NCBI RefSeq assembly: GCF_028882255.1
Contig: NZ_JARBUY010000002.1
Location: 508,342 to 572,341 of the forward strand
Source: Maribacter polysaccharolyticus
GTDB taxonomy: Bacteria; Bacteroidota; Bacteroidia; Flavobacteriales; Flavobacteriaceae
Direction: 5' to 3'
DNA: 64,000 nt
Position 1 is the stretch's first letter. Each line of letters opens with the position of its first letter. A program made the position numbers and the translations under genes. Positions 1 through 64,000 of the stretch are shown here, piece after piece. The notes under the pieces were generated by a model, which worked only from the letters and a program-made list of their open reading frames with translations, had not been told where the DNA came from and made no database searches.

Positions 1-1
1 T

Positions 2-538
2 GATGAGGATTTCTCTAGGGAATTCGTTTACGCCTCACGTAGTTTATGGGATGAAGTTGAGGAGAAATCAAGAGCAATTACTTCAGGCACATGGAAATAT
101 ATTAGAAATGATAAGCCAGAAATACCTTTTGATGCACATCAAGCTTATTTGGAATTCTATCGCCCGGCAGTACATATCATGCGAACCCTAAAAAATGAAA
201 ATAAGCTTTCGGAAAATCAAGGATTCTTTTTTGAAAATTCAAAGCCTAAAGAAGAATTGTATGATTTGAAAGCCGATCCAATGGAGCTGAATAATCTTGC
301 CGATAACTTGAAATATAGCAAGGTTTTGGAAAGAATGAAAAAAAACACCCAAGATTTTGATGCCCAAATGAAGCCAAAAGACAGTATTTATTTTCCGACA
401 CATGCAATAAGTGTGGAGGTGTTGAAATGGGTAAAAAAAGAAAGACCGGTGTTGTATCAAAAAATGCTACTGGGTGAGGAGATAGGTTTTAGTGGATTGA
501 ATAAAGAATTTAAGATTTATAAATCCCAAAAAAAGTAA
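2..538 (+). CDS. Sulfatase, C-terminal part (cut by window edge)
   Basis: The frame is open from base 2 to a TAA at 536-538, and its start and catalytic N-terminal domain lie before the window. What remains (178 residues) is the C-terminal part of a type I sulfatase. It has an FVYASR segment, a GTWKYIRN strand and the characteristic ELYDLKADPMELNNLA block that closes family S1 enzymes, where strand residues report the loaded substrate. The stop overlaps the next sulfatase start as TAATG, so the two are probably translationally coupled in one polysaccharide-degradation operon. The CxPSR active site cannot be seen, so activity is inferred. The family call is firm but the subfamily is unknown. 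Confidence 0.85.
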   Translation, partial: DEDFSREFVYASRSLWDEVEEKSRAITSGTWKYIRNDKPEIPFDAHQAYLEFYRPAVHIMRTLKNENKLSENQGFFFENSKPKEELYDLKADPMELNNLADNLKYSKVLERMKKNTQDFDAQMKPKDSIYFPTHAISVEVLKWVKKERPVLYQKMLLGEEIGFSGLNKEFKIYKSQKK

Positions 539-1995
539 TGGAACCTAGGGGAATGACATATGGTTTATTGGTTGTGATGGCGCTAATGTTTTTAGGATGT
601 GAATCCCAAGAAGAAGTTTTGAGCACCCCTAATGTAATTTATATTAATGTCGATGATTTAGGTTGGAAAGATGTTGGTTTCATGGGGAGTGATTTTTATG
701 AAACCCCAAACATCGATCAATTGGCTGCAAACGGAATGACATTTACCCAGGGCTATGCTGCAGCTGCAAATTGTGCCCCAAGTAGGGCTTGTTTGATGAG
801 CGGGCAAAATACACCAAGACATGGGGTATACACGGTTGGGTCATCAGAAAGGGGCGATGGAAAAACAAGAAAATTGATTCCCATAGAAAATACAGATCAT
901 TTGGCTGATAGTGTTTTTACCATGGCAGACCTGTTTAAAAAAGCAGGATATACAACAGGTACTTTCGGTAAATGGCATGTGACGAAGAATCCTTTGCAGA
1001 ATGGATTTGATGTCAATATAGGAGGGGATGAAAGAGGTAATCCGGGTAAAGGTGGCTATACGGCCCCGTATAATGAATTACCTAATTTGAAGGTCGCCGC
1101 CGATGGTGAAAACCTTACGGATAGGCTTACCGATGAATGCATTGCATTTATTACGGACAATAAGTCAAAACCCTTCTTCGTATACCTTCCTTATTACGCA
1201 GTACACACGCCTTTGATGGGTAAAGAAAATTTGATTGCCAAATACAAGGAAAAGCAGGGTAAAAAAGAAAAACAAAATAGCGGTTATTATGATAAAGCTG
1301 TTTATGCGGCTATGATAGAAAATGTAGACACCAATATTGGGCGTTTATTAAAAACGCTAGATCGTTTACAACTAACAAAAAATACAATGATTGTATTCAC
1401 TTCCGACAATGGAGGTATCCGCGCAATTTCCCGACAAGACCCCTTACGCGCGGGAAAAGGGTCGTATTATGAAGGGGGAACAAGAGTGCCCTACATCATA
1501 AAATGGACACATAAGATAAAAGCCGGAACCAAGAATACCACCCCAATAACGAACTTGGATTTTTTGCCGACCTTCGCGGAATTAGTGAACATAGATGTTT
1601 CATCCAAGGTTTTAGATGGGGTGAATATACTGCCATTGCTAAAGGGTGAACGTATTGCTGAGCGCAATTTGTATTGGCATTTCCCGGTTTACCTTCAAGC
1701 CTATAGCAAAGGTAAAGACGGCGGTAGGGACCCATTATTCAGAACGCGACCCGGTTCCACGATTTTAGCGGATAACTGGAAATTACATCATTATTTTGAG
1801 GACAATAGTCTTGAACTTTACAATTTAAGCACTGATTTGGGAGAGCAGGATAATCTGATAACAACACATCCAAAAAAAGCGAAGGAACTTTTCCGAATGC
1901 TGGATATTTGGAGAACTAAAATGAATGCACCCATACCAAACCGAATAAATCCCAATTATGATTCAGAATTTGAATTCAGGGAAATTGAAAATTAG
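538..1995 (+). CDS. Sulfatase lipoprotein (family S1, formylglycine type)
   Basis: A 485-aa sulfatase that hydrolyses sulfate esters, probably on an algal polysaccharide. The N-terminus is a lipoprotein signal with lipobox LFLGC-like ending at Cys21, so it is expected to be membrane-anchored in the periplasm or at the surface. The metal-binding DD pair is at 39-40 (VDDLGW). The CAPSR motif starts at Cys79, the residue converted to formylglycine. GKWH follows at about residue 145, and a TSDNGG metal-binding motif lies near 300. The C-terminal ELYNLSTDLGEQDNL block is intact. The start overlaps the preceding stop (TAATG); an ATG at 553 is an alternative. The next sulfatase begins 1 bp after this stop. 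Substrate position specificity cannot be read from sequence. Confidence 0.93.
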   Translation: MEPRGMTYGLLVVMALMFLGCESQEEVLSTPNVIYINVDDLGWKDVGFMGSDFYETPNIDQLAANGMTFTQGYAAAANCAPSRACLMSGQNTPRHGVYTVGSSERGDGKTRKLIPIENTDHLADSVFTMADLFKKAGYTTGTFGKWHVTKNPLQNGFDVNIGGDERGNPGKGGYTAPYNELPNLKVAADGENLTDRLTDECIAFITDNKSKPFFVYLPYYAVHTPLMGKENLIAKYKEKQGKKEKQNSGYYDKAVYAAMIENVDTNIGRLLKTLDRLQLTKNTMIVFTSDNGGIRAISRQDPLRAGKGSYYEGGTRVPYIIKWTHKIKAGTKNTTPITNLDFLPTFAELVNIDVSSKVLDGVNILPLLKGERIAERNLYWHFPVYLQAYSKGKDGGRDPLFRTRPGSTILADNWKLHHYFEDNSLELYNLSTDLGEQDNLITTHPKKAKELFRMLDIWRTKMNAPIPNRINPNYDSEFEFREIEN

Positions 1996-1996
1996 T

Positions 1997-3586
1997 ATGA
2001 TAAAAAAATTTATACTGAATAAAAAGTACGGTCTTTTACTCCTATTGGCCATAGGTATACTCGGTGCATGTAAAGATGGGGCTAAAGAAAAGAAAATGGT
2101 CAGTGCCGTTGGGAAAAAGGCAATACAGAAAGAAAAACCAAACATTGTTTTTATATATGCCGATGATTTAGGGTATGGGGATTTAGGTGCTTATGGAGCT
2201 ACGGGACTAAAAACGCCTAACTTGGATGAATTGGCAAATGGCGGTATGCTATTTACCAATGGTTACGCTTCTTCAGCAACGTGTACGCCTAGTAGATATG
2301 CATTACTTACCGGGATGTATCCTTGGCGAAAGAAGGCATCCATACTATCAGGGTCGGCCCCTTTGATTATAGATACTGCTCAAATTACCATTCCTAAGTT
2401 GCTACGAAATCAAGGATATGCAACGGGTATTGTTGGTAAATGGCATTTAGGCTTAGGAAACGGGAATGTGAATTGGAATCAGAGGGTGTCGCCAGGACCA
2501 AATGAAGTAGGTTTTGACTACAGTTATATTATGGCTGCAACACAAGATAGGGTTCCAACAGTTTATATACAAGATGGTAATGTTGTTGGTCTAGACCCTA
2601 ATGATCCCATTGAAATCAGCTATCAAAAGAATTTTGAAGGAGAACCGACAGCTATAGATAACCCAGAGCTTGTAAAATTGAAATGGCACCACGGCCATAA
2701 CAATAGTATTGTGAATGGTATTCCTCGTATTGGATTTATGAAGGGTGGCGAAAGTGCGAAGTGGAAAGATGTGGATATGGCAGATACGTTTTTAAAAGAA
2801 GCGCAAGACTATGTGGTAAAACATAAAGAATCCCCGTTTTTCTTATACTATGCATTACAACAACCGCATGTTCCAAGAACGCCGCACCCTCGCTTTGTAG
2901 GTGCTTCAGGAATGGGACCCAGAGGTGATGTTATTGTCGAAGCGGATTATGTTGTTGGAGAGTTTATAAAAACTTTGGAAACTGAGGGACTGCTGGAAAA
3001 CACCTTAATCATTTTTTCAAGTGATAATGGACCTGTGTTGAATGATGGCTATTATGATAATGCCGTTGAAAAACTAGGAAACCATAAGCCTGCAGGGGTT
3101 TTAAAAGGTGGTAAGTATAGCTTGTTTGAAGCGGGGACTAGAGTGCCTTTCATAGCTTATTGGAAAGGTAAGATCCAACCGGGAAAATCAGATGCCATGG
3201 TTTGTCAAATGGATCTCTTACCATCCCTTGCCAACTTATTGGGGACAGAAGTTGATGGTATGGACGGGGAACAATTAATGGATACATTTTTAGGTAAAAA
3301 TCCAGAAGGAAGAAAAGATTTGATTATTGAAGCAACTGGTAGAACAGCACTTAGAAGTGGTGATTGGGTAATGATTCCGCCGTACGATGCTCCAAAGTAC
3401 AATAAAAAAGTAAACATTGAAATTGGTAATGATAAAGCGTATCAGTTGTATAATTTGAAAAATGACTTAGGTCAGAAAAATAATTTGGCCAAAGTAAAGC
3501 CGAAAAAACTGAAAGAAATGATGTTAAAATTCGCTGAGCTAAGAGGGGAAGGCTATCAAAACATTAAGCAAATGGAATTAAAATAA
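1997..3586 (+). CDS. Sulfatase lipoprotein (arylsulfatase A-like, family S1)
   Basis: A 529-aa sulfatase. The ATG at 1997 was preferred over one 39 bp upstream because it begins a clean lipoprotein signal (MIKKF..., lipobox LGAC, Cys25) directly after the previous stop. The metal pair DD is at 56-57 (ADDLGYGD), the CTPSR formylglycine motif begins at Cys96, and GKWHLGLG and SSDNGP motifs follow. The C-terminus carries the AYQLYNLKNDLGQKNNLA block. It differs clearly from the two flanking sulfatases in loop lengths around the active site, suggesting a different sulfate position or residue. It is the third sulfatase in a tightly packed run. The specific substrate is unknown. Confidence 0.93.
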   Translation: MIKKFILNKKYGLLLLLAIGILGACKDGAKEKKMVSAVGKKAIQKEKPNIVFIYADDLGYGDLGAYGATGLKTPNLDELANGGMLFTNGYASSATCTPSRYALLTGMYPWRKKASILSGSAPLIIDTAQITIPKLLRNQGYATGIVGKWHLGLGNGNVNWNQRVSPGPNEVGFDYSYIMAATQDRVPTVYIQDGNVVGLDPNDPIEISYQKNFEGEPTAIDNPELVKLKWHHGHNNSIVNGIPRIGFMKGGESAKWKDVDMADTFLKEAQDYVVKHKESPFFLYYALQQPHVPRTPHPRFVGASGMGPRGDVIVEADYVVGEFIKTLETEGLLENTLIIFSSDNGPVLNDGYYDNAVEKLGNHKPAGVLKGGKYSLFEAGTRVPFIAYWKGKIQPGKSDAMVCQMDLLPSLANLLGTEVDGMDGEQLMDTFLGKNPEGRKDLIIEATGRTALRSGDWVMIPPYDAPKYNKKVNIEIGNDKAYQLYNLKNDLGQKNNLAKVKPKKLKEMMLKFAELRGEGYQNIKQMELK

Positions 3587-3774
3587 TCCATTGTTTATTT
3601 TAAGATCAAAGGAACGCTGAACATTTCCATGGCCAAATATGATTTGGCCAGTTAAAAAAATAAAGAAAGACCTACAAGAACGGGTATTGTTGAAAAGGAG
3701 CTGGCACTTGTAAAAGCAAAATGGCCTTCGGAGCTGGGCCTTGTATGTGGATTAAACCGGAATTAAAGTAAATC
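3587..3774. other. Intergenic region between sulfatases; possible gene scar
   Basis: These 188 bp separate two otherwise adjacent sulfatases. A short stretch at about 3690-3765 holds two related copies of a GGAGCTGG(c)-CTTGTA word and reads as protein-like in one frame just before the next start. It could be a decayed coding remnant or a leader. No clear promoter or terminator was found. Confidence 0.3.
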
Positions 3775-5370
3775 ATGAAAAAAACAATCTCAATTGTTGC
3801 CGTATTATTTTTGTTTTTATCCTGTAAGGAAGCTGAAAAAAAAGAAGTGGTTTCAAGAAAACCCAATGTCCTTTTTATTTTAGTGGATGATTTAGGCTAT
3901 GCGGATTTAAGCGTAATGGGAAGTGCATACTACGAAACCCCCAATATTGATGAAATAGCAAAATCCGGTGCGGTTTTCACAAATGGGTATGCTGCATGTA
4001 CCGTTTGTAGTCCGTCTAGAGCAAGTTTAATGACGGGGCAAAATCCGGCAAGACACGGTATTACTCAATTTGAGGGGGCCAGAAATAGTGGGCAAGCATG
4101 GAAAGAACGTAAACGATATACCAAGCTACTACCCCCGGAATATAAGCATCATTTAGACTCTGGTCTTATAACAATGCCAGAAGCTTTTAAAGGACAAGGG
4201 TATGCTACTTTTTTTGCGGGCAAATGGCATTTGGGTGGCAAAGAGCAGAAATCACTACCCACAGACCATGGTTTTGATGTCAATATTGGGGGGAATGAGG
4301 CAGGAGGGCCAAAAGGGGGGTATTTCTCTCCATTTGAGAATCCGGATCTGCCAAATTTACCGGAGGAGAAAGGATTGAATTTATCGATGAAATTGGCTAA
4401 GAAGACTAGTGAATTTATAGAAACCAACAAAGATTCCCCTTTTTTTGCGTACCTCTCTTTTTACGCAGTTCATGGAGGCATACAAACAACGAAAGCGAAG
4501 TGGGCCAAATACAGGGACAAGGCAGAAAAAATGGGAATTCATGAAAACGGATTTGAAATGGAGCGTGTTTTGCCTGCTAGAAAGTACCAAGACAATCCTG
4601 TTTATGCCGGTTTAATTGAGCATGTAGACGAAGCCATTGGTACTGTAATGAAAACATTGAAAGATTTAGGCCTGGAAGAAAATACGATTATTGTTTTTAC
4701 CTCAGATAATGGAGGGGTTACTTCTGGAGACAATTTTTCTACCAATCAACTTACCTTAAGAGGGGGGAAAGGATATCAATGGGAAGGAGGAATTAGAATA
4801 CCATATTTTATCCATGTTCCATGGATGCGGCAAAATGGGGCACGTATCGATGTTCCGGTTTCTGGAACGGATTTATATCCTACATTAATGGATTTGGCAG
4901 GTTTGCCACTTCAACCGGAAGCACATAGGGATGGCGTTAGTTTAAAGCCGCTTTTACATGGCGGAAATATTGATGAAAGACCCTTGTATTGGCATTATCC
5001 GCATTATGGAAACCAAGGTGGGGAACCAAGTTCGACCATTAGAAAAGGAAAATGGAAGTTGATTTACTACTGGGAAGATTTGCATGCCGAATTGTATGAT
5101 TTGGAAACTGATATAGGGGAACGGGACGATGTTGCAAATGATAAACCTGAAATTGCCGGACAAATGCAAATGCAATTGCTGGAATGGTTGGATTCCATGA
5201 ACACACATTATGCACAAGTAGATCCTGAATGGGATGAAGAGGCCCGTAAAGAATGGTTGGAAAATCAGAAAACGAAATCCCTGCCTTGGCAAGAAAAACA
5301 GCGTAAACAAATGCTGGATCCAGATTGGCAGCCAAACGAAGATTGGTGGGGAAGTGAATTGGATAAGTGA
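3775..5370 (+). CDS. Sulfatase lipoprotein (family S1, N-acetylgalactosamine-6-sulfatase-like fold)
   Basis: A 531-aa sulfatase beginning with MKKTISIVAV and a lipobox FLSC (Cys17). The metal pair DD is at 38-39, the CSPSR motif starts at Cys78, GKWHLGG follows, and TSDNGG is present before the substrate-binding C-terminal half. It resembles the 538-1995 sulfatase (shared YYETPNID, GFDVNIGGNE and ERPLYWHYPHY-type blocks), so the two are probably related subfamily members produced by duplication. The C-terminal extension is rich in Trp, Glu and Lys. It is followed 27 bp later by the GH29 gene, placing both in one saccharification unit. Confidence 0.93.
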   Translation: MKKTISIVAVLFLFLSCKEAEKKEVVSRKPNVLFILVDDLGYADLSVMGSAYYETPNIDEIAKSGAVFTNGYAACTVCSPSRASLMTGQNPARHGITQFEGARNSGQAWKERKRYTKLLPPEYKHHLDSGLITMPEAFKGQGYATFFAGKWHLGGKEQKSLPTDHGFDVNIGGNEAGGPKGGYFSPFENPDLPNLPEEKGLNLSMKLAKKTSEFIETNKDSPFFAYLSFYAVHGGIQTTKAKWAKYRDKAEKMGIHENGFEMERVLPARKYQDNPVYAGLIEHVDEAIGTVMKTLKDLGLEENTIIVFTSDNGGVTSGDNFSTNQLTLRGGKGYQWEGGIRIPYFIHVPWMRQNGARIDVPVSGTDLYPTLMDLAGLPLQPEAHRDGVSLKPLLHGGNIDERPLYWHYPHYGNQGGEPSSTIRKGKWKLIYYWEDLHAELYDLETDIGERDDVANDKPEIAGQMQMQLLEWLDSMNTHYAQVDPEWDEEARKEWLENQKTKSLPWQEKQRKQMLDPDWQPNEDWWGSELDK

Positions 5371-5397
5371 TCTTAAGCGTACTGTTTTATACCATCA

Positions 5398-6774
5398 ATG
5401 AATATGAAAAAAAACCATCTTATTTTACTGCTGACCTTAACAATGGGGTTGTCAAGTTTTTCCCAGAAAAAAATATGGAACGAAACTGAAAAGGAAAAAA
5501 CGGAGCGTATGGCTTGGTGGCAAGAAGCTAGGTTTGGCATGTTTATTCATTGGGGTTTGTACGCACAAGCCGCACGCCATGAGTGGGTAAAAAAGCGTGA
5601 ACATATTTCAGATACAGACTATCAAAAATATTTTGATGTATTTAATCCAGACCTTTTTGATCCTAGGGAATGGGCAAAAAAGGCAAAAGCAGCTGGCATG
5701 AAATATGCGGTACTTACTACAAAACATCATGAAGGGTTTAGCATGTTCAAAACCGATTATTCAGATTATAATAGTACAAATACTCCTTATGGTAAAGACA
5801 TTCTTAAAGAATGGGTAGAGGCTTTTCGTGCCGAAGGTTTAGGCATTGGTTTTTACTATTCATTAATTGATTGGCATCACCCGGATTTCACTATTGACAG
5901 CAGACATTCCATAAAAGTGGATAATAAAGAGGAATATGATGGGTTGAACAAAGGTCGCGATATGGCGGTCTACCGAAAATATCTCAAAAACCAAGTTCGT
6001 GAATTACTTTCCAATTATGGAAAAGTGGATTTATTATGGTTGGATTTTTCATACCCAGGGGAGTTTGGAAAAGGTAGAGACGATTGGGGCTCTGTTGAAT
6101 TGATCAAGATGGTTCGTAAACTTCAACCAAAAATCTTGGTTAATGACCGATTGGATTTAAAAGAATATGCCGGTGGATGGGATTTTACGACCCCAGAGCA
6201 GTTTAAAGTAGAAAAATGGCCAGAAGTAGATGGGAAAAGAGTTCCTTGGGAAACCTGTCAAACTTTTTCCGGTTCATGGGGCTATTATCGTGATGAACAC
6301 ACCTGGAAAGACAATAAGCAATTATTGACTTTATTAATAGAATCGGTAAGTAAAGGAGGTAATTTGTTATTGAACGTAGGTCCAACTGCTAGAGGGACAT
6401 TTGACTATCGTGCTGATCAGGCCTTGGAAGGTATGGGTGATTGGATGAGGTATAATTCCAGATCCATCTATGGTTGTACACAAGCTCCCGAAGAGTTTGT
6501 CGTACCTGCCAATTCATTATTGACCTATAATCCGAAAACAAATCGTCTATATGTGCATCTGCTCGACTATCCCATACAGAACTTTATAATGAAGGGTATA
6601 CGGGATAAAATCAAGTATGCTCAATTTTTGCATGATGCATCCGAAATTAAAATGGGTAAGATGTATGGTGCTTGGGGTAAAGAAAAAATGAAAGAGGGTG
6701 ATGTAAACTTGGTATTGCCTGTAAATAAACCCAATGTGGAGATTTCTGTCATCGAAATATTCTTAAAGGATTGA
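5398..6774 (+). CDS. Alpha-L-fucosidase, glycoside hydrolase family 29
   Basis: A 458-aa GH29 enzyme with an N-terminal signal peptide ending near SSFSQ, so it acts in the periplasm or outside. The (beta/alpha)8 domain shows FGMFIHWGLYA (46-56), TTKHHEGF (about 107-114) and DLLWLDF, in which Asp216 is the expected nucleophile. The VPWETCQTF segment probably carries the acid/base region. A beta domain follows GGNLLLNVGP. GH29 members remove alpha-L-fucose and some remove alpha-L-galactose or its sulfated form, so with four sulfatases upstream the target could be fucoidan or a porphyran-like agarocolloid. An ATG at 5404 is an equally good start. The gene ends the locus; a hairpin terminator follows at 6811. 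Confidence 0.93.
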   Translation: MNMKKNHLILLLTLTMGLSSFSQKKIWNETEKEKTERMAWWQEARFGMFIHWGLYAQAARHEWVKKREHISDTDYQKYFDVFNPDLFDPREWAKKAKAAGMKYAVLTTKHHEGFSMFKTDYSDYNSTNTPYGKDILKEWVEAFRAEGLGIGFYYSLIDWHHPDFTIDSRHSIKVDNKEEYDGLNKGRDMAVYRKYLKNQVRELLSNYGKVDLLWLDFSYPGEFGKGRDDWGSVELIKMVRKLQPKILVNDRLDLKEYAGGWDFTTPEQFKVEKWPEVDGKRVPWETCQTFSGSWGYYRDEHTWKDNKQLLTLLIESVSKGGNLLLNVGPTARGTFDYRADQALEGMGDWMRYNSRSIYGCTQAPEEFVVPANSLLTYNPKTNRLYVHLLDYPIQNFIMKGIRDKIKYAQFLHDASEIKMGKMYGAWGKEKMKEGDVNLVLPVNKPNVEISVIEIFLKD

Positions 6775-6810
6775 CTTAAGGGAGGATGGACTTCGGGAAA
6801 TGAAAATAAA

Positions 6811-6838
6811 AAACCGCACTTTACGAGTGCGGTTTCTT
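6811..6838. terminator. Bidirectional hairpin terminator after the GH29 gene
   Basis: A 9-bp stem AACCGCACT/AGTGCGGTT (6812-6820 and 6826-6834) with a 5-nt loop. The U-tract is weak on the plus strand. On the minus strand it is strong (GGTTTTTTATTTT), so it may mainly stop minus-strand transcripts coming from the tRNA side. Confidence 0.75.
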
Positions 6839-6845
6839 GCTTGAT

Positions 6846-6859
6846 GTGACCTCGACAGG
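6846..6859 (-). repeat. 14-bp copy of the tRNA-Arg 3' end
   Basis: GTGACCTCGACAGG at 6846-6859 is identical to 6993-7006, the acceptor-stem 3' strand plus part of the T arm of the tRNA-Arg gene. Only this end is duplicated. It is followed (minus direction) by the 6811 terminator, as a real tRNA would be. It is either the remnant of a second tandem tRNA-Arg or an attachment-site-like repeat at the edge of the polysaccharide locus. Confidence 0.7.
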
Positions 6860-6905
6860 TGTGCCCGCCGTAGCCTTGGCAAAGGCAGGATTTGCTGGCG
6901 CACAT
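6860..6905. repeat. Imperfect palindromic extragenic element
   Basis: Contains GCCCGCCGTAGCC-TTGG-CAAAGGCAGG, which folds as an imperfect G/C-rich hairpin with a 4-nt loop, followed by a second short dyad (CAAAGCtccGCTTTG at about 6911-6925). The base composition is much higher in G and C than the surroundings, which is typical of small repetitive extragenic palindromes. Copy number must be checked in the full genome. Confidence 0.45.
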
Positions 6906-6940
6906 CCTGACAAAGCTCCGCTTTGAAAATAGTCCAAACA

Positions 6941-6973
6941 AAAAAAACGCTCAAGTAAACTTGGCGTTTTTTT
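6941..6973 (-). terminator. Terminator of the tRNA-Arg transcript
   Basis: On the minus strand, AACGCC-AAG ... CTTGAGCGTT folds with one bulged base and is followed by a run of eight T. It begins about 20 nt past the tRNA 3' end. Confidence 0.8.
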
Positions 6974-6993
6974 CTTATTGAACTATTTATTCG

Positions 6994-7067
6994 TGACCTC
7001 GACAGGATTCAAACCTGTAACCTTCTGAGCCGTAATCAGATGCGCTATTCAGTTGCGCCACGAGGCC
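6994..7067 (-). tRNA. tRNA-Arg (anticodon ACG)
   Basis: Read on the minus strand, the 74-nt gene folds as a full cloverleaf. The 7-bp acceptor stem GGCCTCG/CGAGGTC has one G-U pair. The anticodon stem TCTGA/TCAGA encloses the 7-nt loop TTACGGC, giving anticodon ACG (decodes CGU). The T arm holds GTTTGAATC and the discriminator is A. CCA is not encoded. A terminator follows at 6973-6941, and its 3' 14 bp recur at 6846-6859. The 3' end points toward the polysaccharide locus, the usual geometry for tRNA-targeted integration. Confidence 0.95.
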
Positions 7068-7130
7068 GTTTATAGGGGTGCAAATATATTTCTTTTTACC
7101 TTTACAACAAAATATGTATAATCTATTTCT

Positions 7131-7643
7131 ATGAATTTAAAATCCTTTATCAGGGATATTCCTGATTTTCCAACCAAAGGTGTCGTGTTTCGGGATATTA
7201 CACCCCTGCTCAAAGACCATAATGCCATAAGATACACAGAAGAAGCTTTGTTAGATCTCGTCGGTACCCTAAAAATCGATAAAGTCGTGGGAATGGAAAG
7301 TAGGGGATTCTTTTTTGCCCCGATGTTGGCCGCTAAACTCAACGCGGGCTTTGTACCCGTTCGTAAGCCTGGAAAACTGCCTTTTACCACCATACGGCAA
7401 GACTATGACCTCGAATACGGTACAGATGCGTTGGAGATGCATGCCGATGCCCTTAAAAAAGGGGATAGGGTCTTGATCCATGATGACGTTTTGGCAACCG
7501 GGGGCACCGCAAAGGCTACCTGTGACTTGGTCGCGAAAATGGGTGGGGAAATCATTCAATGTAATTTTTTGTTGGAGCTCGATGGACTAAAGGGAAAGGA
7601 AAAGCTCAAGGACTTCGAAGTGAACTCCCTCTTGCACTATTGA
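7131..7643 (+). CDS. apt: Adenine phosphoribosyltransferase
   Basis: A 170-aa cytosolic enzyme that makes AMP from adenine and PRPP (purine salvage). The hallmark PRPP-binding loop VLIHDDVLATGGTAKA is at about 115-130. The dimer/adenine motif GMESRGFFFAP is at about 54-64, and FRDITPLL, typical of Apt, is near the start. Length fits the family (about 170-180). The ATG at 7131 is the only sensible start. The 3' end overlaps a convergent 47-aa gene by 7 bp. Confidence 0.97.
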   Translation: MNLKSFIRDIPDFPTKGVVFRDITPLLKDHNAIRYTEEALLDLVGTLKIDKVVGMESRGFFFAPMLAAKLNAGFVPVRKPGKLPFTTIRQDYDLEYGTDALEMHADALKKGDRVLIHDDVLATGGTAKATCDLVAKMGGEIIQCNFLLELDGLKGKEKLKDFEVNSLLHY

Positions 7644-7780
7644 TCCAATGCCCTAGTGGTTATATAATAGCGCCAGCCAATAAGGGCCAATTGCAGTTTT
7701 GTGGCCTTGGATAGGTCCAATCCTTTTTTTGAATATGAAGGCAGGATTATTTTGTTGAGCTTGGCCAGTATTTTGTACAT
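7637..7780 (-). CDS. 47-aa basic small protein (hypothetical, convergent with apt)
   Basis: A short minus-strand gene with ATG at 7780-7778 and TAG at 7639-7637. The product starts MYKILAKLNKIILPSYSKKG and ends RYYITTRALDQ. It has strongly coding-like codon use, nine Lys/Arg residues and an amphipathic pattern. I recall similar short proteins (AKLNK..LPS...LDL.KA.K.Q.A..GWR.Y.T) in other flavobacteria, but that memory is unverified. It overlaps the apt stop by 7 bp. No function can be named. The bidirectional terminator at 7821 separates it from the M56 gene upstream. Confidence 0.6.
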   Translation of the reverse strand: MYKILAKLNKIILPSYSKKGLDLSKATKLQLALIGWRYYITTRALDQ

Positions 7781-7820
7781 TGATGTATGTATATGTGGTC
7801 GTTCGATACGTCAAAAGTAA

Positions 7821-7853
7821 AAAAAACCTTGACGCAACCGTCAAGGTTTTTTT
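7821..7853. terminator. Bidirectional terminator
   Basis: An 8-bp perfect stem CCTTGACG/CGTCAAGG (7827-7834, 7839-7846) with a CAAC loop, flanked by seven A upstream and seven T downstream. On the minus strand it ends the M56/BlaI operon. Confidence 0.88.
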
Positions 7854-7858
7854 ATCGG

Positions 7859-9547
7859 CTACTGATTTTTACTGGTAATCTCAATAACTCCGTTTTCACC
7901 TTTTTTTCCGTATTTCTTTTGGGCCGCCTCACCTTTCAACACATTGATCGAGGCAATTTTTGCGGGGTTCATGGCGCGCATTTCTTTTTCATCGGATTCC
8001 CTTCCGTCGATGAAGACCAGAGGGGGTTCGTTCACGCTATGTATTGCGATTTTCTCTTTGTTTTTGGTTGCATCGGATGCATTTTCATCCGAAATATTTA
8101 TCTTGATGGTGCTTTCGGAGTCATTACCACCTGACTTTCGTATGGTACTATGTTCTTCCTGTATCCCTTCCTTTTCCTTTAGGGCATCAAATTCTTCACG
8201 GCTTATTTTCTTACCGTTGACCTTTATGGTTTCTTTGCCGTTTTCATTGGCTATTTCAATGGTTTTATGTTCCTTTTTGTCTCCTTCGGATGAAATCCAT
8301 ATTGCATCATCGTCATCTTCGTCTAGTTCAGGGGATATATCTTTTACGGTTTGATAATAAAGATCTTTGTTGTTGCCAATTGAAAATGAATTTGTGTCTT
8401 CATTGTAAACAATATGTATGGGCTCTATTCCCTCATTGTCACTCGAAAAATTGGAGGAACTGTTTATTTTTTTACCCTCCTTGTTGGTGGTTGTGAAGTT
8501 AACCGTAATATCGGTTATTTCATTTTTGGAATTGTGTGCTAGGGAATAGGAAAAATCAACCCCCTTTTTTAAAAGGTCTTTTTTTATTTTCCTAAGCTCC
8601 TGGTCCGTGGTGTTCTTGTTTATGGTAATTTCGATCAGTTGGTAAGGGGTCTTGGTTGAGGAGTGGTCCGAACCATCCATCTTCAATATATACACTGTTT
8701 CTGTATTGAAACTGACCAAAAAGATGGCCAGAAGCGGAAGGATCAGCATTGTTTTTAGGATTTTGCTGTTTTTCGATTTCGATTTGTTTAACATGACGAT
8801 TCGTTTTTTGATTAATGAATTATAAAAATTATTGATGAGTGGGGTAGGCAGGGCATTCCCCGAAACTTTCAACAGGGTGTACTGGTAGCTTTTTACGGAA
8901 GCCATTTTATGGATGGCATGGGCATCGGCCATAAATTCCAGATTTTGTTTTATTTTGATTTGATAGTACCAACTAAAAGGGTTGATCCATAAGAAGATCG
9001 AAACGATCCTGGAGAGTAAAATATCGAAAGAGTGCCATTGTGAGCTATGGGCTTCTTCATGCCTTAGTATGGTGGATAACTCCACTTGCGTAAAGTGCTT
9101 CGGATTATAGAAAATATAGTTGAAAAACGAAAAGGGAGCTGTACCCGTACGGAGTATTACATGAAAGTACCTGCCTTTTCGTATGACCTTGTTGGTTTTT
9201 ATCAATTTGACGATCGCTAAAAGCTGGAGGGCCAATTTGATCAGTAGGAACAATACGCCTGCGCTGTAAATTATAAATGATATCGTGATATAATCGATGT
9301 GGAAAATATACTCCGGGGCTTCCTTAGGTAGGTCTATTGAACCTGTTTGTGATAAGGGGGCTGTTGTGGTTTCAATATAATGGGTAAACCCCATGGAAGG
9401 CAAAATCAGGGATGCGAGGAGTCCAATTAGAAGGAAGTGACGGTTGACGGTATAAAAGGTTTCCTGTTTTAAGAACAGTTGGTAGACCGTAAGGAATAAA
9501 AAAAGTAGTCCGGAGGCCTTTAAGACGTATAGTAATAGGGGTTCCAT
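7859..9547 (-). CDS. BlaR1-type M56 metallopeptidase with SusC-plug-like tail
   Basis: A 562-aa membrane protein. Four N-terminal hydrophobic segments surround an M56 peptidase domain with the zinc motif HEEAH (His163-His167) and downstream LEFMADAHAIH. A further membrane span (LILPLLAIFLVSF) lies near residue 270. The rest is a periplasmic region. The C-terminus ends SINVLKGEAAQKKYGKKGENGVIEIT, resembling the plug-domain sequence of TonB-dependent receptors; this tail is common in Bacteroidota BlaR1 homologues. In the family, the sensor peptidase cleaves the partner BlaI repressor. It starts 1 bp inside the BlaI stop (TGATG), so the two are coupled. The inducing signal is unknown and there is no beta-lactamase nearby. 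Confidence 0.9.
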   Translation of the reverse strand: MEPLLLYVLKASGLLFLFLTVYQLFLKQETFYTVNRHFLLIGLLASLILPSMGFTHYIETTTAPLSQTGSIDLPKEAPEYIFHIDYITISFIIYSAGVLFLLIKLALQLLAIVKLIKTNKVIRKGRYFHVILRTGTAPFSFFNYIFYNPKHFTQVELSTILRHEEAHSSQWHSFDILLSRIVSIFLWINPFSWYYQIKIKQNLEFMADAHAIHKMASVKSYQYTLLKVSGNALPTPLINNFYNSLIKKRIVMLNKSKSKNSKILKTMLILPLLAIFLVSFNTETVYILKMDGSDHSSTKTPYQLIEITINKNTTDQELRKIKKDLLKKGVDFSYSLAHNSKNEITDITVNFTTTNKEGKKINSSSNFSSDNEGIEPIHIVYNEDTNSFSIGNNKDLYYQTVKDISPELDEDDDDAIWISSEGDKKEHKTIEIANENGKETIKVNGKKISREEFDALKEKEGIQEEHSTIRKSGGNDSESTIKINISDENASDATKNKEKIAIHSVNEPPLVFIDGRESDEKEMRAMNPAKIASINVLKGEAAQKKYGKKGENGVIEITSKNQ

Positions 9548-9906
9548 CAGTTCTTCTTTTCAATTAGGGCTATGATTTCTTTAAGTTCTTCGACCGATAT
9601 CTTGTCTTCCTTGGCAAAAAAGGAAACCATACTTTTATAGGAATTGTCGAAATATTCGGCTAGTTTGGAGTTTACGAATTGCTTGCGGTAGGCTTCAAGG
9701 GATACTAAAGGGTAGTACCTATGGGTCTTTCCAAAGGCCTCATAGCCTACGTATTTTTTTTCCACGAGATTGCGTACCATCGTTGATAAGGTATTATAGT
9801 GGGGCTTAGGGCCTTCGATTTGGGTCATTATCTCTTTTACGAACGCTTTTTCCAGGCGCCAAAGAATGATCATGACTTCTTCTTCCTTGTTCGTCAATTT
9901 TTGCAT
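9547..9906 (-). CDS. BlaI/MecI/CopY-family transcriptional repressor
   Basis: A 119-aa winged-helix repressor. LTNKEEEVMIILW begins helix 1, HYNTLSTMVRNLVEKKYV is the recognition helix and wing, and the C-terminal helices form the dimer and cleavage region. It should bind the two AACTAT-N4-ATAGTT palindromes just upstream and repress its own operon until cleaved by the M56 protein translated from the same mRNA. Length and order match BlaI-BlaR1 pairs. No other target gene is apparent in the window apart from the divergent antiporter, whose promoter is close enough to be co-regulated. Confidence 0.93.
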   Translation of the reverse strand: MQKLTNKEEEVMIILWRLEKAFVKEIMTQIEGPKPHYNTLSTMVRNLVEKKYVGYEAFGKTHRYYPLVSLEAYRKQFVNSKLAEYFDNSYKSMVSFFAKEDKISVEELKEIIALIEKKN

Positions 9907-9943
9907 TTGTCTTCTTGTTTTTTCAAAAATAAGGGCCTTGGAT

Positions 9944-9951
9944 CAAATATA
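9944..9951 (-). promoter_or_regulatory. -7 box of the blaI-M56 operon
   Basis: TATATTTG on the minus strand matches the Bacteroidota TAnnTTTG -7 box, 38 bp upstream of the blaI ATG. A TTA at about the -33 position overlaps the inner operator palindrome. Confidence 0.75.
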
Positions 9952-9952
9952 C

Positions 9953-9988
9953 AACTATATTAATAGTTATTTAACTATAAAAATAGTT
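9953..9988. promoter_or_regulatory. Twin BlaI-type operators
   Basis: Two perfect palindromes AACTAT-N4-ATAGTT lie at 9953-9968 and 9973-9988, centres exactly 20 bp apart (two helical turns). The proximal one overlaps the upstream part of the blaI promoter. The geometry suggests two repressor dimers bound on the same DNA face. Confidence 0.8.
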
Positions 9989-10040
9989 TTAGATTGTCTT
10001 GGCCATGCTTGAGGTCAATGTTCAAACAAAATTCTTAGGC

Positions 10041-10048
10041 TATATTTG
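10041..10048 (+). promoter_or_regulatory. -7 box of the antiporter gene
   Basis: TATATTTG (TAnnTTTG). A TTG inside this box is in frame with the following gene but cannot be its start, which fixes the ATG at 10064. Confidence 0.7.
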
Positions 10049-10063
10049 TCAAAACCTTCTTTT

Positions 10064-11002
10064 ATGCAAAACTTTTTTTTTATTGTTCTTGGTCTCGTGA
10101 TATTGATCGCTGGCGGAAATTGGCTTTTAAGGTCCGCAGTTGCCCTTTCCTTACGGTTGAGCATCCCGAAAATCGTTATCGGAATGACCGTCGTTTCTTT
10201 TGCGACATCGGCACCTGAGCTTATCGTAAGCATAAAAGCTGCAGTTGAAGGTTACCCCGATTTGGCACTGGGTAACGTCGTGGGGTCCAATATTGCCAAT
10301 TTAGGGTTGGTATTGGGGATCATACTTTTAATGGGAAGTATAGATGTGAAAAGAAGTTTTTATACTACCGATTGGCCCATGATGATGTTGGCTTCCCTGC
10401 TTTTTTTCGGTTTTATTTTCTTTGATGGGGTCTTGGTAAGGGTTGAAGGAATTATTTTGGTGGTAGGCCTGTTTTTGTTTTTGGTCTATCTCCTCAAATA
10501 TCAAAAAACGGCTGTGGTCGATGAGGCCTATGAAGATGATGTGCCCTTGCCATTGTACAAGGCGGTGTTGTTTTTGGGTATTGGGGGCCTTGCTTTATGG
10601 GGGGGCTCTGAATTATTGGTAACGGGGTCTGTAGGGCTTGCCAAAAATTATGGGGTAAGTGAACGGATCATTGGGATAACCATAGTGTCGATAGGGACCA
10701 GTATTCCTGAATTGGCAGCTTCCGTTGTCGCTATAGTAAAGAAGGAAAAGGCCATTTCTTTGGGGAATCTCGTCGGGTCCAATATTTTCAATATTATGGC
10801 CGTATTGGGTATTACCTCGCTCATTACCCCGGTAACGGTAATGGATCAAGGACTGTTGGGGAATGATATCTTTTGGATGCTGGGAATGGCCTTTTTGATT
10901 TTGCCTTTGGTGTTCTTTCCGAAAGGACTTCGGTTAGGCTGGAGGGACGGACTTGTCTTACTTTTTACCTATGGACTTTTTATTTATTTTACGATACGAT
11001 AA
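10064..11002 (+). CDS. Calcium/sodium antiporter (CaCA family, YrbG type)
   Basis: A 312-aa inner-membrane cation exchanger with about ten hydrophobic helices in two inverted halves. Each half has the alpha-repeat signature: SFATSAPELIVS with GNVVGSNIANLGLVLG in the first, and SIGTSIPELAASVVA with GNLVGSNIFNIMAVLGI in the second. The conserved Glu of each PEL motif and the Asn residues form the Ca2+/Na+ sites. The ATG at 10064 follows the -7 box by 15 bp. It diverges from blaI across 157 bp that hold the two BlaI-type operators, so possible co-repression is an inference. Confidence 0.93.
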   Translation: MQNFFFIVLGLVILIAGGNWLLRSAVALSLRLSIPKIVIGMTVVSFATSAPELIVSIKAAVEGYPDLALGNVVGSNIANLGLVLGIILLMGSIDVKRSFYTTDWPMMMLASLLFFGFIFFDGVLVRVEGIILVVGLFLFLVYLLKYQKTAVVDEAYEDDVPLPLYKAVLFLGIGGLALWGGSELLVTGSVGLAKNYGVSERIIGITIVSIGTSIPELAASVVAIVKKEKAISLGNLVGSNIFNIMAVLGITSLITPVTVMDQGLLGNDIFWMLGMAFLILPLVFFPKGLRLGWRDGLVLLFTYGLFIYFTIR

Positions 11003-11032
11003 ATAAAAAGCCCTGACTGGTTCAGTCAGGGC
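11001..11032 (-). terminator. Terminator of the class II glutamine synthetase gene
   Basis: A 9-bp perfect stem GCCCTGACT/AGTCAGGGC (11010-11018, 11024-11032). On the minus strand it is followed by TTTTTATTT. It starts 40 nt beyond the glnA stop. Confidence 0.88.
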
Positions 11033-11072
11033 CTGTAGGGATAAAAACAATTAACTAAATTCTTTTTCTTTA

Positions 11073-12095
11073 TTAGATCTTTGCAGATTTAACGGTTTTG
11101 ATGATTCTACCCGCAATTTTGTAAGGATCACCATTGGAAGCAGGTCGTCTGTCTTCCAACCAACCTTTGTATCCTTTTTCCACGGTAATCAATGGAATAC
11201 GGATAGATGCCCCTCTATCGGAAACTCCCCAAGAGAAATCAGTAATAGCAGCGGTCTCATGCAAACCGGTCAAACGTTGGTCATTGAATTCTCCGTAAAC
11301 GGCAATGTGTTCATCAACAACATCACGGAAAGCTTCACATATTGCAGCGTAAACTTCTTTGGAACCACAAGTTCTTAAAGTATTATTGGAGAAATTGGCA
11401 TGCATACCTGAACCGTTCCAGTCCATATCCCTTCCAAGAGGTTTTGGGTGGTATTCGATATAGTAACCGTATTTTTCAGTCAATCGGTCCAATAAATATC
11501 TGGCGATCCATAATTCATCACCAGCTTTTTTGGCTCCTTTGGCAAATAATTGGAATTCCCACTGTCCGCAGGCCACTTCTTGGTTAATACCTTCAAAATT
11601 CAAACCGGCTTCTATACAAAGATCGGCATGCTCTTCAACCAACTGTCTTCCGTGGGTATTCAATCCGCCAACAGAGCAGTAATATAATCCTTGTGGAGCA
11701 GGATATCCTCCTCTTGGGAAACCTAAAGGTAAGTCGGTTTCCGTATCCATTATAAAATATTCTTGTTCAAAACCAAACCAGAAATCATCATCTTCATCAT
11801 CGATGGTTGCCCTTCCATTGGATGTATGGGGTGTGCCATCCGCATTGTAGACTTCAGTCATGACCAACCATCCGTTGACGCGTTCAGGGTCTGGGTAGAT
11901 CGCTACTGGAACCAATAAACAGTCAGAAGCATCGCCCGTAGCTTGCTTCGTGGAAGATCCGTCGAAGGACCAATTCCCTAATTCTTCTAAAGTCCCTTTA
12001 AAATCTTCATGTTCCTCGACTTTGGTTTTGCTTCTCATATTTTGGGTAGGGAAATAACCATCTAACCAAATGTATTCTAATTTAATCTTTGCCAT
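11073..12095 (-). CDS. glnA: Glutamine synthetase, class II (eukaryotic-like)
   Basis: A 340-aa enzyme making glutamine from glutamate, ammonia and ATP. It has the GSII arrangement: a short beta-grasp domain (KLEYIWLDGY ... WSFDGSST), the FGFEQEYFI glutamate/metal site, NGSGMHAN (the loop with the catalytic metal ligand His), and RGASIRIP. The length is that of GSII, much shorter than class I. The ATG at 12095 (MAKIKLEYIW) was chosen; an upstream ATG at 12131 falls inside the -7 box. It diverges from the class III synthetase at 12306, and the shared intergenic region carries an inverted repeat also found before the PII-Amt operon. Confidence 0.96.
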   Translation of the reverse strand: MAKIKLEYIWLDGYFPTQNMRSKTKVEEHEDFKGTLEELGNWSFDGSSTKQATGDASDCLLVPVAIYPDPERVNGWLVMTEVYNADGTPHTSNGRATIDDEDDDFWFGFEQEYFIMDTETDLPLGFPRGGYPAPQGLYYCSVGGLNTHGRQLVEEHADLCIEAGLNFEGINQEVACGQWEFQLFAKGAKKAGDELWIARYLLDRLTEKYGYYIEYHPKPLGRDMDWNGSGMHANFSNNTLRTCGSKEVYAAICEAFRDVVDEHIAVYGEFNDQRLTGLHETAAITDFSWGVSDRGASIRIPLITVEKGYKGWLEDRRPASNGDPYKIAGRIIKTVKSAKI

Positions 12096-12128
12096 AATGC
12101 TGGATGTTAATTTAAATTTTAAGACAAG

Positions 12129-12136
12129 CAAAAATA
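12129..12136 (-). promoter_or_regulatory. -7 box of glnA (GSII)
   Basis: TATTTTTG on the minus strand, 33 bp upstream of the GSII ATG. Confidence 0.7.
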
Positions 12137-12201
12137 TGTTTTTCTGTGAATTAATCGAATTCTTGGGGGGTTATTTAACATTATAGGTAAAATAATTTAG
12201 G

Positions 12202-12225
12202 ATACCCCTTAATTTGAGGGGGTAT
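12202..12225. promoter_or_regulatory. Nitrogen-type palindrome between the two glutamine synthetase genes
   Basis: Arms ATACCCC (12202-12208) and GGGGTAT (12219-12225) with a 10-bp AT-rich spacer. It lies 66 bp upstream of the GSII -7 box and 52 bp upstream of the GSIII -7 box, a position that would suit a shared activator or repressor. Close relatives occur at 33572 and 33623 before the PII-Amt operon. Confidence 0.6.
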
Positions 12226-12276
12226 TTTAATTAAAGTTAATTATTATGTCTGTTATATTATTAATTCGTTAATTCT

Positions 12277-12284
12277 TACTTTTG
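12277..12284 (+). promoter_or_regulatory. -7 box of glnN (GSIII)
   Basis: TACTTTTG (TAnnTTTG). The in-frame TTG inside it is not a start codon; transcription would begin close to 12291. Confidence 0.75.
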
Positions 12285-12305
12285 GTAAAAAAATCGGTGG
12301 TATTT

Positions 12306-14492
12306 ATGTCGGAATTAAGGTTTAAAGCGCTGATAGACAGCCAGAAAAGGGGCGGTAAGAACGTTGAGGAGAAAGGTAGAAGGTCCGAGTATTTCGGTTC
12401 CCATGTTTTCAATGAGGACAAAATGCGACAGTTTCTGACCAAGGACGCCTACGAAAGTGTAAAAGCAGCTATTTTTTCAGGGTCTAAGATCGATCGGAAA
12501 ATAGCCGATCAGGTTGCGGAAGCCATGAAGTGTTGGGCCATAAACATGGGGGCGACCCATTATACCCATTGGTTTCAACCATTAACGGGCGCCACGGCTG
12601 AAAAGCATGATGCTTTTTTTGACCTGTTCCACGATGGTAGGGCCTTGGAAAAATTCGGAGGGGGGCAATTGGTTCAACAAGAACCGGATGCTTCAAGTTT
12701 CCCCCATGGAGGGATCAGAAATACCTTTGAAGCCAGGGGGTATACCGCTTGGGATCCCACTTCCCCGGCTTTTGTATATGGGACCACGTTATGTGTTCCT
12801 ACAATTTTTGTAGCCTATACGGGAGAGGCTCTTGACAATAAGGCGCCCCTGCTGAGGGCTTTGAATGCGGTCGACCTAGCGGCTACGGCGGTGGCCCGGT
12901 ATTTCGATAAGAACGTATCAAAGGTGAGTGCTACTTTAGGATGGGAACAGGAATATTTTCTGATCGACAGGGCTTTGGCGATGTCCAGGCCCGATATCGT
13001 TATGACCGGGCGAACCCTCATTGGCCAGACGGCCGCCAAAGGGCAGCAATTGGACGATCATTATTTTGGGGTCATTCCCAGTAGGGTGTTGAATTTTATG
13101 CGTCATTTGGAAATGGAATGTACCCAATTGGGTATTCCGGTGAAAACCAGGCATAACGAAGTAGCCCCCAACCAATTTGAATTGGCACCTGTTTTCGAGG
13201 AGGCCAATCTGGCGGTAGATCATAACCTCCTACTCATGGATGTTATGGAAAAGGTTGCCGAAGAGCATGATTTGAAAGTATTGTTCCATGAAAAACCGTT
13301 TGCAGGGATCAATGGTTCGGGCAAGCATAACAATTGGTCCTTGGCCACGGATACCGGGGTGAATCTATTGAGTCCTGGTTCTACACCGATGAAGAACCTG
13401 CAGTTCCTGACCTTTTTCGTCAATACGATCAAGGCCGTGGATACCTATGAAGAACTTTTGCGTTCCTCCATCGCCTCTGCAAGCAATGACCACAGGTTAG
13501 GGGCCAATGAGGCGCCGCCTGCCATACTCTCCATTTTTATCGGAACACAATTGAGCAATGTGCTGGATGAACTGGAAGGGGTGTCCAAAGGTAAATTATC
13601 GCCAGAGGAAAAAACAGAACTGAAATTGAACGTGGTGGGTAAGATCCCTGAGATAATGCTCGATAACACAGACCGCAACAGAACATCACCTTTTGCGTTT
13701 ACCGGGAATAAATTCGAAATGCGCGGAGTGGGCTCAAAAACCAATTGTGCCAAGCCGATGACGATTTTAAACACCATAGTGGCCAAACAATTGAATGACT
13801 TTAAAAAGGAAGTCGATGTCTTGATCGATACCAAGAACCTAAAGAAGGATGAAGCCATATTCAATGTTTTAAGGGAATATATAAAGACATCCAAACGGAT
13901 CCGTTTCGATGGGGACGGGTATAGCCAGGAATGGGAAAAAGAGGCGAAGAAAAGAAAACTGAGCAATAACAAAACCACTCCGGAGGCCATTGGGATTTTG
14001 ACTTCCAAAGAAAGTTCCGCCCTGTTTAAAGCCATGAATGTCATGAGTGAGGTCGAGGTAAAGGCGAGACAGGAAGTCGAACTCGAAGCCTATATCATGC
14101 ATTTGCAGATAGAAGGTAGGGTATTCAACGAGCTGGTATATGGTTATGTGATTCCGGCCGCAATAGCCTATCAGAATGTTCTGTTGGCCAATGTCAGTGG
14201 GTTAAAGGACATTTATGGGGAAGGGTTTAAGCAACTTGCCGAAAGCCAAATGGCCATCATCGGTCGGATTTCTGAACATGTGGAAGCCCTGAAGACCAAG
14301 ACCGATGCCATGGTGAACGAACGCAAAAAGGCAAATGTCATTACGGGCAGTAAAGCCAAGGCAGATGCCTATTGCCATAAAGTGAAGCCGTATTTTGACG
14401 AAATACGCTATCACAGCGATAAATTGGAACGATTGGTCAGTGATGCGCATTGGCCATTGACCAAGTATAGGGAGTTGCTTTTTGTAAAATAA
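12306..14492 (+). CDS. glnN: Glutamine synthetase, class III
   Basis: A 728-aa class III glutamine synthetase, a type found in Bacteroidota and cyanobacteria and roughly twice the length of GSII. It shows the GSIII-specific N-terminal region (ATHYTHWFQPLTG ATAEKHD), the WEQEYFLI active-site strand, RHNEVAPNQFELAP, HEKPFAGINGSGKHNNWS, NDHRLGANEAPPA and the long C-terminal helical extension. The ATG at 12306 (MSELRFKAL) was chosen because the in-frame TTG upstream lies in the -7 box. Together with divergent GSII it gives the cell two distinct enzymes for ammonia assimilation. Confidence 0.97.
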   Translation: MSELRFKALIDSQKRGGKNVEEKGRRSEYFGSHVFNEDKMRQFLTKDAYESVKAAIFSGSKIDRKIADQVAEAMKCWAINMGATHYTHWFQPLTGATAEKHDAFFDLFHDGRALEKFGGGQLVQQEPDASSFPHGGIRNTFEARGYTAWDPTSPAFVYGTTLCVPTIFVAYTGEALDNKAPLLRALNAVDLAATAVARYFDKNVSKVSATLGWEQEYFLIDRALAMSRPDIVMTGRTLIGQTAAKGQQLDDHYFGVIPSRVLNFMRHLEMECTQLGIPVKTRHNEVAPNQFELAPVFEEANLAVDHNLLLMDVMEKVAEEHDLKVLFHEKPFAGINGSGKHNNWSLATDTGVNLLSPGSTPMKNLQFLTFFVNTIKAVDTYEELLRSSIASASNDHRLGANEAPPAILSIFIGTQLSNVLDELEGVSKGKLSPEEKTELKLNVVGKIPEIMLDNTDRNRTSPFAFTGNKFEMRGVGSKTNCAKPMTILNTIVAKQLNDFKKEVDVLIDTKNLKKDEAIFNVLREYIKTSKRIRFDGDGYSQEWEKEAKKRKLSNNKTTPEAIGILTSKESSALFKAMNVMSEVEVKARQEVELEAYIMHLQIEGRVFNELVYGYVIPAAIAYQNVLLANVSGLKDIYGEGFKQLAESQMAIIGRISEHVEALKTKTDAMVNERKKANVITGSKAKADAYCHKVKPYFDEIRYHSDKLERLVSDAHWPLTKYRELLFVK

Positions 14493-14541
14493 CCCCCAGT
14501 TGGGCAGATTTTTTTGTTATGTCCACGCATTAAGAATGAAA

Positions 14542-14567
14542 AGCTCACGAATCGTGGGCTTTTTTTT
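14542..14567 (+). terminator. Terminator after glnN
   Basis: An 8-bp stem AGCTCACG/CGTGGGCT with loop AAT and one G-T pair, followed by seven T. Confidence 0.85.
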
Positions 14568-14578
14568 AACGAATCCAT

Positions 14579-14586
14579 TATTTTTG
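14579..14586 (+). promoter_or_regulatory. -7 box of purM
   Basis: TATTTTTG, 16 bp before the purM ATG, implying a very short leader. Confidence 0.72.
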
Positions 14587-14602
14587 CCACAAATTAAATC
14601 TC

Positions 14603-15784
14603 ATGGGGTCATCGAACAGTGAAAGGTATAAACAGAGAGGGGTTTCGGCTTCAAAAGAAGATGTGCACAATGCCATCAAGAATATCGATAAGGGACTTTT
14701 TCCGAAAGCGTTCTGTAAAATCGTTCCGGATTACCTGACCAATGATGGGGATTATTGTTTGGTAATGCATGCCGATGGGGCAGGTACAAAATCGTCCTTG
14801 GCCTATATGTATTGGAAAGAAACCGGTGATGTGTCGGTATGGAAAGGTATAGCCCAAGACGCGCTGATCATGAATATCGATGATCTGATCTGTGTGGGTG
14901 CCACCGATAATATCCTATTGTCCTCTACCATAGGACGTAATAAGAACCTGATTCCCGGGGAAGTGATTTCCGCGATCATCAATGGCACCGAGGAATTGAT
15001 CGCTGATTTGGCCAAACACGGCATGGTGATCCACTCAACGGGAGGGGAAACGGCAGACGTCGGGGATTTGGTACGGACAATCATCGTGGATTCCACAGTG
15101 ACCGCCAGATTAAAACGTGAAGATGTTATCGACAATGCCAATATCAAGGCAGGGGATGTGATCGTTGGTTTGGAATCTTTTGGACAGGCCATTTACGAGA
15201 AGGCCTATAATGGGGGAATGGGCAGTAATGGACTGACCTCGGCAAGGCACGATGTTTTTGCCAAATATTTGGCCGAAAAATATCCCGAAAGTTATGATGC
15301 CTCGGTTCCCGATGAATTGGTGTATTCTGGGAAAATGAGCTTGACCGATGAAGTTGCCGATGCTCCTTTGGATGCCGGTAAATTGGTGTTGTCGCCAACG
15401 CGTACCTATGCACCGATCGTAAAAAAAATATTATCCAAGTACAATGCGGCCGATATCCATGGAATGGTGCACTGCAGTGGTGGAGCCCAAACGAAGATCC
15501 TTCACTTCATAGATGACCTTCATGTGGTAAAAGACAACTTATTTCCCATACCTCCCTTGTTCAAGTTGATCCAGGAACAATCGGGAACCGATTGGCGGGA
15601 AATGTACCAGGTCTTTAATTGTGGGCACCGTTTGGAAATTTATACCAACGAGACCGTTGCAGGGGATTTGATCGATATCTCCAAACAATTCGGCGTAGAT
15701 GCCCGGATCGTGGGAAGGGTAGAGGGGCATCCCACTAAAAAACTGACCATAAAAAGCGAATACGGTACTTTTACCTATGAATGA
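14603..15784 (+). CDS. purM: Phosphoribosylformylglycinamidine cyclo-ligase (AIR synthetase)
   Basis: A 393-aa cytosolic enzyme of purine synthesis that closes FGAM to AIR with ATP. Typical PurM features are HADGAGTKSSLAY (about 56-68), the MNIDDLICVGA metal/nucleotide motif, the STGGETADVGDLVRTIIVD segment, and the C-terminal MVHCSGGAQTK and VFNCGHRLEIY motifs. It is longer and more divergent than the proteobacterial enzyme (about 345 aa), as is usual in Bacteroidota. A short leader and its own -7 box (14579) make it a single-gene unit. The 178-bp gap that follows holds no recognisable gene. Confidence 0.94.
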   Translation: MGSSNSERYKQRGVSASKEDVHNAIKNIDKGLFPKAFCKIVPDYLTNDGDYCLVMHADGAGTKSSLAYMYWKETGDVSVWKGIAQDALIMNIDDLICVGATDNILLSSTIGRNKNLIPGEVISAIINGTEELIADLAKHGMVIHSTGGETADVGDLVRTIIVDSTVTARLKREDVIDNANIKAGDVIVGLESFGQAIYEKAYNGGMGSNGLTSARHDVFAKYLAEKYPESYDASVPDELVYSGKMSLTDEVADAPLDAGKLVLSPTRTYAPIVKKILSKYNAADIHGMVHCSGGAQTKILHFIDDLHVVKDNLFPIPPLFKLIQEQSGTDWREMYQVFNCGHRLEIYTNETVAGDLIDISKQFGVDARIVGRVEGHPTKKLTIKSEYGTFTYE

Positions 15785-15962
15785 TTAACATCGGACGGAA
15801 TCCTTTTACAGGCGGGTTCCACGATGGTCAAACGTTGAAATTCACCCTTAAAGTCAGTCTTTTGAATTGATTTTAAGTAAGTACTCAAGTAGTTGACCGA
15901 CTTTATGATTTCTCTTATACGATTCACCTGAATGTAACGTTGATAGTACTAAAACCAATGTT

Positions 15963-16403
15963 ATGGAAAGAAAGGAGTTTTTAAGGACATTAGGCGCCGG
16001 TGCGGCTTTCGCCCTTACGTTTCCTTGTCTGCAAGGGTGTTCCAAAGAGGATGAAAACGGGGACAAGGTCGAAGAACCTACGGGCATTGATTTTACCATT
16101 GATTTAAACTCCACAGAAGGCCAGCAATTGGCCGATAACGGCAGTTATATTTTAAAGGAATTGGTCGTTGTGGTCAAGGATTTGAGTGGTAACTTTGTTG
16201 CTGCGACCCAAGTGTGTAGTCATGAGTCCTATGATCAAGTGAGGTATCTGACCAATGATGGGGGTATTTTTTATTGTGATGTGCATGGTTCAAGATTCGC
16301 GATGGACGGAGAGCCTTTGAACCAAGTGGATAGTACTGCGGCAAAGCCTTTGAAAATATACAATACCGAACTCGACGGGGACATACTTCGGGTTTATGAA
16401 TAA
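15963..16403 (+). CDS. Rieske [2Fe-2S] lipoprotein
   Basis: A 146-aa exported Rieske protein. The N-terminus MERKEFLRTLGAGAAFALTF is Tat/Sec-like and ends in a lipobox LQGC (Cys26). The cluster ligands are Cys85-x-His87 (VCSHES) and Cys105-xx-His108 (YCDVHG), so a [2Fe-2S] cluster on the periplasmic side is expected. It lacks the second Cys of the disulfide in bc1-type Rieske proteins, fitting a simpler, soluble-type domain. It is the first of five closely spaced genes with a periplasmic thioredoxin, ApbE, DUF4266 and DUF3570 (18-bp gap to the next gene), so it is probably an electron carrier for that system. Confidence 0.88.
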   Translation: MERKEFLRTLGAGAAFALTFPCLQGCSKEDENGDKVEEPTGIDFTIDLNSTEGQQLADNGSYILKELVVVVKDLSGNFVAATQVCSHESYDQVRYLTNDGGIFYCDVHGSRFAMDGEPLNQVDSTAAKPLKIYNTELDGDILRVYE

Positions 16404-16421
16404 TCTTAATACTTTTTTAGA

Positions 16422-16856
16422 TTGAAAAAGTTGTTTTTTATTTTGTTTTTATTGGGTTCAATGGTTGTTTCGGCCCAAGAATGGCAACCGACCTATACGG
16501 ATGCCGTGGAGGTCTCGTCGGAGGGGAATAAACCGATCATCCTTGTTTTTTCCGGATCCGATTGGTGTGCCCCATGTATTAAATTGGATCGGGGTATATG
16601 GCAATCCAAGGAGTTCATTGACTATTCCAATGAAAATTATGTGCTGTATCGGGCAGACTTCCCCAGAAAAAAAAGTAACCGGTTACCTGATGCTATTGCC
16701 CAACAGAACGCTAAACTGGCCGAGAGATATAATCCGAAAGGCTATTTTCCATGGGTTGTGGTGTTGGATCCAAAGCAGGAAGTGTTAGGAACGACAGGGT
16801 ATCGGAATATAACCCCTAGTGCTTATATATCGTTGTTAAACGCATTTGTCAAGTGA
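16422..16856 (+). CDS. Periplasmic thioredoxin-like protein
   Basis: A 144-aa thioredoxin-fold protein with a signal peptide (MKKLFFILFLLGSMVVSAQ). The redox motif is SDWCAPC (Cys49, Cys52). The cis-Pro segment is YFPWVVVLD. The start is TTG: an in-frame TAA lies five codons upstream at 16407-16409 and the next ATG would remove most of the signal peptide. It ends overlapping the apbE start (GTGA). Within this cluster it could keep the Cys-rich DUF4266 tail or another partner reduced; that role is inferred. Confidence 0.88.
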   Translation: MKKLFFILFLLGSMVVSAQEWQPTYTDAVEVSSEGNKPIILVFSGSDWCAPCIKLDRGIWQSKEFIDYSNENYVLYRADFPRKKSNRLPDAIAQQNAKLAERYNPKGYFPWVVVLDPKQEVLGTTGYRNITPSAYISLLNAFVK

Positions 16857-17848
16857 AAAAGGCCCTACTACTTTTTTTGGTTTTCTTTGTTGTTCTTGGT
16901 TATGGACAAGAGCGTAAATACGTGACCGTTCATAAGACCTTGAAATTAATGGGGAGCCGTTTCGATATTACGGTGGTGGCTGCAAATGAGGAAATCGGAT
17001 ATATCAACATCGATGAGGCCATTGCCGAGATCAAGCGTATTGAAAAAATGATTTCTTCTTGGGACCCCGAATCCGAAACCGCACAGATCAATAAAAATGC
17101 AGGGATTAAGCCCGTAAAAGTGAGTTTGGAACTTTTTAAGCTCATTGAACGGGCAAAGCAGATTTCAGAGATTACCGATGGGGCTTTTGATATTTCGTAT
17201 TCCTCGATGGATACGATTTGGAAATTCGATGGGAGCATGACCACCATGCCTTCACAGGAAGCGGTAAAGGAATCCATTGCCAAAGTGGGGTACGAAAAAA
17301 TAATTTTGGATCCCGAGGAACTAACGGTGTTTTTAAAACATAAAGGGATGAAAATTTCCTTTGGGGCCATCGGTAAGGGCTTTGCAGCTGACAAGACCAA
17401 AGAATTGTTGGTGTCGAAACAAGTGGTCGGAGGTATCATCAATGCCTCGGGAGACTTGACCACCTGGGGAACCAAAGCCAGTGGGGAAAAATGGTTGATA
17501 GGTATCGCAAACCCTTTAAGTAAGGACAAGGTTTTTTCTTGGTTGCCGATTGTTGAATCCTCAGTTGCAACCTCCGGCAATTATGAAAAATTCGTGATGT
17601 TCAACGGTAGAAAATACACCCATATCATAGACCCGCGAACAGGGTATCCTTCCCAAGGGGTAAACAGTGTGTCGGTATTCGCCAAAAGTGCGGAACTCTG
17701 TGATGCCTTGGCCACAGCCGTTTTTATCATGGGTAAGGAAGCAGGTCTTTCGTTGATCGATCAACTGGGGGGTACCGAGGTCATTTTGGTTGATAGCGAT
17801 AATAAAATACATAAGAGTAGCGGTATTTTATTTGATAATAATCCATAA
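16853..17848 (+). CDS. apbE: FAD:protein FMN transferase (ApbE)
   Basis: A 331-aa exported flavin transferase with a signal peptide ending LGYGQ. It attaches FMN from FAD through a phosphoester bond to a Ser/Thr of a target protein in the periplasm. Motifs are TDGAFDIS (108-115), GAIGKGFAADK (171-181), SGDLTTWG (199-206), HIIDPRTGYP (257-266) and CDALATA (283-289), the last holding the Mg2+/catalytic region. It starts with GTG in a 4-bp overlap with the thioredoxin stop. No Nqr, Rnf or NosR partner is near, so the flavinylated target is probably another member of this cluster. Confidence 0.95.
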   Translation: MKKALLLFLVFFVVLGYGQERKYVTVHKTLKLMGSRFDITVVAANEEIGYINIDEAIAEIKRIEKMISSWDPESETAQINKNAGIKPVKVSLELFKLIERAKQISEITDGAFDISYSSMDTIWKFDGSMTTMPSQEAVKESIAKVGYEKIILDPEELTVFLKHKGMKISFGAIGKGFAADKTKELLVSKQVVGGIINASGDLTTWGTKASGEKWLIGIANPLSKDKVFSWLPIVESSVATSGNYEKFVMFNGRKYTHIIDPRTGYPSQGVNSVSVFAKSAELCDALATAVFIMGKEAGLSLIDQLGGTEVILVDSDNKIHKSSGILFDNNP

Positions 17849-17857
17849 TTTAGTGTC

Positions 17858-18067
17858 ATGGGAAAGGTTGTTCTTCTTTTGCTGTTCGCCGGTCTTGCCA
17901 CTTCTTGCGTGGTCGTTAAGGAGTACGAAAAAGTGTACTTGAACGATGAGGAAATGGTATTGGGTGCGAAAGGTTCGGAACGTTTTGAGACCAACTTCCA
18001 GATATATCGGGAGGCTGCCTCGGGAGCCAATGGTGGCAAATCTGGAGGGGGTTGCGGTTGTAATTGA
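17858..18067 (+). CDS. DUF4266 small Cys-tailed lipoprotein
   Basis: A 69-aa lipoprotein: lipobox ATSC (Cys17), a short linker with KEYEKVYLNDEEM, then a Gly/Ser-rich end closing in GGGCGCN. The mature protein is about 53 residues with Cys only at its lipidated N-terminus and in the C-terminal CGC. The fixed tail looks like a metal- or cofactor-attachment site. EAASGAN (52-58) resembles, imperfectly, the [D/E]xx(S/T)GA(T/S) motif that ApbE modifies. It begins 9 bp after apbE, and DUF4266 is typically found with DUF3570. The function is unknown. Confidence 0.88.
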   Translation: MGKVVLLLLFAGLATSCVVVKEYEKVYLNDEEMVLGAKGSERFETNFQIYREAASGANGGKSGGGCGCN

Positions 18068-18172
18068 TCAATTACTCTTCCTTGGGTTTGGCGTGCTGGA
18101 TGGATGGCAAGGATCAGTTGGGTAATTATGACTTAAACGGATTTTATAATAAACAGTTTAATCCTATTTTTT

Positions 18173-19456
18173 TTGAAAAAGCTTAGTGTAGTACTTCTCT
18201 TTGTATTGGTTGCCAATTGGGGGTTTGCCCAAGAAGATGGCTCCAATAGGTATCAAAAACGTGTTTTGGAAACCGCTGAGATAGATCTACTCTTCAGTTA
18301 TTACAACCAAGACGGGGAACACGCCGCCGTAACAGGAGGGGAGGGTACCGAGGAATTAACGGATGCAACATCCAGTATTGTGGTTAAAATGCCTTTGAAC
18401 CCAGATGATGTCTTGACCCTTGATGTAGGTATTTCGGCCTACTCCTCCGCATCTTCGAGCAATATCGATCCTTTTGATGATACCGGTAGAACGGCGAGTC
18501 CGTTCAGCGCCTCATCAGGTGCTTCACAAAGCGATGCCTTGGTGCACTTCAATCCTACCTACGAACACAGTTCCGAAGATCGAAACGCCATATATTCCGT
18601 GCAGGCTTACATCGCGTCGGAATATGATTATTTTTCTATCGGATTCGGGGGTGGGTATACGAGACTGTTCAATGAAAAAAATACGCAGTTAAGCGCCAGC
18701 TTTCAGTTGTTTTTGGATCGCTGGAACCCGCAATATCCGGTGGAGTTAAGGGATGGGTTTAACGATTCCAGGATAACGGGTACGGGTACCTATGATCCGA
18801 ACTTCGTTGCCTTTGATGATGAGACGAGGAATTCATACTCCCTTTCTTTAAGTCTTTCCCAAATTTTGGGTAAACGCATACAAGGGTCCATTTTCATGGA
18901 TCTGGTGTCCCAAAAAGGCTTGTTGGGTACGCCCCATCAAAGGGTTTATTTTAGTGATGTCGATGACTTTTTTATCGAGGATTTTCAGTTGGCCGATGAT
19001 GTAGAACGATTGCCCGATTCCCGATTTAAAATCCCTGTTGGGGCCCGACTTAATTATTACATGAACGATTTGATCGTACTGCGCAGTTACTACCGCTATT
19101 ATTCCGATGATTGGGGTATATCGGCCCATACGGCCAGTTTGGAGGTTCCGATTAAACTGAATGATCAATTTACCTTGTACCCCAACTACCGCTACTATAG
19201 TCAAACAGCTGCGGATTATTTTTATGGGAAAGAGGCGGCGGATTCGAGCCTTGAATTCTATACTTCGGACTATGACCTGTCTGCTTTTGATTCCCATCAG
19301 TACGGAATGGGGATACGCTATAAGGATATTTTCACCAAAGCCAAGATCCTTACTTTCGGGTTAAAGGCGATCGATTTTAGAGGCAACAAATATGACCGCA
19401 GCGACGGACTCTCTTCTTACATTTTCAGTCTAGGGGCTACTTTTGTAGGGATTTAA
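18173..19456 (+). CDS. DUF3570 outer-membrane beta-barrel protein
   Basis: A 427-aa protein with signal peptide MKKLSVVLLFVLVANWGFAQ and alternating amphipathic strands with aromatic girdles (for example YYMNDLIVLRSYYRYYSDD) typical of a beta-barrel. It starts with TTG at 18173; there is no upstream ATG giving a signal peptide. It contains an S/A-rich loop with SSGASQSD (114-121) that partly resembles an ApbE flavinylation site. DUF3570 proteins accompany DUF4266 and ApbE. It could anchor or receive electrons at the outer membrane. It lies 105 bp after the DUF4266 gene with no terminator between. Confidence 0.87.
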   Translation: MKKLSVVLLFVLVANWGFAQEDGSNRYQKRVLETAEIDLLFSYYNQDGEHAAVTGGEGTEELTDATSSIVVKMPLNPDDVLTLDVGISAYSSASSSNIDPFDDTGRTASPFSASSGASQSDALVHFNPTYEHSSEDRNAIYSVQAYIASEYDYFSIGFGGGYTRLFNEKNTQLSASFQLFLDRWNPQYPVELRDGFNDSRITGTGTYDPNFVAFDDETRNSYSLSLSLSQILGKRIQGSIFMDLVSQKGLLGTPHQRVYFSDVDDFFIEDFQLADDVERLPDSRFKIPVGARLNYYMNDLIVLRSYYRYYSDDWGISAHTASLEVPIKLNDQFTLYPNYRYYSQTAADYFYGKEAADSSLEFYTSDYDLSAFDSHQYGMGIRYKDIFTKAKILTFGLKAIDFRGNKYDRSDGLSSYIFSLGATFVGI

Positions 19457-19587
19457 ACCCTAAGGAATAAGCTTGGAAGACCTACTTTTTTTAATGTCTT
19501 TGTTCATAAACTATTGTACCTTACGGGGATCGGGAATGGCGCAGATGTGTAAATTTATCGTAAATTCGCACCACTAGAGGAAAGAAT

Positions 19588-20664
19588 ATGATTGATAAAT
19601 TAAATATAGTTAAGCAACGTTTTGATGAGGTATCCGACCTTATTATACAGCCGGATGTGATTACCGATCAAAAAAAATATGTGCAGCTTACCAAGGAATA
19701 TAAGGATCTTAAGGAATTGGTGGCCAAGCGCGATCAATATATAGAACTTACGAACAACATAAAGGAAGCCGAAGAAATCATCTCGGATGGCAGTGATGCG
19801 GAGATGGTGGAAATGGCCAAAATGCAATTGGACGAAGCCAAAGGGGCGTTACCTGCTTTGGAAGAGGAAATAAAATTCATGTTGATACCCAAGGATCCTG
19901 AAGATGCAAAAGATGTGGTTGTGGAGATCCGTGCAGGTACCGGGGGTGATGAGGCCAGTATTTTTGCCGGGGACCTTTTTAGGATGTACACCAAATATTG
20001 TGAAAGCAGAGGATGGAAGACCAATGTCATCGATCTAAGTGAAGGTACCAGTGGCGGGTATAAGGAAATCCAATTCGAAGTTAACGGGGAAGATGTGTAC
20101 GGTACCTTGAAATTCGAGGCTGGGGTACACCGAGTCCAACGGGTTCCACAGACCGAGACCCAAGGCCGCGTGCACACCAGTGCGGCAACGGTAATGGTTT
20201 TGCCAGAGGCTGAGGATTTTGATGTACAGATAGACCCCAAAGACGTTCGTATAGATTTTTTCTGTTCTTCGGGACCTGGAGGACAATCCGTGAACACTAC
20301 CTATTCCGCTGTTCGTTTAACCCACTTACCGACCGGTTTGGTGGCCCAATGTCAAGATCAAAAATCACAGCATAAGAACAAGGAGAAGGCTTTTAAGGTA
20401 TTGCGTTCCCGATTATACGATTTGGAATTGGCCAAAAAACAAGAGGAAGACGCTGCCAAAAGGAATTCTCAGGTGAGCAGTGGCGATCGTTCTGCCAAGA
20501 TCAGGACCTACAATTATCCACAAGGTAGGGTTACCGATCACAGGATCGGATTAACCTTGTATGACCTGCAGAATATCATCGACGGCGATATCCAAAAGAT
20601 CATCGATGAATTGAGTTTGGTCGAAAACACGGAAAAACTGAAAGAGGCTTCAGAAATATTTTAA
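19588..20664 (+). CDS. prfA: Peptide chain release factor 1
   Basis: A 358-aa ribosome release factor. The GGQ motif that triggers peptidyl-tRNA hydrolysis is at 231-233 (SGPGGQSVN). The stop-codon-reading tripeptide is PQT at 187-189 ([10 protein letters not shown]), of the RF1 P-x-T type that reads UAA and [11 protein letters not shown] (117-123) and HTSAATV follow family order. The length is normal. The start ATG at 19588 is preceded by TAAATTCG, a near -7 box. Confidence 0.97.
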
Positions 20665-20686
20665 AACCTTCAATTATAATGTCCGG

Positions 20687-20748
20687 TCGAATGCAGTCGG
20701 TAATTTTCAGGACTTTACTTTAAATATCAACCTCTCGACTGCATTCGA
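20687..20748. repeat. Inverted repeat between prfA and pyrF
   Basis: Thirteen-bp perfect arms TCGAATGCAGTCG (20687-20699) and CGACTGCATTCGA (20736-20748) separated by 36 bp. There is no T-run, so it is not a simple terminator. The right arm is part of the near-palindrome CTCGACTGCATTCGAGG, a type of element often repeated in flavobacterial genomes. Confidence 0.65.
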
Positions 20749-20763
20749 GGATATCTTTGGTTT

Positions 20764-21585
20764 ATGACTACCCAGGAATTAATAGCGCAGATTCACAAGA
20801 AGCAATCCTTTTTATGTATTGGGTTGGATACCGATTTGGAAAAAATACCGCCCCATCTTTTAGAAGAGGAAGACCCTATTTTTGCGTTTAATAAAGCTAT
20901 CATCGATGCTACACACCATTTGTGTGTCGCCTATAAGCCCAACACCGCATTCTATGAGGCGTATGGTATTAAAGGTTGGCAAGCCCTGGGTAAGACCATT
21001 TCCTATTTGAACGAAAACCATCCGGAGATTTTTACGATAGCCGATGCCAAAAGAGGGGATATCGGAAATACATCGACAAGATATGCGAAGGCCTTCTTTG
21101 AGGAATTCGGTTTCGACTCCATTACCATTGCCCCTTATATGGGCAAGGATTCCGTAGAACCGTTTTTGGCCTTTAAGGACAAACATACCATATTATTGGC
21201 GTTGACATCCAATGAAGGGGCCTATGATTTCCAAACACAAAAAGTTGACGGTGTTGCATTGTACAAGAAGGTCCTTCAAACTTCCTTAAGCTATGAAAAT
21301 GCCCATAATTTAATGTATGTCGTGGGGGCTACCAAAGCAAGTTACCTAGGGGATATCCGCAAAATCATTCCCGATGGTTTTTTATTGGTACCCGGTGTAG
21401 GAGCCCAAGGAGGGAGCTTAAAGGAAGTCTGTCATTACGGAATGAACCGGAATGTCGGGTTGTTGGTAAATTCCTCCCGAGGGATCATCTATGCATCCAA
21501 AGACACGGATTTTGCATCGAAGGCGGCACTCAAAGCAGAAGAGTTACAACAACAGATGCAAGAGGAATTAAAATCCCTTGGGTAG
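20764..21585 (+). CDS. pyrF: Orotidine 5'-phosphate decarboxylase
   Basis: A 273-aa enzyme that converts OMP to UMP, the last step of pyrimidine synthesis. The catalytic Asp-x-Lys tetrad region is [14 protein letters not shown] (Asp94, Lys96, Asp99). The phosphate-binding PGVGAQGG and the [11 protein letters not shown] end are those of the longer type 2 PyrF (about 270 aa rather than 230). LCIGLDTD at the N-terminus is conserved. It starts 99 bp after prfA behind the inverted repeat and ends 6 bp from a convergent small gene. Confidence 0.96.
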
Positions 21586-21591
21586 GGAAAC

Positions 21592-21786
21592 CTATCCGAG
21601 TTCTTCCAATGTTTTTTTGGTCTTTTTCGCTTTTTGTTCGAAAAACTCACCCAATTTCGTATTGCTATACTTAATATTGGAGGCCTTTTCCATAAAACAT
21701 TGGTATTGGTATTCCAATACGGCTATTGCTTGATTACCTGCTAAAATAGATGTTACCGAACCGACTTTGCAATATTGCTTTTCCAT
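21592..21786 (-). CDS. 64-aa hypothetical protein
   Basis: A small, probably cytosolic protein: MEKQYCKVGSVTSILAGNQA, an IAVLEYQYQCFMEKASNIKY helix, and a Lys-rich helix ending KKTKKTLEELG. It has two Cys residues, no signal peptide and no membrane span. Codon use and composition match the neighbours, and the stop lies 6 bp from the convergent pyrF stop, so it uses the space like a real gene. I do not recognise a characterised family. Confidence 0.65.
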   Translation of the reverse strand: MEKQYCKVGSVTSILAGNQAIAVLEYQYQCFMEKASNIKYSNTKLGEFFEQKAKKTKKTLEELG

Positions 21787-22012
21787 AGTGTGTAATGTGT
21801 ATATTGAATATACGTACGAATTATGATATTGGATGTTCCTAAGCTCGAATATTATGGGATTTTAAGGTAGTTTATGGTTTTGTTGATGATTGTTTAACGA
21901 TGTTCTTAAAAGGGTGCGGAAATTGTTGTTAAAAAAAATGTAAAGTGGTTCTGCTATAAAAAGTTTTAATACCTTGCGGAGGACCATATAACGGGGCATT
22001 TAGAGAACGCTA

Positions 22013-22819
22013 TTGTTAAACTATTACACATACGTACATAAAGAATCAACCACTTGGGTGACTTTTGTCCATGGAGCAGGAGGCAGTTCCTCCATTTGGT
22101 TCAAACAGGTGCGCGAATTTAAAAAGCGGTTCAATGTATTGTTGTTGGATTTGAGGGGTCATGGAAAATCAAAACCCAGCCTGAAAGATGCCTTTAACGA
22201 TAAGTATACTTTTGACGCCATTACCCATGACATTGTAGAGGTGATCGATCACTTGAAAATCAATAAATCGCACTTTGTCGGAATATCGCTGGGGACCATA
22301 CTGATTCGAAACCTTGCGGAGAAACACCCCCAAAGGGTCGAAAGTATGGTTATGGGCGGGGCGATCATGCAATTGGATATCCGGTCACGGATATTGATAC
22401 GTTTGGGCAACTTGTTTAAATCCGTTATACCTTATTTGTGGCTCTATAAATTCTTCGCCTTTATTATCATGCCCAATAAAAACCATAGGGAATCAAGATC
22501 ACTTTTTGTTCGGGAAGCCAAGAAGTTATATCAAAAGGAATTCACCAGATGGTTTAGATTGACTTCCGAGATCAACCCACTGTTGCGCTTGTTCAGGGTC
22601 GTCGATACTAAAATACCCACCTTGTATGTCATGGGAGGTGAGGATTATCTTTTTTTGCCTGCGGTCGAAAAAATCGTAAAGAACCATACGGCCAGTAATT
22701 TGTTGACCATAGATAAGTGTGGACATGTTGTTAACGTGGAGCAACCTCACATTTTCAATCGTATGGTCATAGCCTATGTGAGCGATACCAATATGCAGTT
22801 TACAGAACAGACGATATAG
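22013..22819 (+). CDS. Alpha/beta hydrolase
   Basis: A 268-aa alpha/beta-fold hydrolase without signal peptide. It shows the oxyanion strand VTFVHGAGGSSSIW (16-29), LLLDLRGHGKS (43-53), the nucleophile elbow VGISLGT with Ser92, the acid in VMGGEDYLFLP and the catalytic His in DKCGHVVNVEQP. The order and spacing fit an esterase or similar enzyme, but the substrate is unknown. The start is TTG at 22013; no in-frame ATG precedes the first core strand. It is followed by a gap and a bidirectional terminator at 22982. Confidence 0.85.
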   Translation: MLNYYTYVHKESTTWVTFVHGAGGSSSIWFKQVREFKKRFNVLLLDLRGHGKSKPSLKDAFNDKYTFDAITHDIVEVIDHLKINKSHFVGISLGTILIRNLAEKHPQRVESMVMGGAIMQLDIRSRILIRLGNLFKSVIPYLWLYKFFAFIIMPNKNHRESRSLFVREAKKLYQKEFTRWFRLTSEINPLLRLFRVVDTKIPTLYVMGGEDYLFLPAVEKIVKNHTASNLLTIDKCGHVVNVEQPHIFNRMVIAYVSDTNMQFTEQTI

Positions 22820-22981
22820 GGCTTGACCCTTCCGATCCGCGATTTCGGGAACAGCGTTGATTCGCAAAGCATTACCTAAAATCACATAAAGAACATTGGC
22901 TAAAAGAAGGGGTAAATTCCGAGTAGGCAATACGGCCTTGGGCCATAATCCTTCGGTTATTGGAGAAGTGAAAAAGGCATA
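22820..22981. other. Intergenic stretch, no gene recognised
   Basis: These 162 bp after the hydrolase gene have no convincing coding frame on either strand. A 25-codon minus-strand frame exists but has no homologue I recognise. Confidence 0.4.
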
Positions 22982-23009
22982 AAAAAAACCGATGCTCCCA
23001 TCGGTTTTT
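22982..23009. terminator. Bidirectional terminator
   Basis: Stem CCGATG/CATCGG extended by A6/T6 pairs, loop CTCC. It serves the plus-strand hydrolase and the minus-strand DUF4197 gene. The AT-rich 165 bp beyond it (to 23175) carries two copies of the word TTACTAACTCAA or ACTAACTCAA and no gene. Confidence 0.85.
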
Positions 23010-23175
23010 TAACTAACTAACTCAAAAAATTACTAACTCAAATAATTCTGTACAAAGGAACTTAAAATATAATTGCTACTTAGTTAAATAAAGATTAGCA
23101 TTATGTTAAAATTGTCCTTAATTAATCAACGTAACTATTCGGTATTTAGTATAGACAAGGCTAAGTATTCCAAAA

Positions 23176-23883
23176 TCAGTCCTGTAGGGTAAACACCTTT
23201 CGTAAAAGATCCGTGGTACGCGATCCCACATTGGTCCTTATTTCCTTTTCCTCAACGGCGATCATGGTATAGACCCCATTGAGTGCTTCATTGGTAACAT
23301 AGTCGGTAAGGTCCGGATTTACTTCGTTGACGAGCGGTAGGTTATTGTATCTCGTAATGAGGTTGTTCCAAATTTGGTCGGCTCCCACTTTTTCGAACGA
23401 GCTTTTGATTATGGGATTGAATTTGGCGTATAAAGCGGTTTCGGTGGCGTTCGTTAAATACTGGGTGGCGGCATCGTCACTTCCCATCAATATGTTTTTG
23501 GCATCGTCGAATGTTATTCCTTTAACGGCATCGACGAATATGGGAGTGGCTTCGCTCACGGCATCCTCGGCGGCACGGTTCAATACTTTAAGGCCTTCGT
23601 CGGCCAAGCTGCCCAATCCTATGTTCCTAAGGGTGTTGTCGACCTTTTGCAATTCTTCGGGCAACATGATTTTTACAAGTTCGTTTTTATAAAAACCATC
23701 GGTCTGCGTTAATTTGGCCACTTGCTTTTCGATACCGAGGTTCAGGGCTTCCCGGAGACCTTCGGCAATTTCAAGGTTGCCAATGCTTGAGGTACCTTGG
23801 GGTAATTGATCGATGACTTGCTGTAATTCCCCACAGCCCAAAAGGTTTAGGGAAAGAAATAGGATAAGAATCTTTCTTTTCAT
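23176..23883 (-). CDS. DUF4197 lipoprotein
   Basis: A 235-aa lipoprotein (lipobox NLLGC, Cys17) of the all-alpha DUF4197 family. It carries the family's EGLREALNLGIEKQVAKL start, the MLPEELQKVDNTLRNIGLG segment, DDAKNILMGSDDAATQYL and a C-terminal ALNGVYTMIAVEEKEIR. The length matches the family (about 220-240). It is expected to face the periplasm. The function of DUF4197 is unknown. It stands alone, downstream of purU in the same direction, with a 26-bp gap that would allow cotranscription. Confidence 0.9.
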   Translation of the reverse strand: MKRKILILFLSLNLLGCGELQQVIDQLPQGTSSIGNLEIAEGLREALNLGIEKQVAKLTQTDGFYKNELVKIMLPEELQKVDNTLRNIGLGSLADEGLKVLNRAAEDAVSEATPIFVDAVKGITFDDAKNILMGSDDAATQYLTNATETALYAKFNPIIKSSFEKVGADQIWNNLITRYNNLPLVNEVNPDLTDYVTNEALNGVYTMIAVEEKEIRTNVGSRTTDLLRKVFTLQD

Positions 23884-23909
23884 GTTTATTGGTTAATGAT
23901 TATGCGTGA

Positions 23910-24761
23910 TTAATAAAATATTACGGTTTTGTTGTTAAACACCATGGTTTTACGTTTAACATGCAATTTAACGGCTCTTGAGAGCACGATTTTTTCAAGA
24001 TCCCTTCCCTTGGTAATAAAATCCTGAATGGTATGACTGTGGGAAACCGCGGTTACATCCTGCTCAATGATGGGACCGGCATCGAGCTCCTCGGTGACAT
24101 AATGGCTCGTTGCACCAATGATCTTGACCCCTCTCTCAAAAGCGGCATGATAAGGTTTGGCACCGGCAAATGCAGGTAGGAACGAATGGTGTATGTTAAT
24201 GATCTTATTGGGGTATTCAGTGATCAAGCGACTGCTTACGATCTGCATATAACGTGCCAATACCACAAAATCTACCTGGTGTTCCTTAAGCAATTCCAAT
24301 TGTTGCTTTTCGGCCTTTTCCTTGGTATCCTTGGTGACGGGAATGTGATAAAAGGGAATGTTGAATTGTTCCGCTATATGGGCCAAATCATTATGGTTAC
24401 TGATGATAAAAGGTATTTCGGCCTTTAATTCCTCCGAATGATAGCGGCTCAGCAAATCGTAAAGGCAGTGGTTGTATTTGGATACGAAGATGGCCATTCT
24501 GGGCAAAACACTGTCCAGATGAAGATTCCACTCCATTTGGTAAGGAATGGCAAGGGTATTGGAGAATTCGTTTTTGAATTTTTCCAGATTCAAGGAATTG
24601 TTCTCGAAATCACTCTCCAACCGCATAAAGAACGTATTGGCACTTTTGTCGACATGTTGGTCTAGATAAATGATATTGCCACCTTTGGTGTGTATGAATC
24701 CCGTAACGGCACTTATGATCCCGGATTGATCGGGGCAATGGATAAGAATTATAGTTTTCAA
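23910..24761 (-). CDS. purU: Formyltetrahydrofolate deformylase
   Basis: A 283-aa enzyme that hydrolyses 10-formyl-THF to formate and THF, supplying formate and balancing one-carbon pools. The N-terminal ACT domain (ILIHCPDQSGIISAVTGFI) is followed by a formyltransferase fold with FIISNHNDLAHIAEQF, VVLARYMQIVS, NIHHSFLPAF and the HYVTEELDAGPIIEQD catalytic segment. The Asn-His-Asp triad expected for the family is visible. Size and domain order are standard. Confidence 0.95.
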   Translation of the reverse strand: MKTIILIHCPDQSGIISAVTGFIHTKGGNIIYLDQHVDKSANTFFMRLESDFENNSLNLEKFKNEFSNTLAIPYQMEWNLHLDSVLPRMAIFVSKYNHCLYDLLSRYHSEELKAEIPFIISNHNDLAHIAEQFNIPFYHIPVTKDTKEKAEKQQLELLKEHQVDFVVLARYMQIVSSRLITEYPNKIINIHHSFLPAFAGAKPYHAAFERGVKIIGATSHYVTEELDAGPIIEQDVTAVSHSHTIQDFITKGRDLEKIVLSRAVKLHVKRKTMVFNNKTVIFY

Positions 24762-24862
24762 CCTAAATAATTTTTAAGGCTCAAAATTAGAACTAAAAAA
24801 CCATCAAATTAGTATAGAAATGCTTGTTTTTTAATGAAGGTGGGATTACTAGTGGCCAAATA

Positions 24863-25267
24863 TTACTGAAGGGTGTCGCCATTAGGCAATGAACCCGTCC
24901 ATTTTTTTAAGGATTTCCTGAAACTTTTTATTTCTTGGCGGAGGAGGTTCAGGTATTCTTTTTCGTGACCATCCCGTTCCAATCCCGTACAATAGGAACT
25001 GATGTTCTTTAACATGACCCTGATAAACGAAATGTTTCTTCTTTTTTCATCGGGCGAGCAAGAGAACTCGGTTTGCGCAATTTTTTGGGGGATCAGTATC
25101 GCATCGGTCAAAAGGGCATCTGCAACAATATCCCTAAAGCTATTTGAAGTATATAGTTTTAGGAGGTCCTTGTTGAATGTGACGTAAGAGGCAATGGCCC
25201 TGCTTGTTGCGCAAAGCTCAAGTGCTTTTCTATATATAGGTATCTGACCTAGGTTTTTTTGTGACAT
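24863..25267 (-). CDS. Hypothetical helical protein (four-helix-bundle-like)
   Basis: A 134-aa, mostly helical protein with no signal peptide. Four predicted helices are separated by short loops (IPIYRKALELCATSRAIASY, SFRDIVADALLTDAILIPQKIAQ, KRRNISFIRVMLKNIS, EYLNLLRQEIKSFRKSLKKW). The pattern recalls the four-helix-bundle proteins related to Avd and rRNA-intervening-sequence proteins, but the similarity is loose. The ATG at 25267 was chosen; an in-frame TTG 21 bp upstream is close to a TAACTTTA -7-like box. The gene stands alone between purU and a long noncoding gap. Confidence 0.6.
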   Translation of the reverse strand: MSQKNLGQIPIYRKALELCATSRAIASYVTFNKDLLKLYTSNSFRDIVADALLTDAILIPQKIAQTEFSCSPDEKRRNISFIRVMLKNISSYCTGLERDGHEKEYLNLLRQEIKSFRKSLKKWTGSLPNGDTLQ

Positions 25268-25289
25268 CCTTTTGAATACTGATTGCAAT

Positions 25290-25878
25290 GCCCTAAAGTT
25301 ACATTCGATTTTTTAAATTTTAATTTAAAAACCACGGTAAAATGTTAAATTTAAATTAAAACCAAAAATAATATGAGGTTGGTACTTTAAATGGTGTAAA
25401 GGATGGAATAAAAAGCTGGGTATTGGGCTGCCTTCAAGAAAATGCAAAGGCACCTTTTACAGGTTTAGGTAAAAAAGAAGGACTTATTCCTCTCGCCGTT
25501 GCCTAAAGGGAAAGATTGATGCTTTTCCTGGAAATGTAAAAAAAAACTTTGATGGGTAATGACTATTTTAGGGTTACCGGTCATGGGAATCATGTTATGA
25601 CGGAGGGTTGAAAGACCAATTTCATTTAAGGTGTTTTATGGATGAATTGATAGGGTATGGGGAGGTAAGAATGCTTATCATTCTTTCAGAGGTCGTTTCG
25701 AATGTACATCCAACCCATATGTCCCCAGGCGGTAATGGAAGTCTTACTGGGAGTGATCTTTATAATCGATAAGGCCAAACACAGGGCTTTTATAACCGTT
25801 TGGTCAAAGTCGCTTATCCTTAAGGTGTTGAAATGGGAAATAATAGGAAATAAATCCATTTTTAAAGTCCCATATTTA
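25290..25878. other. Long intergenic gap without a clear gene
   Basis: About 590 bp with an AT-rich block at 25310-25370 that includes the inverted words TTTAAATTTTAATTTAAA and TTAAATTTAAATTAAA. The middle part has interrupted coding-like stretches on the plus strand but no frame longer than about 60 codons with a credible start. It may hold a decayed gene. No RNA gene was recognised. Confidence 0.4.
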
Positions 25879-25886
25879 TATCTTTG
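25879..25886 (+). promoter_or_regulatory. -7 box of the esterase-like gene
   Basis: TATCTTTG (TAnnTTTG). The in-frame TTG within it is not a start; the coding ATG is at 25926. Confidence 0.7.
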
Positions 25887-25925
25887 ATAGGTCTATTTGG
25901 CGAGATTTTTGATATGATCTTTATT

Positions 25926-27338
25926 ATGAAAAAAATAATCCTCTTCTTCCTTTTCTGTTCCGCATATGCAGCTACGGCTCAACAATTGACTTTTGGAAAA
26001 GGGGTTGTCATGGACTCCGTTAAGGTTCTCGATACGATTTCAGAGAGTTTTGCCCTTTATTTGCCGACAAAATTTGAAGTTACCAAACCTTCTCCGGTCG
26101 TATTCATATACGATACCGAGGGGAGGGGCGCGAACGTGGTGAGGATGCTTATGATGGCTGCGGAAAAGAACCAATTTGTCCTTGCTGCATCGAACAATGT
26201 TCGGGGTGATCAACCACTGAGTAAAAACGTGCTTATTTCAAAGCGAATGTTCCAAACGGTCTTTGATATGTTCAACATCCAAAAAGGAAGGGTGTATACG
26301 GCCGGTTTTGCCGAAGGGGCTCGTTTGGCATCCGTTATGCCCACTTTTTTCAGCCAGATAAAAGGTGTTATTTCCTGTGGGGCGGGTATCGCCAATAGCG
26401 AAGTTTTATCGAGCAATAATCCTTTTCATTTTATTGGTATTGTAGGGCTGAAGGATTACAATTATCCCGATATGCTACAAAAAGAGAATGTATTCAATTC
26501 CCTTAAATTCAAAAACCAGACCTTGGTATTCGATGGCGGGCACGAATGGCCCAATCAGGAATTGCTTTCCGAGGCGATGGAACTGTTCAATATCGGGGCA
26601 ATGGTAGACAGGGTCATTCCCTTGGATACGGCTTTTATTGAGGAAACCTATAGGGGGAATTTAGGTAGGGTAAATAAATTGATTTCTGAAAACAACCCGT
26701 TATTCGCATATCGTAAACTTGAAGATATCATGAAGGTCTATAAACCTTTGATTTTCGTCGATTCGTTGAAAAATAGTTTAAAGACCTTAAGAAGAAGTTC
26801 GGGGTATAAGGCTCAAAAACGGAATGAATCCTCGGTTTTTTTCAAGGAAGCCTTGATCAAGCAAGATTATGATTATGCTTTGGAAGAAGATATCTATACC
26901 TATAACTATAACAATTTAGGTTGGTGGAAATATCAGATGGAAGAGCTTAGGAAGTACGAAAAAAACCCCAATATCTTTATGCAGCATATGGGAGTTCGAC
27001 TAAGGTCTTATTTGGAAGCCTTGATTGCCGATCATATGGATATGATCCGGTCGGATTCCCCGGTTGATGAAGAAGCCTTGAATTTTTTATGGATGTTGAA
27101 GACCATTACCGCTCCCGAGGTGTACGATAATTATCTGAAAGTGATTTCCATAAATTCCAAATTTGAGGATTTTGGGACGGCTCTGTTCTATCTTGAAGAA
27201 TTGCTGAAAATCGGTTATGATGATGTAGATAGGCTTTATGCTTTGGAACATACGGCCCTTTTAAGGATTACGCCCGAATTTAATCAGTTAATCGATGAAT
27301 ACCTTAAAAAAGCCCGTTACGATATCATTGAGGAATAA
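25926..27338 (+). CDS. Exported alpha/beta-hydrolase-like protein lacking the catalytic Ser, with helical C-terminal half
   Basis: A 470-aa exported protein (signal MKKIILFFLFCSAYAATAQQ). Residues 40-230 have an esterase fold: ALYLPTKFEV, a VVFIYDTEGRG strand, VYTAGFAEGARLAS at the nucleophile elbow, and DGGHEWPNQ at the His position. The elbow reads G-F-A-E-G, with Ala129 where the nucleophilic Ser should be, so hydrolysis by the usual mechanism is unlikely. Residues 240-470 are helical and TPR-like, with Tyr-rich repeats. It may be a binding or scaffold protein. The 3' end overlaps the convergent DJ-1 gene by 14 bp. Confidence 0.75.
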   Translation: MKKIILFFLFCSAYAATAQQLTFGKGVVMDSVKVLDTISESFALYLPTKFEVTKPSPVVFIYDTEGRGANVVRMLMMAAEKNQFVLAASNNVRGDQPLSKNVLISKRMFQTVFDMFNIQKGRVYTAGFAEGARLASVMPTFFSQIKGVISCGAGIANSEVLSSNNPFHFIGIVGLKDYNYPDMLQKENVFNSLKFKNQTLVFDGGHEWPNQELLSEAMELFNIGAMVDRVIPLDTAFIEETYRGNLGRVNKLISENNPLFAYRKLEDIMKVYKPLIFVDSLKNSLKTLRRSSGYKAQKRNESSVFFKEALIKQDYDYALEEDIYTYNYNNLGWWKYQMEELRKYEKNPNIFMQHMGVRLRSYLEALIADHMDMIRSDSPVDEEALNFLWMLKTITAPEVYDNYLKVISINSKFEDFGTALFYLEELLKIGYDDVDRLYALEHTALLRITPEFNQLIDEYLKKARYDIIEE

Positions 27339-28062
27339 GGTGGGGCACTTGGGTAATATCCCAATCAATGACCAGTCCTTTGGCCAATGATTCGGCAATT
27401 TCCTTCCCGTACAACAATTCACATAAATAAAGGGATGCTTCAAAACTTTTCGCGCCCCCTGCGGAGGTAATGTATTTGTCGTCGTGGACGAACAGCACAC
27501 TATCGGCTATTTTTAGGTGGGGAAAGGTCTTGCGGTAAATTTCGATGTCGCTTGGAAATGTTGTGGATACCACGTTATCGAGTACCCCGGATTTTGCCAA
27601 AACAAAGGCCCCATCGCAATGGGATGTCATGAATAAGGCATCTTTATCGATCTTTCGGATAAAGTTCAATAATACCGTATCCTTTAAATCGGTATCCAAA
27701 TGATGTTCTGCACTGGGGACCACCAAGATATCAATCTTAGGGATTGTGTCCCGGGTGTAATCAAAATCGGGTAAAATACGCACCCCTTCAAAGGTGGTTA
27801 TCGGGTCTATGGTCTTTGCTACCGTAAAAGTGTTCATGGCTTTAATTCCTTTTCGGAATCGAGTGTGTTGAAAAATATCAAAAGGCGCCGTGAATTCCGT
27901 ATTGTAAGTGCCGTCCATTATTAAAAAAGCCACATTATAGTTGTTGGGGTCTAAATGGGGGAGGTGCCTTAGCTGTTCCGTAGTGGGCCGGTTTTCCGGT
28001 ATTTTTTGGGTACATGCGGTGGCGATCAGACATAGGCCTATAAAGGGGTAGAGGAATCTCAT
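27325..28062 (-). CDS. DJ-1/PfpI-family lipoprotein
   Basis: A 245-aa protein of the DJ-1/PfpI (class I glutamine amidotransferase-like) superfamily with a lipoprotein signal (IATAC, Cys17). The fold markers are NVAFLIMDGTYNTEFTAPFDIFQ, IDILVVPSAEHH and the nucleophile elbow MTSHCDGAFVLA, where the Cys is expected to be reactive. ITSAGGAKSFEASLYL follows. The arrangement resembles the amidase domain of AraC-type GATase regulators but without DNA-binding helices, and it is exported. Its start is directly adjacent to the MFS gene stop, so the two are cotranscribed. The substrate is unknown. Confidence 0.88.
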   Translation of the reverse strand: MRFLYPFIGLCLIATACTQKIPENRPTTEQLRHLPHLDPNNYNVAFLIMDGTYNTEFTAPFDIFQHTRFRKGIKAMNTFTVAKTIDPITTFEGVRILPDFDYTRDTIPKIDILVVPSAEHHLDTDLKDTVLLNFIRKIDKDALFMTSHCDGAFVLAKSGVLDNVVSTTFPSDIEIYRKTFPHLKIADSVLFVHDDKYITSAGGAKSFEASLYLCELLYGKEIAESLAKGLVIDWDITQVPHLIPQ

Positions 28063-29271
28063 TCAGGTTTGATTAGGTTGTAAAAGTAAATTCTTTAAAA
28101 TCAAAAGTAGTATTATTCCCAAGATACAAACCACGGTAATCCCGTACCAGGTAATTTCATATCCGAAGTGGGCGATACTTTGCATGCCCGAATTATGCCC
28201 GAAAACGTGGGCCATTGAAAATGAAATGCTATAAAGGGCCATATATTCACCTTGGTTTCCCCTTTTTGCACGTTCCATCGCAAATGCATTTGAAAAAGGG
28301 AAAGCGATCATTTCACCAATGGTCATCAATAGCATTCCTATTGTCAAAACACCGATCCAAGAGGTTAAATTCAATATCAAAAAACTAAAAGCGGTCAAGG
28401 CCAGGCCAAAAATGACATTTGATATTTTTGACCAGGAACGGGTCTCCATAAATTTGATCAAGGGCATTTCAAAAACAAAAATGAAAAGACCGTTGAGGGC
28501 AAGGAGCATGCCTATTTCAAATTCGCTCAATGCATGTACCGCACTATAGTATACGGGCATTGTCGAAAAGTATTGCACAAAGGTAAAACCGAAAAGTACC
28601 ATGGCGGCTATGAACACGAGAAAGCGTGAGTCTTTATAGGCTGATTTTGGCGATGGGTGGCTTATCGTATCCAGTACTTTTGATTTTTTCGGATGTAGTA
28701 CCACAAACAAAAGTGTACCTGCAATCATACAGGTGATCCCATCGACCCAAAAAAGTCCACCATATCCCAAAGAGGCAATGATAAGTCCGCCCAATGCCGG
28801 TCCAGCTGAAAAACCCAAGTTGATGGCCAAACGGATCAAAGTGACCGATCGGGTTATATTTTCCGGTTTACTGTAGGTACTTAAGGCGACGAATACGGCA
28901 GGTCGAAAAGCATCGGCTATGACCATTAAAAAAAATATACCGATGCATATCGGCCAAAATCCTTCGAGAAATTGGACCCCTATGAACAACACGCCTGTGG
29001 CCAACAGGCTGACAAGCATTACTTTGTAAAATCCCAATGTATCGGTCAATTTACCTCCGATCCAAGTGCCTGCCAGTGATCCCAAGCCGAAACTGGTCAT
29101 AATACTCCCGACATTTTCCAAACTGAATCCCAAACTTTGGGTCAAGTATAAGGATAGGAACGGGATGACCATGGTGCCGGCTCTGTTCACCAAGGTGATC
29201 AGGGCCAACCACCAGACTTCCTTTGATAACCCTTTGAAGGAGGAGATATAATGGATGTATAGTTTTTTCAT
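28063..29271 (-). CDS. MFS transporter (probable drug/metabolite exporter)
   Basis: A 402-aa inner-membrane carrier with 12 hydrophobic helices. The MFS signature between helices 2 and 3 appears as GLGSLAGTWIGGKLTDTLGFYKVM, and TRSVTLIRLAINLGFSAGPALGGLI is the helix 4-5 motif typical of DHA1-type exporters. The gene is preceded by a GTG-started 21-codon leader and a strong intrinsic terminator ending 12 nt before its ATG, so expression needs read-through. The DJ-1/PfpI gene follows without a gap. The exported substrate is unknown; the leader arrangement suggests antibiotic- or translation-stress-responsive control. Confidence 0.9.
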   Translation of the reverse strand: MKKLYIHYISSFKGLSKEVWWLALITLVNRAGTMVIPFLSLYLTQSLGFSLENVGSIMTSFGLGSLAGTWIGGKLTDTLGFYKVMLVSLLATGVLFIGVQFLEGFWPICIGIFFLMVIADAFRPAVFVALSTYSKPENITRSVTLIRLAINLGFSAGPALGGLIIASLGYGGLFWVDGITCMIAGTLLFVVLHPKKSKVLDTISHPSPKSAYKDSRFLVFIAAMVLFGFTFVQYFSTMPVYYSAVHALSEFEIGMLLALNGLFIFVFEMPLIKFMETRSWSKISNVIFGLALTAFSFLILNLTSWIGVLTIGMLLMTIGEMIAFPFSNAFAMERAKRGNQGEYMALYSISFSMAHVFGHNSGMQSIAHFGYEITWYGITVVCILGIILLLILKNLLLQPNQT

Positions 29272-29283
29272 GGTTTGAAGGCT

Positions 29284-29317
29284 AAAAAAAAAGCCCCGAT
29301 GGTATCATCAGGGCTTT
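29284..29317 (-). terminator. Intrinsic terminator in the leader of the MFS gene (attenuator)
   Basis: On the minus strand a 12-bp stem AAAGCCCTGATG/CATCGGGGCTTT (one T-G pair, loop ATAC) is followed by seven T, and the MFS ATG comes 12 nt later. A terminator here can only work as an attenuator, or to insulate the gene from upstream transcription. Confidence 0.85.
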
Positions 29318-29353
29318 ATATTGTTTGTTATTATCGTTTGTTCGATTTTATAC

Positions 29354-29419
29354 CTAGCAGCACTGGACCCATTTTGATGGAGATAGTTTCACGTAATAAT
29401 AAATCGAAGTTTGTCGCAC
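29354..29419 (-). CDS. 21-aa leader peptide upstream of the MFS gene
   Basis: The GTG at 29419-29417 opens a 21-codon frame ending in TAG at 29354. The product is basic and aromatic, with three consecutive Tyr (IYYYVKL) and the end SPSKWVQCC. An in-frame stop lies two codons upstream. It finishes 36 nt before the terminator hairpin, the layout of ribosome-controlled attenuation. The start codon choice is uncertain and expression is inferred. Confidence 0.5.
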   Translation of the reverse strand: MRQTSIYYYVKLSPSKWVQCC

Positions 29420-29470
29420 GGATTTTTATTTCATTTGAACGGTAAATCTAATTAAAAAAATGATATGTTG

Positions 29471-29478
29471 TATTTTTG
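29471..29478 (+). promoter_or_regulatory. -7 box of the DUF1684 gene
   Basis: TATTTTTG, 18 bp before the ATG at 29497. Confidence 0.68.
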
Positions 29479-29496
29479 GTCATAAATTGAACCATT

Positions 29497-30159
29497 ATGA
29501 GGTATACTTTTCTAGGGGTATTTTTTATTTTGACCGTGTTGGGTTGTAAACAAGGTAAGACGTATCATGATGAAAACAAGGTGGAAATAACCCAAGGGGC
29601 TAATGATGCAGTGAAGGATATACTGAAGTTTCAACATGAATTGAACGAAGAATTCAAAAATCCGGAGACATCGCCATTGCCTGATCGTTATCGAAAGGAT
29701 TTTACAAAGCTCGATTTTTTTGAACCCGATACGAACTATATCGTTGAGGCCAAGTTGGTGTTGACCCCCGATGCTTTACCTTTTTTGATGCCTACCACTA
29801 CGGAAAGGGAAACAGAGGAGACTGTTTACGGTGTCGCCCATTTTCAACTCAATGGAAAGGAACATCGATTGGAGGTGTATCAAAATACCGAATTAATGCT
29901 TGAAGAAGGTTTTGAGGAGTATCTTTTTCTGCCATTTACCGATGGTACGAATGGGAAAGAAACATATGCAGGGGGCAGGTATATTGATTTGACCATTCCT
30001 GAAGGGGATGTGATAACCATTGATTTCAACAGGGCATATAATCCTTACTGTGCCTACAATAAGAAATTTTCATGCCCGATCGTACCTAGTGTGAATACAT
30101 TGGATACAAAGGTTTTGGCGGGGGTAAAGGATTTTAAGAAAGGTAAGGGGAAATCATAA
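29497..30159 (+). CDS. DUF1684 lipoprotein
   Basis: A 220-aa lipoprotein (lipobox VLGC, Cys17) of family DUF1684. Typical parts are FQHELNEEFKNPETSPLPDRYRKDF near the N-terminus, a beta-rich core (GVAHFQLNGKEHRLEVYQ, YLFLPFTDGTNGKETYAGGRYIDL) and the highly conserved DFNRAYNPYCAYNKKFSCPIVP, which includes the NPYCAY motif with its Cys. The biochemical role is not established. It has its own promoter and is divergent from the MFS leader. Confidence 0.92.
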   Translation: MRYTFLGVFFILTVLGCKQGKTYHDENKVEITQGANDAVKDILKFQHELNEEFKNPETSPLPDRYRKDFTKLDFFEPDTNYIVEAKLVLTPDALPFLMPTTTERETEETVYGVAHFQLNGKEHRLEVYQNTELMLEEGFEEYLFLPFTDGTNGKETYAGGRYIDLTIPEGDVITIDFNRAYNPYCAYNKKFSCPIVPSVNTLDTKVLAGVKDFKKGKGKS

Positions 30160-30291
30160 AGAATCCCCCTTTAGGGTAACTTTTTTTGCACGGAATAGGG
30201 GGTGGAATCAAGTGATGGCACCCGTATCACGAATTGTTGTGAAATGGAAGATGGTCGAAACCAATACTCCCCGTGGTTATCGATCTGCAGT

Positions 30292-30630
30292 TTAATTTAT
30301 TCCCGCGTGGCCGCTTTCTTTGGTTCGGATCCGGTAGGCTTCGGTAATTTCCGAAACGAATAGTTTGCCATCGCCCACCTTGCCCGTGTATGCAGATTCA
30401 AAAATAGCTTCTACGGTTTTGTCCAAGAAGTCGTCCGATACCACCATGGAAAGGTACCTTCTTTGTATATAGGAAGTGCTATATGAAATTCCCCTATAGA
30501 CATGCCCTTGTTTTTCATTCCCCACACCGGTGACATCCCAGTAGCTGAAAAAATTAACACCAATGGCATGCAGGGCCTTTTTTACGTCATCAAATTTTGA
30601 TTTGCGTATGATCGCTTCGATTTTTTTCAT
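30292..30630 (-). CDS. P-II nitrogen regulatory protein (copy A)
   Basis: A 112-aa PII signal protein that senses ATP/ADP and 2-oxoglutarate and controls ammonium transport and assimilation. IEAIIRKSKFDDVKKAL, the T-loop region VGNEKQGHVYRGISY with Tyr50 matching the classic Tyr51, and the C-terminal VGDGKLFVSEITEAYRIRTKE (nucleotide-binding B and C loops) are clear. The T-loop is about two residues shorter than E. coli GlnB. It is very similar to the copy at 33190-33528; the two flank amt and a porin in one direction. Confidence 0.95.
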   Translation of the reverse strand: MKKIEAIIRKSKFDDVKKALHAIGVNFFSYWDVTGVGNEKQGHVYRGISYSTSYIQRRYLSMVVSDDFLDKTVEAIFESAYTGKVGDGKLFVSEITEAYRIRTKESGHAGIN

Positions 30631-30689
30631 AAGTGCATTGTTTTAATCTGGATATTACTATTAAAGATAACAAGATCGTGGTAATAATA

Positions 30690-30722
30690 AACACAAACCC
30701 CGACATTTCTGCCAGGGTTGTG
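30690..30722 (-). terminator. Probable terminator after the porin gene
   Basis: On the minus strand ACAACCCTGGCAGAAATGTCGGGGTTTGTGTTTATT forms an imperfect stem (AACCC.GGC/GtCgGGGTT) with a T-rich tail, between the porin stop and the second PII gene. A promoter for PII copy A may lie downstream of it. Confidence 0.6.
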
Positions 30723-30760
30723 TATCAACTTAAACTATAATAAAATCAATCAACTATTTT

Positions 30761-31762
30761 TTAGAAAGAGTAGACCGCTGCTATTAGAAATGATGATAAG
30801 CTTTTTGAAGCTGCACCATCCGCATCAAAATAAGGTTCAAAATCGCTACCCCAAGAATCCAATCTGATTTCTGGTTTAATGGTCAGGTTTTCAACCGTAT
30901 AGCTACCTGTAATGGTAGCGGCAAAAACACTTGGGTCATCAGATACAAAATCAGATCGGGTGGCAAAATATTCACCTCTTAGCCCAATGGTAAAATCATC
31001 TGATGTGGCCAATTGTGGGTAAAGTGCCACACCTGAGAAACCTTCTCCTTCGTTATCGGCGTATGCGGCATTTATACCTAAAAAGAAATCATCGGACAAA
31101 TCAAATCCTCCGGTGTAGTCTATTTCAAAGCCCAAAACTTCACCGCCATCATAGTAAAGGTTCAGGTATTGCCCGGCGTATCCCAATTGGGCACCTGCAG
31201 AGTAAACACCTGTAAGGTTATTGTTTGTATCGGTGACATTCATTAGGGCCAACATTAAACTAAAATCATCGGAAAGGGCAAAATCGGCCTTTAATCCAAC
31301 GTGTGAGAAAGGTCCACTGGAAAAAAGATAGGAGGTGCTATAGTTGAAATTTCCAACCGGTGATATTACCTCATAGCCCAAGAATGTGTTGAACCGACCC
31401 ATGGTCAATGTAGTGGCATCGGAAACATTCCAGTAGGCATATAATTGGTTAAGGTTGTATCCACCTGTAGCAGAGTCGCCTCTTGGCCCGAAAGTAACAT
31501 CGGCAACTGCGCCGGTTTTTTCGCCTTCATAAGTGGCAATGATATTGGCCATTCCCAATGCAAATCCCAATTCGTCGGCGAATGATGTCCCGAATGATTG
31601 GGCTTCGGTATCCGAAGCGCTTAAATTGGTTTGGTAGTAGGCATCTACACTACCACTGATAGAAACTTTTTTGGCCTCTTCTTCTTGTGCGAAAGTTGTA
31701 GTTGCCGAGAATAGGATAGCAAGGATTGCTAAACTTTTGAAATAATTTTGAGTTGTTTTCAT
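30761..31762 (-). CDS. Outer-membrane porin (OmpL-like beta-barrel)
   Basis: A 333-aa beta-barrel protein with signal peptide ending TTTFAQ and a C-terminal Phe (AAVYSF) as required for outer-membrane insertion. The first strand SISGSVDAYYQTNLS and the segment YAYWNVSDATTLTMGRFNTFLGYE are typical of the putative beta-barrel porin-2 group. The position between amt and a PII gene suggests a nitrogen-responsive porin for ammonium or small nitrogen compounds, which is inferred. Asp and Glu residues dominate the loops. Confidence 0.88.
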   Translation of the reverse strand: MKTTQNYFKSLAILAILFSATTTFAQEEEAKKVSISGSVDAYYQTNLSASDTEAQSFGTSFADELGFALGMANIIATYEGEKTGAVADVTFGPRGDSATGGYNLNQLYAYWNVSDATTLTMGRFNTFLGYEVISPVGNFNYSTSYLFSSGPFSHVGLKADFALSDDFSLMLALMNVTDTNNNLTGVYSAGAQLGYAGQYLNLYYDGGEVLGFEIDYTGGFDLSDDFFLGINAAYADNEGEGFSGVALYPQLATSDDFTIGLRGEYFATRSDFVSDDPSVFAATITGSYTVENLTIKPEIRLDSWGSDFEPYFDADGAASKSLSSFLIAAVYSF

Positions 31763-31777
31763 GCTCTAGAGTTTATA

Positions 31778-31804
31778 ATACCCCATGGAGTTTGCATGGG
31801 ATAT
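31778..31804. promoter_or_regulatory. Inverted repeat upstream of the porin gene
   Basis: Arms ATACCCCATG (31778-31787) and CATGGGATAT (31795-31804) match at 9 of 10 positions over a 7-bp spacer. It begins 16 bp upstream of the porin ATG. The outer half ATACCCC is the same as in the glutamine synthetase and PII-Amt palindromes, but the inner part differs, so it may be a related site or simply an mRNA hairpin. Confidence 0.4.
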
Positions 31805-31840
31805 CCGTTGTTTGATTATTTTCTCGGGGGAATTTTATAT

Positions 31841-31867
31841 AACGGAGTGTACTGGGTACACTCCGTT
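31841..31867 (-). terminator. Hairpin terminator after amt
   Basis: A 12-bp perfect stem AACGGAGTGTAC/GTACACTCCGTT with a 3-nt loop, 13 nt past the amt stop. The U-tract is poor, so it may be a partial terminator or a processing stem between amt and the porin gene. Confidence 0.65.
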
Positions 31868-31879
31868 TATGCACTGTTC

Positions 31880-33160
31880 TTAGTGGGAGTTCAATCTAAA
31901 GTCAGGGTAGGCTTCAGATCCGTGTTCGTGAATGTCCAATCCGTCCATTTCAACTTCTTTGGGCACCCTTAATCCGATGGTTTTCTTTAAGATGATCAAT
32001 ACGACGAACGTACCGAAAGCAGCCCAAGCTATGTAGGCTAGGGAACCATAGGTCTGTACCCATAAAAGGCTGGCACCACCACCGTAAAGCAATCCGCCAT
32101 CCAAGGCAAATACACCTACTAGTACCGTACCTATGAAACCACATACACCGTGTACCGATATGGCACCTACTGGATCGTCTACATGAAGTTTTTTGTCAAT
32201 GAATTCAATGGATAAAACAACCATTATTCCGCAAACCAACCCTATGGCCAAAGCACCCCATGCGCTTACGGCCCCACAACCGGCGGTAATTCCTACCAGT
32301 CCGGCCAATGCACCGTTCAAGGTCATTGATACATCGGGCTTTCCGTATTTCAGCCAAGTTAGAAGTAAGGCGGAAATCGCTCCAATGGCAGCGGCAAGGT
32401 TGGTGTTGATGATAACACTACCGGCGGCGATGGTATCATCACCTCCCCAAGCCAATTGGGAACCTCCGTTAAAACCGAACCATCCTAGCCATAAGATCAT
32501 GACACCGATCGCCCCGAAAGGGATATTGTGGCCGGGGATGGCAATAGCCTCACCATCTACATATTTTCCTATTCTGGGGCCTATCATTATAGCGGCGACC
32601 ATTGCCGCACCGCCACCAACAGCGTGTACTACGGATGAACCAGCGAAATCGATGAAACCAGCGGTGTTCAGCCAAGCATCATCATCGAAAGGCCAGTACC
32701 AACTTCCTGAGATAGGATAAATCAATGTTGTTAAAACCGCGGATAAGATCAAGTAGGTAGAAAATTTTGTTCTACCGGCTACCGCTCCTGAAACGATGGT
32801 AGCTGCGGTGGCGCAGAATACGGTTTGGAAAAATAAATTATACCAATCCGAGGCGCTAAAAAAGAAATAACCTTGGTCAGCGGGGCTACTTCTAAAGAAG
32901 CCTCCCAAAACCAGGTCGCTACCGTACATAATACCGTATCCTACAGCCCAAAACATAATGGAACCGATACAAAGGTCCATAATGTTCTTCATTACGATAT
33001 TCCCTGCGTTCTTACTTCTGGTAAATCCTATTTCTACCAAGGTAAAACCTGCTTGCATAAAGAAAACCAGCACGGCGGCTATAGTAATCCATAATGCACC
33101 CATATCGCCATTGATACTTTCAACAGCCTTATCCAATGCTTCTTGTTGTATTTCTGTCAT
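31880..33160 (-). CDS. amt: Ammonium transporter Amt
   Basis: A 426-aa inner-membrane ammonium channel with about 11 helices. The N-terminal FFMQAGFTLVEIGFTRSKNA, the twin-His pore (DFAGSSVVHAVGG and ISVHGVCGFIG) and GWFGFNGGS match the Amt/Rh family. Residues 1-20 form a short periplasmic lead rather than a classical signal peptide. It starts 29 bp after PII copy B on the same strand, the usual glnK-amtB pairing, so PII should plug the channel when nitrogen is sufficient. Confidence 0.97.
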   Translation of the reverse strand: MTEIQQEALDKAVESINGDMGALWITIAAVLVFFMQAGFTLVEIGFTRSKNAGNIVMKNIMDLCIGSIMFWAVGYGIMYGSDLVLGGFFRSSPADQGYFFFSASDWYNLFFQTVFCATAATIVSGAVAGRTKFSTYLILSAVLTTLIYPISGSWYWPFDDDAWLNTAGFIDFAGSSVVHAVGGGAAMVAAIMIGPRIGKYVDGEAIAIPGHNIPFGAIGVMILWLGWFGFNGGSQLAWGGDDTIAAGSVIINTNLAAAIGAISALLLTWLKYGKPDVSMTLNGALAGLVGITAGCGAVSAWGALAIGLVCGIMVVLSIEFIDKKLHVDDPVGAISVHGVCGFIGTVLVGVFALDGGLLYGGGASLLWVQTYGSLAYIAWAAFGTFVVLIILKKTIGLRVPKEVEMDGLDIHEHGSEAYPDFRLNSH

Positions 33161-33189
33161 AATTTTTTGATTTAGTTGTAAGAGTTAAT

Positions 33190-33528
33190 TTAGTTGATGC
33201 CGGCGTGTCCGCTTTCTTTGGTCCTTATCCTATACGCTTCGACTACTTCTGAAACGAAAATTTTACCATCCCCGACATTACCCGTATAGGCTGCATCCAA
33301 TAGGGTTTCTACCGTTCTTTCTGCAAACTCATCGGAAACCACGATGGATAAATATCTTCTCTGGATGTCGCTTGTACTATAGGAAATGCCTCGATAGACA
33401 TGCCCTTGTTTTTCATTGCCAACCCCAGTTACATCCCAGTAACTAAAAAAATTGACCTCAATTTGATGCAATGCTTTCTTCACTTCATCAAATTTTGATT
33501 TTCTAATAATTGCTTCGATTTGCTTCAT
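33190..33528 (-). CDS. P-II nitrogen regulatory protein (copy B)
   Basis: A 112-aa PII protein closely matching copy A (about 20 differences spread through the chain, T-loop almost unchanged: YSTSDIQRRYLS here versus YSTSYIQRRYLS). Tyr50 in RGISY corresponds to the modifiable Tyr51 of GlnB. It is the first gene of the amt operon, and its promoter region carries two nitrogen-type palindromes. By position this copy is the GlnK-like partner of Amt. A TACATTTA box at 33548-33555 may be its -7 element. Confidence 0.95.
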   Translation of the reverse strand: MKQIEAIIRKSKFDEVKKALHQIEVNFFSYWDVTGVGNEKQGHVYRGISYSTSDIQRRYLSIVVSDEFAERTVETLLDAAYTGNVGDGKIFVSEVVEAYRIRTKESGHAGIN

Positions 33529-33571
33529 AATTTGTTGTTTATGGCGCTAAATGTATATTATTTCATTCTAC

Positions 33572-33644
33572 ACCCCTAAAAAATGAGGGGTATATTGCAA
33601 AAAATTATGATTATAATAAATTATACCCTAAAAATTAGAGGTAT
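33572..33644. promoter_or_regulatory. Two nitrogen-type palindromes upstream of the PII-amt operon
   Basis: Site 1: arms ACCCCT (33572-33577) and AGGGGT (33586-33591) around AAAAAATG. Site 2: ATACCCTAA (33623-33631) and TTAGAGGTAT (33635-33644), one base asymmetric. Both resemble the repeat between the GSII and GSIII genes (12202-12225). A half-site ATACCTCTAA recurs at 34479-34488 upstream of the 59-aa membrane protein gene. They are a candidate binding site for a nitrogen regulator. Confidence 0.6.
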
Positions 33645-33770
33645 TCGTCAAAAAAAAATAAATTTTTCTAAACGTCTTGTTAAAAATAAGCTTGGGATTG
33701 GATACAACGGTAAGGCCCAAAAAGGGGTCGAAAACTTCTTGAATTAAGGTAATGGGTTGAAGTTGTGGTA

Positions 33771-34145
33771 CTAATGGATGAGCTTTGCCAGCCAAAAACC
33801 GAGGGCAACAGCTAAAATACCAATGGTAATACTGGAAATGGTGTAAATTGAAAATTGTATGATTTCCTCTGCTTTTAGCATCGCATGGTTTTCAAAAGCA
33901 AAGGTGGAGAAGGTAGTGAAGCCCCCACAAAAGCCGGTTCCCAATAGAAGGGTTTGGTTTTGGGTCAGCAAATTGTTCTTTATTGAGAGGCCGAATACCA
34001 GCCCGATAATGAGGCAACCTATAATATTCGCTAAAAAGGTGCCCAGGTAAAAATGTTGATAGTAATCGTTGAAAGTCCTTGATATGATATACCGTAGCAT
34101 GCTTCCGATACCTCCACCCAAAAAAACAAGCAACAGTTGTTTCAT
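33771..34145 (-). CDS. crcB: Fluoride channel CrcB/Fluc
   Basis: A 124-aa inner-membrane fluoride exporter that works as an antiparallel dimer. Four helices are visible. GGGIGSMLRYIISR at the N-terminus, NIIGCLIIGLVFG in helix 2 and GFCGGFTTFSTFAFE in helix 3 (the Phe-box and Na+-site region) are diagnostic. A TAATTTTG box lies only 15 bp upstream, leaving no room for a fluoride riboswitch. No second fluc gene is adjacent, so it should be homodimeric. Confidence 0.95.
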   Translation of the reverse strand: MKQLLLVFLGGGIGSMLRYIISRTFNDYYQHFYLGTFLANIIGCLIIGLVFGLSIKNNLLTQNQTLLLGTGFCGGFTTFSTFAFENHAMLKAEEIIQFSIYTISSITIGILAVALGFWLAKLIH

Positions 34146-34159
34146 TTGTTTTTTACATT

Positions 34160-34167
34160 CAAAATTA
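34160..34167 (-). promoter_or_regulatory. -7 box of crcB
   Basis: TAATTTTG on the minus strand, 15 bp from the ATG, implying an almost leaderless mRNA. Confidence 0.6.
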
Positions 34168-34236
34168 TAGCCCTAGTACTATATGCAGCGTTCAATGACC
34201 ATCCACCAAGGTTTTGTGTCCCTTTAAAAAGTAAAA

Positions 34237-34416
34237 CTAAACGGCTTTTTTATAATCCGTGGTCAAAACATTCAAAGGGTGGATGTTTGAAGTACTCGAT
34301 TCCGTAATGCTTTGCTTTGATGAATCTTTACTTTTTTTGACACTGTATAGGCTGGTAAGTATCATTCCTACATTAATACAAATCAATATAGAAACCAAAG
34401 TTAAAAATGTAATCAT
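34237..34416 (-). CDS. 59-aa single-pass membrane protein
   Basis: ATG at 34416-34414, TAG at 34239-34237. The N-terminal 25 residues form one hydrophobic helix (MITFLTLVSILICINVGMIL), followed by a polar, Ser/Lys-rich tail that ends NVLTTDYKKAV. The helix shares M1, T3, F4, L11, I14, N15, L20 and S22 with the 29-aa and 37-aa proteins at 51904 and 52050, making it a member of the same tiny membrane protein family. It sits between crcB and another small membrane gene, 820 bp from the PII-amt promoter, and a half nitrogen-type site (34479) lies 63 bp upstream. The function is unknown. Confidence 0.7.
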   Translation of the reverse strand: MITFLTLVSILICINVGMILTSLYSVKKSKDSSKQSITESSTSNIHPLNVLTTDYKKAV

Positions 34417-34528
34417 AAGTTGAGTGCTTTGTTAGTGTAACGTAAAATTAATTCGTTTGGTATGATATACGTAAAAAAATACCTCTAATGTTCTAAAAGC
34501 GAGCATTTTTATGATATGGACAAATATA

Positions 34529-34720
34529 CTATTGGTTTTTGAGTAAATACTTAATTAGGAATAGGATTGTTAAAAAGATTATGAAGACAATTCCTACCCA
34601 TTTGACGCCTTTGTAATATTTTCTATGGAGTTTTATGTCTCTTTTATAGGTGCTTGCAATAATTATGGCGAAAACGATTATAAAAAGAATGGCAAAAATC
34701 AATTGTCCTGTGCTGAACAT
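34529..34720 (-). CDS. 63-aa two-span membrane protein
   Basis: A small membrane protein with helices at about 7-23 (LIFAILFIIVFAIIIAS) and 42-58 (WVGIVFIIFLTILFLIK) joined by a basic loop (TYKRDIKLHRKYYKGVK). It starts MFSTGQ. The positive loop predicts both termini outside, and the end is KNQ. Codon use is coding-like, and I recall similar short proteins in flavobacteria (unverified). It is unrelated in sequence to the 59-aa protein downstream. The role is unknown. Confidence 0.75.
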   Translation of the reverse strand: MFSTGQLIFAILFIIVFAIIIASTYKRDIKLHRKYYKGVKWVGIVFIIFLTILFLIKYLLKNQ

Positions 34721-34878
34721 AATTTATAGGGTGATTGGTTATTGTTTTATTAAAATGATGCGTTTTGGGTTAGGTAAAACATTAGTACCGACTTGTTTCG
34801 TTTCATTGTGGATAAAATCATTGAGAAAATCATCTTTTCTTTTATAATTTTAGGCAAAGCTAATCTAAATTCAGGGAT

Positions 34879-35265
34879 ATGAAGCATAAAATAGGAGCTG
34901 TGGAACAGTTCCATAATTCATTCGGTTTGGGGGTGTCGCCTACCATGAAGGCCGATTTGGGTAAAAAGAAGAATAAGTTGCGATTTGATTTGATGGATGA
35001 GGAAAATAGGGAATATCTTGAGGCGGCCAATAATAACGATCTCGTGGAGGTGGCCGATGCCTTGGGTGATATGCTCTATATATTATGCGGTACCATTTTG
35101 GAACATGGCATGCAGCATAAAATTGAAGAGGTCTTTGAAGAAATACAAAGAAGTAATATGAGTAAGTTGGGGGCCGATGGCAAACCTATTTATAGGGATG
35201 ATGGTAAAGTGCTCAAGGGGCCAAAATATTTTAAACCTGATATTGAACGTATTTTAAATAAATAA
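34879..35265 (+). CDS. MazG-like nucleotide pyrophosphohydrolase
   Basis: A 128-aa all-alpha NTP pyrophosphatase of the MazG/PRA-PH-like superfamily. The metal motif is EENREYLEA (E-x-x-E) followed by VEVADALGDMLYILCG (E-x-x-D), and the C-terminal KLGADGKPIYRDDGKVLKGPKYFKPDI is a conserved substrate-lid segment in this subgroup. It probably removes pyrophosphate from non-canonical or excess nucleotides in the cytosol. The exact substrate is unknown. A TAATTTTA box lies about 30 bp upstream. Confidence 0.85.
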   Translation: MKHKIGAVEQFHNSFGLGVSPTMKADLGKKKNKLRFDLMDEENREYLEAANNNDLVEVADALGDMLYILCGTILEHGMQHKIEEVFEEIQRSNMSKLGADGKPIYRDDGKVLKGPKYFKPDIERILNK

Positions 35266-35431
35266 GTGGGTTCGACCTTGTTTGGCCGTAGTTGTGAACG
35301 ATGGTCGATAATCCTATTGGTTTGGCCGAATATACCGGACCATTTCTTTTTCGTATCCATTTTGGTTCTTCCTTCCTGTGGAAGAGGTAATTGAAATGGA
35401 ATCGTTCCAATGATCTAGAAGCTGAAAAGTG

Positions 35432-36296
35432 TTATTTACTCGAGGGTTTAAAAAAATCGTTGGGCTCAAGATTGCAGGTTTCGATCATTTCAATGGCATA
35501 GTCCAATGTGCCTAAATTCCTATCTGCATTATTGGTGCCCATACTGAATTTTACCCCTGCCGCTTTCGCTTTTTTTATAAAAGTGGCCGAAGGTATTTTA
35601 TAGCGGGCGTTTATTTCTATGGCAATGTGGTTTTCGACAGCGGCATCAATCACTTTTTGCATGCGCCCATCGGTCCATAAGGCATCATACTGGGGTTGGA
35701 GGATATCAGGAAGGTAGGTTGGGTTTACATAGAGGTCGATAGGTTCGTTTTGCATGACCCCGACGATCTTAGCGACCAATTGATCCATGAAATCTTCTTT
35801 GTCGTCCACAAAAACTTCTTCGGGCATCCAAAGGCGCATTCTCCTCCCTTTGCGGTCGGTCCAGGTCATGGCATCGGTAAAGACGTAATCGAAGGTGGCA
35901 ATATTTTCCTTGGAGAACATATTTACCCATTCCCTACCTTCGGCCTGCATGGCCATATAAACCGGGTAGTCCTTGTACTTTCTGTAATTCGCCAAAAGCG
36001 TCGAATCATCGGTTATCGGAAAACCGACCCCGGAATTGAAGGCCACTCCATAAGCAATACCTGTTTCCTTGGAATGTTCCAATAACTCCTCCATGGTAAG
36101 ACCGCCCTTTAAATGGGCGTGGTAATCAACGATGTCGTACCCTGCTTTCTTTAACTCGGCTATTTTCGCTAGAGTGGGGTTTTGGGTTGTTTCCCCTTCG
36201 GTCGCCTTTGGTTCGGCTTTCTTGCTTTTTGTGTTGCAAGCCATTATACTTAGGCCAAATAGGATAAGAACGATGAGGACAGTTGTTTTTTTTCAT
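35432..36296 (-). pseudogene. PHP/amidohydrolase-like lipoprotein; signal peptide out of frame at an A8 tract
   Basis: The main frame (35432-36244) encodes a 270-aa TIM-barrel metal hydrolase with a YDIVDYHAHLKGGLTMEELL metal site (His-x-His), a GVAFNSGVGFP strand and IAIEINARYKIPS near the end. Its only ATG gives MACNTK, which has lost its signal peptide. Upstream in the same frame lies TTVLIVLILFGLSIMAC, a full lipoprotein signal, but the ATG at 36296-36294 reaches it only if the following A8 tract (36286-36293) loses one A; as written the frames differ by one. It is a sequencing or indel error, a phase-variable switch, or polymerase slippage. If read through, it would be a periplasmic lipoprotein. 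Confidence 0.75.
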
Positions 36297-36436
36297 AGGT
36301 AGGTCAATTGAAATTTGTTAACTACTTGTTTATGAAAGTAAGAAATAAATATCGATGTCCAAGGGCAATGCCATTTTGGTACAATTGTCCCTACCATTGA
36401 ATAACAATAATCGCCATCAGGGAAGGTTTCCTTCGA

Positions 36437-37501
36437 CTAAAGCTTTACCCGCCAGCCAAATTTGTCCTCAGCCCTATTGTATTGGATATCGGTAATCCTA
36501 TTTTTTAGCATGGTTGCATAGTTATCGGAAAGTTCGGGTAGATCATAATCCACATCACGGAAACCAAAAGTGGAAATGGGTGAAATCACGGCAGCGGTAC
36601 CGGCCCCGAACATTTCTTTTAGGGAGCCGTTATTGGCAGCTTCGATGATCTCGGCCACGGTGATTTTCCGTTCTTCGACCGCAATACCTTCGTCTTGGGC
36701 TATTTTAAGGATACTCTTACGGGTTATACCATCTAAGATTCGATCACTTGTAGGGGCGGTTAACAAGGTGTCGTTAATCCGAACGAAAATATTCATTGCC
36801 CCGGCTTCTTCGATATACTCATGGGTATTGTCGTCTGTCCAGATGACTTGGTTGTACCCTTTCTCAAGGGCAAGTTGGGTAGGGTAGAACTGTCCGGCAT
36901 AATTACCGCCTGCCTTGGCAAATCCTACGCCGCCGTTGGCGGATCTTGAATATTTCTCTTCAATCAACACCTTTACCTTTCCGGAGAAATAGGCTCCTGA
37001 AGGGGCGAAGGCTATGATGAATTTATATTCATCGGCCGGTGAAGCATGGAAACCTGTTCCGGACGCAAAGATAAATGGACGGATGTATAAGGAACTTCCC
37101 GGGGTTTGGGGTATCCAATCCTTTTCCAACTTCAATAGGGCCATAAGTCCTTCCATGAAATAATCTTCAGGAATTTCAGGTATCGCCATTCTCTTGGCCG
37201 AGATGTTCAAACGTTTGCAATTGTCCGTAGGGCGGAAAAGGAATACATCACCTTTCTCGTCTTTATAGGCTTTCATGCCTTCGAAAATCGACTGCCCATA
37301 ATGGAATATCTTGGCAGAGGGGTCAAGGCTTATCGGTTGGTAAGGGATGATTTCCGGAACCTTCCAGGAGCCCTCTTTATAATCACAGACCAACATATGG
37401 TCTGTGAAAACATTTCCGAATGCCAGATTGTTAAAATCTACCTGATTTATTTTAGAGGTTTTTGCCTTTTCAATTTTTATGTTCATCATCTTGGTCTCCA
37501 T
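36437..37501 (-). CDS. ilvE: Branched-chain amino acid aminotransferase
   Basis: A 354-aa PLP fold type IV transaminase acting on Leu, Ile and Val and their keto acids. IFHYGQSIFEGMKAY, FLFRPTDNCKRLN, the PLP-Lys segment VGFAKAGGNYAGQF, IEEAGAMNIFV, and GITRKSIL with FGAGTAAVISPI are standard for the large IlvE subgroup. The ATG at 37501 is followed by alternatives at 37489 and 37486. It diverges from the DUF4920 gene, with upstream sequences overlapping. Confidence 0.96.
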   Translation of the reverse strand: METKMMNIKIEKAKTSKINQVDFNNLAFGNVFTDHMLVCDYKEGSWKVPEIIPYQPISLDPSAKIFHYGQSIFEGMKAYKDEKGDVFLFRPTDNCKRLNISAKRMAIPEIPEDYFMEGLMALLKLEKDWIPQTPGSSLYIRPFIFASGTGFHASPADEYKFIIAFAPSGAYFSGKVKVLIEEKYSRSANGGVGFAKAGGNYAGQFYPTQLALEKGYNQVIWTDDNTHEYIEEAGAMNIFVRINDTLLTAPTSDRILDGITRKSILKIAQDEGIAVEERKITVAEIIEAANNGSLKEMFGAGTAAVISPISTFGFRDVDYDLPELSDNYATMLKNRITDIQYNRAEDKFGWRVKL

Positions 37502-37596
37502 GGGATAATTTTTACCGAATAAAATTAGAAAATTATCGCATGGGAATCTTCCTTTTTTCTTTAAAATTGATCAATTTTACCCTTCTAATCCTAAAA

Positions 37597-38088
37597 TTGG
37601 CAATTACGAAAGGTTTTAACACGTTTGTTGTATTATCCTTATTCCTTGTGGTGGGTTATGCCCAGGATAGGAAAACGGAAATGTCCTCATTCGGGGATGG
37701 GATACAGGCCAAGGGTAGCATTTCCGATTTGGAAATGTCCCGTAAGTATGCTTCCATGCAATTGAACGATACCATTCAGGTAAAATTTAACGGGGTTGTC
37801 AAAGAAGTTTGTCAGGCCAAAGGCTGTTGGATGAAGGTGGCATTGAATGATGGGGAAGAAGTTATGGTGCGATTTAAGGATTACGCATTTTTTATGCCCA
37901 AGGATATCGCCGGTAAAGAAGTGGTCGTCAATGGTTTGGCGTTTATTGAGGAGATGGGTGTTGAGGAGCAAAAACATTATCTTGAAGATGCCGGAAGGCC
38001 AGCGGCCGAGATCGAAAAGATCGCCGAGGTAAAGAGGACTTTGGGCTTCGAGGCCGACGGGGTTTTGTTGAAAGGAAAAAAGAATTGA
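37597..38088 (+). CDS. DUF4920 exported protein
   Basis: A DUF4920 protein of about 163 residues. After a hydrophobic signal (FVVLSLFLVVGYAQ) come FGDGIQAKGSISDLE, the OB-like core FNGVVKEVCQAKGCWMKVAL with two Cys, GEEVMVRFKDYAFFMPKDI and a Glu/Lys-rich end. The Cys pair in CQAKGCW suggests metal binding or a disulfide. The start is uncertain: TTG at 37597 gives a normal signal peptide but overlaps a TAAAATTG -7-like box, while the ATG at 37540 gives an unusual double hydrophobic stretch. The stop overlaps the mnmD start (TGATG). Confidence 0.82.
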   Translation: MAITKGFNTFVVLSLFLVVGYAQDRKTEMSSFGDGIQAKGSISDLEMSRKYASMQLNDTIQVKFNGVVKEVCQAKGCWMKVALNDGEEVMVRFKDYAFFMPKDIAGKEVVVNGLAFIEEMGVEEQKHYLEDAGRPAAEIEKIAEVKRTLGFEADGVLLKGKKN

Positions 38089-38756
38089 TGCAAAGGGAGA
38101 TCATAACTACGGCGGATGGTTCAACGACCATTCAGATAAAGGATTGGAACGAACAGTACCATTCCAAACATGGGGCCATACAGGAGGCATATCACGTTTT
38201 CATTAAACATGGCCTGGACCTATTCCGGGATAAAAAGGAAAAGGTACAGCTATTGGAAATCGGTTTTGGTACCGGTTTAAACGCCTTGATAACACTGATC
38301 GAAGCTTCGAAATCGGGTATGGGGATAGATTATTACGGTGTTGAGGCGTTTCCCGTTTCAAAGGAGGAATTGTCCCAATTGAACTACATAAGGGAATTGG
38401 ATGCATTGGATTTCGAAGAGCGATTCAATCGGATGCACAGTGGGCCTTGGGAAGCGCCCTTGGGGATTTCAAATGGTTTTTCACTGTGTAAGAAACAATG
38501 TGATTTTAGGCAAATAACTTTTGAAAATTGCATAGATCTTATTTATTACGATGCATTTGGGGCTAGGGTGCAACCCGAATTGTGGACAGTGGATGTTTTT
38601 GAGCTAATGTTCAAGGCCCTTAAAAAGAACGGGGTATTGGTTACCTATGCAGCTAAAGGAAGCGTGCGAAGGGCCATGCAAGATGTTGGTTTTCAGGTGG
38701 AACGATTGCCAGGGCCACCGGGAAAAAGGGAGATGTTGAGGGCAGTAAAAGGTTAA
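38088..38756 (+). CDS. mnmD: tRNA 5-methylaminomethyl-2-thiouridine methyltransferase (MnmD)
   Basis: A 222-aa SAM-dependent methyltransferase completing mnm5s2U at tRNA position 34. It corresponds to the stand-alone MnmD half of E. coli MnmC. TTADGSTTIQIKDWNEQYHSKHGA at the N-terminus, LLEIGFGTGLNALIT (SAM site), YGVEAFPVSKEEL, DLIYYDAFGARVQPELW and VTYAAKGSVRRAM are diagnostic. The ATG at 38088 overlaps the preceding stop, so the gene is coupled to DUF4920. The MnmC oxidase half is absent here. Confidence 0.95.
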   Translation: MQREIITTADGSTTIQIKDWNEQYHSKHGAIQEAYHVFIKHGLDLFRDKKEKVQLLEIGFGTGLNALITLIEASKSGMGIDYYGVEAFPVSKEELSQLNYIRELDALDFEERFNRMHSGPWEAPLGISNGFSLCKKQCDFRQITFENCIDLIYYDAFGARVQPELWTVDVFELMFKALKKNGVLVTYAAKGSVRRAMQDVGFQVERLPGPPGKREMLRAVKG

Positions 38757-38879
38757 TGGTTTGCCATAAATCTTAATTTTTTCTGAATTTCATCCATAAT
38801 CGGAATCCTACATCGATAATACTGTTAAATCCAAACTAAAATAGTACTTCGCCGTTTTAAGATCCCATACCTTTAAATT

Positions 38880-39794
38880 ATGAAATTATTGATTACCGGA
38901 GCGACAGGATTAGTTGGTAGGGCCATTGTTGAATTGAGCAATAAGCATGGGATTCCTGTAAATTACTTGACCACGAGTAAGGATAAAATTGTGTCGAACG
39001 AGAATTTTCAAGGCTTTTATTGGAATCCGGAGAAGAATAAGATCGATTTGGATTGTTTTGAAGGGGTGACCTCGATTATCAATCTTGCAGGTTCGAACAT
39101 TGCCGAAAGATGGACAGCGGAGTATAAGAACCAAATCCTCTATAGCAGGATAAATAGTTTAAAGACACTCAACTATGCTTTGGGTAAAATAGACACCCAA
39201 GAAATAACAACTTTCGTATCGGCATCCGCAATAGGGGTCTACCCGAGTTCCCTAGATCATTTATATACCGAGGAAGACAAGGTTGTTGACGATAGTTTCA
39301 TAGGTGAGGTGGTCCAGAAGTGGGAAGAAGAAGTCGATGCACTATCCCATTTTGGTTTTCCGGTCGCGAAAATCAGGATTGGTTTGGTATTGTCCAAAGA
39401 TGGGGGCATGCTTCCCAAATTATCCCGACCGATCAAATCGTTTGTCGGGACGACGTTTGGTAAGGGTAAACAGTGGCAGTCCTGGATCCATATCGGTGAC
39501 TTGGCAAAACTCTTCCTATTCGTTGTTGAAAATAAATTGGAAGGCATCTATAATGGGGTGGCCCCCAATCCCGTGACCCATAAAAAGATGGTACGTGAAT
39601 TGGCAAAAGTCTTTAAAGTGCCTCTTATTTTGCCTCGTATCCCCCGATTTACCATGAAATTGATCCTTGGCGAAATGTCCGATCTATTATTTGCCAGTCA
39701 GCGGGTAAGTAGTAAAAAAATTTCCGAAGAAGGATTTGTATTCGATTATCCGAATATCGGGAATGCCCTCGATTTTTTTTACAAAGGGGATTGA
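38880..39794 (+). CDS. TIGR01777-family NAD(P)-dependent epimerase-like protein
   Basis: A 304-aa atypical short-chain dehydrogenase (extended, SDR39U1-like). The N-terminal dinucleotide motif LITGATGLVGRAIV (TGxxGxxG) is followed by SIINLAGSNIAERWT, SASAIGVYPSS, KIRIGLVLSKDGGMLPKL, WIHIGDLAKLF and a C-terminal DUF1731-like segment (PLILPRIPRFTMKLILGEMSDLLFASQRVSSKKI). The usual SDR Tyr-x-x-x-Lys is not obvious. The substrate is not known for the family. A TACCTTTA box lies just upstream. Confidence 0.92.
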   Translation: MKLLITGATGLVGRAIVELSNKHGIPVNYLTTSKDKIVSNENFQGFYWNPEKNKIDLDCFEGVTSIINLAGSNIAERWTAEYKNQILYSRINSLKTLNYALGKIDTQEITTFVSASAIGVYPSSLDHLYTEEDKVVDDSFIGEVVQKWEEEVDALSHFGFPVAKIRIGLVLSKDGGMLPKLSRPIKSFVGTTFGKGKQWQSWIHIGDLAKLFLFVVENKLEGIYNGVAPNPVTHKKMVRELAKVFKVPLILPRIPRFTMKLILGEMSDLLFASQRVSSKKISEEGFVFDYPNIGNALDFFYKGD

Positions 39795-39904
39795 AGTTTT
39801 CCTTTCCACCCATGTACTATCCCTGAAAATCTTTCCTGAATATCTTCTTTTGGCTTTTTTGTAACCATACCGTTGGCGTAAAAATGGTAAAGTTTGGTGA
39901 CATT

Positions 39905-39936
39905 TTGACATTTTTAAATAAATGGCAGTACTTTTG
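39905..39936 (+). promoter_or_regulatory. Promoter of the grpE-dnaJ operon
   Basis: TTGACA at 39905-39910 and the -7 box TACTTTTG at 39929-39936, 21 bp between the TTG and the box. This is one of the best matches in the window to the Bacteroidota TTG/TAnnTTTG promoter. No CIRCE element was seen. Confidence 0.78.
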
Positions 39937-39973
39937 CCGTCATACGAAAAGAGTTTTAAAACTGAATCCGAAA

Positions 39974-40534
39974 ATGAGTGATAAAAATAAGACCGAAGAG
40001 GTTAACGAGACCATTCCCGATGAACAAGCGGTAAACGATACCGGGAAGGAACAAGAAGAAGTACCGACCGAAAAAGAGGAGCAGTCTGTGGAAGAACAGC
40101 TTCAAGACGCCTTGGCCAAGGAGAAAGATAAGTTCCTCCGGTTGTTCGCCGAATTCGAGAATTATAAAAAACGAACTTCCAAGGAACGAATGGATCTGTT
40201 CAAAACGGCAGGACAAGAGGTCATCGTATCCTTACTTCCTGTTTTGGATGATTTTGAACGGGCCTTAAAGGAATTGTCAAAATCCGAGGATAAGGAAATG
40301 TTCAAAGGTGTTGAATTGATCAACGGAAAATTCAGGGATACTTTGAAATCGAAAGGCATGGAGGAAATGGATGTTAAACAAGGGGATGCCTTTGATGCCG
40401 AAATACATGATGCGATTACACAGATACCCGCTCCCGATAAAAAGCTAAAAGGAAAGATTGTTGATATTGTTGAACGGGGGTATAAATTGGGCGACAAAAT
40501 AATACGCCATCCTAAAGTAGTGGTAGGTAATTAA
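39974..40534 (+). CDS. grpE: GrpE nucleotide exchange factor
   Basis: A 186-aa DnaK cochaperone. An acidic N-terminal tail (KTEEVNETIPDEQAVNDTG...) leads into a long coiled-coil (DALAKEKDKFLRLFAEFENYKKRTSKER) and the four-helix and beta-wing domain (VIVSLLPVLDDFERALKEL, DAEIHDAITQIP, KIVDIVERGYKLGDKIIRHPKVVVG). The ATG at 39974 begins MSDKNK; the longer frame from 39884 would include the promoter. It lies 9 bp upstream of dnaJ in one operon. Confidence 0.97.
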   Translation: MSDKNKTEEVNETIPDEQAVNDTGKEQEEVPTEKEEQSVEEQLQDALAKEKDKFLRLFAEFENYKKRTSKERMDLFKTAGQEVIVSLLPVLDDFERALKELSKSEDKEMFKGVELINGKFRDTLKSKGMEEMDVKQGDAFDAEIHDAITQIPAPDKKLKGKIVDIVERGYKLGDKIIRHPKVVVGN

Positions 40535-40543
40535 AATTGGAGT

Positions 40544-41665
40544 ATGAAGGAAGATTATTACGAAGTACTCGGCATAAGTAAAAATGCCACGGCAGCGGAA
40601 ATAAAAAAGGCCTATAGAAAAAAGGCCTTGGAATATCACCCCGACAAAAATCCCGGGGACACCAAAGCAGAAGAACTTTTTAAAAAATCGGCGGAAGCGT
40701 ACGAAGTACTGAGTAACCCGGATAAAAAGGCGCGTTACGATCAGTATGGCCATGCGGCTTTTGAAGGTGCCGGTGGTTTTGGCGGCGGCGGAATGAACAT
40801 GGACGACATTTTCAGTCAGTTCGGGGATATTTTCGGTGGCGCATTCGGCGGTGGATTTGGTGGTTTCAGTGGTTTCGGCGGTGGCGGTGGCCAACGGCGG
40901 GTCAAAGGCAGTAACCTTAGGATAAGGGTTAAATTGACCTTGGACGAAGTGGCCAATGGTGTTGAGAAGAAAGTGAAAGTAAGGCGTAAGCTGCAGGCAC
41001 CGGGCGTAACCTATAAAACGTGTAGTACTTGTGGGGGCCATGGTCAGGTGACCAAAATAACGAATACCATTCTGGGTAGAATGCAAACAGCCGTCGCATG
41101 TTCAACATGCGGGGGAAGTGGTCAAATCATCGATAAAAGGCCAAGTAATGCGGATGCCCAAGGCCTTGTGGTCAAGGAGGAAACCGTTTCCATAAAAATC
41201 CCAGCCGGGGTTGAGGATGGTATGCAATTGAAAGTTCCGGGTAAAGGAAACGAGGCGCCAGGTAACGGAATTCCGGGAGACCTTTTGGTGGCCATAGAGA
41301 CCCTTGATCACGAAACCCTGAAACGGGAAGGTGATAACCTGCATTATGATCTATATATAAGTTTTCCAGAGGCTGTTTTGGGTACATCCAAAGAGATAGA
41401 TGCAGTAGGTGGAAAAGTACGTATAAAATTGGAATCGGGAATACAATCCGGCAAGATCTTGCGATTAAGGGGGAAAGGTATTTCCAGCTTAAACGGATAT
41501 GGTAGCGGTGACCTTTTGGTACATGTGAACGTATGGACGCCTAAAGAACTCAATAAGGAGCAAAAGGAGTTTTTTGAGCGTATGGACGGTAATGAAAACT
41601 TTGTGCCAAAACCGGAAAAATCCGACAAATCCTTCTTTGAAAAAGTGAAAGATATGTTCTCTTAA
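40544..41665 (+). CDS. dnaJ: DnaJ cochaperone with a two-motif zinc region
   Basis: A 373-aa Hsp40. The J domain with HPD at 32-34, a Gly/Phe-rich linker (about 74-117), the substrate-binding domains and the C-terminal dimer region are present. The zinc region has only two CxxCxGxG motifs, CSTCGGHG (160-167) and CSTCGGSG (186-193), rather than four. Only one zinc site (four Cys) can form, so the second centre needed by E. coli DnaJ for DnaK handover is absent. This short form is, from memory, common in flavobacteria. A terminator follows at 41756. Confidence 0.96.
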
Positions 41666-41755
41666 GGATAATGATTTGAGAATTAAATAAAAAACGTATA
41701 TTTGATTCGATATTGGATTACCAATATTAATTTTCTTTTTCATAGCAATTTTTTT

Positions 41756-41792
41756 CCCATCCTTGATTCATTTAAGGGTGGGTTTTGTTTTT
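41756..41792 (+). terminator. Terminator of grpE-dnaJ
   Basis: A 9-bp stem CCCATCCTT/AAGGGTGGG (one T-G pair), 9-nt loop, then TTTTGTTTTT. Confidence 0.85.
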
Positions 41793-42394
41793 ATACGACT
41801 TTTGGTTCGGTTCATCCTTGCTGCCGGGAGAACGTAGATGTAAGTCTAGGGGGGTTTAAGGAAAGTTCCTTCCCGATAGATCCCAGTGTTTGCACATATC
41901 CTAGGTATTAACGGGAATCATGGTCCATAACGGTATTTGTGCAAAAATGGTTGGCGAACCCAAAAGGAGGGTTCCCATCAACCCCTACGTCAAGTGGTGT
42001 ATCAAAAAAAAAGTCGATCGGCGATTTTTACCCCTCCAATTTTTTCCCAGGAAATTCCATTGGTTGCTCTATGTTTTCGTGAATCTGCGATTTCAAGCAT
42101 GTCCTATGAAACCCAATAAGGGGTTCGTTAAGGTCGTTTTCAAAAGTATGCAGGACAGCAATAAAACGAAACCGAAGCTTCACATATCCAGGTTTACGTT
42201 ACTGCAAATCATGGGCCAAACGAGCGGGTAGGGCAGGTGTTCGACATTGCCTAAACAGCATCGACCCCAAACTATTGGTGAGGATCCTTAGATTCATTTT
42301 GTTTTAAGGTTTTTAACGATTTTTGAAGCCATTGTCCCGATGTTTAATTCTTAGTATAATTGGAATTATCGAAGGGTCTTTTAAAGCAATTCTA
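41793..42394. other. 600-bp gap without a recognisable gene
   Basis: No frame with a credible start and composition was found; the longest (103 codons from 41920) is rich in Lys, Pro and Cys with no family resemblance. GAACCCaaaaggaGGGTTC near 41957-41973 is a small perfect dyad. The stretch could hold a noncoding RNA or a decayed gene. Confidence 0.4.
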
Positions 42395-42402
42395 TATCTT
42401 TG
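42395..42402 (+). promoter_or_regulatory. -7 box of the ABC operon
   Basis: TATCTTTG, 15 bp before the ATG at 42417. It excludes the longer upstream reading of the ATPase gene. Confidence 0.75.
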
Positions 42403-42416
42403 GCAAAATTGCTTTC

Positions 42417-43352
42417 ATGGATAATATTTTGGTCACTAAGGAGGTTACCAAACGGTTTGGGGAACACATTGCATTGAATAAAGTTTCCTTGGAAATACCT
42501 AAAAATAGCATTTACGGACTCTTAGGTCCCAATGGTGCGGGAAAGACCACCTTGATCCGTATTATAAACCAAATCACCTTTCCGGATAAAGGCGAAGTGT
42601 TTTTTGATGGGGAACCTTTAAAGCCGCGGCATATTTCCTTGATCGGTTATTTACCGGAGGAAAGAGGGTTGTACAAGGGTATGAAAGTAGGTGAGCAGGC
42701 CCTGTATTTGGCCCAGTTGAAAGGAATGCATAAAGCAGAGGCCAAACAACGCTTAAAGTATTGGTTCGATCGCTTGGATATCGGTGATTGGTGGAATAAG
42801 AAAGTCCAGGAACTGTCTAAGGGAATGGCCCAAAAAATCCAATTTATCGTAACCGTCCTACATGAGCCCAAATTGCTCATATTCGATGAGCCTTTCAGTG
42901 GTTTTGATCCTATAAATGCCAATATCATTAAAGACGAGATACTTCAATTGAAGGAAAATGGCACATCGATTATTTTTTCAACCCATCGGATGGAATCTGT
43001 CGAGGAACTCTGTGAATATATCGCCTTGATCCATCAATCGGAAAAGATATTGGATGGTAAATTGTCGGATATAAAAAAGGCGTATAAAAACAATATATTC
43101 AAAGTAGGACTTCAGGCAAATAATGTAAACGAACTGTTGGGGGTGATATCCGATAAATTCAATATTATCGGCCCAATGATCGATCCACTGGAAAATCAAT
43201 TGGATTTTAAAATTCAAATTCCTGAGGATGAATCCGGGGAATTTTTGGCTTATTTGGCACAGCAAGCCAACATACATCAATTTACCGAGATCATTCCTTC
43301 CGCGAACGAGATTTTTATTCGAACCATACACAATAAGGATGCAAATGAATAA
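42417..43352 (+). CDS. ABC transporter ATP-binding protein (NatA-like)
   Basis: A 311-aa ATPase. Walker A LLGPNGAGKTTLI, the Q-loop region IGYLPEERGLYKGM, signature LSKGMAQKIQF, Walker B LLIFDEPFSGFDP and the switch His in FSTHRM are all intact. A C-terminal domain of about 85 residues follows, as in DUF4162-type exporters. With the overlapping ABC-2 permease downstream it should form a homodimeric exporter related to NatAB. The ATG at 42417 is set by the -7 box. The substrate is unknown. Confidence 0.94.
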   Translation: MDNILVTKEVTKRFGEHIALNKVSLEIPKNSIYGLLGPNGAGKTTLIRIINQITFPDKGEVFFDGEPLKPRHISLIGYLPEERGLYKGMKVGEQALYLAQLKGMHKAEAKQRLKYWFDRLDIGDWWNKKVQELSKGMAQKIQFIVTVLHEPKLLIFDEPFSGFDPINANIIKDEILQLKENGTSIIFSTHRMESVEELCEYIALIHQSEKILDGKLSDIKKAYKNNIFKVGLQANNVNELLGVISDKFNIIGPMIDPLENQLDFKIQIPEDESGEFLAYLAQQANIHQFTEIIPSANEIFIRTIHNKDANE

Positions 43353-44682
43353 GCTGCCCATTATTATCCGAAGGGAGTATTTAGCCAAAGTACGGAACAA
43401 GTCATTCATTATCATGACCTTTCTTAGCCCGATTCTTTTGGTAGGGATGGTGGTGCTTATTGCCTATTTGACCAAGATCAATGACAATCAAAAACACATC
43501 ATCGGGGTTTTTAACGAAAGTGATTATTTCCCCAACGATTTTAAGATCACGAAGAGTACTTCCTACGTGATGTTCAATGAGATTTCCCTCCAAGAAGCCA
43601 AGGATTCAACTTTGCAAATGGGGTATTATGGACTTTTGCACATACCGAAAGGGGATGGACTTGAAAAGGTGGCGCAGCAGTCCCATTTTTATACCAAGGA
43701 AACTCCGAGTTCTTCCGTGTTGGGTCAGTTGGAAAATATATTTCAGGCAAGATTAAGGGAAAGGCGGTTACAGGAAATGGGTGTTTCCTCACAGGAGTTT
43801 GGTCAATTGGACAAGAAATTTGAGATCAATACGGAAACCTTTGATGGCGTACAGAACCTTAAGGGGATCAATGAGATCAAAGCCATCATCGGAGGTGGGT
43901 TCGGATATTTGATCATGATGTTCATTATTATATATGGCGGTTTTGTAATGCGAAGTGTCATCGAAGAGAAAACCAGTAGAATTATCGAGGTGATCATTTC
44001 ATCGGTAAAACCTTTTCAATTGATGATGGGGAAGATTATAGGCACTTCCTTGGCAGGGATTACGCAATTCGCTATTTGGATAGTCTCGGCGTCCTTACTG
44101 TTGTTTGTTTCCTTTGCGGTTTTCGATATCGACCCTTCAACGTTGAACAATGGGGTCGAAGCATCCCATATGGCTGGTGAAATGGGGTATGCCGTTCCTA
44201 CGGCGAACCAGACCGTACAGGCATATGCACAGGAACTTTTTAAGATTCCTTGGGCCATGTTGATCTGTTCATTCGTTGTTTATTTTACCCTAGGGTATTT
44301 GATCTACAGTTCCATTTATGCTGCCATTGGGGCCGCTGTCGATAATGAAACCGATACGCAACAGTTTATTTTTCCGATCATCCTTCCCTTGATGTTGGCC
44401 ATATATGTTGGCTTCTTTTCCGTTTTCAGTAATCCCCACGGACCCATCGCAGTTGGTTTTTCCCTTTTTCCTTTGACATCGCCAATTGTAATGTTGATGC
44501 GTTTGCCCGGGGGTATAGGGGAAGGTGGGGTGCCTGTTTGGGAATTGGTGACTTCCATCCTATTATTGATAGTGACATTTTTGGGAATTGTTTGGTTTGC
44601 CGCCAAAATCTATAGGGTGGGTATATTGATGTATGGAAAGAAACCGACCTATAAGGAATTGCTAAAATGGATAAAGTATTGA
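43345..44682 (+). CDS. ABC-2 type permease (NatB-like)
   Basis: A 445-aa membrane component. The N-terminal IIIRREYLAKVRNKSFIIMTFLSPILLVG helix is followed by a large periplasmic domain (about 40-215) and five C-terminal helices starting with GFGYLIMMFIIIYGGFVMRSVIEEKTSRIIEVIISSVKP, the coupling motif of NatB/YhaP-type permeases. The start overlaps the ATPase stop by 8 bp; ATG 43339 is an alternative. The exporter partner is the preceding ATPase. Na+ export is the family precedent but is not shown here. Confidence 0.92.
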   Translation: MNKLPIIIRREYLAKVRNKSFIIMTFLSPILLVGMVVLIAYLTKINDNQKHIIGVFNESDYFPNDFKITKSTSYVMFNEISLQEAKDSTLQMGYYGLLHIPKGDGLEKVAQQSHFYTKETPSSSVLGQLENIFQARLRERRLQEMGVSSQEFGQLDKKFEINTETFDGVQNLKGINEIKAIIGGGFGYLIMMFIIIYGGFVMRSVIEEKTSRIIEVIISSVKPFQLMMGKIIGTSLAGITQFAIWIVSASLLLFVSFAVFDIDPSTLNNGVEASHMAGEMGYAVPTANQTVQAYAQELFKIPWAMLICSFVVYFTLGYLIYSSIYAAIGAAVDNETDTQQFIFPIILPLMLAIYVGFFSVFSNPHGPIAVGFSLFPLTSPIVMLMRLPGGIGEGGVPVWELVTSILLLIVTFLGIVWFAAKIYRVGILMYGKKPTYKELLKWIKY

Positions 44683-44684
44683 TC

Positions 44685-45578
44685 ATGGCACAGGAAACCG
44701 ATAAATTGGAAGAAATCATAAAAGAGGATATCTGGGGTTCGATCCAGGATTTCCTTAATTGGGGATTTCATATGACTATAGGCGATAAATCATTGCATGT
44801 GACCATTGGGTTGTTGATAATGATCACGATCGCGTTTATGGCAACGGCCTTCATTCTAAAATGGATTCGGAAAATCATAACCCGTAAGATGGTAAAAGAA
44901 GACGAACTTAAGTTTGTCAGTGTTTTCAAGTTCATTAATTATGGGGCATATTTGGCGGTAGTCCTGATCATATTGAGTATGGCGGGTATCGATATTACCA
45001 TTCTATTGACCGCTTCAGCCGTACTTTTCGTTGGTTTGGGCTTGGCCTTACAGGATCTTTTCCAGGATATTATCGGAGGAATATTGATCATTCTTGATAA
45101 ATCGTTGAATGTGGGGGATATTATTGAGTTGGAAGGTAAGGTCGGAAAGGTCTATGAGATCAAGCTCCGCACCACCAGGGCCATTACCAGGGATGACAAG
45201 GTAATCATTGTTCCCAACCATAAATTTATAAGTGATACCATATATAACCATACCCAAAACCATAAAACGACAAGGGAAAGGGTACAAATAGGGGTAGCTT
45301 ACGGTAGTGATGTAGCTTTGGTGACAAGGATACTTGAGGAAATAGCAAAAAATGAAAAAGGAATCCTGCAAAACCCCAAACCCTTTGTTTTGTTTGAGGA
45401 TTTTGGAGATTCGGCCCTGTTGTTCTCCATTTACTACTTTACGAATGATAGTTTTGCCGATACCAGGGTTAAGAGCAAGGTGCGTTATGCCATCGATGCC
45501 AAATTCAGGCAACATAATATCTCGATACCCTTTCCCCAAAGGGATGTACACCTTATACAACCTACGAAAAAAATATGA
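44685..45578 (+). CDS. Mechanosensitive ion channel, MscS family
   Basis: A 297-aa small-conductance mechanosensitive channel protecting against hypo-osmotic shock. After an amphipathic N-terminus come three helices, then the pore helix LLTASAVLFVGLGLALQDLFQDIIGGILIILDKSLNVGDIIELEGKVGKVYEIKLRTT, the MscS beta-domain, and a C-terminal alpha/beta vestibule. The ATG at 44685 follows the permease stop by 2 bp; an ATG at 44667 would overlap it. It is in the same run as the exporter, so an envelope or ion-stress role for the operon is plausible. Confidence 0.93.
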   Translation: MAQETDKLEEIIKEDIWGSIQDFLNWGFHMTIGDKSLHVTIGLLIMITIAFMATAFILKWIRKIITRKMVKEDELKFVSVFKFINYGAYLAVVLIILSMAGIDITILLTASAVLFVGLGLALQDLFQDIIGGILIILDKSLNVGDIIELEGKVGKVYEIKLRTTRAITRDDKVIIVPNHKFISDTIYNHTQNHKTTRERVQIGVAYGSDVALVTRILEEIAKNEKGILQNPKPFVLFEDFGDSALLFSIYYFTNDSFADTRVKSKVRYAIDAKFRQHNISIPFPQRDVHLIQPTKKI

Positions 45579-46465
45579 AAAATAGTTCGCTAAGGACGAC
45601 TATACGAATGGTTCTCCTGCTTTTGTGGGGTGGGGCCAACGGTCTGGTATACGCCCAATCCCCTGATGTTTTCAGATTGGAATATATGATCATGCCAAAA
45701 AATAAGGCTGATGCCCAGCTTTCACGTTATAAGTTGGTAGCCAATATGCCCTTAAAGGTCAGGGAAGCCGACAATGTCATCGTCGGGGCGGAATATAATT
45801 ATTTGGCCTATAAACTTGGGGGTAATGAATATTTCGACAGTGAGGGTTTGGAAAATCTTCATGTGGTCGATTTAAACCTGGCCTATGTCTACAAACACAA
45901 TGATAATTGGCGATTCATTGGGGTCCTTACCCCGAGATTGTCTTCTACCCTTACCAACCCACTTGAAAATGGGGACGTTTCGATAAATGTTACCGTCGGT
46001 GCTTTTAAAGAGCGACAGGACATTGATAAGCCGATGCGTTTGGTGTTGGGTTTAGCCTATAATTCAACGGTATCATTACGGATCCCTTTGCCCTTTGTGT
46101 ATTATGAAAAAAGATTCCATCCCAATTGGTCCTATGTGGTCGGAGCACCCAAAACCGGATTCAAATACCATATTGATGACAACCATTTGATCCAGACCGA
46201 ATTTATCCTGGATGGGTATTTTGTAAACCTTCAAAATAACATCATTTTACCCAATACGGGTTTTGCATCATCGGTTTCCTCGTCGGCCGCCTTGTTAACA
46301 ATCGGGTATCAATATAACATATCAAAAATTATGTCGTTCTACGGTTATATCGGTCATACTGTTTTCCAGGATGGGGTACTACGTGATGAGGATAGGAACG
46401 ATGTTTATACCTTGAACGACGAACCTAGTCTGTATTTCAGGACGGGATTTAGAATAGGAATATAA
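45575..46465 (+). CDS. DUF6268-type outer-membrane beta-barrel protein
   Basis: A 296-aa exported protein (signal ending GLVYAQ) with repeated amphipathic strands, for example VIVGAEYNYLAYKLG, WRFIGVLTPRLSSTL, ALLTIGYQYNISKIMSFYGYIGH, and a final strand SLYFRTGFRIGI. It fits the DUF6268 outer-membrane family. It overlaps the channel gene by 4 bp (ATGA) and ends 11 bp before the response regulator, so it belongs to the five-gene run. The function is unknown. Confidence 0.82.
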   Translation: MKNSSLRTTIRMVLLLLWGGANGLVYAQSPDVFRLEYMIMPKNKADAQLSRYKLVANMPLKVREADNVIVGAEYNYLAYKLGGNEYFDSEGLENLHVVDLNLAYVYKHNDNWRFIGVLTPRLSSTLTNPLENGDVSINVTVGAFKERQDIDKPMRLVLGLAYNSTVSLRIPLPFVYYEKRFHPNWSYVVGAPKTGFKYHIDDNHLIQTEFILDGYFVNLQNNIILPNTGFASSVSSSAALLTIGYQYNISKIMSFYGYIGHTVFQDGVLRDEDRNDVYTLNDEPSLYFRTGFRIGI

Positions 46466-46476
46466 AAAAATACAAT

Positions 46477-47640
46477 ATGTCAAAGATTTTGGTAGTGGAA
46501 GATGAATCGGCAATACGGAGGGTGTTGGTGAAAATTCTTTCCGAAGAGAACGAAACCTATCAAGTAGAAGAGGCCGAGGACGGTTTAAAAGGATTGGAGG
46601 CGGTTAAGAACAATGATTACGATTTGGTATTGTGCGATATCAAAATGCCAAAAATGGACGGGGTTGAGGTACTCGAAGCGGCCCGAAAGATTAAACCGGA
46701 GGTTCCTTTTATTATGATTTCGGGACACGGGGACCTGGATACCGCGGTGAATACCATGCGAATCGGGGCATTTGACTATATTTCGAAACCACCGGATTTA
46801 AACCGTCTTTTGACCACCGTAAGAAATGCTTTGGATAGAAAGGAATTGGTGGTAGAGAATAAGAAATTGAAGAAAAAGGTCAGTAAGAACTATGAAATGA
46901 TCGGTAATAGTAAGGAAATCAACGCTATTAAGGATATCATTGAAAAGGTGGCTCCTACTGATGCCCGGGTATTGGTAACGGGGGCAAACGGTACGGGAAA
47001 GGAATTGGTTGCCCATTGGATCCATGAAAAAAGTCCAAGAAGTTCCGCCCCTTTTATCGAAGTGAATTGTGCGGCCATTCCCTCTGAATTGATAGAAAGT
47101 GAGCTTTTCGGTCATGTGAAAGGGGCATTTACCTCTGCCGTTAAGGATAGGGCGGGCAAGTTCGAGGCTGCCAACAAAGGAACCATATTTTTGGATGAAA
47201 TTGGGGATATGAGCCTCTCGGCCCAAGCAAAGGTGCTGCGCGCCTTACAGGAGAATAAAATCTCTAGGGTCGGCTCTGATAAGGACATTAAAGTGGATGT
47301 TAGGGTCATTGCCGCTACGAACAAAGACCTTGCCGAAGAAATCAGGGAAAATAGATTCAGGGAAGATCTTTATCATCGCTTGGCGGTGATATTGATCAAG
47401 GTACCCGCCCTAAATGATCGGAGGGAAGATATTCCCTTGCTGATCGATTATTTTGCGGATAAGATCGCCGGTGAACAGGGTATTACCCCAAAAGCCTTTT
47501 CAAAAGGAGCCATTAAACTCCTGAAAAGTTACGATTGGACCGGTAACATCCGGGAATTGCGTAATGTGGTGGAACGTCTAATCATTTTGGGAGGTCAGGA
47601 AGTGACCGAGGAAGACGTGAGGCTCTTTGCCAGTAAATAA
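46477..47640 (+). CDS. NtrC-like response regulator without DNA-binding domain
   Basis: A 387-aa protein: receiver domain (1-120, phospho-acceptor Asp54 in LVLCDIKMP), a short coiled linker, then an AAA+ sigma-54-activator domain with Walker A GANGTGKE (169-176), L1 loop GAFTSA (216-221), Walker B TIFLDE (236-241) and a sensor II region NIRELRNVVERL. It ends ten residues after the AAA+ lid, so the C-terminal Fis-type HTH is missing. The L1 loop has Ser where sigma-54 activators have Gly (GAFTGA). It may act from solution or have a different partner. The cognate kinase is not in the window. Confidence 0.93.
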   Translation: MSKILVVEDESAIRRVLVKILSEENETYQVEEAEDGLKGLEAVKNNDYDLVLCDIKMPKMDGVEVLEAARKIKPEVPFIMISGHGDLDTAVNTMRIGAFDYISKPPDLNRLLTTVRNALDRKELVVENKKLKKKVSKNYEMIGNSKEINAIKDIIEKVAPTDARVLVTGANGTGKELVAHWIHEKSPRSSAPFIEVNCAAIPSELIESELFGHVKGAFTSAVKDRAGKFEAANKGTIFLDEIGDMSLSAQAKVLRALQENKISRVGSDKDIKVDVRVIAATNKDLAEEIRENRFREDLYHRLAVILIKVPALNDRREDIPLLIDYFADKIAGEQGITPKAFSKGAIKLLKSYDWTGNIRELRNVVERLIILGGQEVTEEDVRLFASK

Positions 47641-47646
47641 GGTTTT

Positions 47647-48330
47647 TTAGTTACAGGAATCAAGCCTTTCCATGGCTTCGGCCGTTATTTGTTTTGTTTT
47701 GAAATTATAGTATTTCTTGCCTTCTGAAAGGTTTGGGATCAATAGTTGTTGTTCGCAATGTGAATAAATGTTTTTGGCAAAGGCCTTGGCCGAGGCGCAA
47801 TCAACCGAATTGATGATATTCTCAAGGGATTCCCGATATTTTTCCAATGAAGCATCGATTTTTCGCTCCAGTTCCTTTTCGTTGGGGATGGGCTTCGCTA
47901 TTTTTTCTGTTTTTGGGATAATGGTATTCAGGGCCAACAAGTCGGTCCCATATTTGCTTTCATGAAGACCATGATCCCCTAGTGATTCAATACCTTCCTT
48001 AAGGTGTTCCAAAGCCCTGTTCAATAGAATACGTGTGCTGTTCAGGGAAGTTGCCCTGGTGGCTAAAATCAAGTCATATTTACCGTCCTCGATACTACTT
48101 TCCGCATAGACGCAACCACAATCCTGAATGTTTTGTTTGGATTTTTCTATGGCGTTGATCGCTTTGTAGGCATAATATTTTGCCTGATTGATATCATCGA
48201 CCCCAATCGATTTTTCGATTTGGGATTTTGAATAGTTCATATTGGAACTGGCATACTCACATGTTTTGTCGACAAGAAAGGAAGAAAACAAAATCAATGA
48301 TGCAACCGCAACTAAGGAATGGTTCTTCAT
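47647..48330 (-). CDS. Exported hypothetical protein, helical
   Basis: A 227-aa protein with an N-terminal signal-like segment (VAVASLILFSSFLVDKTCEYASS) and a mostly alpha-helical mature part (NQAKYYAYKAINAIEKSKQNI, ILLNRALEHLKEGIESLGD, ELERKIDASLEKYRESLENII). It contains seven Cys, including CGC at about 71-73, likely to form disulfides. No domain is recognised. The stop faces the response-regulator stop 6 bp away (convergent). The regular helix lengths recall haemerythrin-like or TPR-like bundles, but no metal motif is evident. Confidence 0.75.
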   Translation of the reverse strand: MKNHSLVAVASLILFSSFLVDKTCEYASSNMNYSKSQIEKSIGVDDINQAKYYAYKAINAIEKSKQNIQDCGCVYAESSIEDGKYDLILATRATSLNSTRILLNRALEHLKEGIESLGDHGLHESKYGTDLLALNTIIPKTEKIAKPIPNEKELERKIDASLEKYRESLENIINSVDCASAKAFAKNIYSHCEQQLLIPNLSEGKKYYNFKTKQITAEAMERLDSCN

Positions 48331-48529
48331 AATATAAGTCTTAGGTTCGTTGTAAAATTTGGGAATATTACATGGTAAAGCTACATAGGGAACGTGCTAT
48401 CACCATATTTATTCGATAGAATGTATGAAGTTTCCCATAAGTGGGGCATAGGGGCACAAAGCAAGGCCAAATAATCATGTTTTCAACCTCTTGGGTAGTT
48501 CAACCATAAAATATAATTATATTCAAGGC

Positions 48530-49408
48530 ATGGATAATATTGATATGAATACATATAGGGTAAATTCGACCACGGATTTGGCGAATACCCCCACTTTTGA
48601 AAATTTCGGGATGACCGATAAGCAATTGAAAAAAAAACTGGTAAAGGTCCGTAGGGAACTGGCAGACTTTCAAGATATCCTTTATGCCCATGGTAAGTAC
48701 AGTGTACTGATCTGTCTACAGGGTATGGATACTTCCGGGAAGGATAGCCTTGCCCGGGAGGTGTTCAAGGATTTCAATGTTCGTGGTGTGGTAGCACATA
48801 GTTTTAAGGTCCCTACCCCCTTGGAATTAAAACACGATTACCTCTGGCGCCATTATATTGCATTGCCCGCACGGGGCAAATTCGGGATTTTTAACCGAAC
48901 CCATTATGAGAATGTGTTGGTTACCCGGGTGCACCCGGAATATATCCTGGGCGAGAATATACCCGGAATAGAACAGGTTTCCGATATAGACCAGAATTTT
49001 TGGGATACAAGATTCGAACAAATCAATAATTTCGAAAAGCACTTGGTCCAAAACGGTACCCTGATCTTTAAATTTTATCTACATCTTTCCAAAGAAGAGC
49101 AGCGGCAAAGACTCCTACGTAGGTTGCGTTTAAAACGAAAGAACTGGAAATTTTCTCCCGATGACCTAAAAGAGCGGAAGTTATGGGCAGACTATCAGCG
49201 CTGTTATGAAGAGGCAATTCAAAGGACATCGAAGCCCAAAGCCCCATGGTTTATTGTGCCTGCGGATAGTAAAAAGGCGGCTCGGCTCATAGTCGCTGAA
49301 ATTTTAATGCAAGAGTTAAAAAAATACAAAGATATAGTCGCTCCTGTACTCGATGATAAAATAAAGGCTAATTTAGACGACTATAAACAACAATTGGAAA
49401 GGGAATGA
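48530..49408 (+). CDS. Polyphosphate kinase 2 family protein
   Basis: A 292-aa PPK2-type phosphotransferase using polyphosphate to phosphorylate nucleotides. Walker A LQGMDTSGKDSLAREVF, the lid and Walker B region LWRHYIALPARGKFGIFNRTHYENVLVTRVHPE, and the basic lid RLLRRLRLKRKNWKFSPDDLKER match class I or III PPK2. PWFIVPADSKKAARLIV closes the domain. The ATG at 48530 (MDNIDM) was chosen; 48545 is possible. It overlaps the M28 peptidase start by 4 bp. Direction (NDP or NMP) cannot be decided. Confidence 0.93.
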   Translation: MDNIDMNTYRVNSTTDLANTPTFENFGMTDKQLKKKLVKVRRELADFQDILYAHGKYSVLICLQGMDTSGKDSLAREVFKDFNVRGVVAHSFKVPTPLELKHDYLWRHYIALPARGKFGIFNRTHYENVLVTRVHPEYILGENIPGIEQVSDIDQNFWDTRFEQINNFEKHLVQNGTLIFKFYLHLSKEEQRQRLLRRLRLKRKNWKFSPDDLKERKLWADYQRCYEEAIQRTSKPKAPWFIVPADSKKAARLIVAEILMQELKKYKDIVAPVLDDKIKANLDDYKQQLERE

Positions 49409-50787
49409 GGTATTTGAAATTTATCGTATTGTGCGTACTGCTAACTTGGCAAGGGTATTCACAATCTGAAGATGAAAAACAGATCAAGACCATTTATAAA
49501 ACCGCTTTGACCCAAAGTAAATCCTATGATTGGCTTAATTATCTCTCGAATCAAATAGGGGGCAGGCTATCGGGGTCGATTCAGGCACAACAGGCCGTGG
49601 ATTATACCAAGGCACAATTGGATTCCTTAGGTTTGGACCGTGTATGGCTTCAGCCCGTCATGGTGCCCAAATGGGTGAGGGGCACTCCTGAATTCGCTTA
49701 TGTGGAAACCGCTCCAGGAATAACCACGAACCTTCCGATTTGTGCCCTTGGCGGCTCAGTGGCTACCCCTTTGCAAGGTGTAAAAGCCGGTATGGTCGAG
49801 GTTAATGGTATTGAGGAATTGGAGCTTTTGGGGAAAGAAAAAATTGAAGGTAAAATCGTCTTTTTCAATAAGCCCATGGATCCGACCCTGATCAATACGT
49901 ACGAGTCGTATATGGGTTGTGTCGACCAACGCTATGCCGGAGCCAAGGAGGCAGCTAAATATGGAGCGGTAGGTGTTATCGTTCGGTCCTTGAACTTAAG
50001 GCTTGACGATTATCCGCATACGGGTTCCATGGGGTATGGGGATACCGAATCCGCACAAAGGATTCCTGCGGCAGCGATCAGTACGAACGGTGCCGATTTC
50101 TTAAGCACAACGCTTAAACTGAGTCCCAATGCCAATTTCTATTTTAAACAATCCTGTAAGGTTTATGATGATGTACAGTCGTACAATGTTATCGGGGAAA
50201 TTCGGGGGAGTACCTATCCGGATGAGATCATTGTGGTCGGGGGACATTTGGATTCCTGGGATTTAGGGGATGGCTCACATGACGATGGTGCCGGTTGTGT
50301 TCAAAGTATGGATGTATTGCGGCTTTTGAAAGAAAGTGGATACAAACCCAAAAGAACGATTAGGGTTGTATTGTTCATGAATGAGGAAAATGGTTTACGT
50401 GGAGGGAAAAAATATGCCGAAGTGGCAAAAAGTAAGCAAGAAAACCATATCGTCGCCTTGGAGAGCGATTCCGGGGGCTTCACACCGAGAGGGTTTTCAT
50501 TTGACTGTTCAGAAGCCAATTATGGGCAAGTGAAAAGTTGGGGGTCGTTATTTGAACCTTACTTGATACATATGCTAATAAAAGGCCATGGTGGCGCCGA
50601 TATCGGTCCCTTAAAGGATAGTGATATGGTATTGGCGGGATTACGACCGGATTCACAACGGTATTTTGACCATCATCATTCAGCCTATGATACCTTTGAG
50701 CATGTGAATAAAAGGGAACTGGAACTCGGAGCCGCTGCCATGACCAGCTTGGTATACCTTTTTGATACTTACGGGGTCGTAAAATAA
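49405..50787 (+). CDS. M28-family zinc aminopeptidase, exported
   Basis: A 460-aa exported peptidase (signal ending WQGYSQ). A protease-associated (PA) domain is inserted at about 120-250. The zinc ligands follow family order: VVGGHLDSWDLGDG, HDDGAGCVQ, FMNEENGLRGG, ALESDSGGFTPRG and FDHHHSAYDTFEHV. This is the M28B-type organisation of carboxypeptidase Q-like enzymes, cutting peptides in the periplasm. It is translationally coupled to PPK2 (ATGA). Confidence 0.95.
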   Translation: MRYLKFIVLCVLLTWQGYSQSEDEKQIKTIYKTALTQSKSYDWLNYLSNQIGGRLSGSIQAQQAVDYTKAQLDSLGLDRVWLQPVMVPKWVRGTPEFAYVETAPGITTNLPICALGGSVATPLQGVKAGMVEVNGIEELELLGKEKIEGKIVFFNKPMDPTLINTYESYMGCVDQRYAGAKEAAKYGAVGVIVRSLNLRLDDYPHTGSMGYGDTESAQRIPAAAISTNGADFLSTTLKLSPNANFYFKQSCKVYDDVQSYNVIGEIRGSTYPDEIIVVGGHLDSWDLGDGSHDDGAGCVQSMDVLRLLKESGYKPKRTIRVVLFMNEENGLRGGKKYAEVAKSKQENHIVALESDSGGFTPRGFSFDCSEANYGQVKSWGSLFEPYLIHMLIKGHGGADIGPLKDSDMVLAGLRPDSQRYFDHHHSAYDTFEHVNKRELELGAAAMTSLVYLFDTYGVVK

Positions 50788-50882
50788 GGTCAACCTTTTA
50801 ATTGGGGTGTTTTCCGCTCCCCATCCGTTTAACATACCGAACGGAAGAAAAGACCTAAGTTCTTTTCCCTAACTAATTTGTA

Positions 50883-50890
50883 TATCTTTG
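50883..50890 (+). promoter_or_regulatory. -7 box of the peptidylprolyl isomerase gene
   Basis: TATCTTTG, 24 bp before the ATG at 50914. Confidence 0.72.
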
Positions 50891-50913
50891 CAGCTCATTA
50901 AAAAAAGCGAAAA

Positions 50914-51846
50914 ATGCAAGACGGAATCTACGCAAAATTCAACACTTCGAAAGGAGAGATACTTGTCAAACTCACGTATGATAAAACGCCCGGAACGGTG
51001 GGTAACTTCGTTGCCTTGGCAGAAGGGAAAATGGAGAATAGGGCCAAGGCCCTTGGGGAGCCTTATTATGACGGATTGAAATTCCATAGGGTAATCCCCG
51101 ATTTCATGATTCAAGGTGGTTGTCCTTCAGGGACGGGTACCGGTGATCCTGGATACAAATTCGACGATGAATTCCATCCGGAATTGATCCATGATACCCC
51201 AGGGGTACTTTCCATGGCAAATGCAGGCCCAGGAACCAATGGAAGTCAATTTTTCATTACCCATGTGGCTACCCCCTGGTTAGATAACAAGCATACGGTT
51301 TTTGGTCGAGTGGAAACCGGTCAGGAAGTAGTTGATTCCATAGCACAAGCAGATACGATTGAAAGTTTGGAGATCATAAGGGTAGGTAGTGAGGCCGAGA
51401 ATTGGGACGCCTTGGGGGCTTTTAAGTCCTTTGAAAGTTCAAAGGAAAAAAGACTTGCTGAGGAAAAGGCCAAACAGGCTGCGGAATTGGACAAGGTAGC
51501 TGCCGGTTTTGATGAGACAGGGAGTGGACTTCGCTATAAGATCATTCAAAAAGGAAGTGGGGCAAAGGCGGAAGCCGGACAAACGGTTTCAGTGCATTAC
51601 GAAGGTTCTTTGTTGAACGGGCAGGTTTTCGATTCCTCATACAAGAGAAACCAACCTATCGATTTTAAATTGGGTGTCGGACAAGTAATCCCTGGATGGG
51701 ATGAAGGTATAGCACTACTGCAGGTAGGGGACAAGGCACGTTTCGTAATACCATCCAATTTGGCCTATGGCAGCGCAGGTGCCGGAGGGGTCATACCACC
51801 GAATGCGACGTTGCTCTTCGATGTGGAATTGATGGAAGTGAAATAG
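50914..51846 (+). CDS. Cyclophilin-FKBP fusion peptidylprolyl isomerase
   Basis: A 310-aa protein fusing two unrelated isomerases. Residues 1-165 form a cyclophilin ([56 protein letters not shown]). A charged helix ([22 protein letters not shown]) links to an FKBP domain at 200-310 ([62 protein letters not shown]). No signal peptide is seen, so it should be cytosolic. Both active sites look complete. Confidence 0.95.
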
Positions 51847-51869
51847 ACATCAAGCCATGATGAATATAG

Positions 51870-51899
51870 GGCCTCGGTTATTGACCGGGGCCTTTTTTT
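51870..51899 (+). terminator. Terminator after the isomerase gene
   Basis: A 9-bp stem GGCCTCGGT/ACCGGGGCC (one T-G pair), loop TATTG, then seven T. Confidence 0.88.
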
Positions 51900-51903
51900 G
51901 TTT

Positions 51904-51993
51904 TTATCTTGTGCGCTGTTGAATCATGCTCGCTAACAGCATTACAATATTGATCAACACTAAAATGCCAATAACAATGATAAAGGTAGACAT
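51904..51993 (-). CDS. 29-aa single-pass membrane protein
   Basis: ATG at 51993-51991, TAA at 51906-51904. A hydrophobic helix (MSTFIIVIGILVLINIVMLL) is followed by a short polar end SMIQQRTR. It shares M1, T3, F4, L11, I14, N15, L20 and S22 with the 37-aa protein next to it and with the 59-aa protein at 34237. The gene lies 56 bp downstream of the 37-aa gene on the same strand, so the pair may be one transcript. Its stop abuts the isomerase terminator. It is far below usual gene-calling length; expression is inferred from the conserved pattern. Confidence 0.6.
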   Translation of the reverse strand: MSTFIIVIGILVLINIVMLLASMIQQRTR

Positions 51994-52049
51994 GGTTTAA
52001 TAATTTAAATGGTTCGTTTTATGGTATAACAACGATAACTTCTTAAACC

Positions 52050-52163
52050 CTACTTTGTTTTGTTGAAAATGTTGAAAATATTTTTTGTACTTGCAATGCT
52101 CATTAATATAAGAGCAATATTGATAATGAGTAATGCGAGTAAAATGGTGATAAAGGTGGTCAT
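52050..52163 (-). CDS. 37-aa single-pass membrane protein
   Basis: ATG at 52163-52161, TAG at 52052-52050. The N-terminal helix MTTFITILLALLIINIALIL is followed by MSIAS and a basic, Phe/Asn-rich tail (NIFNIFNKTK). It is a tandem paralogue of the 29-aa gene downstream. The upstream 190 bp up to the cold-shock gene are AT-rich and contain that gene's terminator (52300). The function is unknown; such peptides often modulate a membrane complex, but no partner is evident here. Confidence 0.6.
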   Translation of the reverse strand: MTTFITILLALLIINIALILMSIASTKNIFNIFNKTK

Positions 52164-52299
52164 GGTCAATGGTTTTTTTTAGTTAAGTGTTTTTTGGGGG
52201 AGAGTGTGTTTAAAGCATGATGCAGAAAACGGAGGGGGGTTGCGTTAATTGCAAAGCAAAAATAAGAAAATGTAGATAATAAGTAAGAATTTACGCAAA

Positions 52300-52328
52300 T
52301 AAAAACCCCCGATGCAAAACATCGGGGG
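52300..52328 (-). terminator. Terminator of the cold-shock gene
   Basis: A 9-bp perfect stem CCCCCGATG/CATCGGGGG (52306-52314, 52320-52328), loop CAAAA. On the minus strand it is followed by TTTTTATTT. Confidence 0.88.
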
Positions 52329-52353
52329 TATATAAAAAAGTTAAAATCGTTAC

Positions 52354-52548
52354 CTAGTCAATTACCTTCACATTAACGGCGTTTAATCCTTTTTTACCTT
52401 GTTGTAGTTCAAATTCCACAACATCACCTTCACGAACTTCGTCGATTAAGCCAGAAATGTGTACAAAATGATCTTCGTTCGAACCATCTTCAGTGATAAA
52501 ACCATAACCTTTGGAATCATTGAAGAATTTAACTGTTCCTTTACTCAT
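52354..52548 (-). CDS. Cold-shock domain protein (CspA family)
   Basis: A 64-aa RNA-binding protein with the cold-shock fold: GTVKFFNDSKGYGFI (RNP1), DHFVHISGL (RNP2), VVEFELQQGKKGLNAVNV. It acts as an RNA chaperone in the cytosol. Length and all aromatic RNA-stacking residues are standard. It has its own terminator; the adenine-rich upstream region (52550-52600) may form a leader. Confidence 0.96.
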   Translation of the reverse strand: MSKGTVKFFNDSKGYGFITEDGSNEDHFVHISGLIDEVREGDVVEFELQQGKKGLNAVNVKVID

Positions 52549-52708
52549 AATAAAATTATTAAATATTAATTAAAGTGCAAATGTAGGATTAATATATTTA
52601 ATTGTATGATATTTTGGAAGTTATCTTTGTATTAACACATGCTTAAATTAATGGGACGACTTCCCGATCGTACGGAAAAGGTAGTGGTGTGGGCCTTGAA
52701 ACCCCTAT

Positions 52709-53347
52709 TTAAGCCGTAGGGTCAGGGGTCATTCTTAGGTATGGTTTTACTTCTTCAACCCCTTTGGCAAACAATTCCCTTGCCTCATCGGTAGGTATGG
52801 CGGGACTAACAACGACATCTTGGCCGTGCTCCCAGTTGGCCGGGGTGGCTACTTTGTGATTTGCGGTCAATTGTAGCGAATCGATTACCCTTAATAGTTC
52901 ATAAAAGTTACGCCCTGTTGAAGCCGGATACGTCAAGGTAAATTTAATGGTCTTGTCAGGGGCAATAATGAATACCGACCGTACCGTTAAGGTGCTATCG
53001 GCATTTGGATGTATCATATCGTATAGATCGGATACCTTTCTGTCCTCATCGGCAATTATAGGGAAGTTAACAGTGGTTTGCTGTACTTCATTGATATCCT
53101 TTATCCATTCGATATGGGATGCTTTCCCATCAACACTCAAAGCCAACATTTTTACGTTTCGCTTGTCGAATTCACCCTTAAAGTTAGCCGCAGTGCCCAA
53201 TTCCGTTGTACATACAGGAGTGAAATCAGCAGGATGGGAAAATAGGATTCCCCAGCTGTCCCCTAAATAATCGTAAAGATCAATTGTTCCCATGGAACTT
53301 TCCGCTTTAAAGTTCGGGGCTTTGTCCCCCAATCGTAATGATGCCAT
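52709..53347 (-). CDS. Peroxiredoxin, Prx6 (1-Cys) type
   Basis: A 212-aa cytosolic peroxidase. The peroxidatic Cys is in SHPADFTPVCTTELG at about residue 46. WGILFSHP and FPIIADEDRKVSDLYDMI match the Prx6 subfamily, as does the long C-terminal extension (VATPANWEHGQDVVVSPAI...). No clear resolving Cys is present. It reduces H2O2 and organic peroxides with an outside thiol donor. Confidence 0.95.
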   Translation of the reverse strand: MASLRLGDKAPNFKAESSMGTIDLYDYLGDSWGILFSHPADFTPVCTTELGTAANFKGEFDKRNVKMLALSVDGKASHIEWIKDINEVQQTTVNFPIIADEDRKVSDLYDMIHPNADSTLTVRSVFIIAPDKTIKFTLTYPASTGRNFYELLRVIDSLQLTANHKVATPANWEHGQDVVVSPAIPTDEARELFAKGVEEVKPYLRMTPDPTA

Positions 53348-53458
53348 TTTGGTTGTATTTAAATTATTAAACTATTTACCCGATAAAAGTAGTAGATATT
53401 TAAATCCCTGTCCATTTTAGAAGGGTTAAAACTGTATTAAATTTTATAATTTTAGAAA

Positions 53459-54001
53459 ATGGAAAATGAAGCACTGGAAACATTGAGATATCCTATCGGC
53501 CATTTTAGGTACGACCCTGAAGTTTCGGGTAAAACCGTTGAAGGTTGGATAGCGATTTTAGAGGAATTGCCCACGGTATTGGAACAATTGGTACAACCAT
53601 TGACCCAGGAACAATTGGAAACCCCTTATAGGCCCGGTGGCTGGACAGTAAGGCAATTGGTGCACCATATTGCCGATAGCCATCACCATAGTTATACGCG
53701 GTTTAAATGGGCCTTGACGGAGGAGGAACCGGTGATAAAGGCGTATGAGGAAAAAAATTGGAGTGGATTGTTTGATGCCAAAAAAGCACCCATTGAACTT
53801 TCATTGGCCTATTTAAAAGCGTTGCATGCCAAATTGGTTTTTCTTCTAAAAGGCCTACAAGCCGAAGATTTCGAAAGATCATACATACACCCCGAGGACC
53901 ATGGTAAGATTTCGGTTAAGGAGAATATCGGCAAGTACGCTTGGCATAGCCGACATCATTGTGCCCACATCCAAAGGTTGTTGGAAAGGAAAGGCTGGTA
54001 G
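53459..54001 (+). CDS. YfiT/BstA-like DinB-fold metal-dependent protein
   Basis: A 180-aa four-helix DinB-superfamily protein of the YfiT group. DLRYPIG-like start (LRYPIGHFRYDPE), GGWTVRQLVHHIADSHHHSYTRFK and WHSRHHCAHIQRL supply the three metal-ligand His residues. YfiT/BstA homologues are bacillithiol S-transferases or metal hydrolases; the thiol used here is unknown. A TATAATTTTAG stretch precedes the ATG. Confidence 0.9.
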   Translation: MENEALETLRYPIGHFRYDPEVSGKTVEGWIAILEELPTVLEQLVQPLTQEQLETPYRPGGWTVRQLVHHIADSHHHSYTRFKWALTEEEPVIKAYEEKNWSGLFDAKKAPIELSLAYLKALHAKLVFLLKGLQAEDFERSYIHPEDHGKISVKENIGKYAWHSRHHCAHIQRLLERKGW

Positions 54002-54128
54002 ATTGGGGGTAAGCGACGGTTTAGTTCCCTTTACATTCCCATTGGAACGCTTCGTATAGTTGTTGCGGTACTGTTTTTACCGTAGTTTTTTATATCGTAC
54101 ATTCCTTTAAAAACTTTGACGGATTATT

Positions 54129-54467
54129 ATGGACGAAATTATAAGTTGGAACGATTTCACTAAAGTGGACATGCGGGTAGGAACGATCATCGAGGTACGT
54201 GATTTTCCTGAAGCCCGGAATCCGGCCTATCAAGTGAAAATCGATTTTGGCCAAGAGGTTGGGGTTAGAAAATCTTCCGCCCAGATAACGGCATTGTACG
54301 CTAAGGAAGAACTATTGGGGAAGCAGGTCATTGCGGTAATCAATTTTCCCAAGAAACAGATTGCGAATTTCAGCAGCGAATGTCTTATCCTAGGGGCAGT
54401 TGACGGTAAGGATGTCATTTTGCTCAAACCAGATTCATCGGTCCCTAACGGACTAAAGATAGGTTGA
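54129..54467 (+). CDS. csaA: CsaA-like tRNA-binding protein
   Basis: A 112-aa OB-fold tRNA-binding protein (dimeric, CsaA or MetRS C-terminal type). FTKVDMRVGTIIEVRDFPEARNPAYQVKIDFG, SSAQITALY and KKQIANFSSECLILGA are family hallmarks. It is described as a chaperone-like protein for export in Bacillus; here only the fold and RNA-binding surface are supported. It is flanked downstream by a strong bidirectional terminator. Confidence 0.93.
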   Translation: MDEIISWNDFTKVDMRVGTIIEVRDFPEARNPAYQVKIDFGQEVGVRKSSAQITALYAKEELLGKQVIAVINFPKKQIANFSSECLILGAVDGKDVILLKPDSSVPNGLKIG

Positions 54468-54580
54468 TTGGCGCGGATAATATAACTGTAGGCCAAAGGT
54501 AATGTGCAAATGGGTAACCGGTGATACGACCAAAGATAAAGTAAGTGCGGTTTAATTGGAAAAGCTGTTTACAGGGTAAT

Positions 54581-54625
54581 GGAAATAAAAACGGCCCGCA
54601 TTTTTTGCGGGCCGTTTTTATTTCC
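54581..54625. terminator. Bidirectional terminator with 20-bp perfect arms
   Basis: GGAAATAAAAACGGCCCGCA (54581-54600) and its exact complement (54606-54625) with a 5-nt loop. It serves csaA on the plus strand and the PUR-alpha gene on the minus strand. Confidence 0.92.
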
Positions 54626-54638
54626 AAACATCAGAATC

Positions 54639-55010
54639 CTAAATGTCATCAAAACTGATATTGGTAAAATTTTCTGTGGTTGTCATTTCACCATTTTGAT
54701 GGAATTCTTCTTTTTTGAAATCCTTTTGGTGTCTTTCTGAAATAACCTCAGTACCCTTTTCTTTTATGATGAAGTCCATCATTTCGTCTACATTTTCCTT
54801 AAAAGCGGCAAAATCTTCTTTATATAGATAGATTTTATGCTTTTTGTAATGAAACGATCCATCATCATGGGTGAATTTTTTACTTTCGGTTATGGTCAGA
54901 TAATAATCTCCTGCTTTGGTGCTCCTTACATCAAAGAAATACGTTCTTCTTCCAGCTCGCAATACCTTGGAATGTATCTCTTCCTGCTCTAAAGATTCTT
55001 TGTCGCTCAT
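54639..55010 (-). CDS. DUF3276 PUR-alpha-like nucleic-acid-binding protein
   Basis: A 123-aa small protein of the PUR-alpha/DUF3276 family found in Bacteroidota and spirochaetes. HSKVLRAGRRTYFFDVRSTKAGDYYLTITESKK and HKIYLYKEDFAAFKENVDEMMDFI form a single PUR repeat (beta-beta-beta-beta-alpha), which dimerises to bind single-stranded DNA or RNA. The acidic C-terminal tail varies. Conservation of the basic beta-sheet face suggests nucleic acid binding. Confidence 0.92.
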   Translation of the reverse strand: MSDKESLEQEEIHSKVLRAGRRTYFFDVRSTKAGDYYLTITESKKFTHDDGSFHYKKHKIYLYKEDFAAFKENVDEMMDFIIKEKGTEVISERHQKDFKKEEFHQNGEMTTTENFTNISFDDI

Positions 55011-55087
55011 TTTTCAAGTTTATGGTTAAGAAATTAGTGTCGAATCCTCAAAATTGAAGAAAAAAAATGTAGATCGCAACAATATTG

Positions 55088-56842
55088 TTAGTTTTCTTTC
55101 TCAGAAAGTTGATGTAAATGAAGTTCTTTGTAGTAGCCTTTGATATTGTTCAGTTCTTCGTGTGTGCCGATCTGTAACAACTCACCCTCATTAAGTACCA
55201 GTATTTTATCCGCATTTTTTGCAGAAGATACCCTATGGCTGACAATAATGGTGGTTTTGGCTCTTGAGGCTTTCTGAAGATTGTTGAGGATGGTTTCTTC
55301 GGTTTCGGTATCGACAGCCGAAAGGCAATCATCGAATAAATATATTTCCGGATCTTTCAAAAGGGCCCTGGCAATGGAAATCCGTTGTTTTTGACCGCCA
55401 CTTAACGTAATGCCACGTTCTCCCAAAACCGTATCGTATTGTTTTTTGAATTCCATGATGTTTTCATGTACCACGGCGTTTTTCGCCATTTGGATCACTT
55501 CTTCATCCGAGGCTTTGAAGTTGCCGAATTTTATATTGTTTTTAATGGTGTCCGAAAAAAGGAACGCATCTTGGGGAACGGCCCCGATGGCATTTCGTAG
55601 ACTATGAAGGTTCAGTTTTTTGATCGGGGTGTCATCGATGCGAATTTCCCCTGAGGTAACATCATAAAGCCGTGCGATCAAATCCAGTATGGTGGACTTG
55701 CCTGAACCTGTTTTGCCCAGAATGGCAACCGTTTCCCCCTCTTCAATGGTGAATGATATATTTTTTAGGGCTACGATATTGGTGTCCTCGTAGGTGTAAC
55801 TGACATTCTTGAATTCAATTTTCCCATTTATGGGAGTCTCTTTTTCAACTTCATTGATTATTTCCGGTTTTTCGTTCAGGAATTGGTTTATTCTTTTTTG
55901 GGAGGCTTCGGCCCGTTGAACGATTGAAGTCAACCACCCAACAACGGCTACGGGCCAGGTCAACATGTTTACATATAAAACAAATTCGGCAATTACACCG
56001 ACAGAGGTAATCTCCCCTTTGATATATTGTTGCCCTCCGATATAGATGACGAAAATATTACTGATTCCGATGAGGAGGATCATTAGCGGGAAGAACCAGG
56101 CATTTACTTTTGCCAGATCCATGCTCTTTTGTTTTCCTTCCAAAGCCAGGACCTTTAATTCCTCATTGATCTTTGGTTCGATGGCATATGCTTTGATGAC
56201 CGATACCCCGGAAAAAACCTCTTGCGTAAATGTGGAAAGGGTTGATAGGTATTCCTGCACAACCGTACTGCGTTTATGGATGATCTTGCTTATTTGATAA
56301 ATGAGTACCGAAAGAATGGGTAGGGGAATAAGGGTATATGCGGCCAAGGTCGGGGCCGTAATGAACATTATGGGTATGATACAGGCAAATAGGGTAATGG
56401 TGTTCAAACCGTACATAAGTGCAGGACCTGTGTACATTCGCACCTGACTGACATCTTCACTGATGCGGTTCATAAGATCACCCGTCCTGTTTTTTTTGTA
56501 AAAGTTCAGACTCAGGAATTGATAATGGTCAAAGATCTCATTTTTGAGGTCGTATTCAATATAGCGGGAAACATAAATAATCGTTTGCCGCATAAGGAAT
56601 GTGAAAAAACCGGAAAGCAAAGCGGCACCGATGATGATCAGGATATACTCCAATAGGCCGTCCTTGGCCACTTCTTGGGTAATTTCCCCTTTGATGAAAT
56701 CTTCAACGGTGGATATCGATTTTTGGACATAGGAAGGCATGACCAATTGAAAAATCTTTGCAACAATGGTGATTGCCATTCCTGCAAGGAGTTTCAACCA
56801 ATATTTTTTAAAGTATTTGTTTAGATGTTTAAGTTCTTTCAT
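55088..56842 (-). CDS. ABC exporter with fused membrane and ATPase domains
   Basis: A 584-aa half-transporter: six helices (1-320) and an ATPase (340-584). Walker A ILGKTGSGKST, Q-loop VPQDAFLFSD, signature LSGGQKQR and Walker B IYLFDDCLSAVD are present. The catalytic Glu after Walker B is Asp (FDDC), seen in BmrC-like subunits and predicting slow ATP turnover as a homodimer. A second half-transporter is not adjacent. Probable lipid or drug exporter; substrate unknown. Confidence 0.93.
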   Translation of the reverse strand: MKELKHLNKYFKKYWLKLLAGMAITIVAKIFQLVMPSYVQKSISTVEDFIKGEITQEVAKDGLLEYILIIIGAALLSGFFTFLMRQTIIYVSRYIEYDLKNEIFDHYQFLSLNFYKKNRTGDLMNRISEDVSQVRMYTGPALMYGLNTITLFACIIPIMFITAPTLAAYTLIPLPILSVLIYQISKIIHKRSTVVQEYLSTLSTFTQEVFSGVSVIKAYAIEPKINEELKVLALEGKQKSMDLAKVNAWFFPLMILLIGISNIFVIYIGGQQYIKGEITSVGVIAEFVLYVNMLTWPVAVVGWLTSIVQRAEASQKRINQFLNEKPEIINEVEKETPINGKIEFKNVSYTYEDTNIVALKNISFTIEEGETVAILGKTGSGKSTILDLIARLYDVTSGEIRIDDTPIKKLNLHSLRNAIGAVPQDAFLFSDTIKNNIKFGNFKASDEEVIQMAKNAVVHENIMEFKKQYDTVLGERGITLSGGQKQRISIARALLKDPEIYLFDDCLSAVDTETEETILNNLQKASRAKTTIIVSHRVSSAKNADKILVLNEGELLQIGTHEELNNIKGYYKELHLHQLSEKEN

Positions 56843-56978
56843 ATAGCCGGTCAGCTGAGTGGGTTTGTTATTGGCAAACCATTCGCCAAAGATAGAAGTT
56901 TGACATAAAAACAGCTGTTATAAAATTTATAAATAAGAGAATAGTTGTAATAGGGACCATAGATTGAAAAATGATTTC

Positions 56979-56986
56979 TATTTTTG
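56979..56986 (+). promoter_or_regulatory. -7 box of the nusB operon
   Basis: TATTTTTG, 42 bp before the nusB ATG. Confidence 0.7.
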
Positions 56987-57027
56987 CGGCTCAGAATGTA
57001 AATCAATTATAAAAAAAGTTCTTCGAA

Positions 57028-57975
57028 ATGCTTACAAGAAGGCACATACGCGTAAAAGTGATGCAATGTATATATGCATTGATCCAATCTAAGGACGGTT
57101 CCCTTGAAAAACAAGAGAAATTTTTAAGAGTAAGCATTGAGAACATGTATACGCTCTACTTGGTGATGCTGAGTTTGTTGATGGAGATTCGACAATTGGC
57201 AGATGAGAAAGTAAAGTTATCCTCCAAAAAGTATATGGCGAACGAAGCCGATACCTTCCCCGACAACCATAAGTTCGTGAATAACAAATTGCTTTTGCAA
57301 TTGGCCAATAACGAAAGGCTAAAAGAGACCTTGGAGAAGCGAAAACTGCAGAATTGGTATTTGAACGAAGAGTATGTAAAACTCATTTACAAAGAAATCA
57401 TAGGGAGCAGTGCATATCTTGAGTATATGAAAATACCGTCTAGAACCTATAAGGAGGATAAGGAGCTGATCGCGGTTTTGTTCAAAGAGATCATCGCCCC
57501 CAATGAGAAGATATATGAATACCTTGAGGATGATAAATTGACCTGGGTAGATGATATTCCCATTGTGAACACTTTTATCCTTAAGCAATTGAAAAAAGTC
57601 AAGGAAGATCATCCCGAATCCTATTTCTTGCCAAAGCTTTTGAAAGATGATGGGGATATGGTTTTTGCAAAAGATCTTTTGGCCAAAACCTTATTGAAGA
57701 ATAGTTCGTTGGAAAAGGAAATTGAGGGTAAGACCCCCAATTGGGATAAGGACCGTATTGCGGATATAGATTCGATATTATTGAAAATGGCCATATGTGA
57801 ATTACTTAATTTCCCCTCAATACCGGCCAAGGTGACCATAAATGAGTTTTTGGAAATTGCCAAGGAATATTCAACGCCAAAGAGCAGTATTTTCATTAAC
57901 GGTATTCTCGATAAATTGGTAAAAGAATACAAGGAGGAAGGCAAACTTAATAAGGTGGGCCGAGGACTATTATAA
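57028..57975 (+). CDS. nusB: Transcription antitermination factor NusB (long form)
   Basis: A 315-aa NusB. The N-terminal LTRRHIRVKVMQCIYAL is the RNA-binding start. The middle region (residues 40-200) is an inserted or extended domain not found in the 140-aa E. coli protein. The C-terminal part (DKDRIADIDSILLKMAICELLNFPSIPAKVTINEFLEIAKEYSTPKSSIFINGILDKLVKE) is a normal NusB core. It acts in rRNA antitermination. It is followed 41 bp later by DUF1573 and yajC in one direction. Confidence 0.95.
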   Translation: MLTRRHIRVKVMQCIYALIQSKDGSLEKQEKFLRVSIENMYTLYLVMLSLLMEIRQLADEKVKLSSKKYMANEADTFPDNHKFVNNKLLLQLANNERLKETLEKRKLQNWYLNEEYVKLIYKEIIGSSAYLEYMKIPSRTYKEDKELIAVLFKEIIAPNEKIYEYLEDDKLTWVDDIPIVNTFILKQLKKVKEDHPESYFLPKLLKDDGDMVFAKDLLAKTLLKNSSLEKEIEGKTPNWDKDRIADIDSILLKMAICELLNFPSIPAKVTINEFLEIAKEYSTPKSSIFINGILDKLVKEYKEEGKLNKVGRGLL

Positions 57976-58016
57976 ATTAATTCTTTAATTTTGGGTCGAA
58001 TTAAAAAATATAATCA

Positions 58017-58487
58017 ATGAAAAGAGCTATTTTAGGATTAGGTCTGATTGCGATGTTAGGGTTTGTTTCCTGTAAGGAAAAGGCCACTAGTAAAGTAAAG
58101 ACCGATAATGTGGCAGTTGCTGCTGAACGTGATGAGGCCGCTAAACTTGTACCCGTAATGGAATTTGAAAAGGTTGAGCATGATTTTGGGACAATTACCC
58201 AAGGGACGCCTCAGGAAACTGTTTTTAAATTCACCAATACAGGGAATGCCCCATTGGTGATCACCAAAGCCACCAGTAGTTGTGGATGTACGGTGCCCAA
58301 TCCCCCAAAAGAGCCGATCGCACCGGGAGCACAAGGTGAGTTGAAGGTCAAGTTCAACGGTTCAGGAAGAAACCAAGTGACAAAGACCATAACCGTAGTG
58401 GCCAATACAGTAAAAGGATCCGAAATGTTGAAAATAAAGGCTTTCGTGAATCCTAAAGATGCAGCTCCGTTAGGGCCTGTAAAATAA
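58017..58487 (+). CDS. DUF1573 lipoprotein
   Basis: A 156-aa lipoprotein (lipobox VSC, Cys19) with an Ig-like DUF1573 domain: FEKVEHDFGTITQGTPQETVFKFTNTGNAPLVIT, the ATSSCGCTVPNPP motif with a CGC pair, and PGAQGELKVKFNGSGR. The role is unknown. The position between nusB and yajC is, from memory, a common arrangement in Bacteroidota. It is expected in the periplasm. Confidence 0.92.
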   Translation: MKRAILGLGLIAMLGFVSCKEKATSKVKTDNVAVAAERDEAAKLVPVMEFEKVEHDFGTITQGTPQETVFKFTNTGNAPLVITKATSSCGCTVPNPPKEPIAPGAQGELKVKFNGSGRNQVTKTITVVANTVKGSEMLKIKAFVNPKDAAPLGPVK

Positions 58488-58507
58488 ATTAAATTTAAAT
58501 AGATAGC

Positions 58508-58804
58508 ATGGGAAGTGGCAGTTTGATGGATTTTCTACCGATGATCCTAATTTTTGTGGTGGCATATTTTTTTATGATCCGTCCGCAAATGAAGAGACAA
58601 AAGGATGAAAAAAAATTCGCCTCGGAATTAAAAAGAGGAGATCGTATTATTACAAAAAGTGGATTGCACGGCAAAGTGGTTGAATTGAATGATAAGGATT
58701 CTTCATGTGTCATTGAAACAATGGCAGGTAAATTGAAGTTCGATCGTTCGGCAATTTCAATGGAAATGAGCAAAAAATTGAATACCCCGGCCACGACCAA
58801 ATAA
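58508..58804 (+). CDS. yajC: Preprotein translocase subunit YajC
   Basis: A 98-aa Sec accessory membrane protein. An N-terminal helix (LMDFLPMILIFVVAYFFMI) leads into RPQMKRQKDEKKFASELKRGDRIITKSGLHGKVVELNDK, the YajC core. It associates with SecDF. It lies 20 bp after DUF1573; a terminator follows. Confidence 0.95.
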   Translation: MGSGSLMDFLPMILIFVVAYFFMIRPQMKRQKDEKKFASELKRGDRIITKSGLHGKVVELNDKDSSCVIETMAGKLKFDRSAISMEMSKKLNTPATTK

Positions 58805-58830
58805 AATTGGAATAGTATTGTGAAAGAAAG

Positions 58831-58858
58831 AGCTGATGGATTCCCATCGGCTTTTTTT
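58831..58858 (+). terminator. Terminator of nusB-DUF1573-yajC
   Basis: A 9-bp stem AGCTGATGG/CCATCGGCT (one T-G pair), loop ATTC, then a T-run. Confidence 0.87.
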
Positions 58859-58952
58859 ATGACTTCATGTTTATAAGGTGTCGCTTGGCATTTCGCCGAT
58901 TGCCGTTATTAAGGGTGGTTTCGGTGTTCTTCGGCCCAAGGGGCTTGGCTTG

Positions 58953-59552
58953 TTATGGGCGGTACTTATCGTTGAGCCCTTTACCGGCACGGATCATGGG
59001 GAGGATCTTTTGTAGTCGCGATCGTTTTGTTTTCTCCTGCTTGGCCTCGGAAATAAACTCAATATATTCCCGCTGTTTGTATGGGGTAAGTTGATTAAAG
59101 GCCTCCTTGATATGAGGGTGTTCCCCAAAAGCCTCTGCCAATGTCTTAGGCAGGCCGGGGTGTGGTTTTTGCCCTTTGTCGGGACTTAATTGCAATCCCT
59201 TTTCCTGGTTGTCAAGCGCTTCGTTCATAAAGGCCGATACACTCACGGAATCTATCTGTTCAATTGAGGTGAATTTCAGATGCCTCATGGCTTGTGTTTT
59301 ACCTTCTTGGGCATTGATCAATAATTCTTTTGGGTCCTTTAAAAAAATACCATTGAAAAATCCGATTCCAAAATGGTTTTTAAAGCGTGCTATCCAAAAA
59401 ACGTTTTTCCCGTCCAGACAGTATACCGGGGATTGCCATTTAAAGGTTTCTTCGGCCTCGGTCCTTAAGGCCAAGGCCCTCAATAATAAAATCCCTTCTT
59501 TGAAAGGGTGTTCGTGTTCGTAGTACGCTTCTATTTTTAAAGCAGCATCCAT
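58953..59552 (-). CDS. YdeI/OmpD-associated (DUF1801) family protein
   Basis: A 199-aa two-domain cytosolic protein. Residues 1-110 form a DUF1801 domain (LLLRALALRTEAEETFKWQSPVYCLDGKNVFWIARFKNHFGIGFFNG). The C-terminal half (LPKTLAEAFGEHPHIKEAFNQLTPYKQREYIEFISEAKQEKTKRSRLQKIL) matches the bacteriocin-protection YdeI/OmdA domain. Its molecular role is not settled. The ATG is 3 bp from the pepT stop, so it is cotranscribed with pepT. Confidence 0.9.
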   Translation of the reverse strand: MDAALKIEAYYEHEHPFKEGILLLRALALRTEAEETFKWQSPVYCLDGKNVFWIARFKNHFGIGFFNGIFLKDPKELLINAQEGKTQAMRHLKFTSIEQIDSVSVSAFMNEALDNQEKGLQLSPDKGQKPHPGLPKTLAEAFGEHPHIKEAFNQLTPYKQREYIEFISEAKQEKTKRSRLQKILPMIRAGKGLNDKYRP

Positions 59553-59555
59553 GTG

Positions 59556-60782
59556 TCAAACCTTTTTTGTGGTCAACTCGCAGATCTTGATGATTACGGC
59601 AACGGCCTTGACCATGCTTTCAACAGGTACGTATTCGTACTTTCCGTGGAAGTTGTGGCCGCCTGCGAATATATTCGGACAAGGAAGTCCCATAAAACTT
59701 AATTGGGAACCATCGGTTCCCCCGCGTATCGGTTTGATGATCGGGGAAATCCCGATTTCTTCCATTGCGGCTTTCGCTATTTCAACAATATGGAAAACAG
59801 GGGTTACTTTTTCCCGCATATTGAAATATTGATCTTCTATGTCCAAGGTTATGCAAGGGCCATGTAAGGCATTTAGTTTGGTGGTTATTTTTTTCAATAG
59901 TTCTTTTCTTTCCTCGAACTGTTCCCGGTCATGATCCCTGATGATCAATTCAAATTCGGTATGTTCAATTTCGCCCTTTATATGGTGAACATGAAAAAAA
60001 CCTTCCCTCCCACTGGTGTTCTGGGGGGTTTCCTCCGGAGGGAGGATACTGATAAATTCATTGGCGATACTGATGGCATTGATCATCTTGCCCTTGGCAT
60101 AGCCGGGATGCACGCTTTTTCCCGAAACGATGACCTTTGCTTTGGCTGCATTGAAATTTTCATATTCCAATTCCCCGACTTGGCTACCGTCCATGGTGTA
60201 GGCCCAATCGGCACCGAACTTTTTTACATCGAATTTATGGGCCCCCCGCCCAATTTCCTCATCCGGCGTAAAGGCCACCCTAATTTTACCGTGTTTTATT
60301 TCGGGATGTTTTATCAAATATTCCATGGCCGTTACGATTTCCGCAATTCCGGCCTTGTCGTCGGCTCCAAGTAGGGTGGTGCCATCGGTTGTGATCAAGG
60401 TTTGACCCTTGTACTGCAATAGGTCTTCGAAATAATCAGGGGATAATACGATATTCTTCTCTTGGTTCAGGATTATGTCCTTGCCATCATAATCTTTGAT
60501 GATTTGCGGATTTACCTCGGTTCCACTAAAATCCGGTGAAGTATCGAAGTGGGATATAAAACCTATTACGGGGACCTCTTTTTCGATATTGCTCGGTAAG
60601 GTCGCCATAATATAGGCATTGTCATCAATGGTTACGTCTTTCATGCCGATACGTTCCAGTTCATAGGCCAATTCCGTAGCCAAATTCCATTGTTTTTCAG
60701 TGCTCGGAGTGGTTTTCGAATTGGGATTGCTTTGTGTATCTATTTGAACATATTCCAAAAAACGGTCGATCAGTTGTTGCAT
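59556..60782 (-). CDS. pepT: Peptidase T (tripeptide aminopeptidase)
   Basis: A 408-aa M20 zinc peptidase cutting the N-terminal residue from tripeptides in the cytosol. [13 protein letters not shown] (first ligand His), [28 protein letters not shown] (catalytic Glu), [54 protein letters not shown] and FAGGHNFHG are present in order. The length matches PepT (about 408). The downstream YdeI-like gene follows in the same unit. Confidence 0.96.
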
Positions 60783-60928
60783 AAGCCAGTTGTTTTTTCA
60801 AAAGTACGATTTTGGGGAAATGACAATGCATTTTTCGCAGTAATTTAAATCGTCAAATTATTGATTAGTAATTAATTATGGTAAAATTCCTATCTTATGG
60901 TAAATAAATTAACTTAAATGACACTATT

Positions 60929-63823
60929 ATGAAAAAAATCCACTTGATTTTTATGGTATTTCTATTAGGGACCATGAGTTTTGTCAGTGCACAAATTTCC
61001 GGAACCGTAGTAGATGAAAATGGGGTGCCTCTTGGTGGCGCTTCCATAGTTATCAAAGGTACCACAACAGGTACTACAACCGATTTTGACGGTAACTTTA
61101 GCATTGATGCCAGTTTGGGGGACACTTTGGTCGTTACCTATATTGGCTTTGAGAAAAAACAAGTTGTAATAAATTCTTCGGTAATGAACATCACATTGAC
61201 ATCTGGCATACAGTTGGCCGAGGCAGTTGTTATCGGATCGCGTAACCCCAATAGAACGGCTCTTGAAAGCGCGGTACCCGTAGATGTTATTGATGTTAAA
61301 GAGCTCAATAATGTAGCCCCACAGGTAAATTTAAATCAAATCCTTAATTATGTGGCTCCGTCTTTCACTTCGAATACACAGACTATTTCCGATGGTACCG
61401 ATCATATCGATCCTGCATCCTTACGAGGTTTGGGGCCTGATCAGGTTTTGGTGTTGATTAATGGAAAAAGGCGGCACAATTCTTCGTTGGTCAACGTAAA
61501 TGGAACGTTCGGTAGAGGAAGTGTCGGTACGGATTTGAATGCAATACCTTCGGCTTCAATAAAGCGATTGGAAGTGTTACGTGATGGAGCCGCGGCACAA
61601 TATGGTTCCGATGCGATTGCCGGAGTCATAAATATCGTATTGAACGATAATGTTAATGAACTGAGTTTTAAAGTGACGACTGGCGCGAATTTCAGTAAAA
61701 ATGCAAATGGCCAAACCGGAGGGGTCGATGGTGAAACGGTTAATGTTAGTGCCAATTATGGTTTGCCCATAGGGGATAACGGTGGTTTTATCAATTTTAC
61801 TGGGGATTTCGACTATCGGGAAGATTATAACCGAATGAAAGAGTGGGAAGGGGATGTCTTTAATCTTTATAATACGGTAGAAAGATTTGCCTTGAATGAT
61901 GGCTATAATTTGGCCGACCTGTTAGACGATGATGTAGATGATGTTATAACATATGGGAACCAAGCCGGTTTAGGACTTAGTCCGACCGCTACCAAAGAAG
62001 AATTACAGGGAATCCTTTCTGCGGATAATACGGAAGCCGAAATATCGGCCAGAGGCCTCCAAAGGAGTGACTTTAATATGCGGGTTGGTCAATCGGCCTT
62101 GAGAGGAGGGCGTTTCTTTGCTAATTTTTCATTGCCTTTGGACGATAATGGTACCGAAATGTATTCTTTTGCGGGTATTAGTTCAAGAACCGGGAATTCA
62201 GCAGGTTTTTACAGGTTGCCTAACCAAAGTAGGACATATACACCGGCGTATTTCAATGGATTTTTACCTGAAATAAATTCCCAAATAACCGATAAGTCCA
62301 TTGCTGTGGGAATACGAGGTATGATTTCTGATTGGAACATCGATTTTAGCAACACCTACGGTAAGAATGCGTTTCTTTATATCATAGGGAATACGTTCAA
62401 TGCATCGCTTCAAAATGCATCACCCACAACATTTGACGCTGGAGGGTTTAACTTTAAGCAAAATACGGTCAACCTGGATATTTCGAAATTCCATGACGAT
62501 ATTATGTCAGGGCTCAATATTGCTTTTGGTGTGGAGTATCGTTTGGAAAATTATGAGATCGAAGCCGGGGAAGAGGCTTCCTATTCCAGATATACGGCAG
62601 AAGGGGAGGTTATCACCTTGGCTTCGCAAAGTGCTTCTGAAGACTTCTTTGGAAATTCAAGACCTGGTGGTTCTCAAGTTTTTCCTGGCTTTAGTCCGGA
62701 TAATGAACTCTCAAGGGGTAGAAGCAGTATAGCCGGTTATTTTGATGTGGAAGCGGACATAAGCGATACCTTCCTGGCAAGTTTTGCAACTCGTTTTGAA
62801 GATTATTCCGATTTTGGTTCAACGATTAATTTTAAATTGGCCACTCTGATAAAAGCAACCGAAAACCTGAATCTTAGAGCTGCCTTGAATACCGGTTTTA
62901 GGGCGCCATCCTTACATCAATTGAACTTTAATTCCACTTCGACCATTTTCGACCAAAGTGGAAACCCCGTGGAGGTAGGTACTTTCGCCAACGACAGTAG
63001 GGCGGCACAGTTGCTCGGGATACCTCAATTAAAAGAAGAAACTTCAAAGAGTATAAGTGTGGGGTTGACCACAAAGTTCCCAGAATCCAATATTACGATT
63101 TCCTTGGATGGATATTTTGTAGCCATAGACGACAGGGTGGTTTATACGGGACAGTTCTCTGGTCCGGGTACTGGAACGGAACTGGATAATCTGTTGATCC
63201 AGGCCAATGCATCGGCGGCTTCCTTTTTCGCCAATGCGATTGACACGGAATCAAGGGGGATCGATGCCGTTGTTACTTGGGATCTGGCCGTAGGCAATGC
63301 CCATAAATTGATGAATACCTTATCCGCTACTTTTTCAAAGACTAAAAAAGTAGGGGACATAAATGCTTCCCAGGTTTTGGAAGATGCGGGATTAGTGGAT
63401 ACATATTTCGCTGAAGATAGTAGGGTTTATCTCGAAGAAGCAGTCCCAAGGACCAAGATTAATCTGTCCCATATGTTGAATGTGGATAATTTGAATTTCT
63501 TTTTAAGGAATGTTTTTTTTGGTAAAGTTACCGAGGCTACTACCAATGTGGGATTGCAACAAGAATTTGGTACAAAAATAGTGACGGATTTATCTGTGGG
63601 CTATAATTTATCCGAAAGTAGTACGATTACCATAGGTGCCAATAACCTATTGGATATTTATCCTGATAGGGCCAAGGAATCCATTACGTATGTAGATGAA
63701 AACGGGATTACCCAAACAGGAACGAATAGGAGTGGGGGAAGATTTGATTGGTCCCGAAGGGCACAACAATTTGGTATTGGAGGCAGATTTTTATTTGCAA
63801 GATTGAGTTTCACGCTGAAATGA
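60929..63823 (+). CDS. TonB-dependent outer-membrane receptor
   Basis: A 964-aa receptor. The signal peptide ends FVSAQ. Residues 22-95 form a CarboxypepD_reg-like beta-sandwich (SGTVVDENGVPLGGASIVIKG ... VTYIGFEKK), then the plug (120-240: LRGLGPDQVLVLINGKRRHNSS, LEVLRDGAAAQYGSDAIAGVINIVL) and a 22-strand barrel ending GGRFLFARLSFTLK. No SusD partner follows, and the plug reads like siderophore or vitamin-type receptors rather than SusC. The substrate is unknown. Confidence 0.94.
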   Translation: MKKIHLIFMVFLLGTMSFVSAQISGTVVDENGVPLGGASIVIKGTTTGTTTDFDGNFSIDASLGDTLVVTYIGFEKKQVVINSSVMNITLTSGIQLAEAVVIGSRNPNRTALESAVPVDVIDVKELNNVAPQVNLNQILNYVAPSFTSNTQTISDGTDHIDPASLRGLGPDQVLVLINGKRRHNSSLVNVNGTFGRGSVGTDLNAIPSASIKRLEVLRDGAAAQYGSDAIAGVINIVLNDNVNELSFKVTTGANFSKNANGQTGGVDGETVNVSANYGLPIGDNGGFINFTGDFDYREDYNRMKEWEGDVFNLYNTVERFALNDGYNLADLLDDDVDDVITYGNQAGLGLSPTATKEELQGILSADNTEAEISARGLQRSDFNMRVGQSALRGGRFFANFSLPLDDNGTEMYSFAGISSRTGNSAGFYRLPNQSRTYTPAYFNGFLPEINSQITDKSIAVGIRGMISDWNIDFSNTYGKNAFLYIIGNTFNASLQNASPTTFDAGGFNFKQNTVNLDISKFHDDIMSGLNIAFGVEYRLENYEIEAGEEASYSRYTAEGEVITLASQSASEDFFGNSRPGGSQVFPGFSPDNELSRGRSSIAGYFDVEADISDTFLASFATRFEDYSDFGSTINFKLATLIKATENLNLRAALNTGFRAPSLHQLNFNSTSTIFDQSGNPVEVGTFANDSRAAQLLGIPQLKEETSKSISVGLTTKFPESNITISLDGYFVAIDDRVVYTGQFSGPGTGTELDNLLIQANASAASFFANAIDTESRGIDAVVTWDLAVGNAHKLMNTLSATFSKTKKVGDINASQVLEDAGLVDTYFAEDSRVYLEEAVPRTKINLSHMLNVDNLNFFLRNVFFGKVTEATTNVGLQQEFGTKIVTDLSVGYNLSESSTITIGANNLLDIYPDRAKESITYVDENGITQTGTNRSGGRFDWSRRAQQFGIGGRFLFARLSFTLK

Positions 63824-63847
63824 TTATAAATTACCTCATGACCCATT

Positions 63848-63875
63848 AAAGGCCTCCATTTATAGGAGGCCTTTT
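63848..63875 (+). terminator. Terminator after the TonB-dependent receptor gene
   Basis: A 9-bp stem AAGGCCTCC/GGAGGCCTT, 7-nt loop, then TTT. Confidence 0.85.
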
Positions 63876-63876
63876 T

Positions 63877-64000
63877 CTTAATGGATTTGGGTGCCTCGAT
63901 TACGGTATTACTCATCTTGTTTTAATCAGGAAGAAGTGTCTTTTTCAATAGAAAGGTTTTCAGGATCGAATTTGAAAATGGCCAAAAGGTTATTTCAGAA
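63877..64000. other. Window edge, not resolved
   Basis: The last 124 bp contain no complete gene. One minus-strand frame is open from the edge down to a TAA near 63920 and could be the C-terminus of a gene beyond the window, but a second minus-strand frame reads more protein-like and is stopped by a TGA at the very edge. No call is made. Confidence 0.25.

Follow-up and report, generated by a model that had tools for sequence, protein, structure and literature searches.

Why should a 64,000-nucleotide stretch of the Maribacter polysaccharolyticus genome (the window) encode, at two distant places, three very short proteins that all begin with a similar hydrophobic helix? The earlier note on this DNA had pointed out three minus-strand open reading frames of this kind, and translation confirms each of them, with ATG starts and products of 59, 37 and 29 residues, here designated S, T1 and T2:

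34237..34416, minus strand: S, 59 aa, a hydrophobic N-terminal helix followed by a basic tail, with an intact frame at each of the 14 S loci fetched
52050..52163, minus strand: T1, a one-helix protein of 37 aa (relatives have a median of 28 aa)
51904..51993, minus strand: T2, a 29-aa one-helix protein (median 27 aa in relatives)

The three-way alignment contains the eight invariant columns that had been claimed (M1, T3, F4, L11, I14, N15, L20 and S22), of which M1, F4, L11, N15 and S22 are kept across the relatives of S and of T, where T3, I14 and L20 are frequent and not fixed. Alignment and the sequences of relatives also support the proposed family status, the single hydrophobic helix and the conserved mid-helix Asn, and the tail of S has a conserved end, KIYPLDL..YKKAV, in many relatives. 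The suggestion that these genes escape usual gene-calling limits holds for T1 and T2, which are near or below them, but not for S, as a product of 59 residues does not lie under such limits.

A profile built from the three helices, a search that the earlier note had called for, was run against 60 genomes, the source genome included, and matched 37 of them at E≤1, among which were all 11 same-genus relatives, with the best matches at the same two places. Within the regions fetched because of these matches, all 15 tandem loci contained T1 and 12 of them T2 (which was not found in those of G001, G012 and G022), and S was there in 14 of 14 S loci; the profile search did not see S in G004, a genome that is 68% complete; as elsewhere in this work, counts across genomes share ancestry, and the genome and locus sets overlap. 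In every usable same-genus pair dN was lower than dS, the median dN/dS (NG86) being 0.17 for T1 (23 usable of 66 pairs), 0.24 for T2 (15 of 55) and 0.20 for S (49 of 55), with the remaining pairs saturated or unusable and most T1 and T2 pairs saturated at synonymous sites. The T1, T2 and S frames are conserved and under purifying selection; the absence of frame conservation, or stops in most homologues, which had been named as grounds for refutation, was looked for and not observed.

A fourth form, U, adjoins ung (in 30/30 of the best U loci) and carries L11, N15 and S22 in 8/8 members, with F4 not in all, while F4, L11, N15 and S22 were present together in 12/12 S members. By their N-terminal helix with these four residues, S, T1, T2 and U constitute one family. 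In one set of 397 Flavobacteriaceae genomes, for which E applies per genome and the profiles cross-match, the S profile matched 96 and the U profile 240 at E≤0.01 (about 4 possibly by chance in each case), and the T profile 187 at E≤0.1 (about 40 possibly by chance). Profile A4 matched 14 of 345 genomes of the phylum at E≤0.01, 12 of them within the same family (own included); spread beyond Flavobacteriaceae was rejected, the other two matches being weak, one with an internal stop and the other inside a 390-aa frame. Larger fusion proteins containing the helix, which might have hinted at its function, were also discounted, since of five phylum matches that were opened, four lie beside ung (U), one is S and none is a fusion.

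The surroundings of the two loci are as follows:

33771..34145, minus strand: fluC/crcB (Pfam CRCB), the next gene after S
34532..34720, minus strand: a hydrophobic ORF of 63 aa that precedes S and was recognised at 21 of 24 S loci from other genomes
50914..51846, plus strand: a peptidyl-prolyl isomerase/FKBP-like gene, named by reading, the convergent neighbour of T2
51868..51892, no strand assigned: a terminator-like GC-rich inverted repeat, read by eye, between T2 and the convergent FKBP gene
52354..52548, minus strand: csp, a cold-shock protein gene, named by reading, the upstream neighbour of T1

FluC and PII accompany S in 24/24 of the best S loci of other genomes. The earlier association of S with the PII-amt promoter is not supported: fluC stands between S and PII-amt, so that nearness to the PII promoter appears incidental, and in one locus (L120) S occurs with neither fluC nor PII within the 4 kb fetched. 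T1 and T2 are indeed a tandem pair, between csp and the FKBP gene, and of the 30 T loci that match best, the source genome's included, all have csp and 29 have FKBP, a csp match being absent at two further T loci (L122 and L123). A role for T2 as a leader peptide of FKBP was ruled out because the two are convergent. These neighbourhoods also bear on the idea that the proteins are accessory subunits stabilising one particular membrane complex, like KdpF or CydX, as their size, single helix and long-term conservation might suggest. The place of S beside fluC leaves room for such a role in its case, but T1 and T2 stand alone between csp and FKBP, there are several paralogues with different promoters, and neither KdpF nor CydX models are among the matches at E≤0.1, so the idea is judged improbable for the family.

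Regulation, which lay outside the account of the earlier note, was the most informative part of the analysis. Three promoter regions are concerned:

52218..52244, minus strand: predicted ECF1 promoter of T1, CGCAACC-N15-CATCA
52028..52053, minus strand: predicted ECF2 promoter of T2, GTAGGGT-N15-TGTT, overlapping the T1 stop codon
34443..34471, minus strand: conserved S promoter region, a CGTATAnnATACCAAAC-like stretch followed by a TAnnTTTG-like -7 box

The ECF1 element, GCAACC-N15-CATC, is of the ECF type and usually precedes T1; in the M. polysaccharolyticus genome it also precedes an ECF sigma operon adjoining recA, and of 30 fetched sigma loci, 27 have it upstream of the sigma gene. Among close genomes it occurs within 100 nt of T1 in 12/15 (the pattern is missing in the other three), and within that distance before T2 in 0/12 and before S in 0/14, while it precedes U in 20 of 29 loci and is absent at nine. 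Enrichment of the loose pattern in the source genome is weak (21 sites versus 10 for the reversed control); the strict pattern returned 20 versus 4 over ten genomes. By the sharing of this element with the sigma operon, T1 and U, and not T2 or S, are candidate members of the ECF1 regulon.

The ECF2 element, TAGGGT-N15-TGTT, precedes T2 within 100 nt in 12/12 close genomes (before T1 0/15 and before S 0/14), flanks a FecI-like sigma gene on both sides in 20 of 21 orthologues and has 10 matches versus 2 for the reversed pattern in the source genome. Sharing it with the sigma/FecR locus, T2 is a putative member of the ECF2 regulon. The element is not confined to that sigma locus: matches to the ECF2 pattern occur at three out of five FecI-like paralogues (42-49% identity) as well, in two of these (L220 and L221) 180-250 nt upstream of sigma on both strands, and control of T2 may therefore be shared by several sigma factors. 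No ECF motif was found within 100 nt of S in any of 14 S loci, and its -7 box, TAATTTTA, has one mismatch to TAnnTTTG, the box of the main sigma factor according to PMC7366714.

Both elements were further examined in a motif-anchored test at 80 named FKBP loci in relatives, in which ORFs behind motifs were picked without residue filters. ECF1 was found at 29 loci against a shuffle mean of 0.48 (maximum 2), and ECF2 at 32 against 0.28 (maximum 3). The ORFs behind them nearly always carry F4, L11, N15 and S22, that is, one helix face: L11 and N15 are each present in 25/25 ORFs behind ECF1 (T1) and 30/30 behind ECF2 (T2), F4 in 25/25 and 29/30, and S22 in 24/25 and 30/30, respectively. Among 68 pattern-found ORFs in 45 named loci, 26 had ECF1, 32 ECF2, none both and ten neither, and the reversed patterns occurred at none of these 68; within loci L085-L114, neither motif was present at 10 of 49 ORFs. 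At 35 of the 80 named FKBP loci a family ORF was not found. Chance resemblance of the three helices is ruled out by this test together with the profile matches in relatives.

A further conserved stretch, beside recA, is ECF1-driven and contains no conserved ORF; the sigma factor may therefore drive RNAs, and on that basis the conserved units as a whole might be taken for non-coding RNAs with incidental ORFs. This is hardly credible in view of the codon-position differences of T1 (0.38/0.15/0.58), the conservation of start and stop, and residues that are conserved with third positions free.

The helix-helix pairing that had been proposed from the mid-helix Asn is strengthened, as a prediction, by the pattern of conservation along the helix. 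The a/d register 4/8/11/15/18/22 is the most conserved of the seven in T1, T2 and S, with permutation p values of 0.0001, 0.0000 (as printed, 20,000 permutations) and 0.014, respectively, the value for S being partly circular in that the pattern used to gather S members itself included F4, N15 and S/A/G22. L19, which lies outside the a/d face, is nonetheless invariant in T1 (25/25). Tails are net positive in 25/25, 29/30 and 41/42 members of the T1, T2 and S groups, and those of U are often acidic, so that its topology may differ. AlphaFold modelling of S alone returned a helix at 2-32 (the first three blocks of ten residues average pLDDT 87, 93 and 71) and a poor tail. The model has a mean pLDDT of 69.2, and this single-chain result is uninformative on pairing.

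None of the three proteins reached the cut-off of any Pfam or NCBIfam model; the best curated-model match of any kind was UPF0239, for one of 12 S members (E 0.00098), and 22 members cut to 27-30 residues had no NCBIfam match. PHROGs matched one of 20 members (E 0.035), solved structures yielded nothing convincing (best E 0.12), and an Rfam gathering scan of the 64-kb window returned tRNA only. Weak matches to the YxzE putative bacteriocin (best E 0.011), together with the very short hydrophobic peptides, basic tails and stress-type promoters, recall TisB/Hok-type stress-induced toxic peptides that depolarise the membrane. Pfam holds models of type I toxins, a class that includes TisB, Hok, Ibs and Ldr, but none is named among the matches at E≤0.1; synteny is kept over many genera under purifying selection, and leaders are short (motif to ATG 56-82 nt in L085-L114), all of which makes a toxin quite improbable. 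Titles and abstract openings, with subscription journals thinly covered, name no such family, which is no proof of absence, and this family of one-helix mini-proteins is apparently undescribed.

The explanation favoured here, to which we assign a little better than an even chance as a whole, is that T1, T2 and S form one family of single-span inner-membrane mini-proteins whose shared face packs on a shared partner or on each other. Transcription of T1 would depend on the ECF sigma factor whose gene adjoins recA in this genome, that of T2 on the FecI-like ECF sigma factor at C14:282.8-283.3 kb or a close paralogue, and S would be made from a housekeeping-type promoter; use of the T1 and T2 elements by these sigma factors is predicted from shared motifs. 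We infer that the peptides are made and placed N-out/C-in, each helix presenting the same conserved face (F4, L8, L11, N15, L18 and S22) in a/d spacing, its Asn occupying an 'a' position. This face would bind, packing sideways against a membrane partner putatively common to family members, or against other members, and different stress signals would thereby bring helices of one kind to a common site.

Alternatively, T1 and T2 might be feedback peptides that tune the response by binding the anti-sigma factor, or its protease, in the pathway of the sigma factor that makes them, for which MgrB, a 47-aa, PhoP-induced feedback inhibitor of PhoQ (PMC2789325), is a precedent. ECF1 sites are few and the small gene is one of them, the sole one under the strict pattern in each of G087 and G231; yet T1, T2 and S have one face and differing promoters, S lacking an ECF motif, and a common partner fits this better, leaving feedback rather unlikely. 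More tentative than the favoured explanation, and still doubtful, is its extension to a modular membrane relay, in which interchangeable one-helix zippers, one per promoter, would compete for one common partner (possibly the constitutive S) or assemble on it, and so integrate unlinked ECF sigma pathways in the membrane by swapping helices. Part of that proposal, and equally doubtful, is that the gene's position on the chromosome shifted from clade to clade (csp-FKBP in some, ung in others) with the sigma wiring kept.

Bacteroidota possess many ECF sigma factors, and to our knowledge few of their targets are known (compare PMC12596196). The two considered here were found in 29/30 and 22/22 of the genomes searched for each, and each of them acquires a predicted target of fewer than 40 residues. 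If this is true, the peptides are central products of two stress pathways and offer direct access to both, the predicted elements would make it possible to deduce the two regulons from sequence in many genomes, and, with two members each seemingly switched on by a different stress-type sigma factor, a tractable route would be available into how little-studied stress systems act on the membrane.

Designed Asn-containing transmembrane zippers are built on an a/d heptad within the membrane in which a single 'a' position holds Asn, the same layout that is predicted here from conservation. Regarding the promoters, PMC12596196 describes TGTT at about -10 in an ECF-type promoter of Bacteroides thetaiotaomicron, which resembles the TGTT of ECF2. 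SM6 of Flavobacterium psychrophilum is also ECF-type, and its CGT -10 box (PMC9723704) differs from the elements described here; GCAACC-N15-CATC was not met in the portions of the literature on Bacteroidota ECF-type promoter motifs with which it was compared. MgrB, likened by description and not by sequence, is similarly a small inner-membrane protein made by a stress regulon, as the products of T1 and T2 may be, but here there are several paralogues with different promoters. YohP of E. coli, a stress-associated 27-aa membrane protein with one transmembrane domain (PMC7549839), and other one-span stress-associated proteins of that species are, again by description and not by sequence, alike in size and single span, whereas the present proteins form a paralogous family with a common Asn-centred face.

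The earlier note had proposed three short minus-strand genes with a common helix pattern, and the translations of these open reading frames (ORFs) were borne out at the coordinates listed here together with two neighbours:

34237-34416, minus strand: S, 59 aa, beside fluC
34532-34720: hydrophobic ORF of 63 aa, upstream of S
50914-51846, plus strand: FKBP gene
51904-51993, minus strand: T2, 29 aa
52050-52163, minus strand: T1, 37 aa, in tandem with T2 between FKBP and a cold-shock protein gene (csp, named by reading)

Alignment likewise confirmed the eight positions common to all three (M1, T3, F4, L11, I14, N15, L20 and S22). None of the three reached the cut-off of any Pfam or NCBIfam model, and their relatives gave only scattered weak matches, the best being to UPF0239 (E 0.00098, one of twelve S members). 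The expectation that related genomes would conserve the frames was upheld: at E<=1, a profile search with the three sequences hit 37 of 60 genomes (their own counted), including 11 of 11 same-genus relatives at two places, ~15-19 kb apart where one contig holds both. The regions fetched on the basis of such hits contain T1 at all 15 tandem loci (14 besides that of the own genome), T2 at 12 of these (none found in G001, G012 and G022) and S at all 14 fetched S loci, while the profile search found no S in G004, a 68% complete genome. Furthermore, in same-genus comparisons (NG86), dN was below dS in all usable pairs of T1 (23 of 66), T2 (15 of 55) and S (49 of 55), with median dN/dS values of 0.17, 0.24 and 0.20, respectively, and mean differences at the three codon positions were 0.38/0.15/0.58, 0.38/0.19/0.59 and 0.30/0.18/0.49. 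Judged by these ratios and by the differences per codon position, the substitution pattern of T1, T2 and S is that of protein-coding genes.

A fourth form, U, adjoins ung in 30/30 of the best U loci. FluC and PII accompany S at 24/24 of the best S loci of other genomes, and the 63-aa ORF is recognised in 21 of these 24; of the best 30 T loci, that of the own genome counted, all 30 have csp and 29 have FKBP, both sets of best-scoring loci being biased to close relatives. Five further T loci (L122-L125 and L127) retain FKBP in 5/5 and csp in 3/5 cases, and in more distant genera S still lies behind the small hydrophobic ORF, its other neighbours being altered. Among 397 Flavobacteriaceae genomes, the cross-matching S, T and U profiles hit 96 (E<=0.01), 187 (E<=0.1) and 240 (E<=0.01), of which ~4, ~40 and ~4 matches, respectively, could be explained by chance given E per genome. 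In a phylum-wide sample 14 of 345 genomes matched at E<=0.01, twelve of which belong to the same family, own genome counted.

Of note, the best NCBIfam match of the 63-aa ORF, below cut-off, is a pilin-like conjugal protein. Two PII-like genes (30292-30630 and 33190-33528) lie on either side of a porin-like gene and amt; among these, the Pfam check covered the second PII and amt. By reading only, positions 538-6774 hold a sulfatase-like gene cluster followed by a fucosidase-like gene, which suggests use of sulfated algal polysaccharide. Family members also occur elsewhere on the chromosome (L121 1946 and L126 1981); one of them is next to genes that read as NusG-like and LytTR-like.

Conservation within T1 and T2 is highest in the register 4, 8, 11, 15, 18 and 22, with means of 0.93 versus 0.63 elsewhere for T1 (permutation p 0.0001) and 0.94 versus 0.56 for T2 (p printed as 0.0000); for S, whose collection pattern included some register positions, the values are 0.86 versus 0.63 (p 0.014). 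By sequence, these positions are spaced like the a/d face of a zipper, the Asn falling at an 'a' position, a pattern resembling GCN4 and designed membrane zippers, although L19, invariant in T1, lies off this face and counts against a pure zipper. AlphaFold modelled S alone as a helix over residues 2-32 with a poor tail. The tails of T1 (25/25), T2 (29/30) and S (41/42) are net positive and thus, by the positive-inside rule, predicted to be cytoplasmic; those of U are often acidic.

Aligned upstream DNA revealed three differing conserved elements ahead of T1, T2 and S. That of T1 is AACGCAACC, then CATC (ECF1, a predicted promoter element of the GCAACC-N15-CATC type), and in the own genome it also precedes an operon encoding a lipoprotein, an ECF sigma factor and a putative anti-sigma factor, which in this genome adjoins recA; the sigma was assigned by Pfam, and recA, the lipoprotein and the anti-sigma by reading. 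Using this sigma as query in 30 genomes yielded 30 loci in 29 genomes, and 27 of the 30 loci carry ECF1 (GCAACC-N14-17-ATC, same strand) upstream. The three exceptions are L170, whose contig starts 433 bases ahead of the sigma, L194, with 56% identity, and L195, which is a second copy with 51%. In close genomes, ECF1 lies at most 100 nt ahead of T1 in 12/15 cases (not G006, G011 or G029 by this pattern), of T2 in 0/12 and of S in 0/14. Of 29 U genes, 20 have ECF1 and none ECF2. A strict ECF1 pattern, which misses T1 sites having ATCA in place of ATCT, returned 20 sites in ten genomes versus 4 for the reversed control: seven ahead of the lipoprotein-sigma operon, four ~1.25 kb from it in opposite orientation (placed across recA by the own-genome layout), three at U genes and six scattered. 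Within the own genome, the loose pattern (21 versus 10 reversed) is not strong alone. The putative anti-sigma of the operon has no Pfam match.

Outside the window, across recA from the operon, another ECF1 element is followed by a conserved stretch of ~70-80 nt lacking a conserved ORF, seen in five same-genus genomes, own included (L148, L303, L305, L307 and L314); this stretch is a candidate sigma-dependent small RNA.

The T2 element is GTAGGGT, then TGTT (ECF2, a predicted promoter element of the TAGGGT-N15-TGTT type), located within 100 nt upstream of T2 in 12/12, of T1 in 0/15 and of S in 0/14 cases in close genomes. The own genome has ten such sites, against two for a reversed control; a FecI-like sigma gene, with FecR next, is bracketed by two of them. 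ECF2 flanks this sigma on both sides in 20 of 21 orthologues (74-100% identity), the remaining locus ending before one side is visible. Matches at three of five paralogues (42-49% identity; L219-L221, positions differing), in two of which ECF2 lies 180-250 nt upstream of the sigma on both strands, indicate that more than one FecI-like sigma may use the element, which slightly lowers confidence in the mechanism proposed below; the other two paralogues show no match. The S element comprises CGTATAnnATACCAAAC and a TAnnTTTG-like box; across the 24 S loci (152,472 bases, both strands counted), ECF1 had no match and ECF2 had three.

The window FKBP was also compared with named genomes, Maribacter aquimaris ranking top at 90% identity (the window's own record possibly left out), which makes the window Maribacter-like. 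Pattern-found family ORFs occur at 45 of the 80 named FKBP loci kept, in Maribacter, Zobellia, Arenibacter, Cellulophaga, Muricauda and others; the remaining 35, e.g., Flavobacterium covae and Psychroserpens burtonensis, had none by pattern, L233 among them ending early. The 68 ORFs of named loci have ECF1 (26), ECF2 (32), neither (10) or both (0), with reversed patterns at 0/68 in the 230-nt upstream windows, and 49 ORFs in L085-L114 divide into 21, 18, 10 and 0; as the sets overlap and share ancestry, no p-value is given. In some genera the csp-FKBP locus holds extra family members with neither element (L098 2018, L104 2002 and L113 1328).

In a test that applied no residue filters, 1 kb beyond FKBP in the 80 named loci was searched for ECF1 and ECF2 alone, which were found at 29 and 32 loci, respectively, against means of 0.48 (maximum 2) and 0.28 (maximum 3) in 50 shuffles of two-base blocks. 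A short hydrophobic ORF follows 26/29 ECF1 and 30/32 ECF2 instances. The distinct ORFs so anchored (25 ECF1 and 30 ECF2), picked by start, length and hydrophobicity only, carry F4 in 25/25 and 29/30 cases, L11 and N15 in 25/25 and 30/30 each, and S22 in 24/25 and 30/30.

Because ECF2 and the T1 stop codon overlap, ECF1 activity could yield T1, plus T2 via read-through, whereas ECF2 activity could yield T2 alone. In the favoured reading, stress would lead to production of one-span helices, which would associate laterally with a membrane partner common to the family, a chain to which, taken whole, we give slightly better than an even chance. The main rival reading is feedback of the small proteins on the anti-sigma.

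Among the titles and abstract openings listed in the literature search, none names the S/T/U family. Precedents for peptides of this kind are MgrB (PMC2789325) and YohP (PMC7549839). The ECF motif SM6 of the F. psychrophilum transcriptome has a CGT box and differs from the elements described here (PMC9723704). The TGTT of ECF2 resembles the TGTT at about -10 of a non-canonical B. thetaiotaomicron promoter (PMC12596196).
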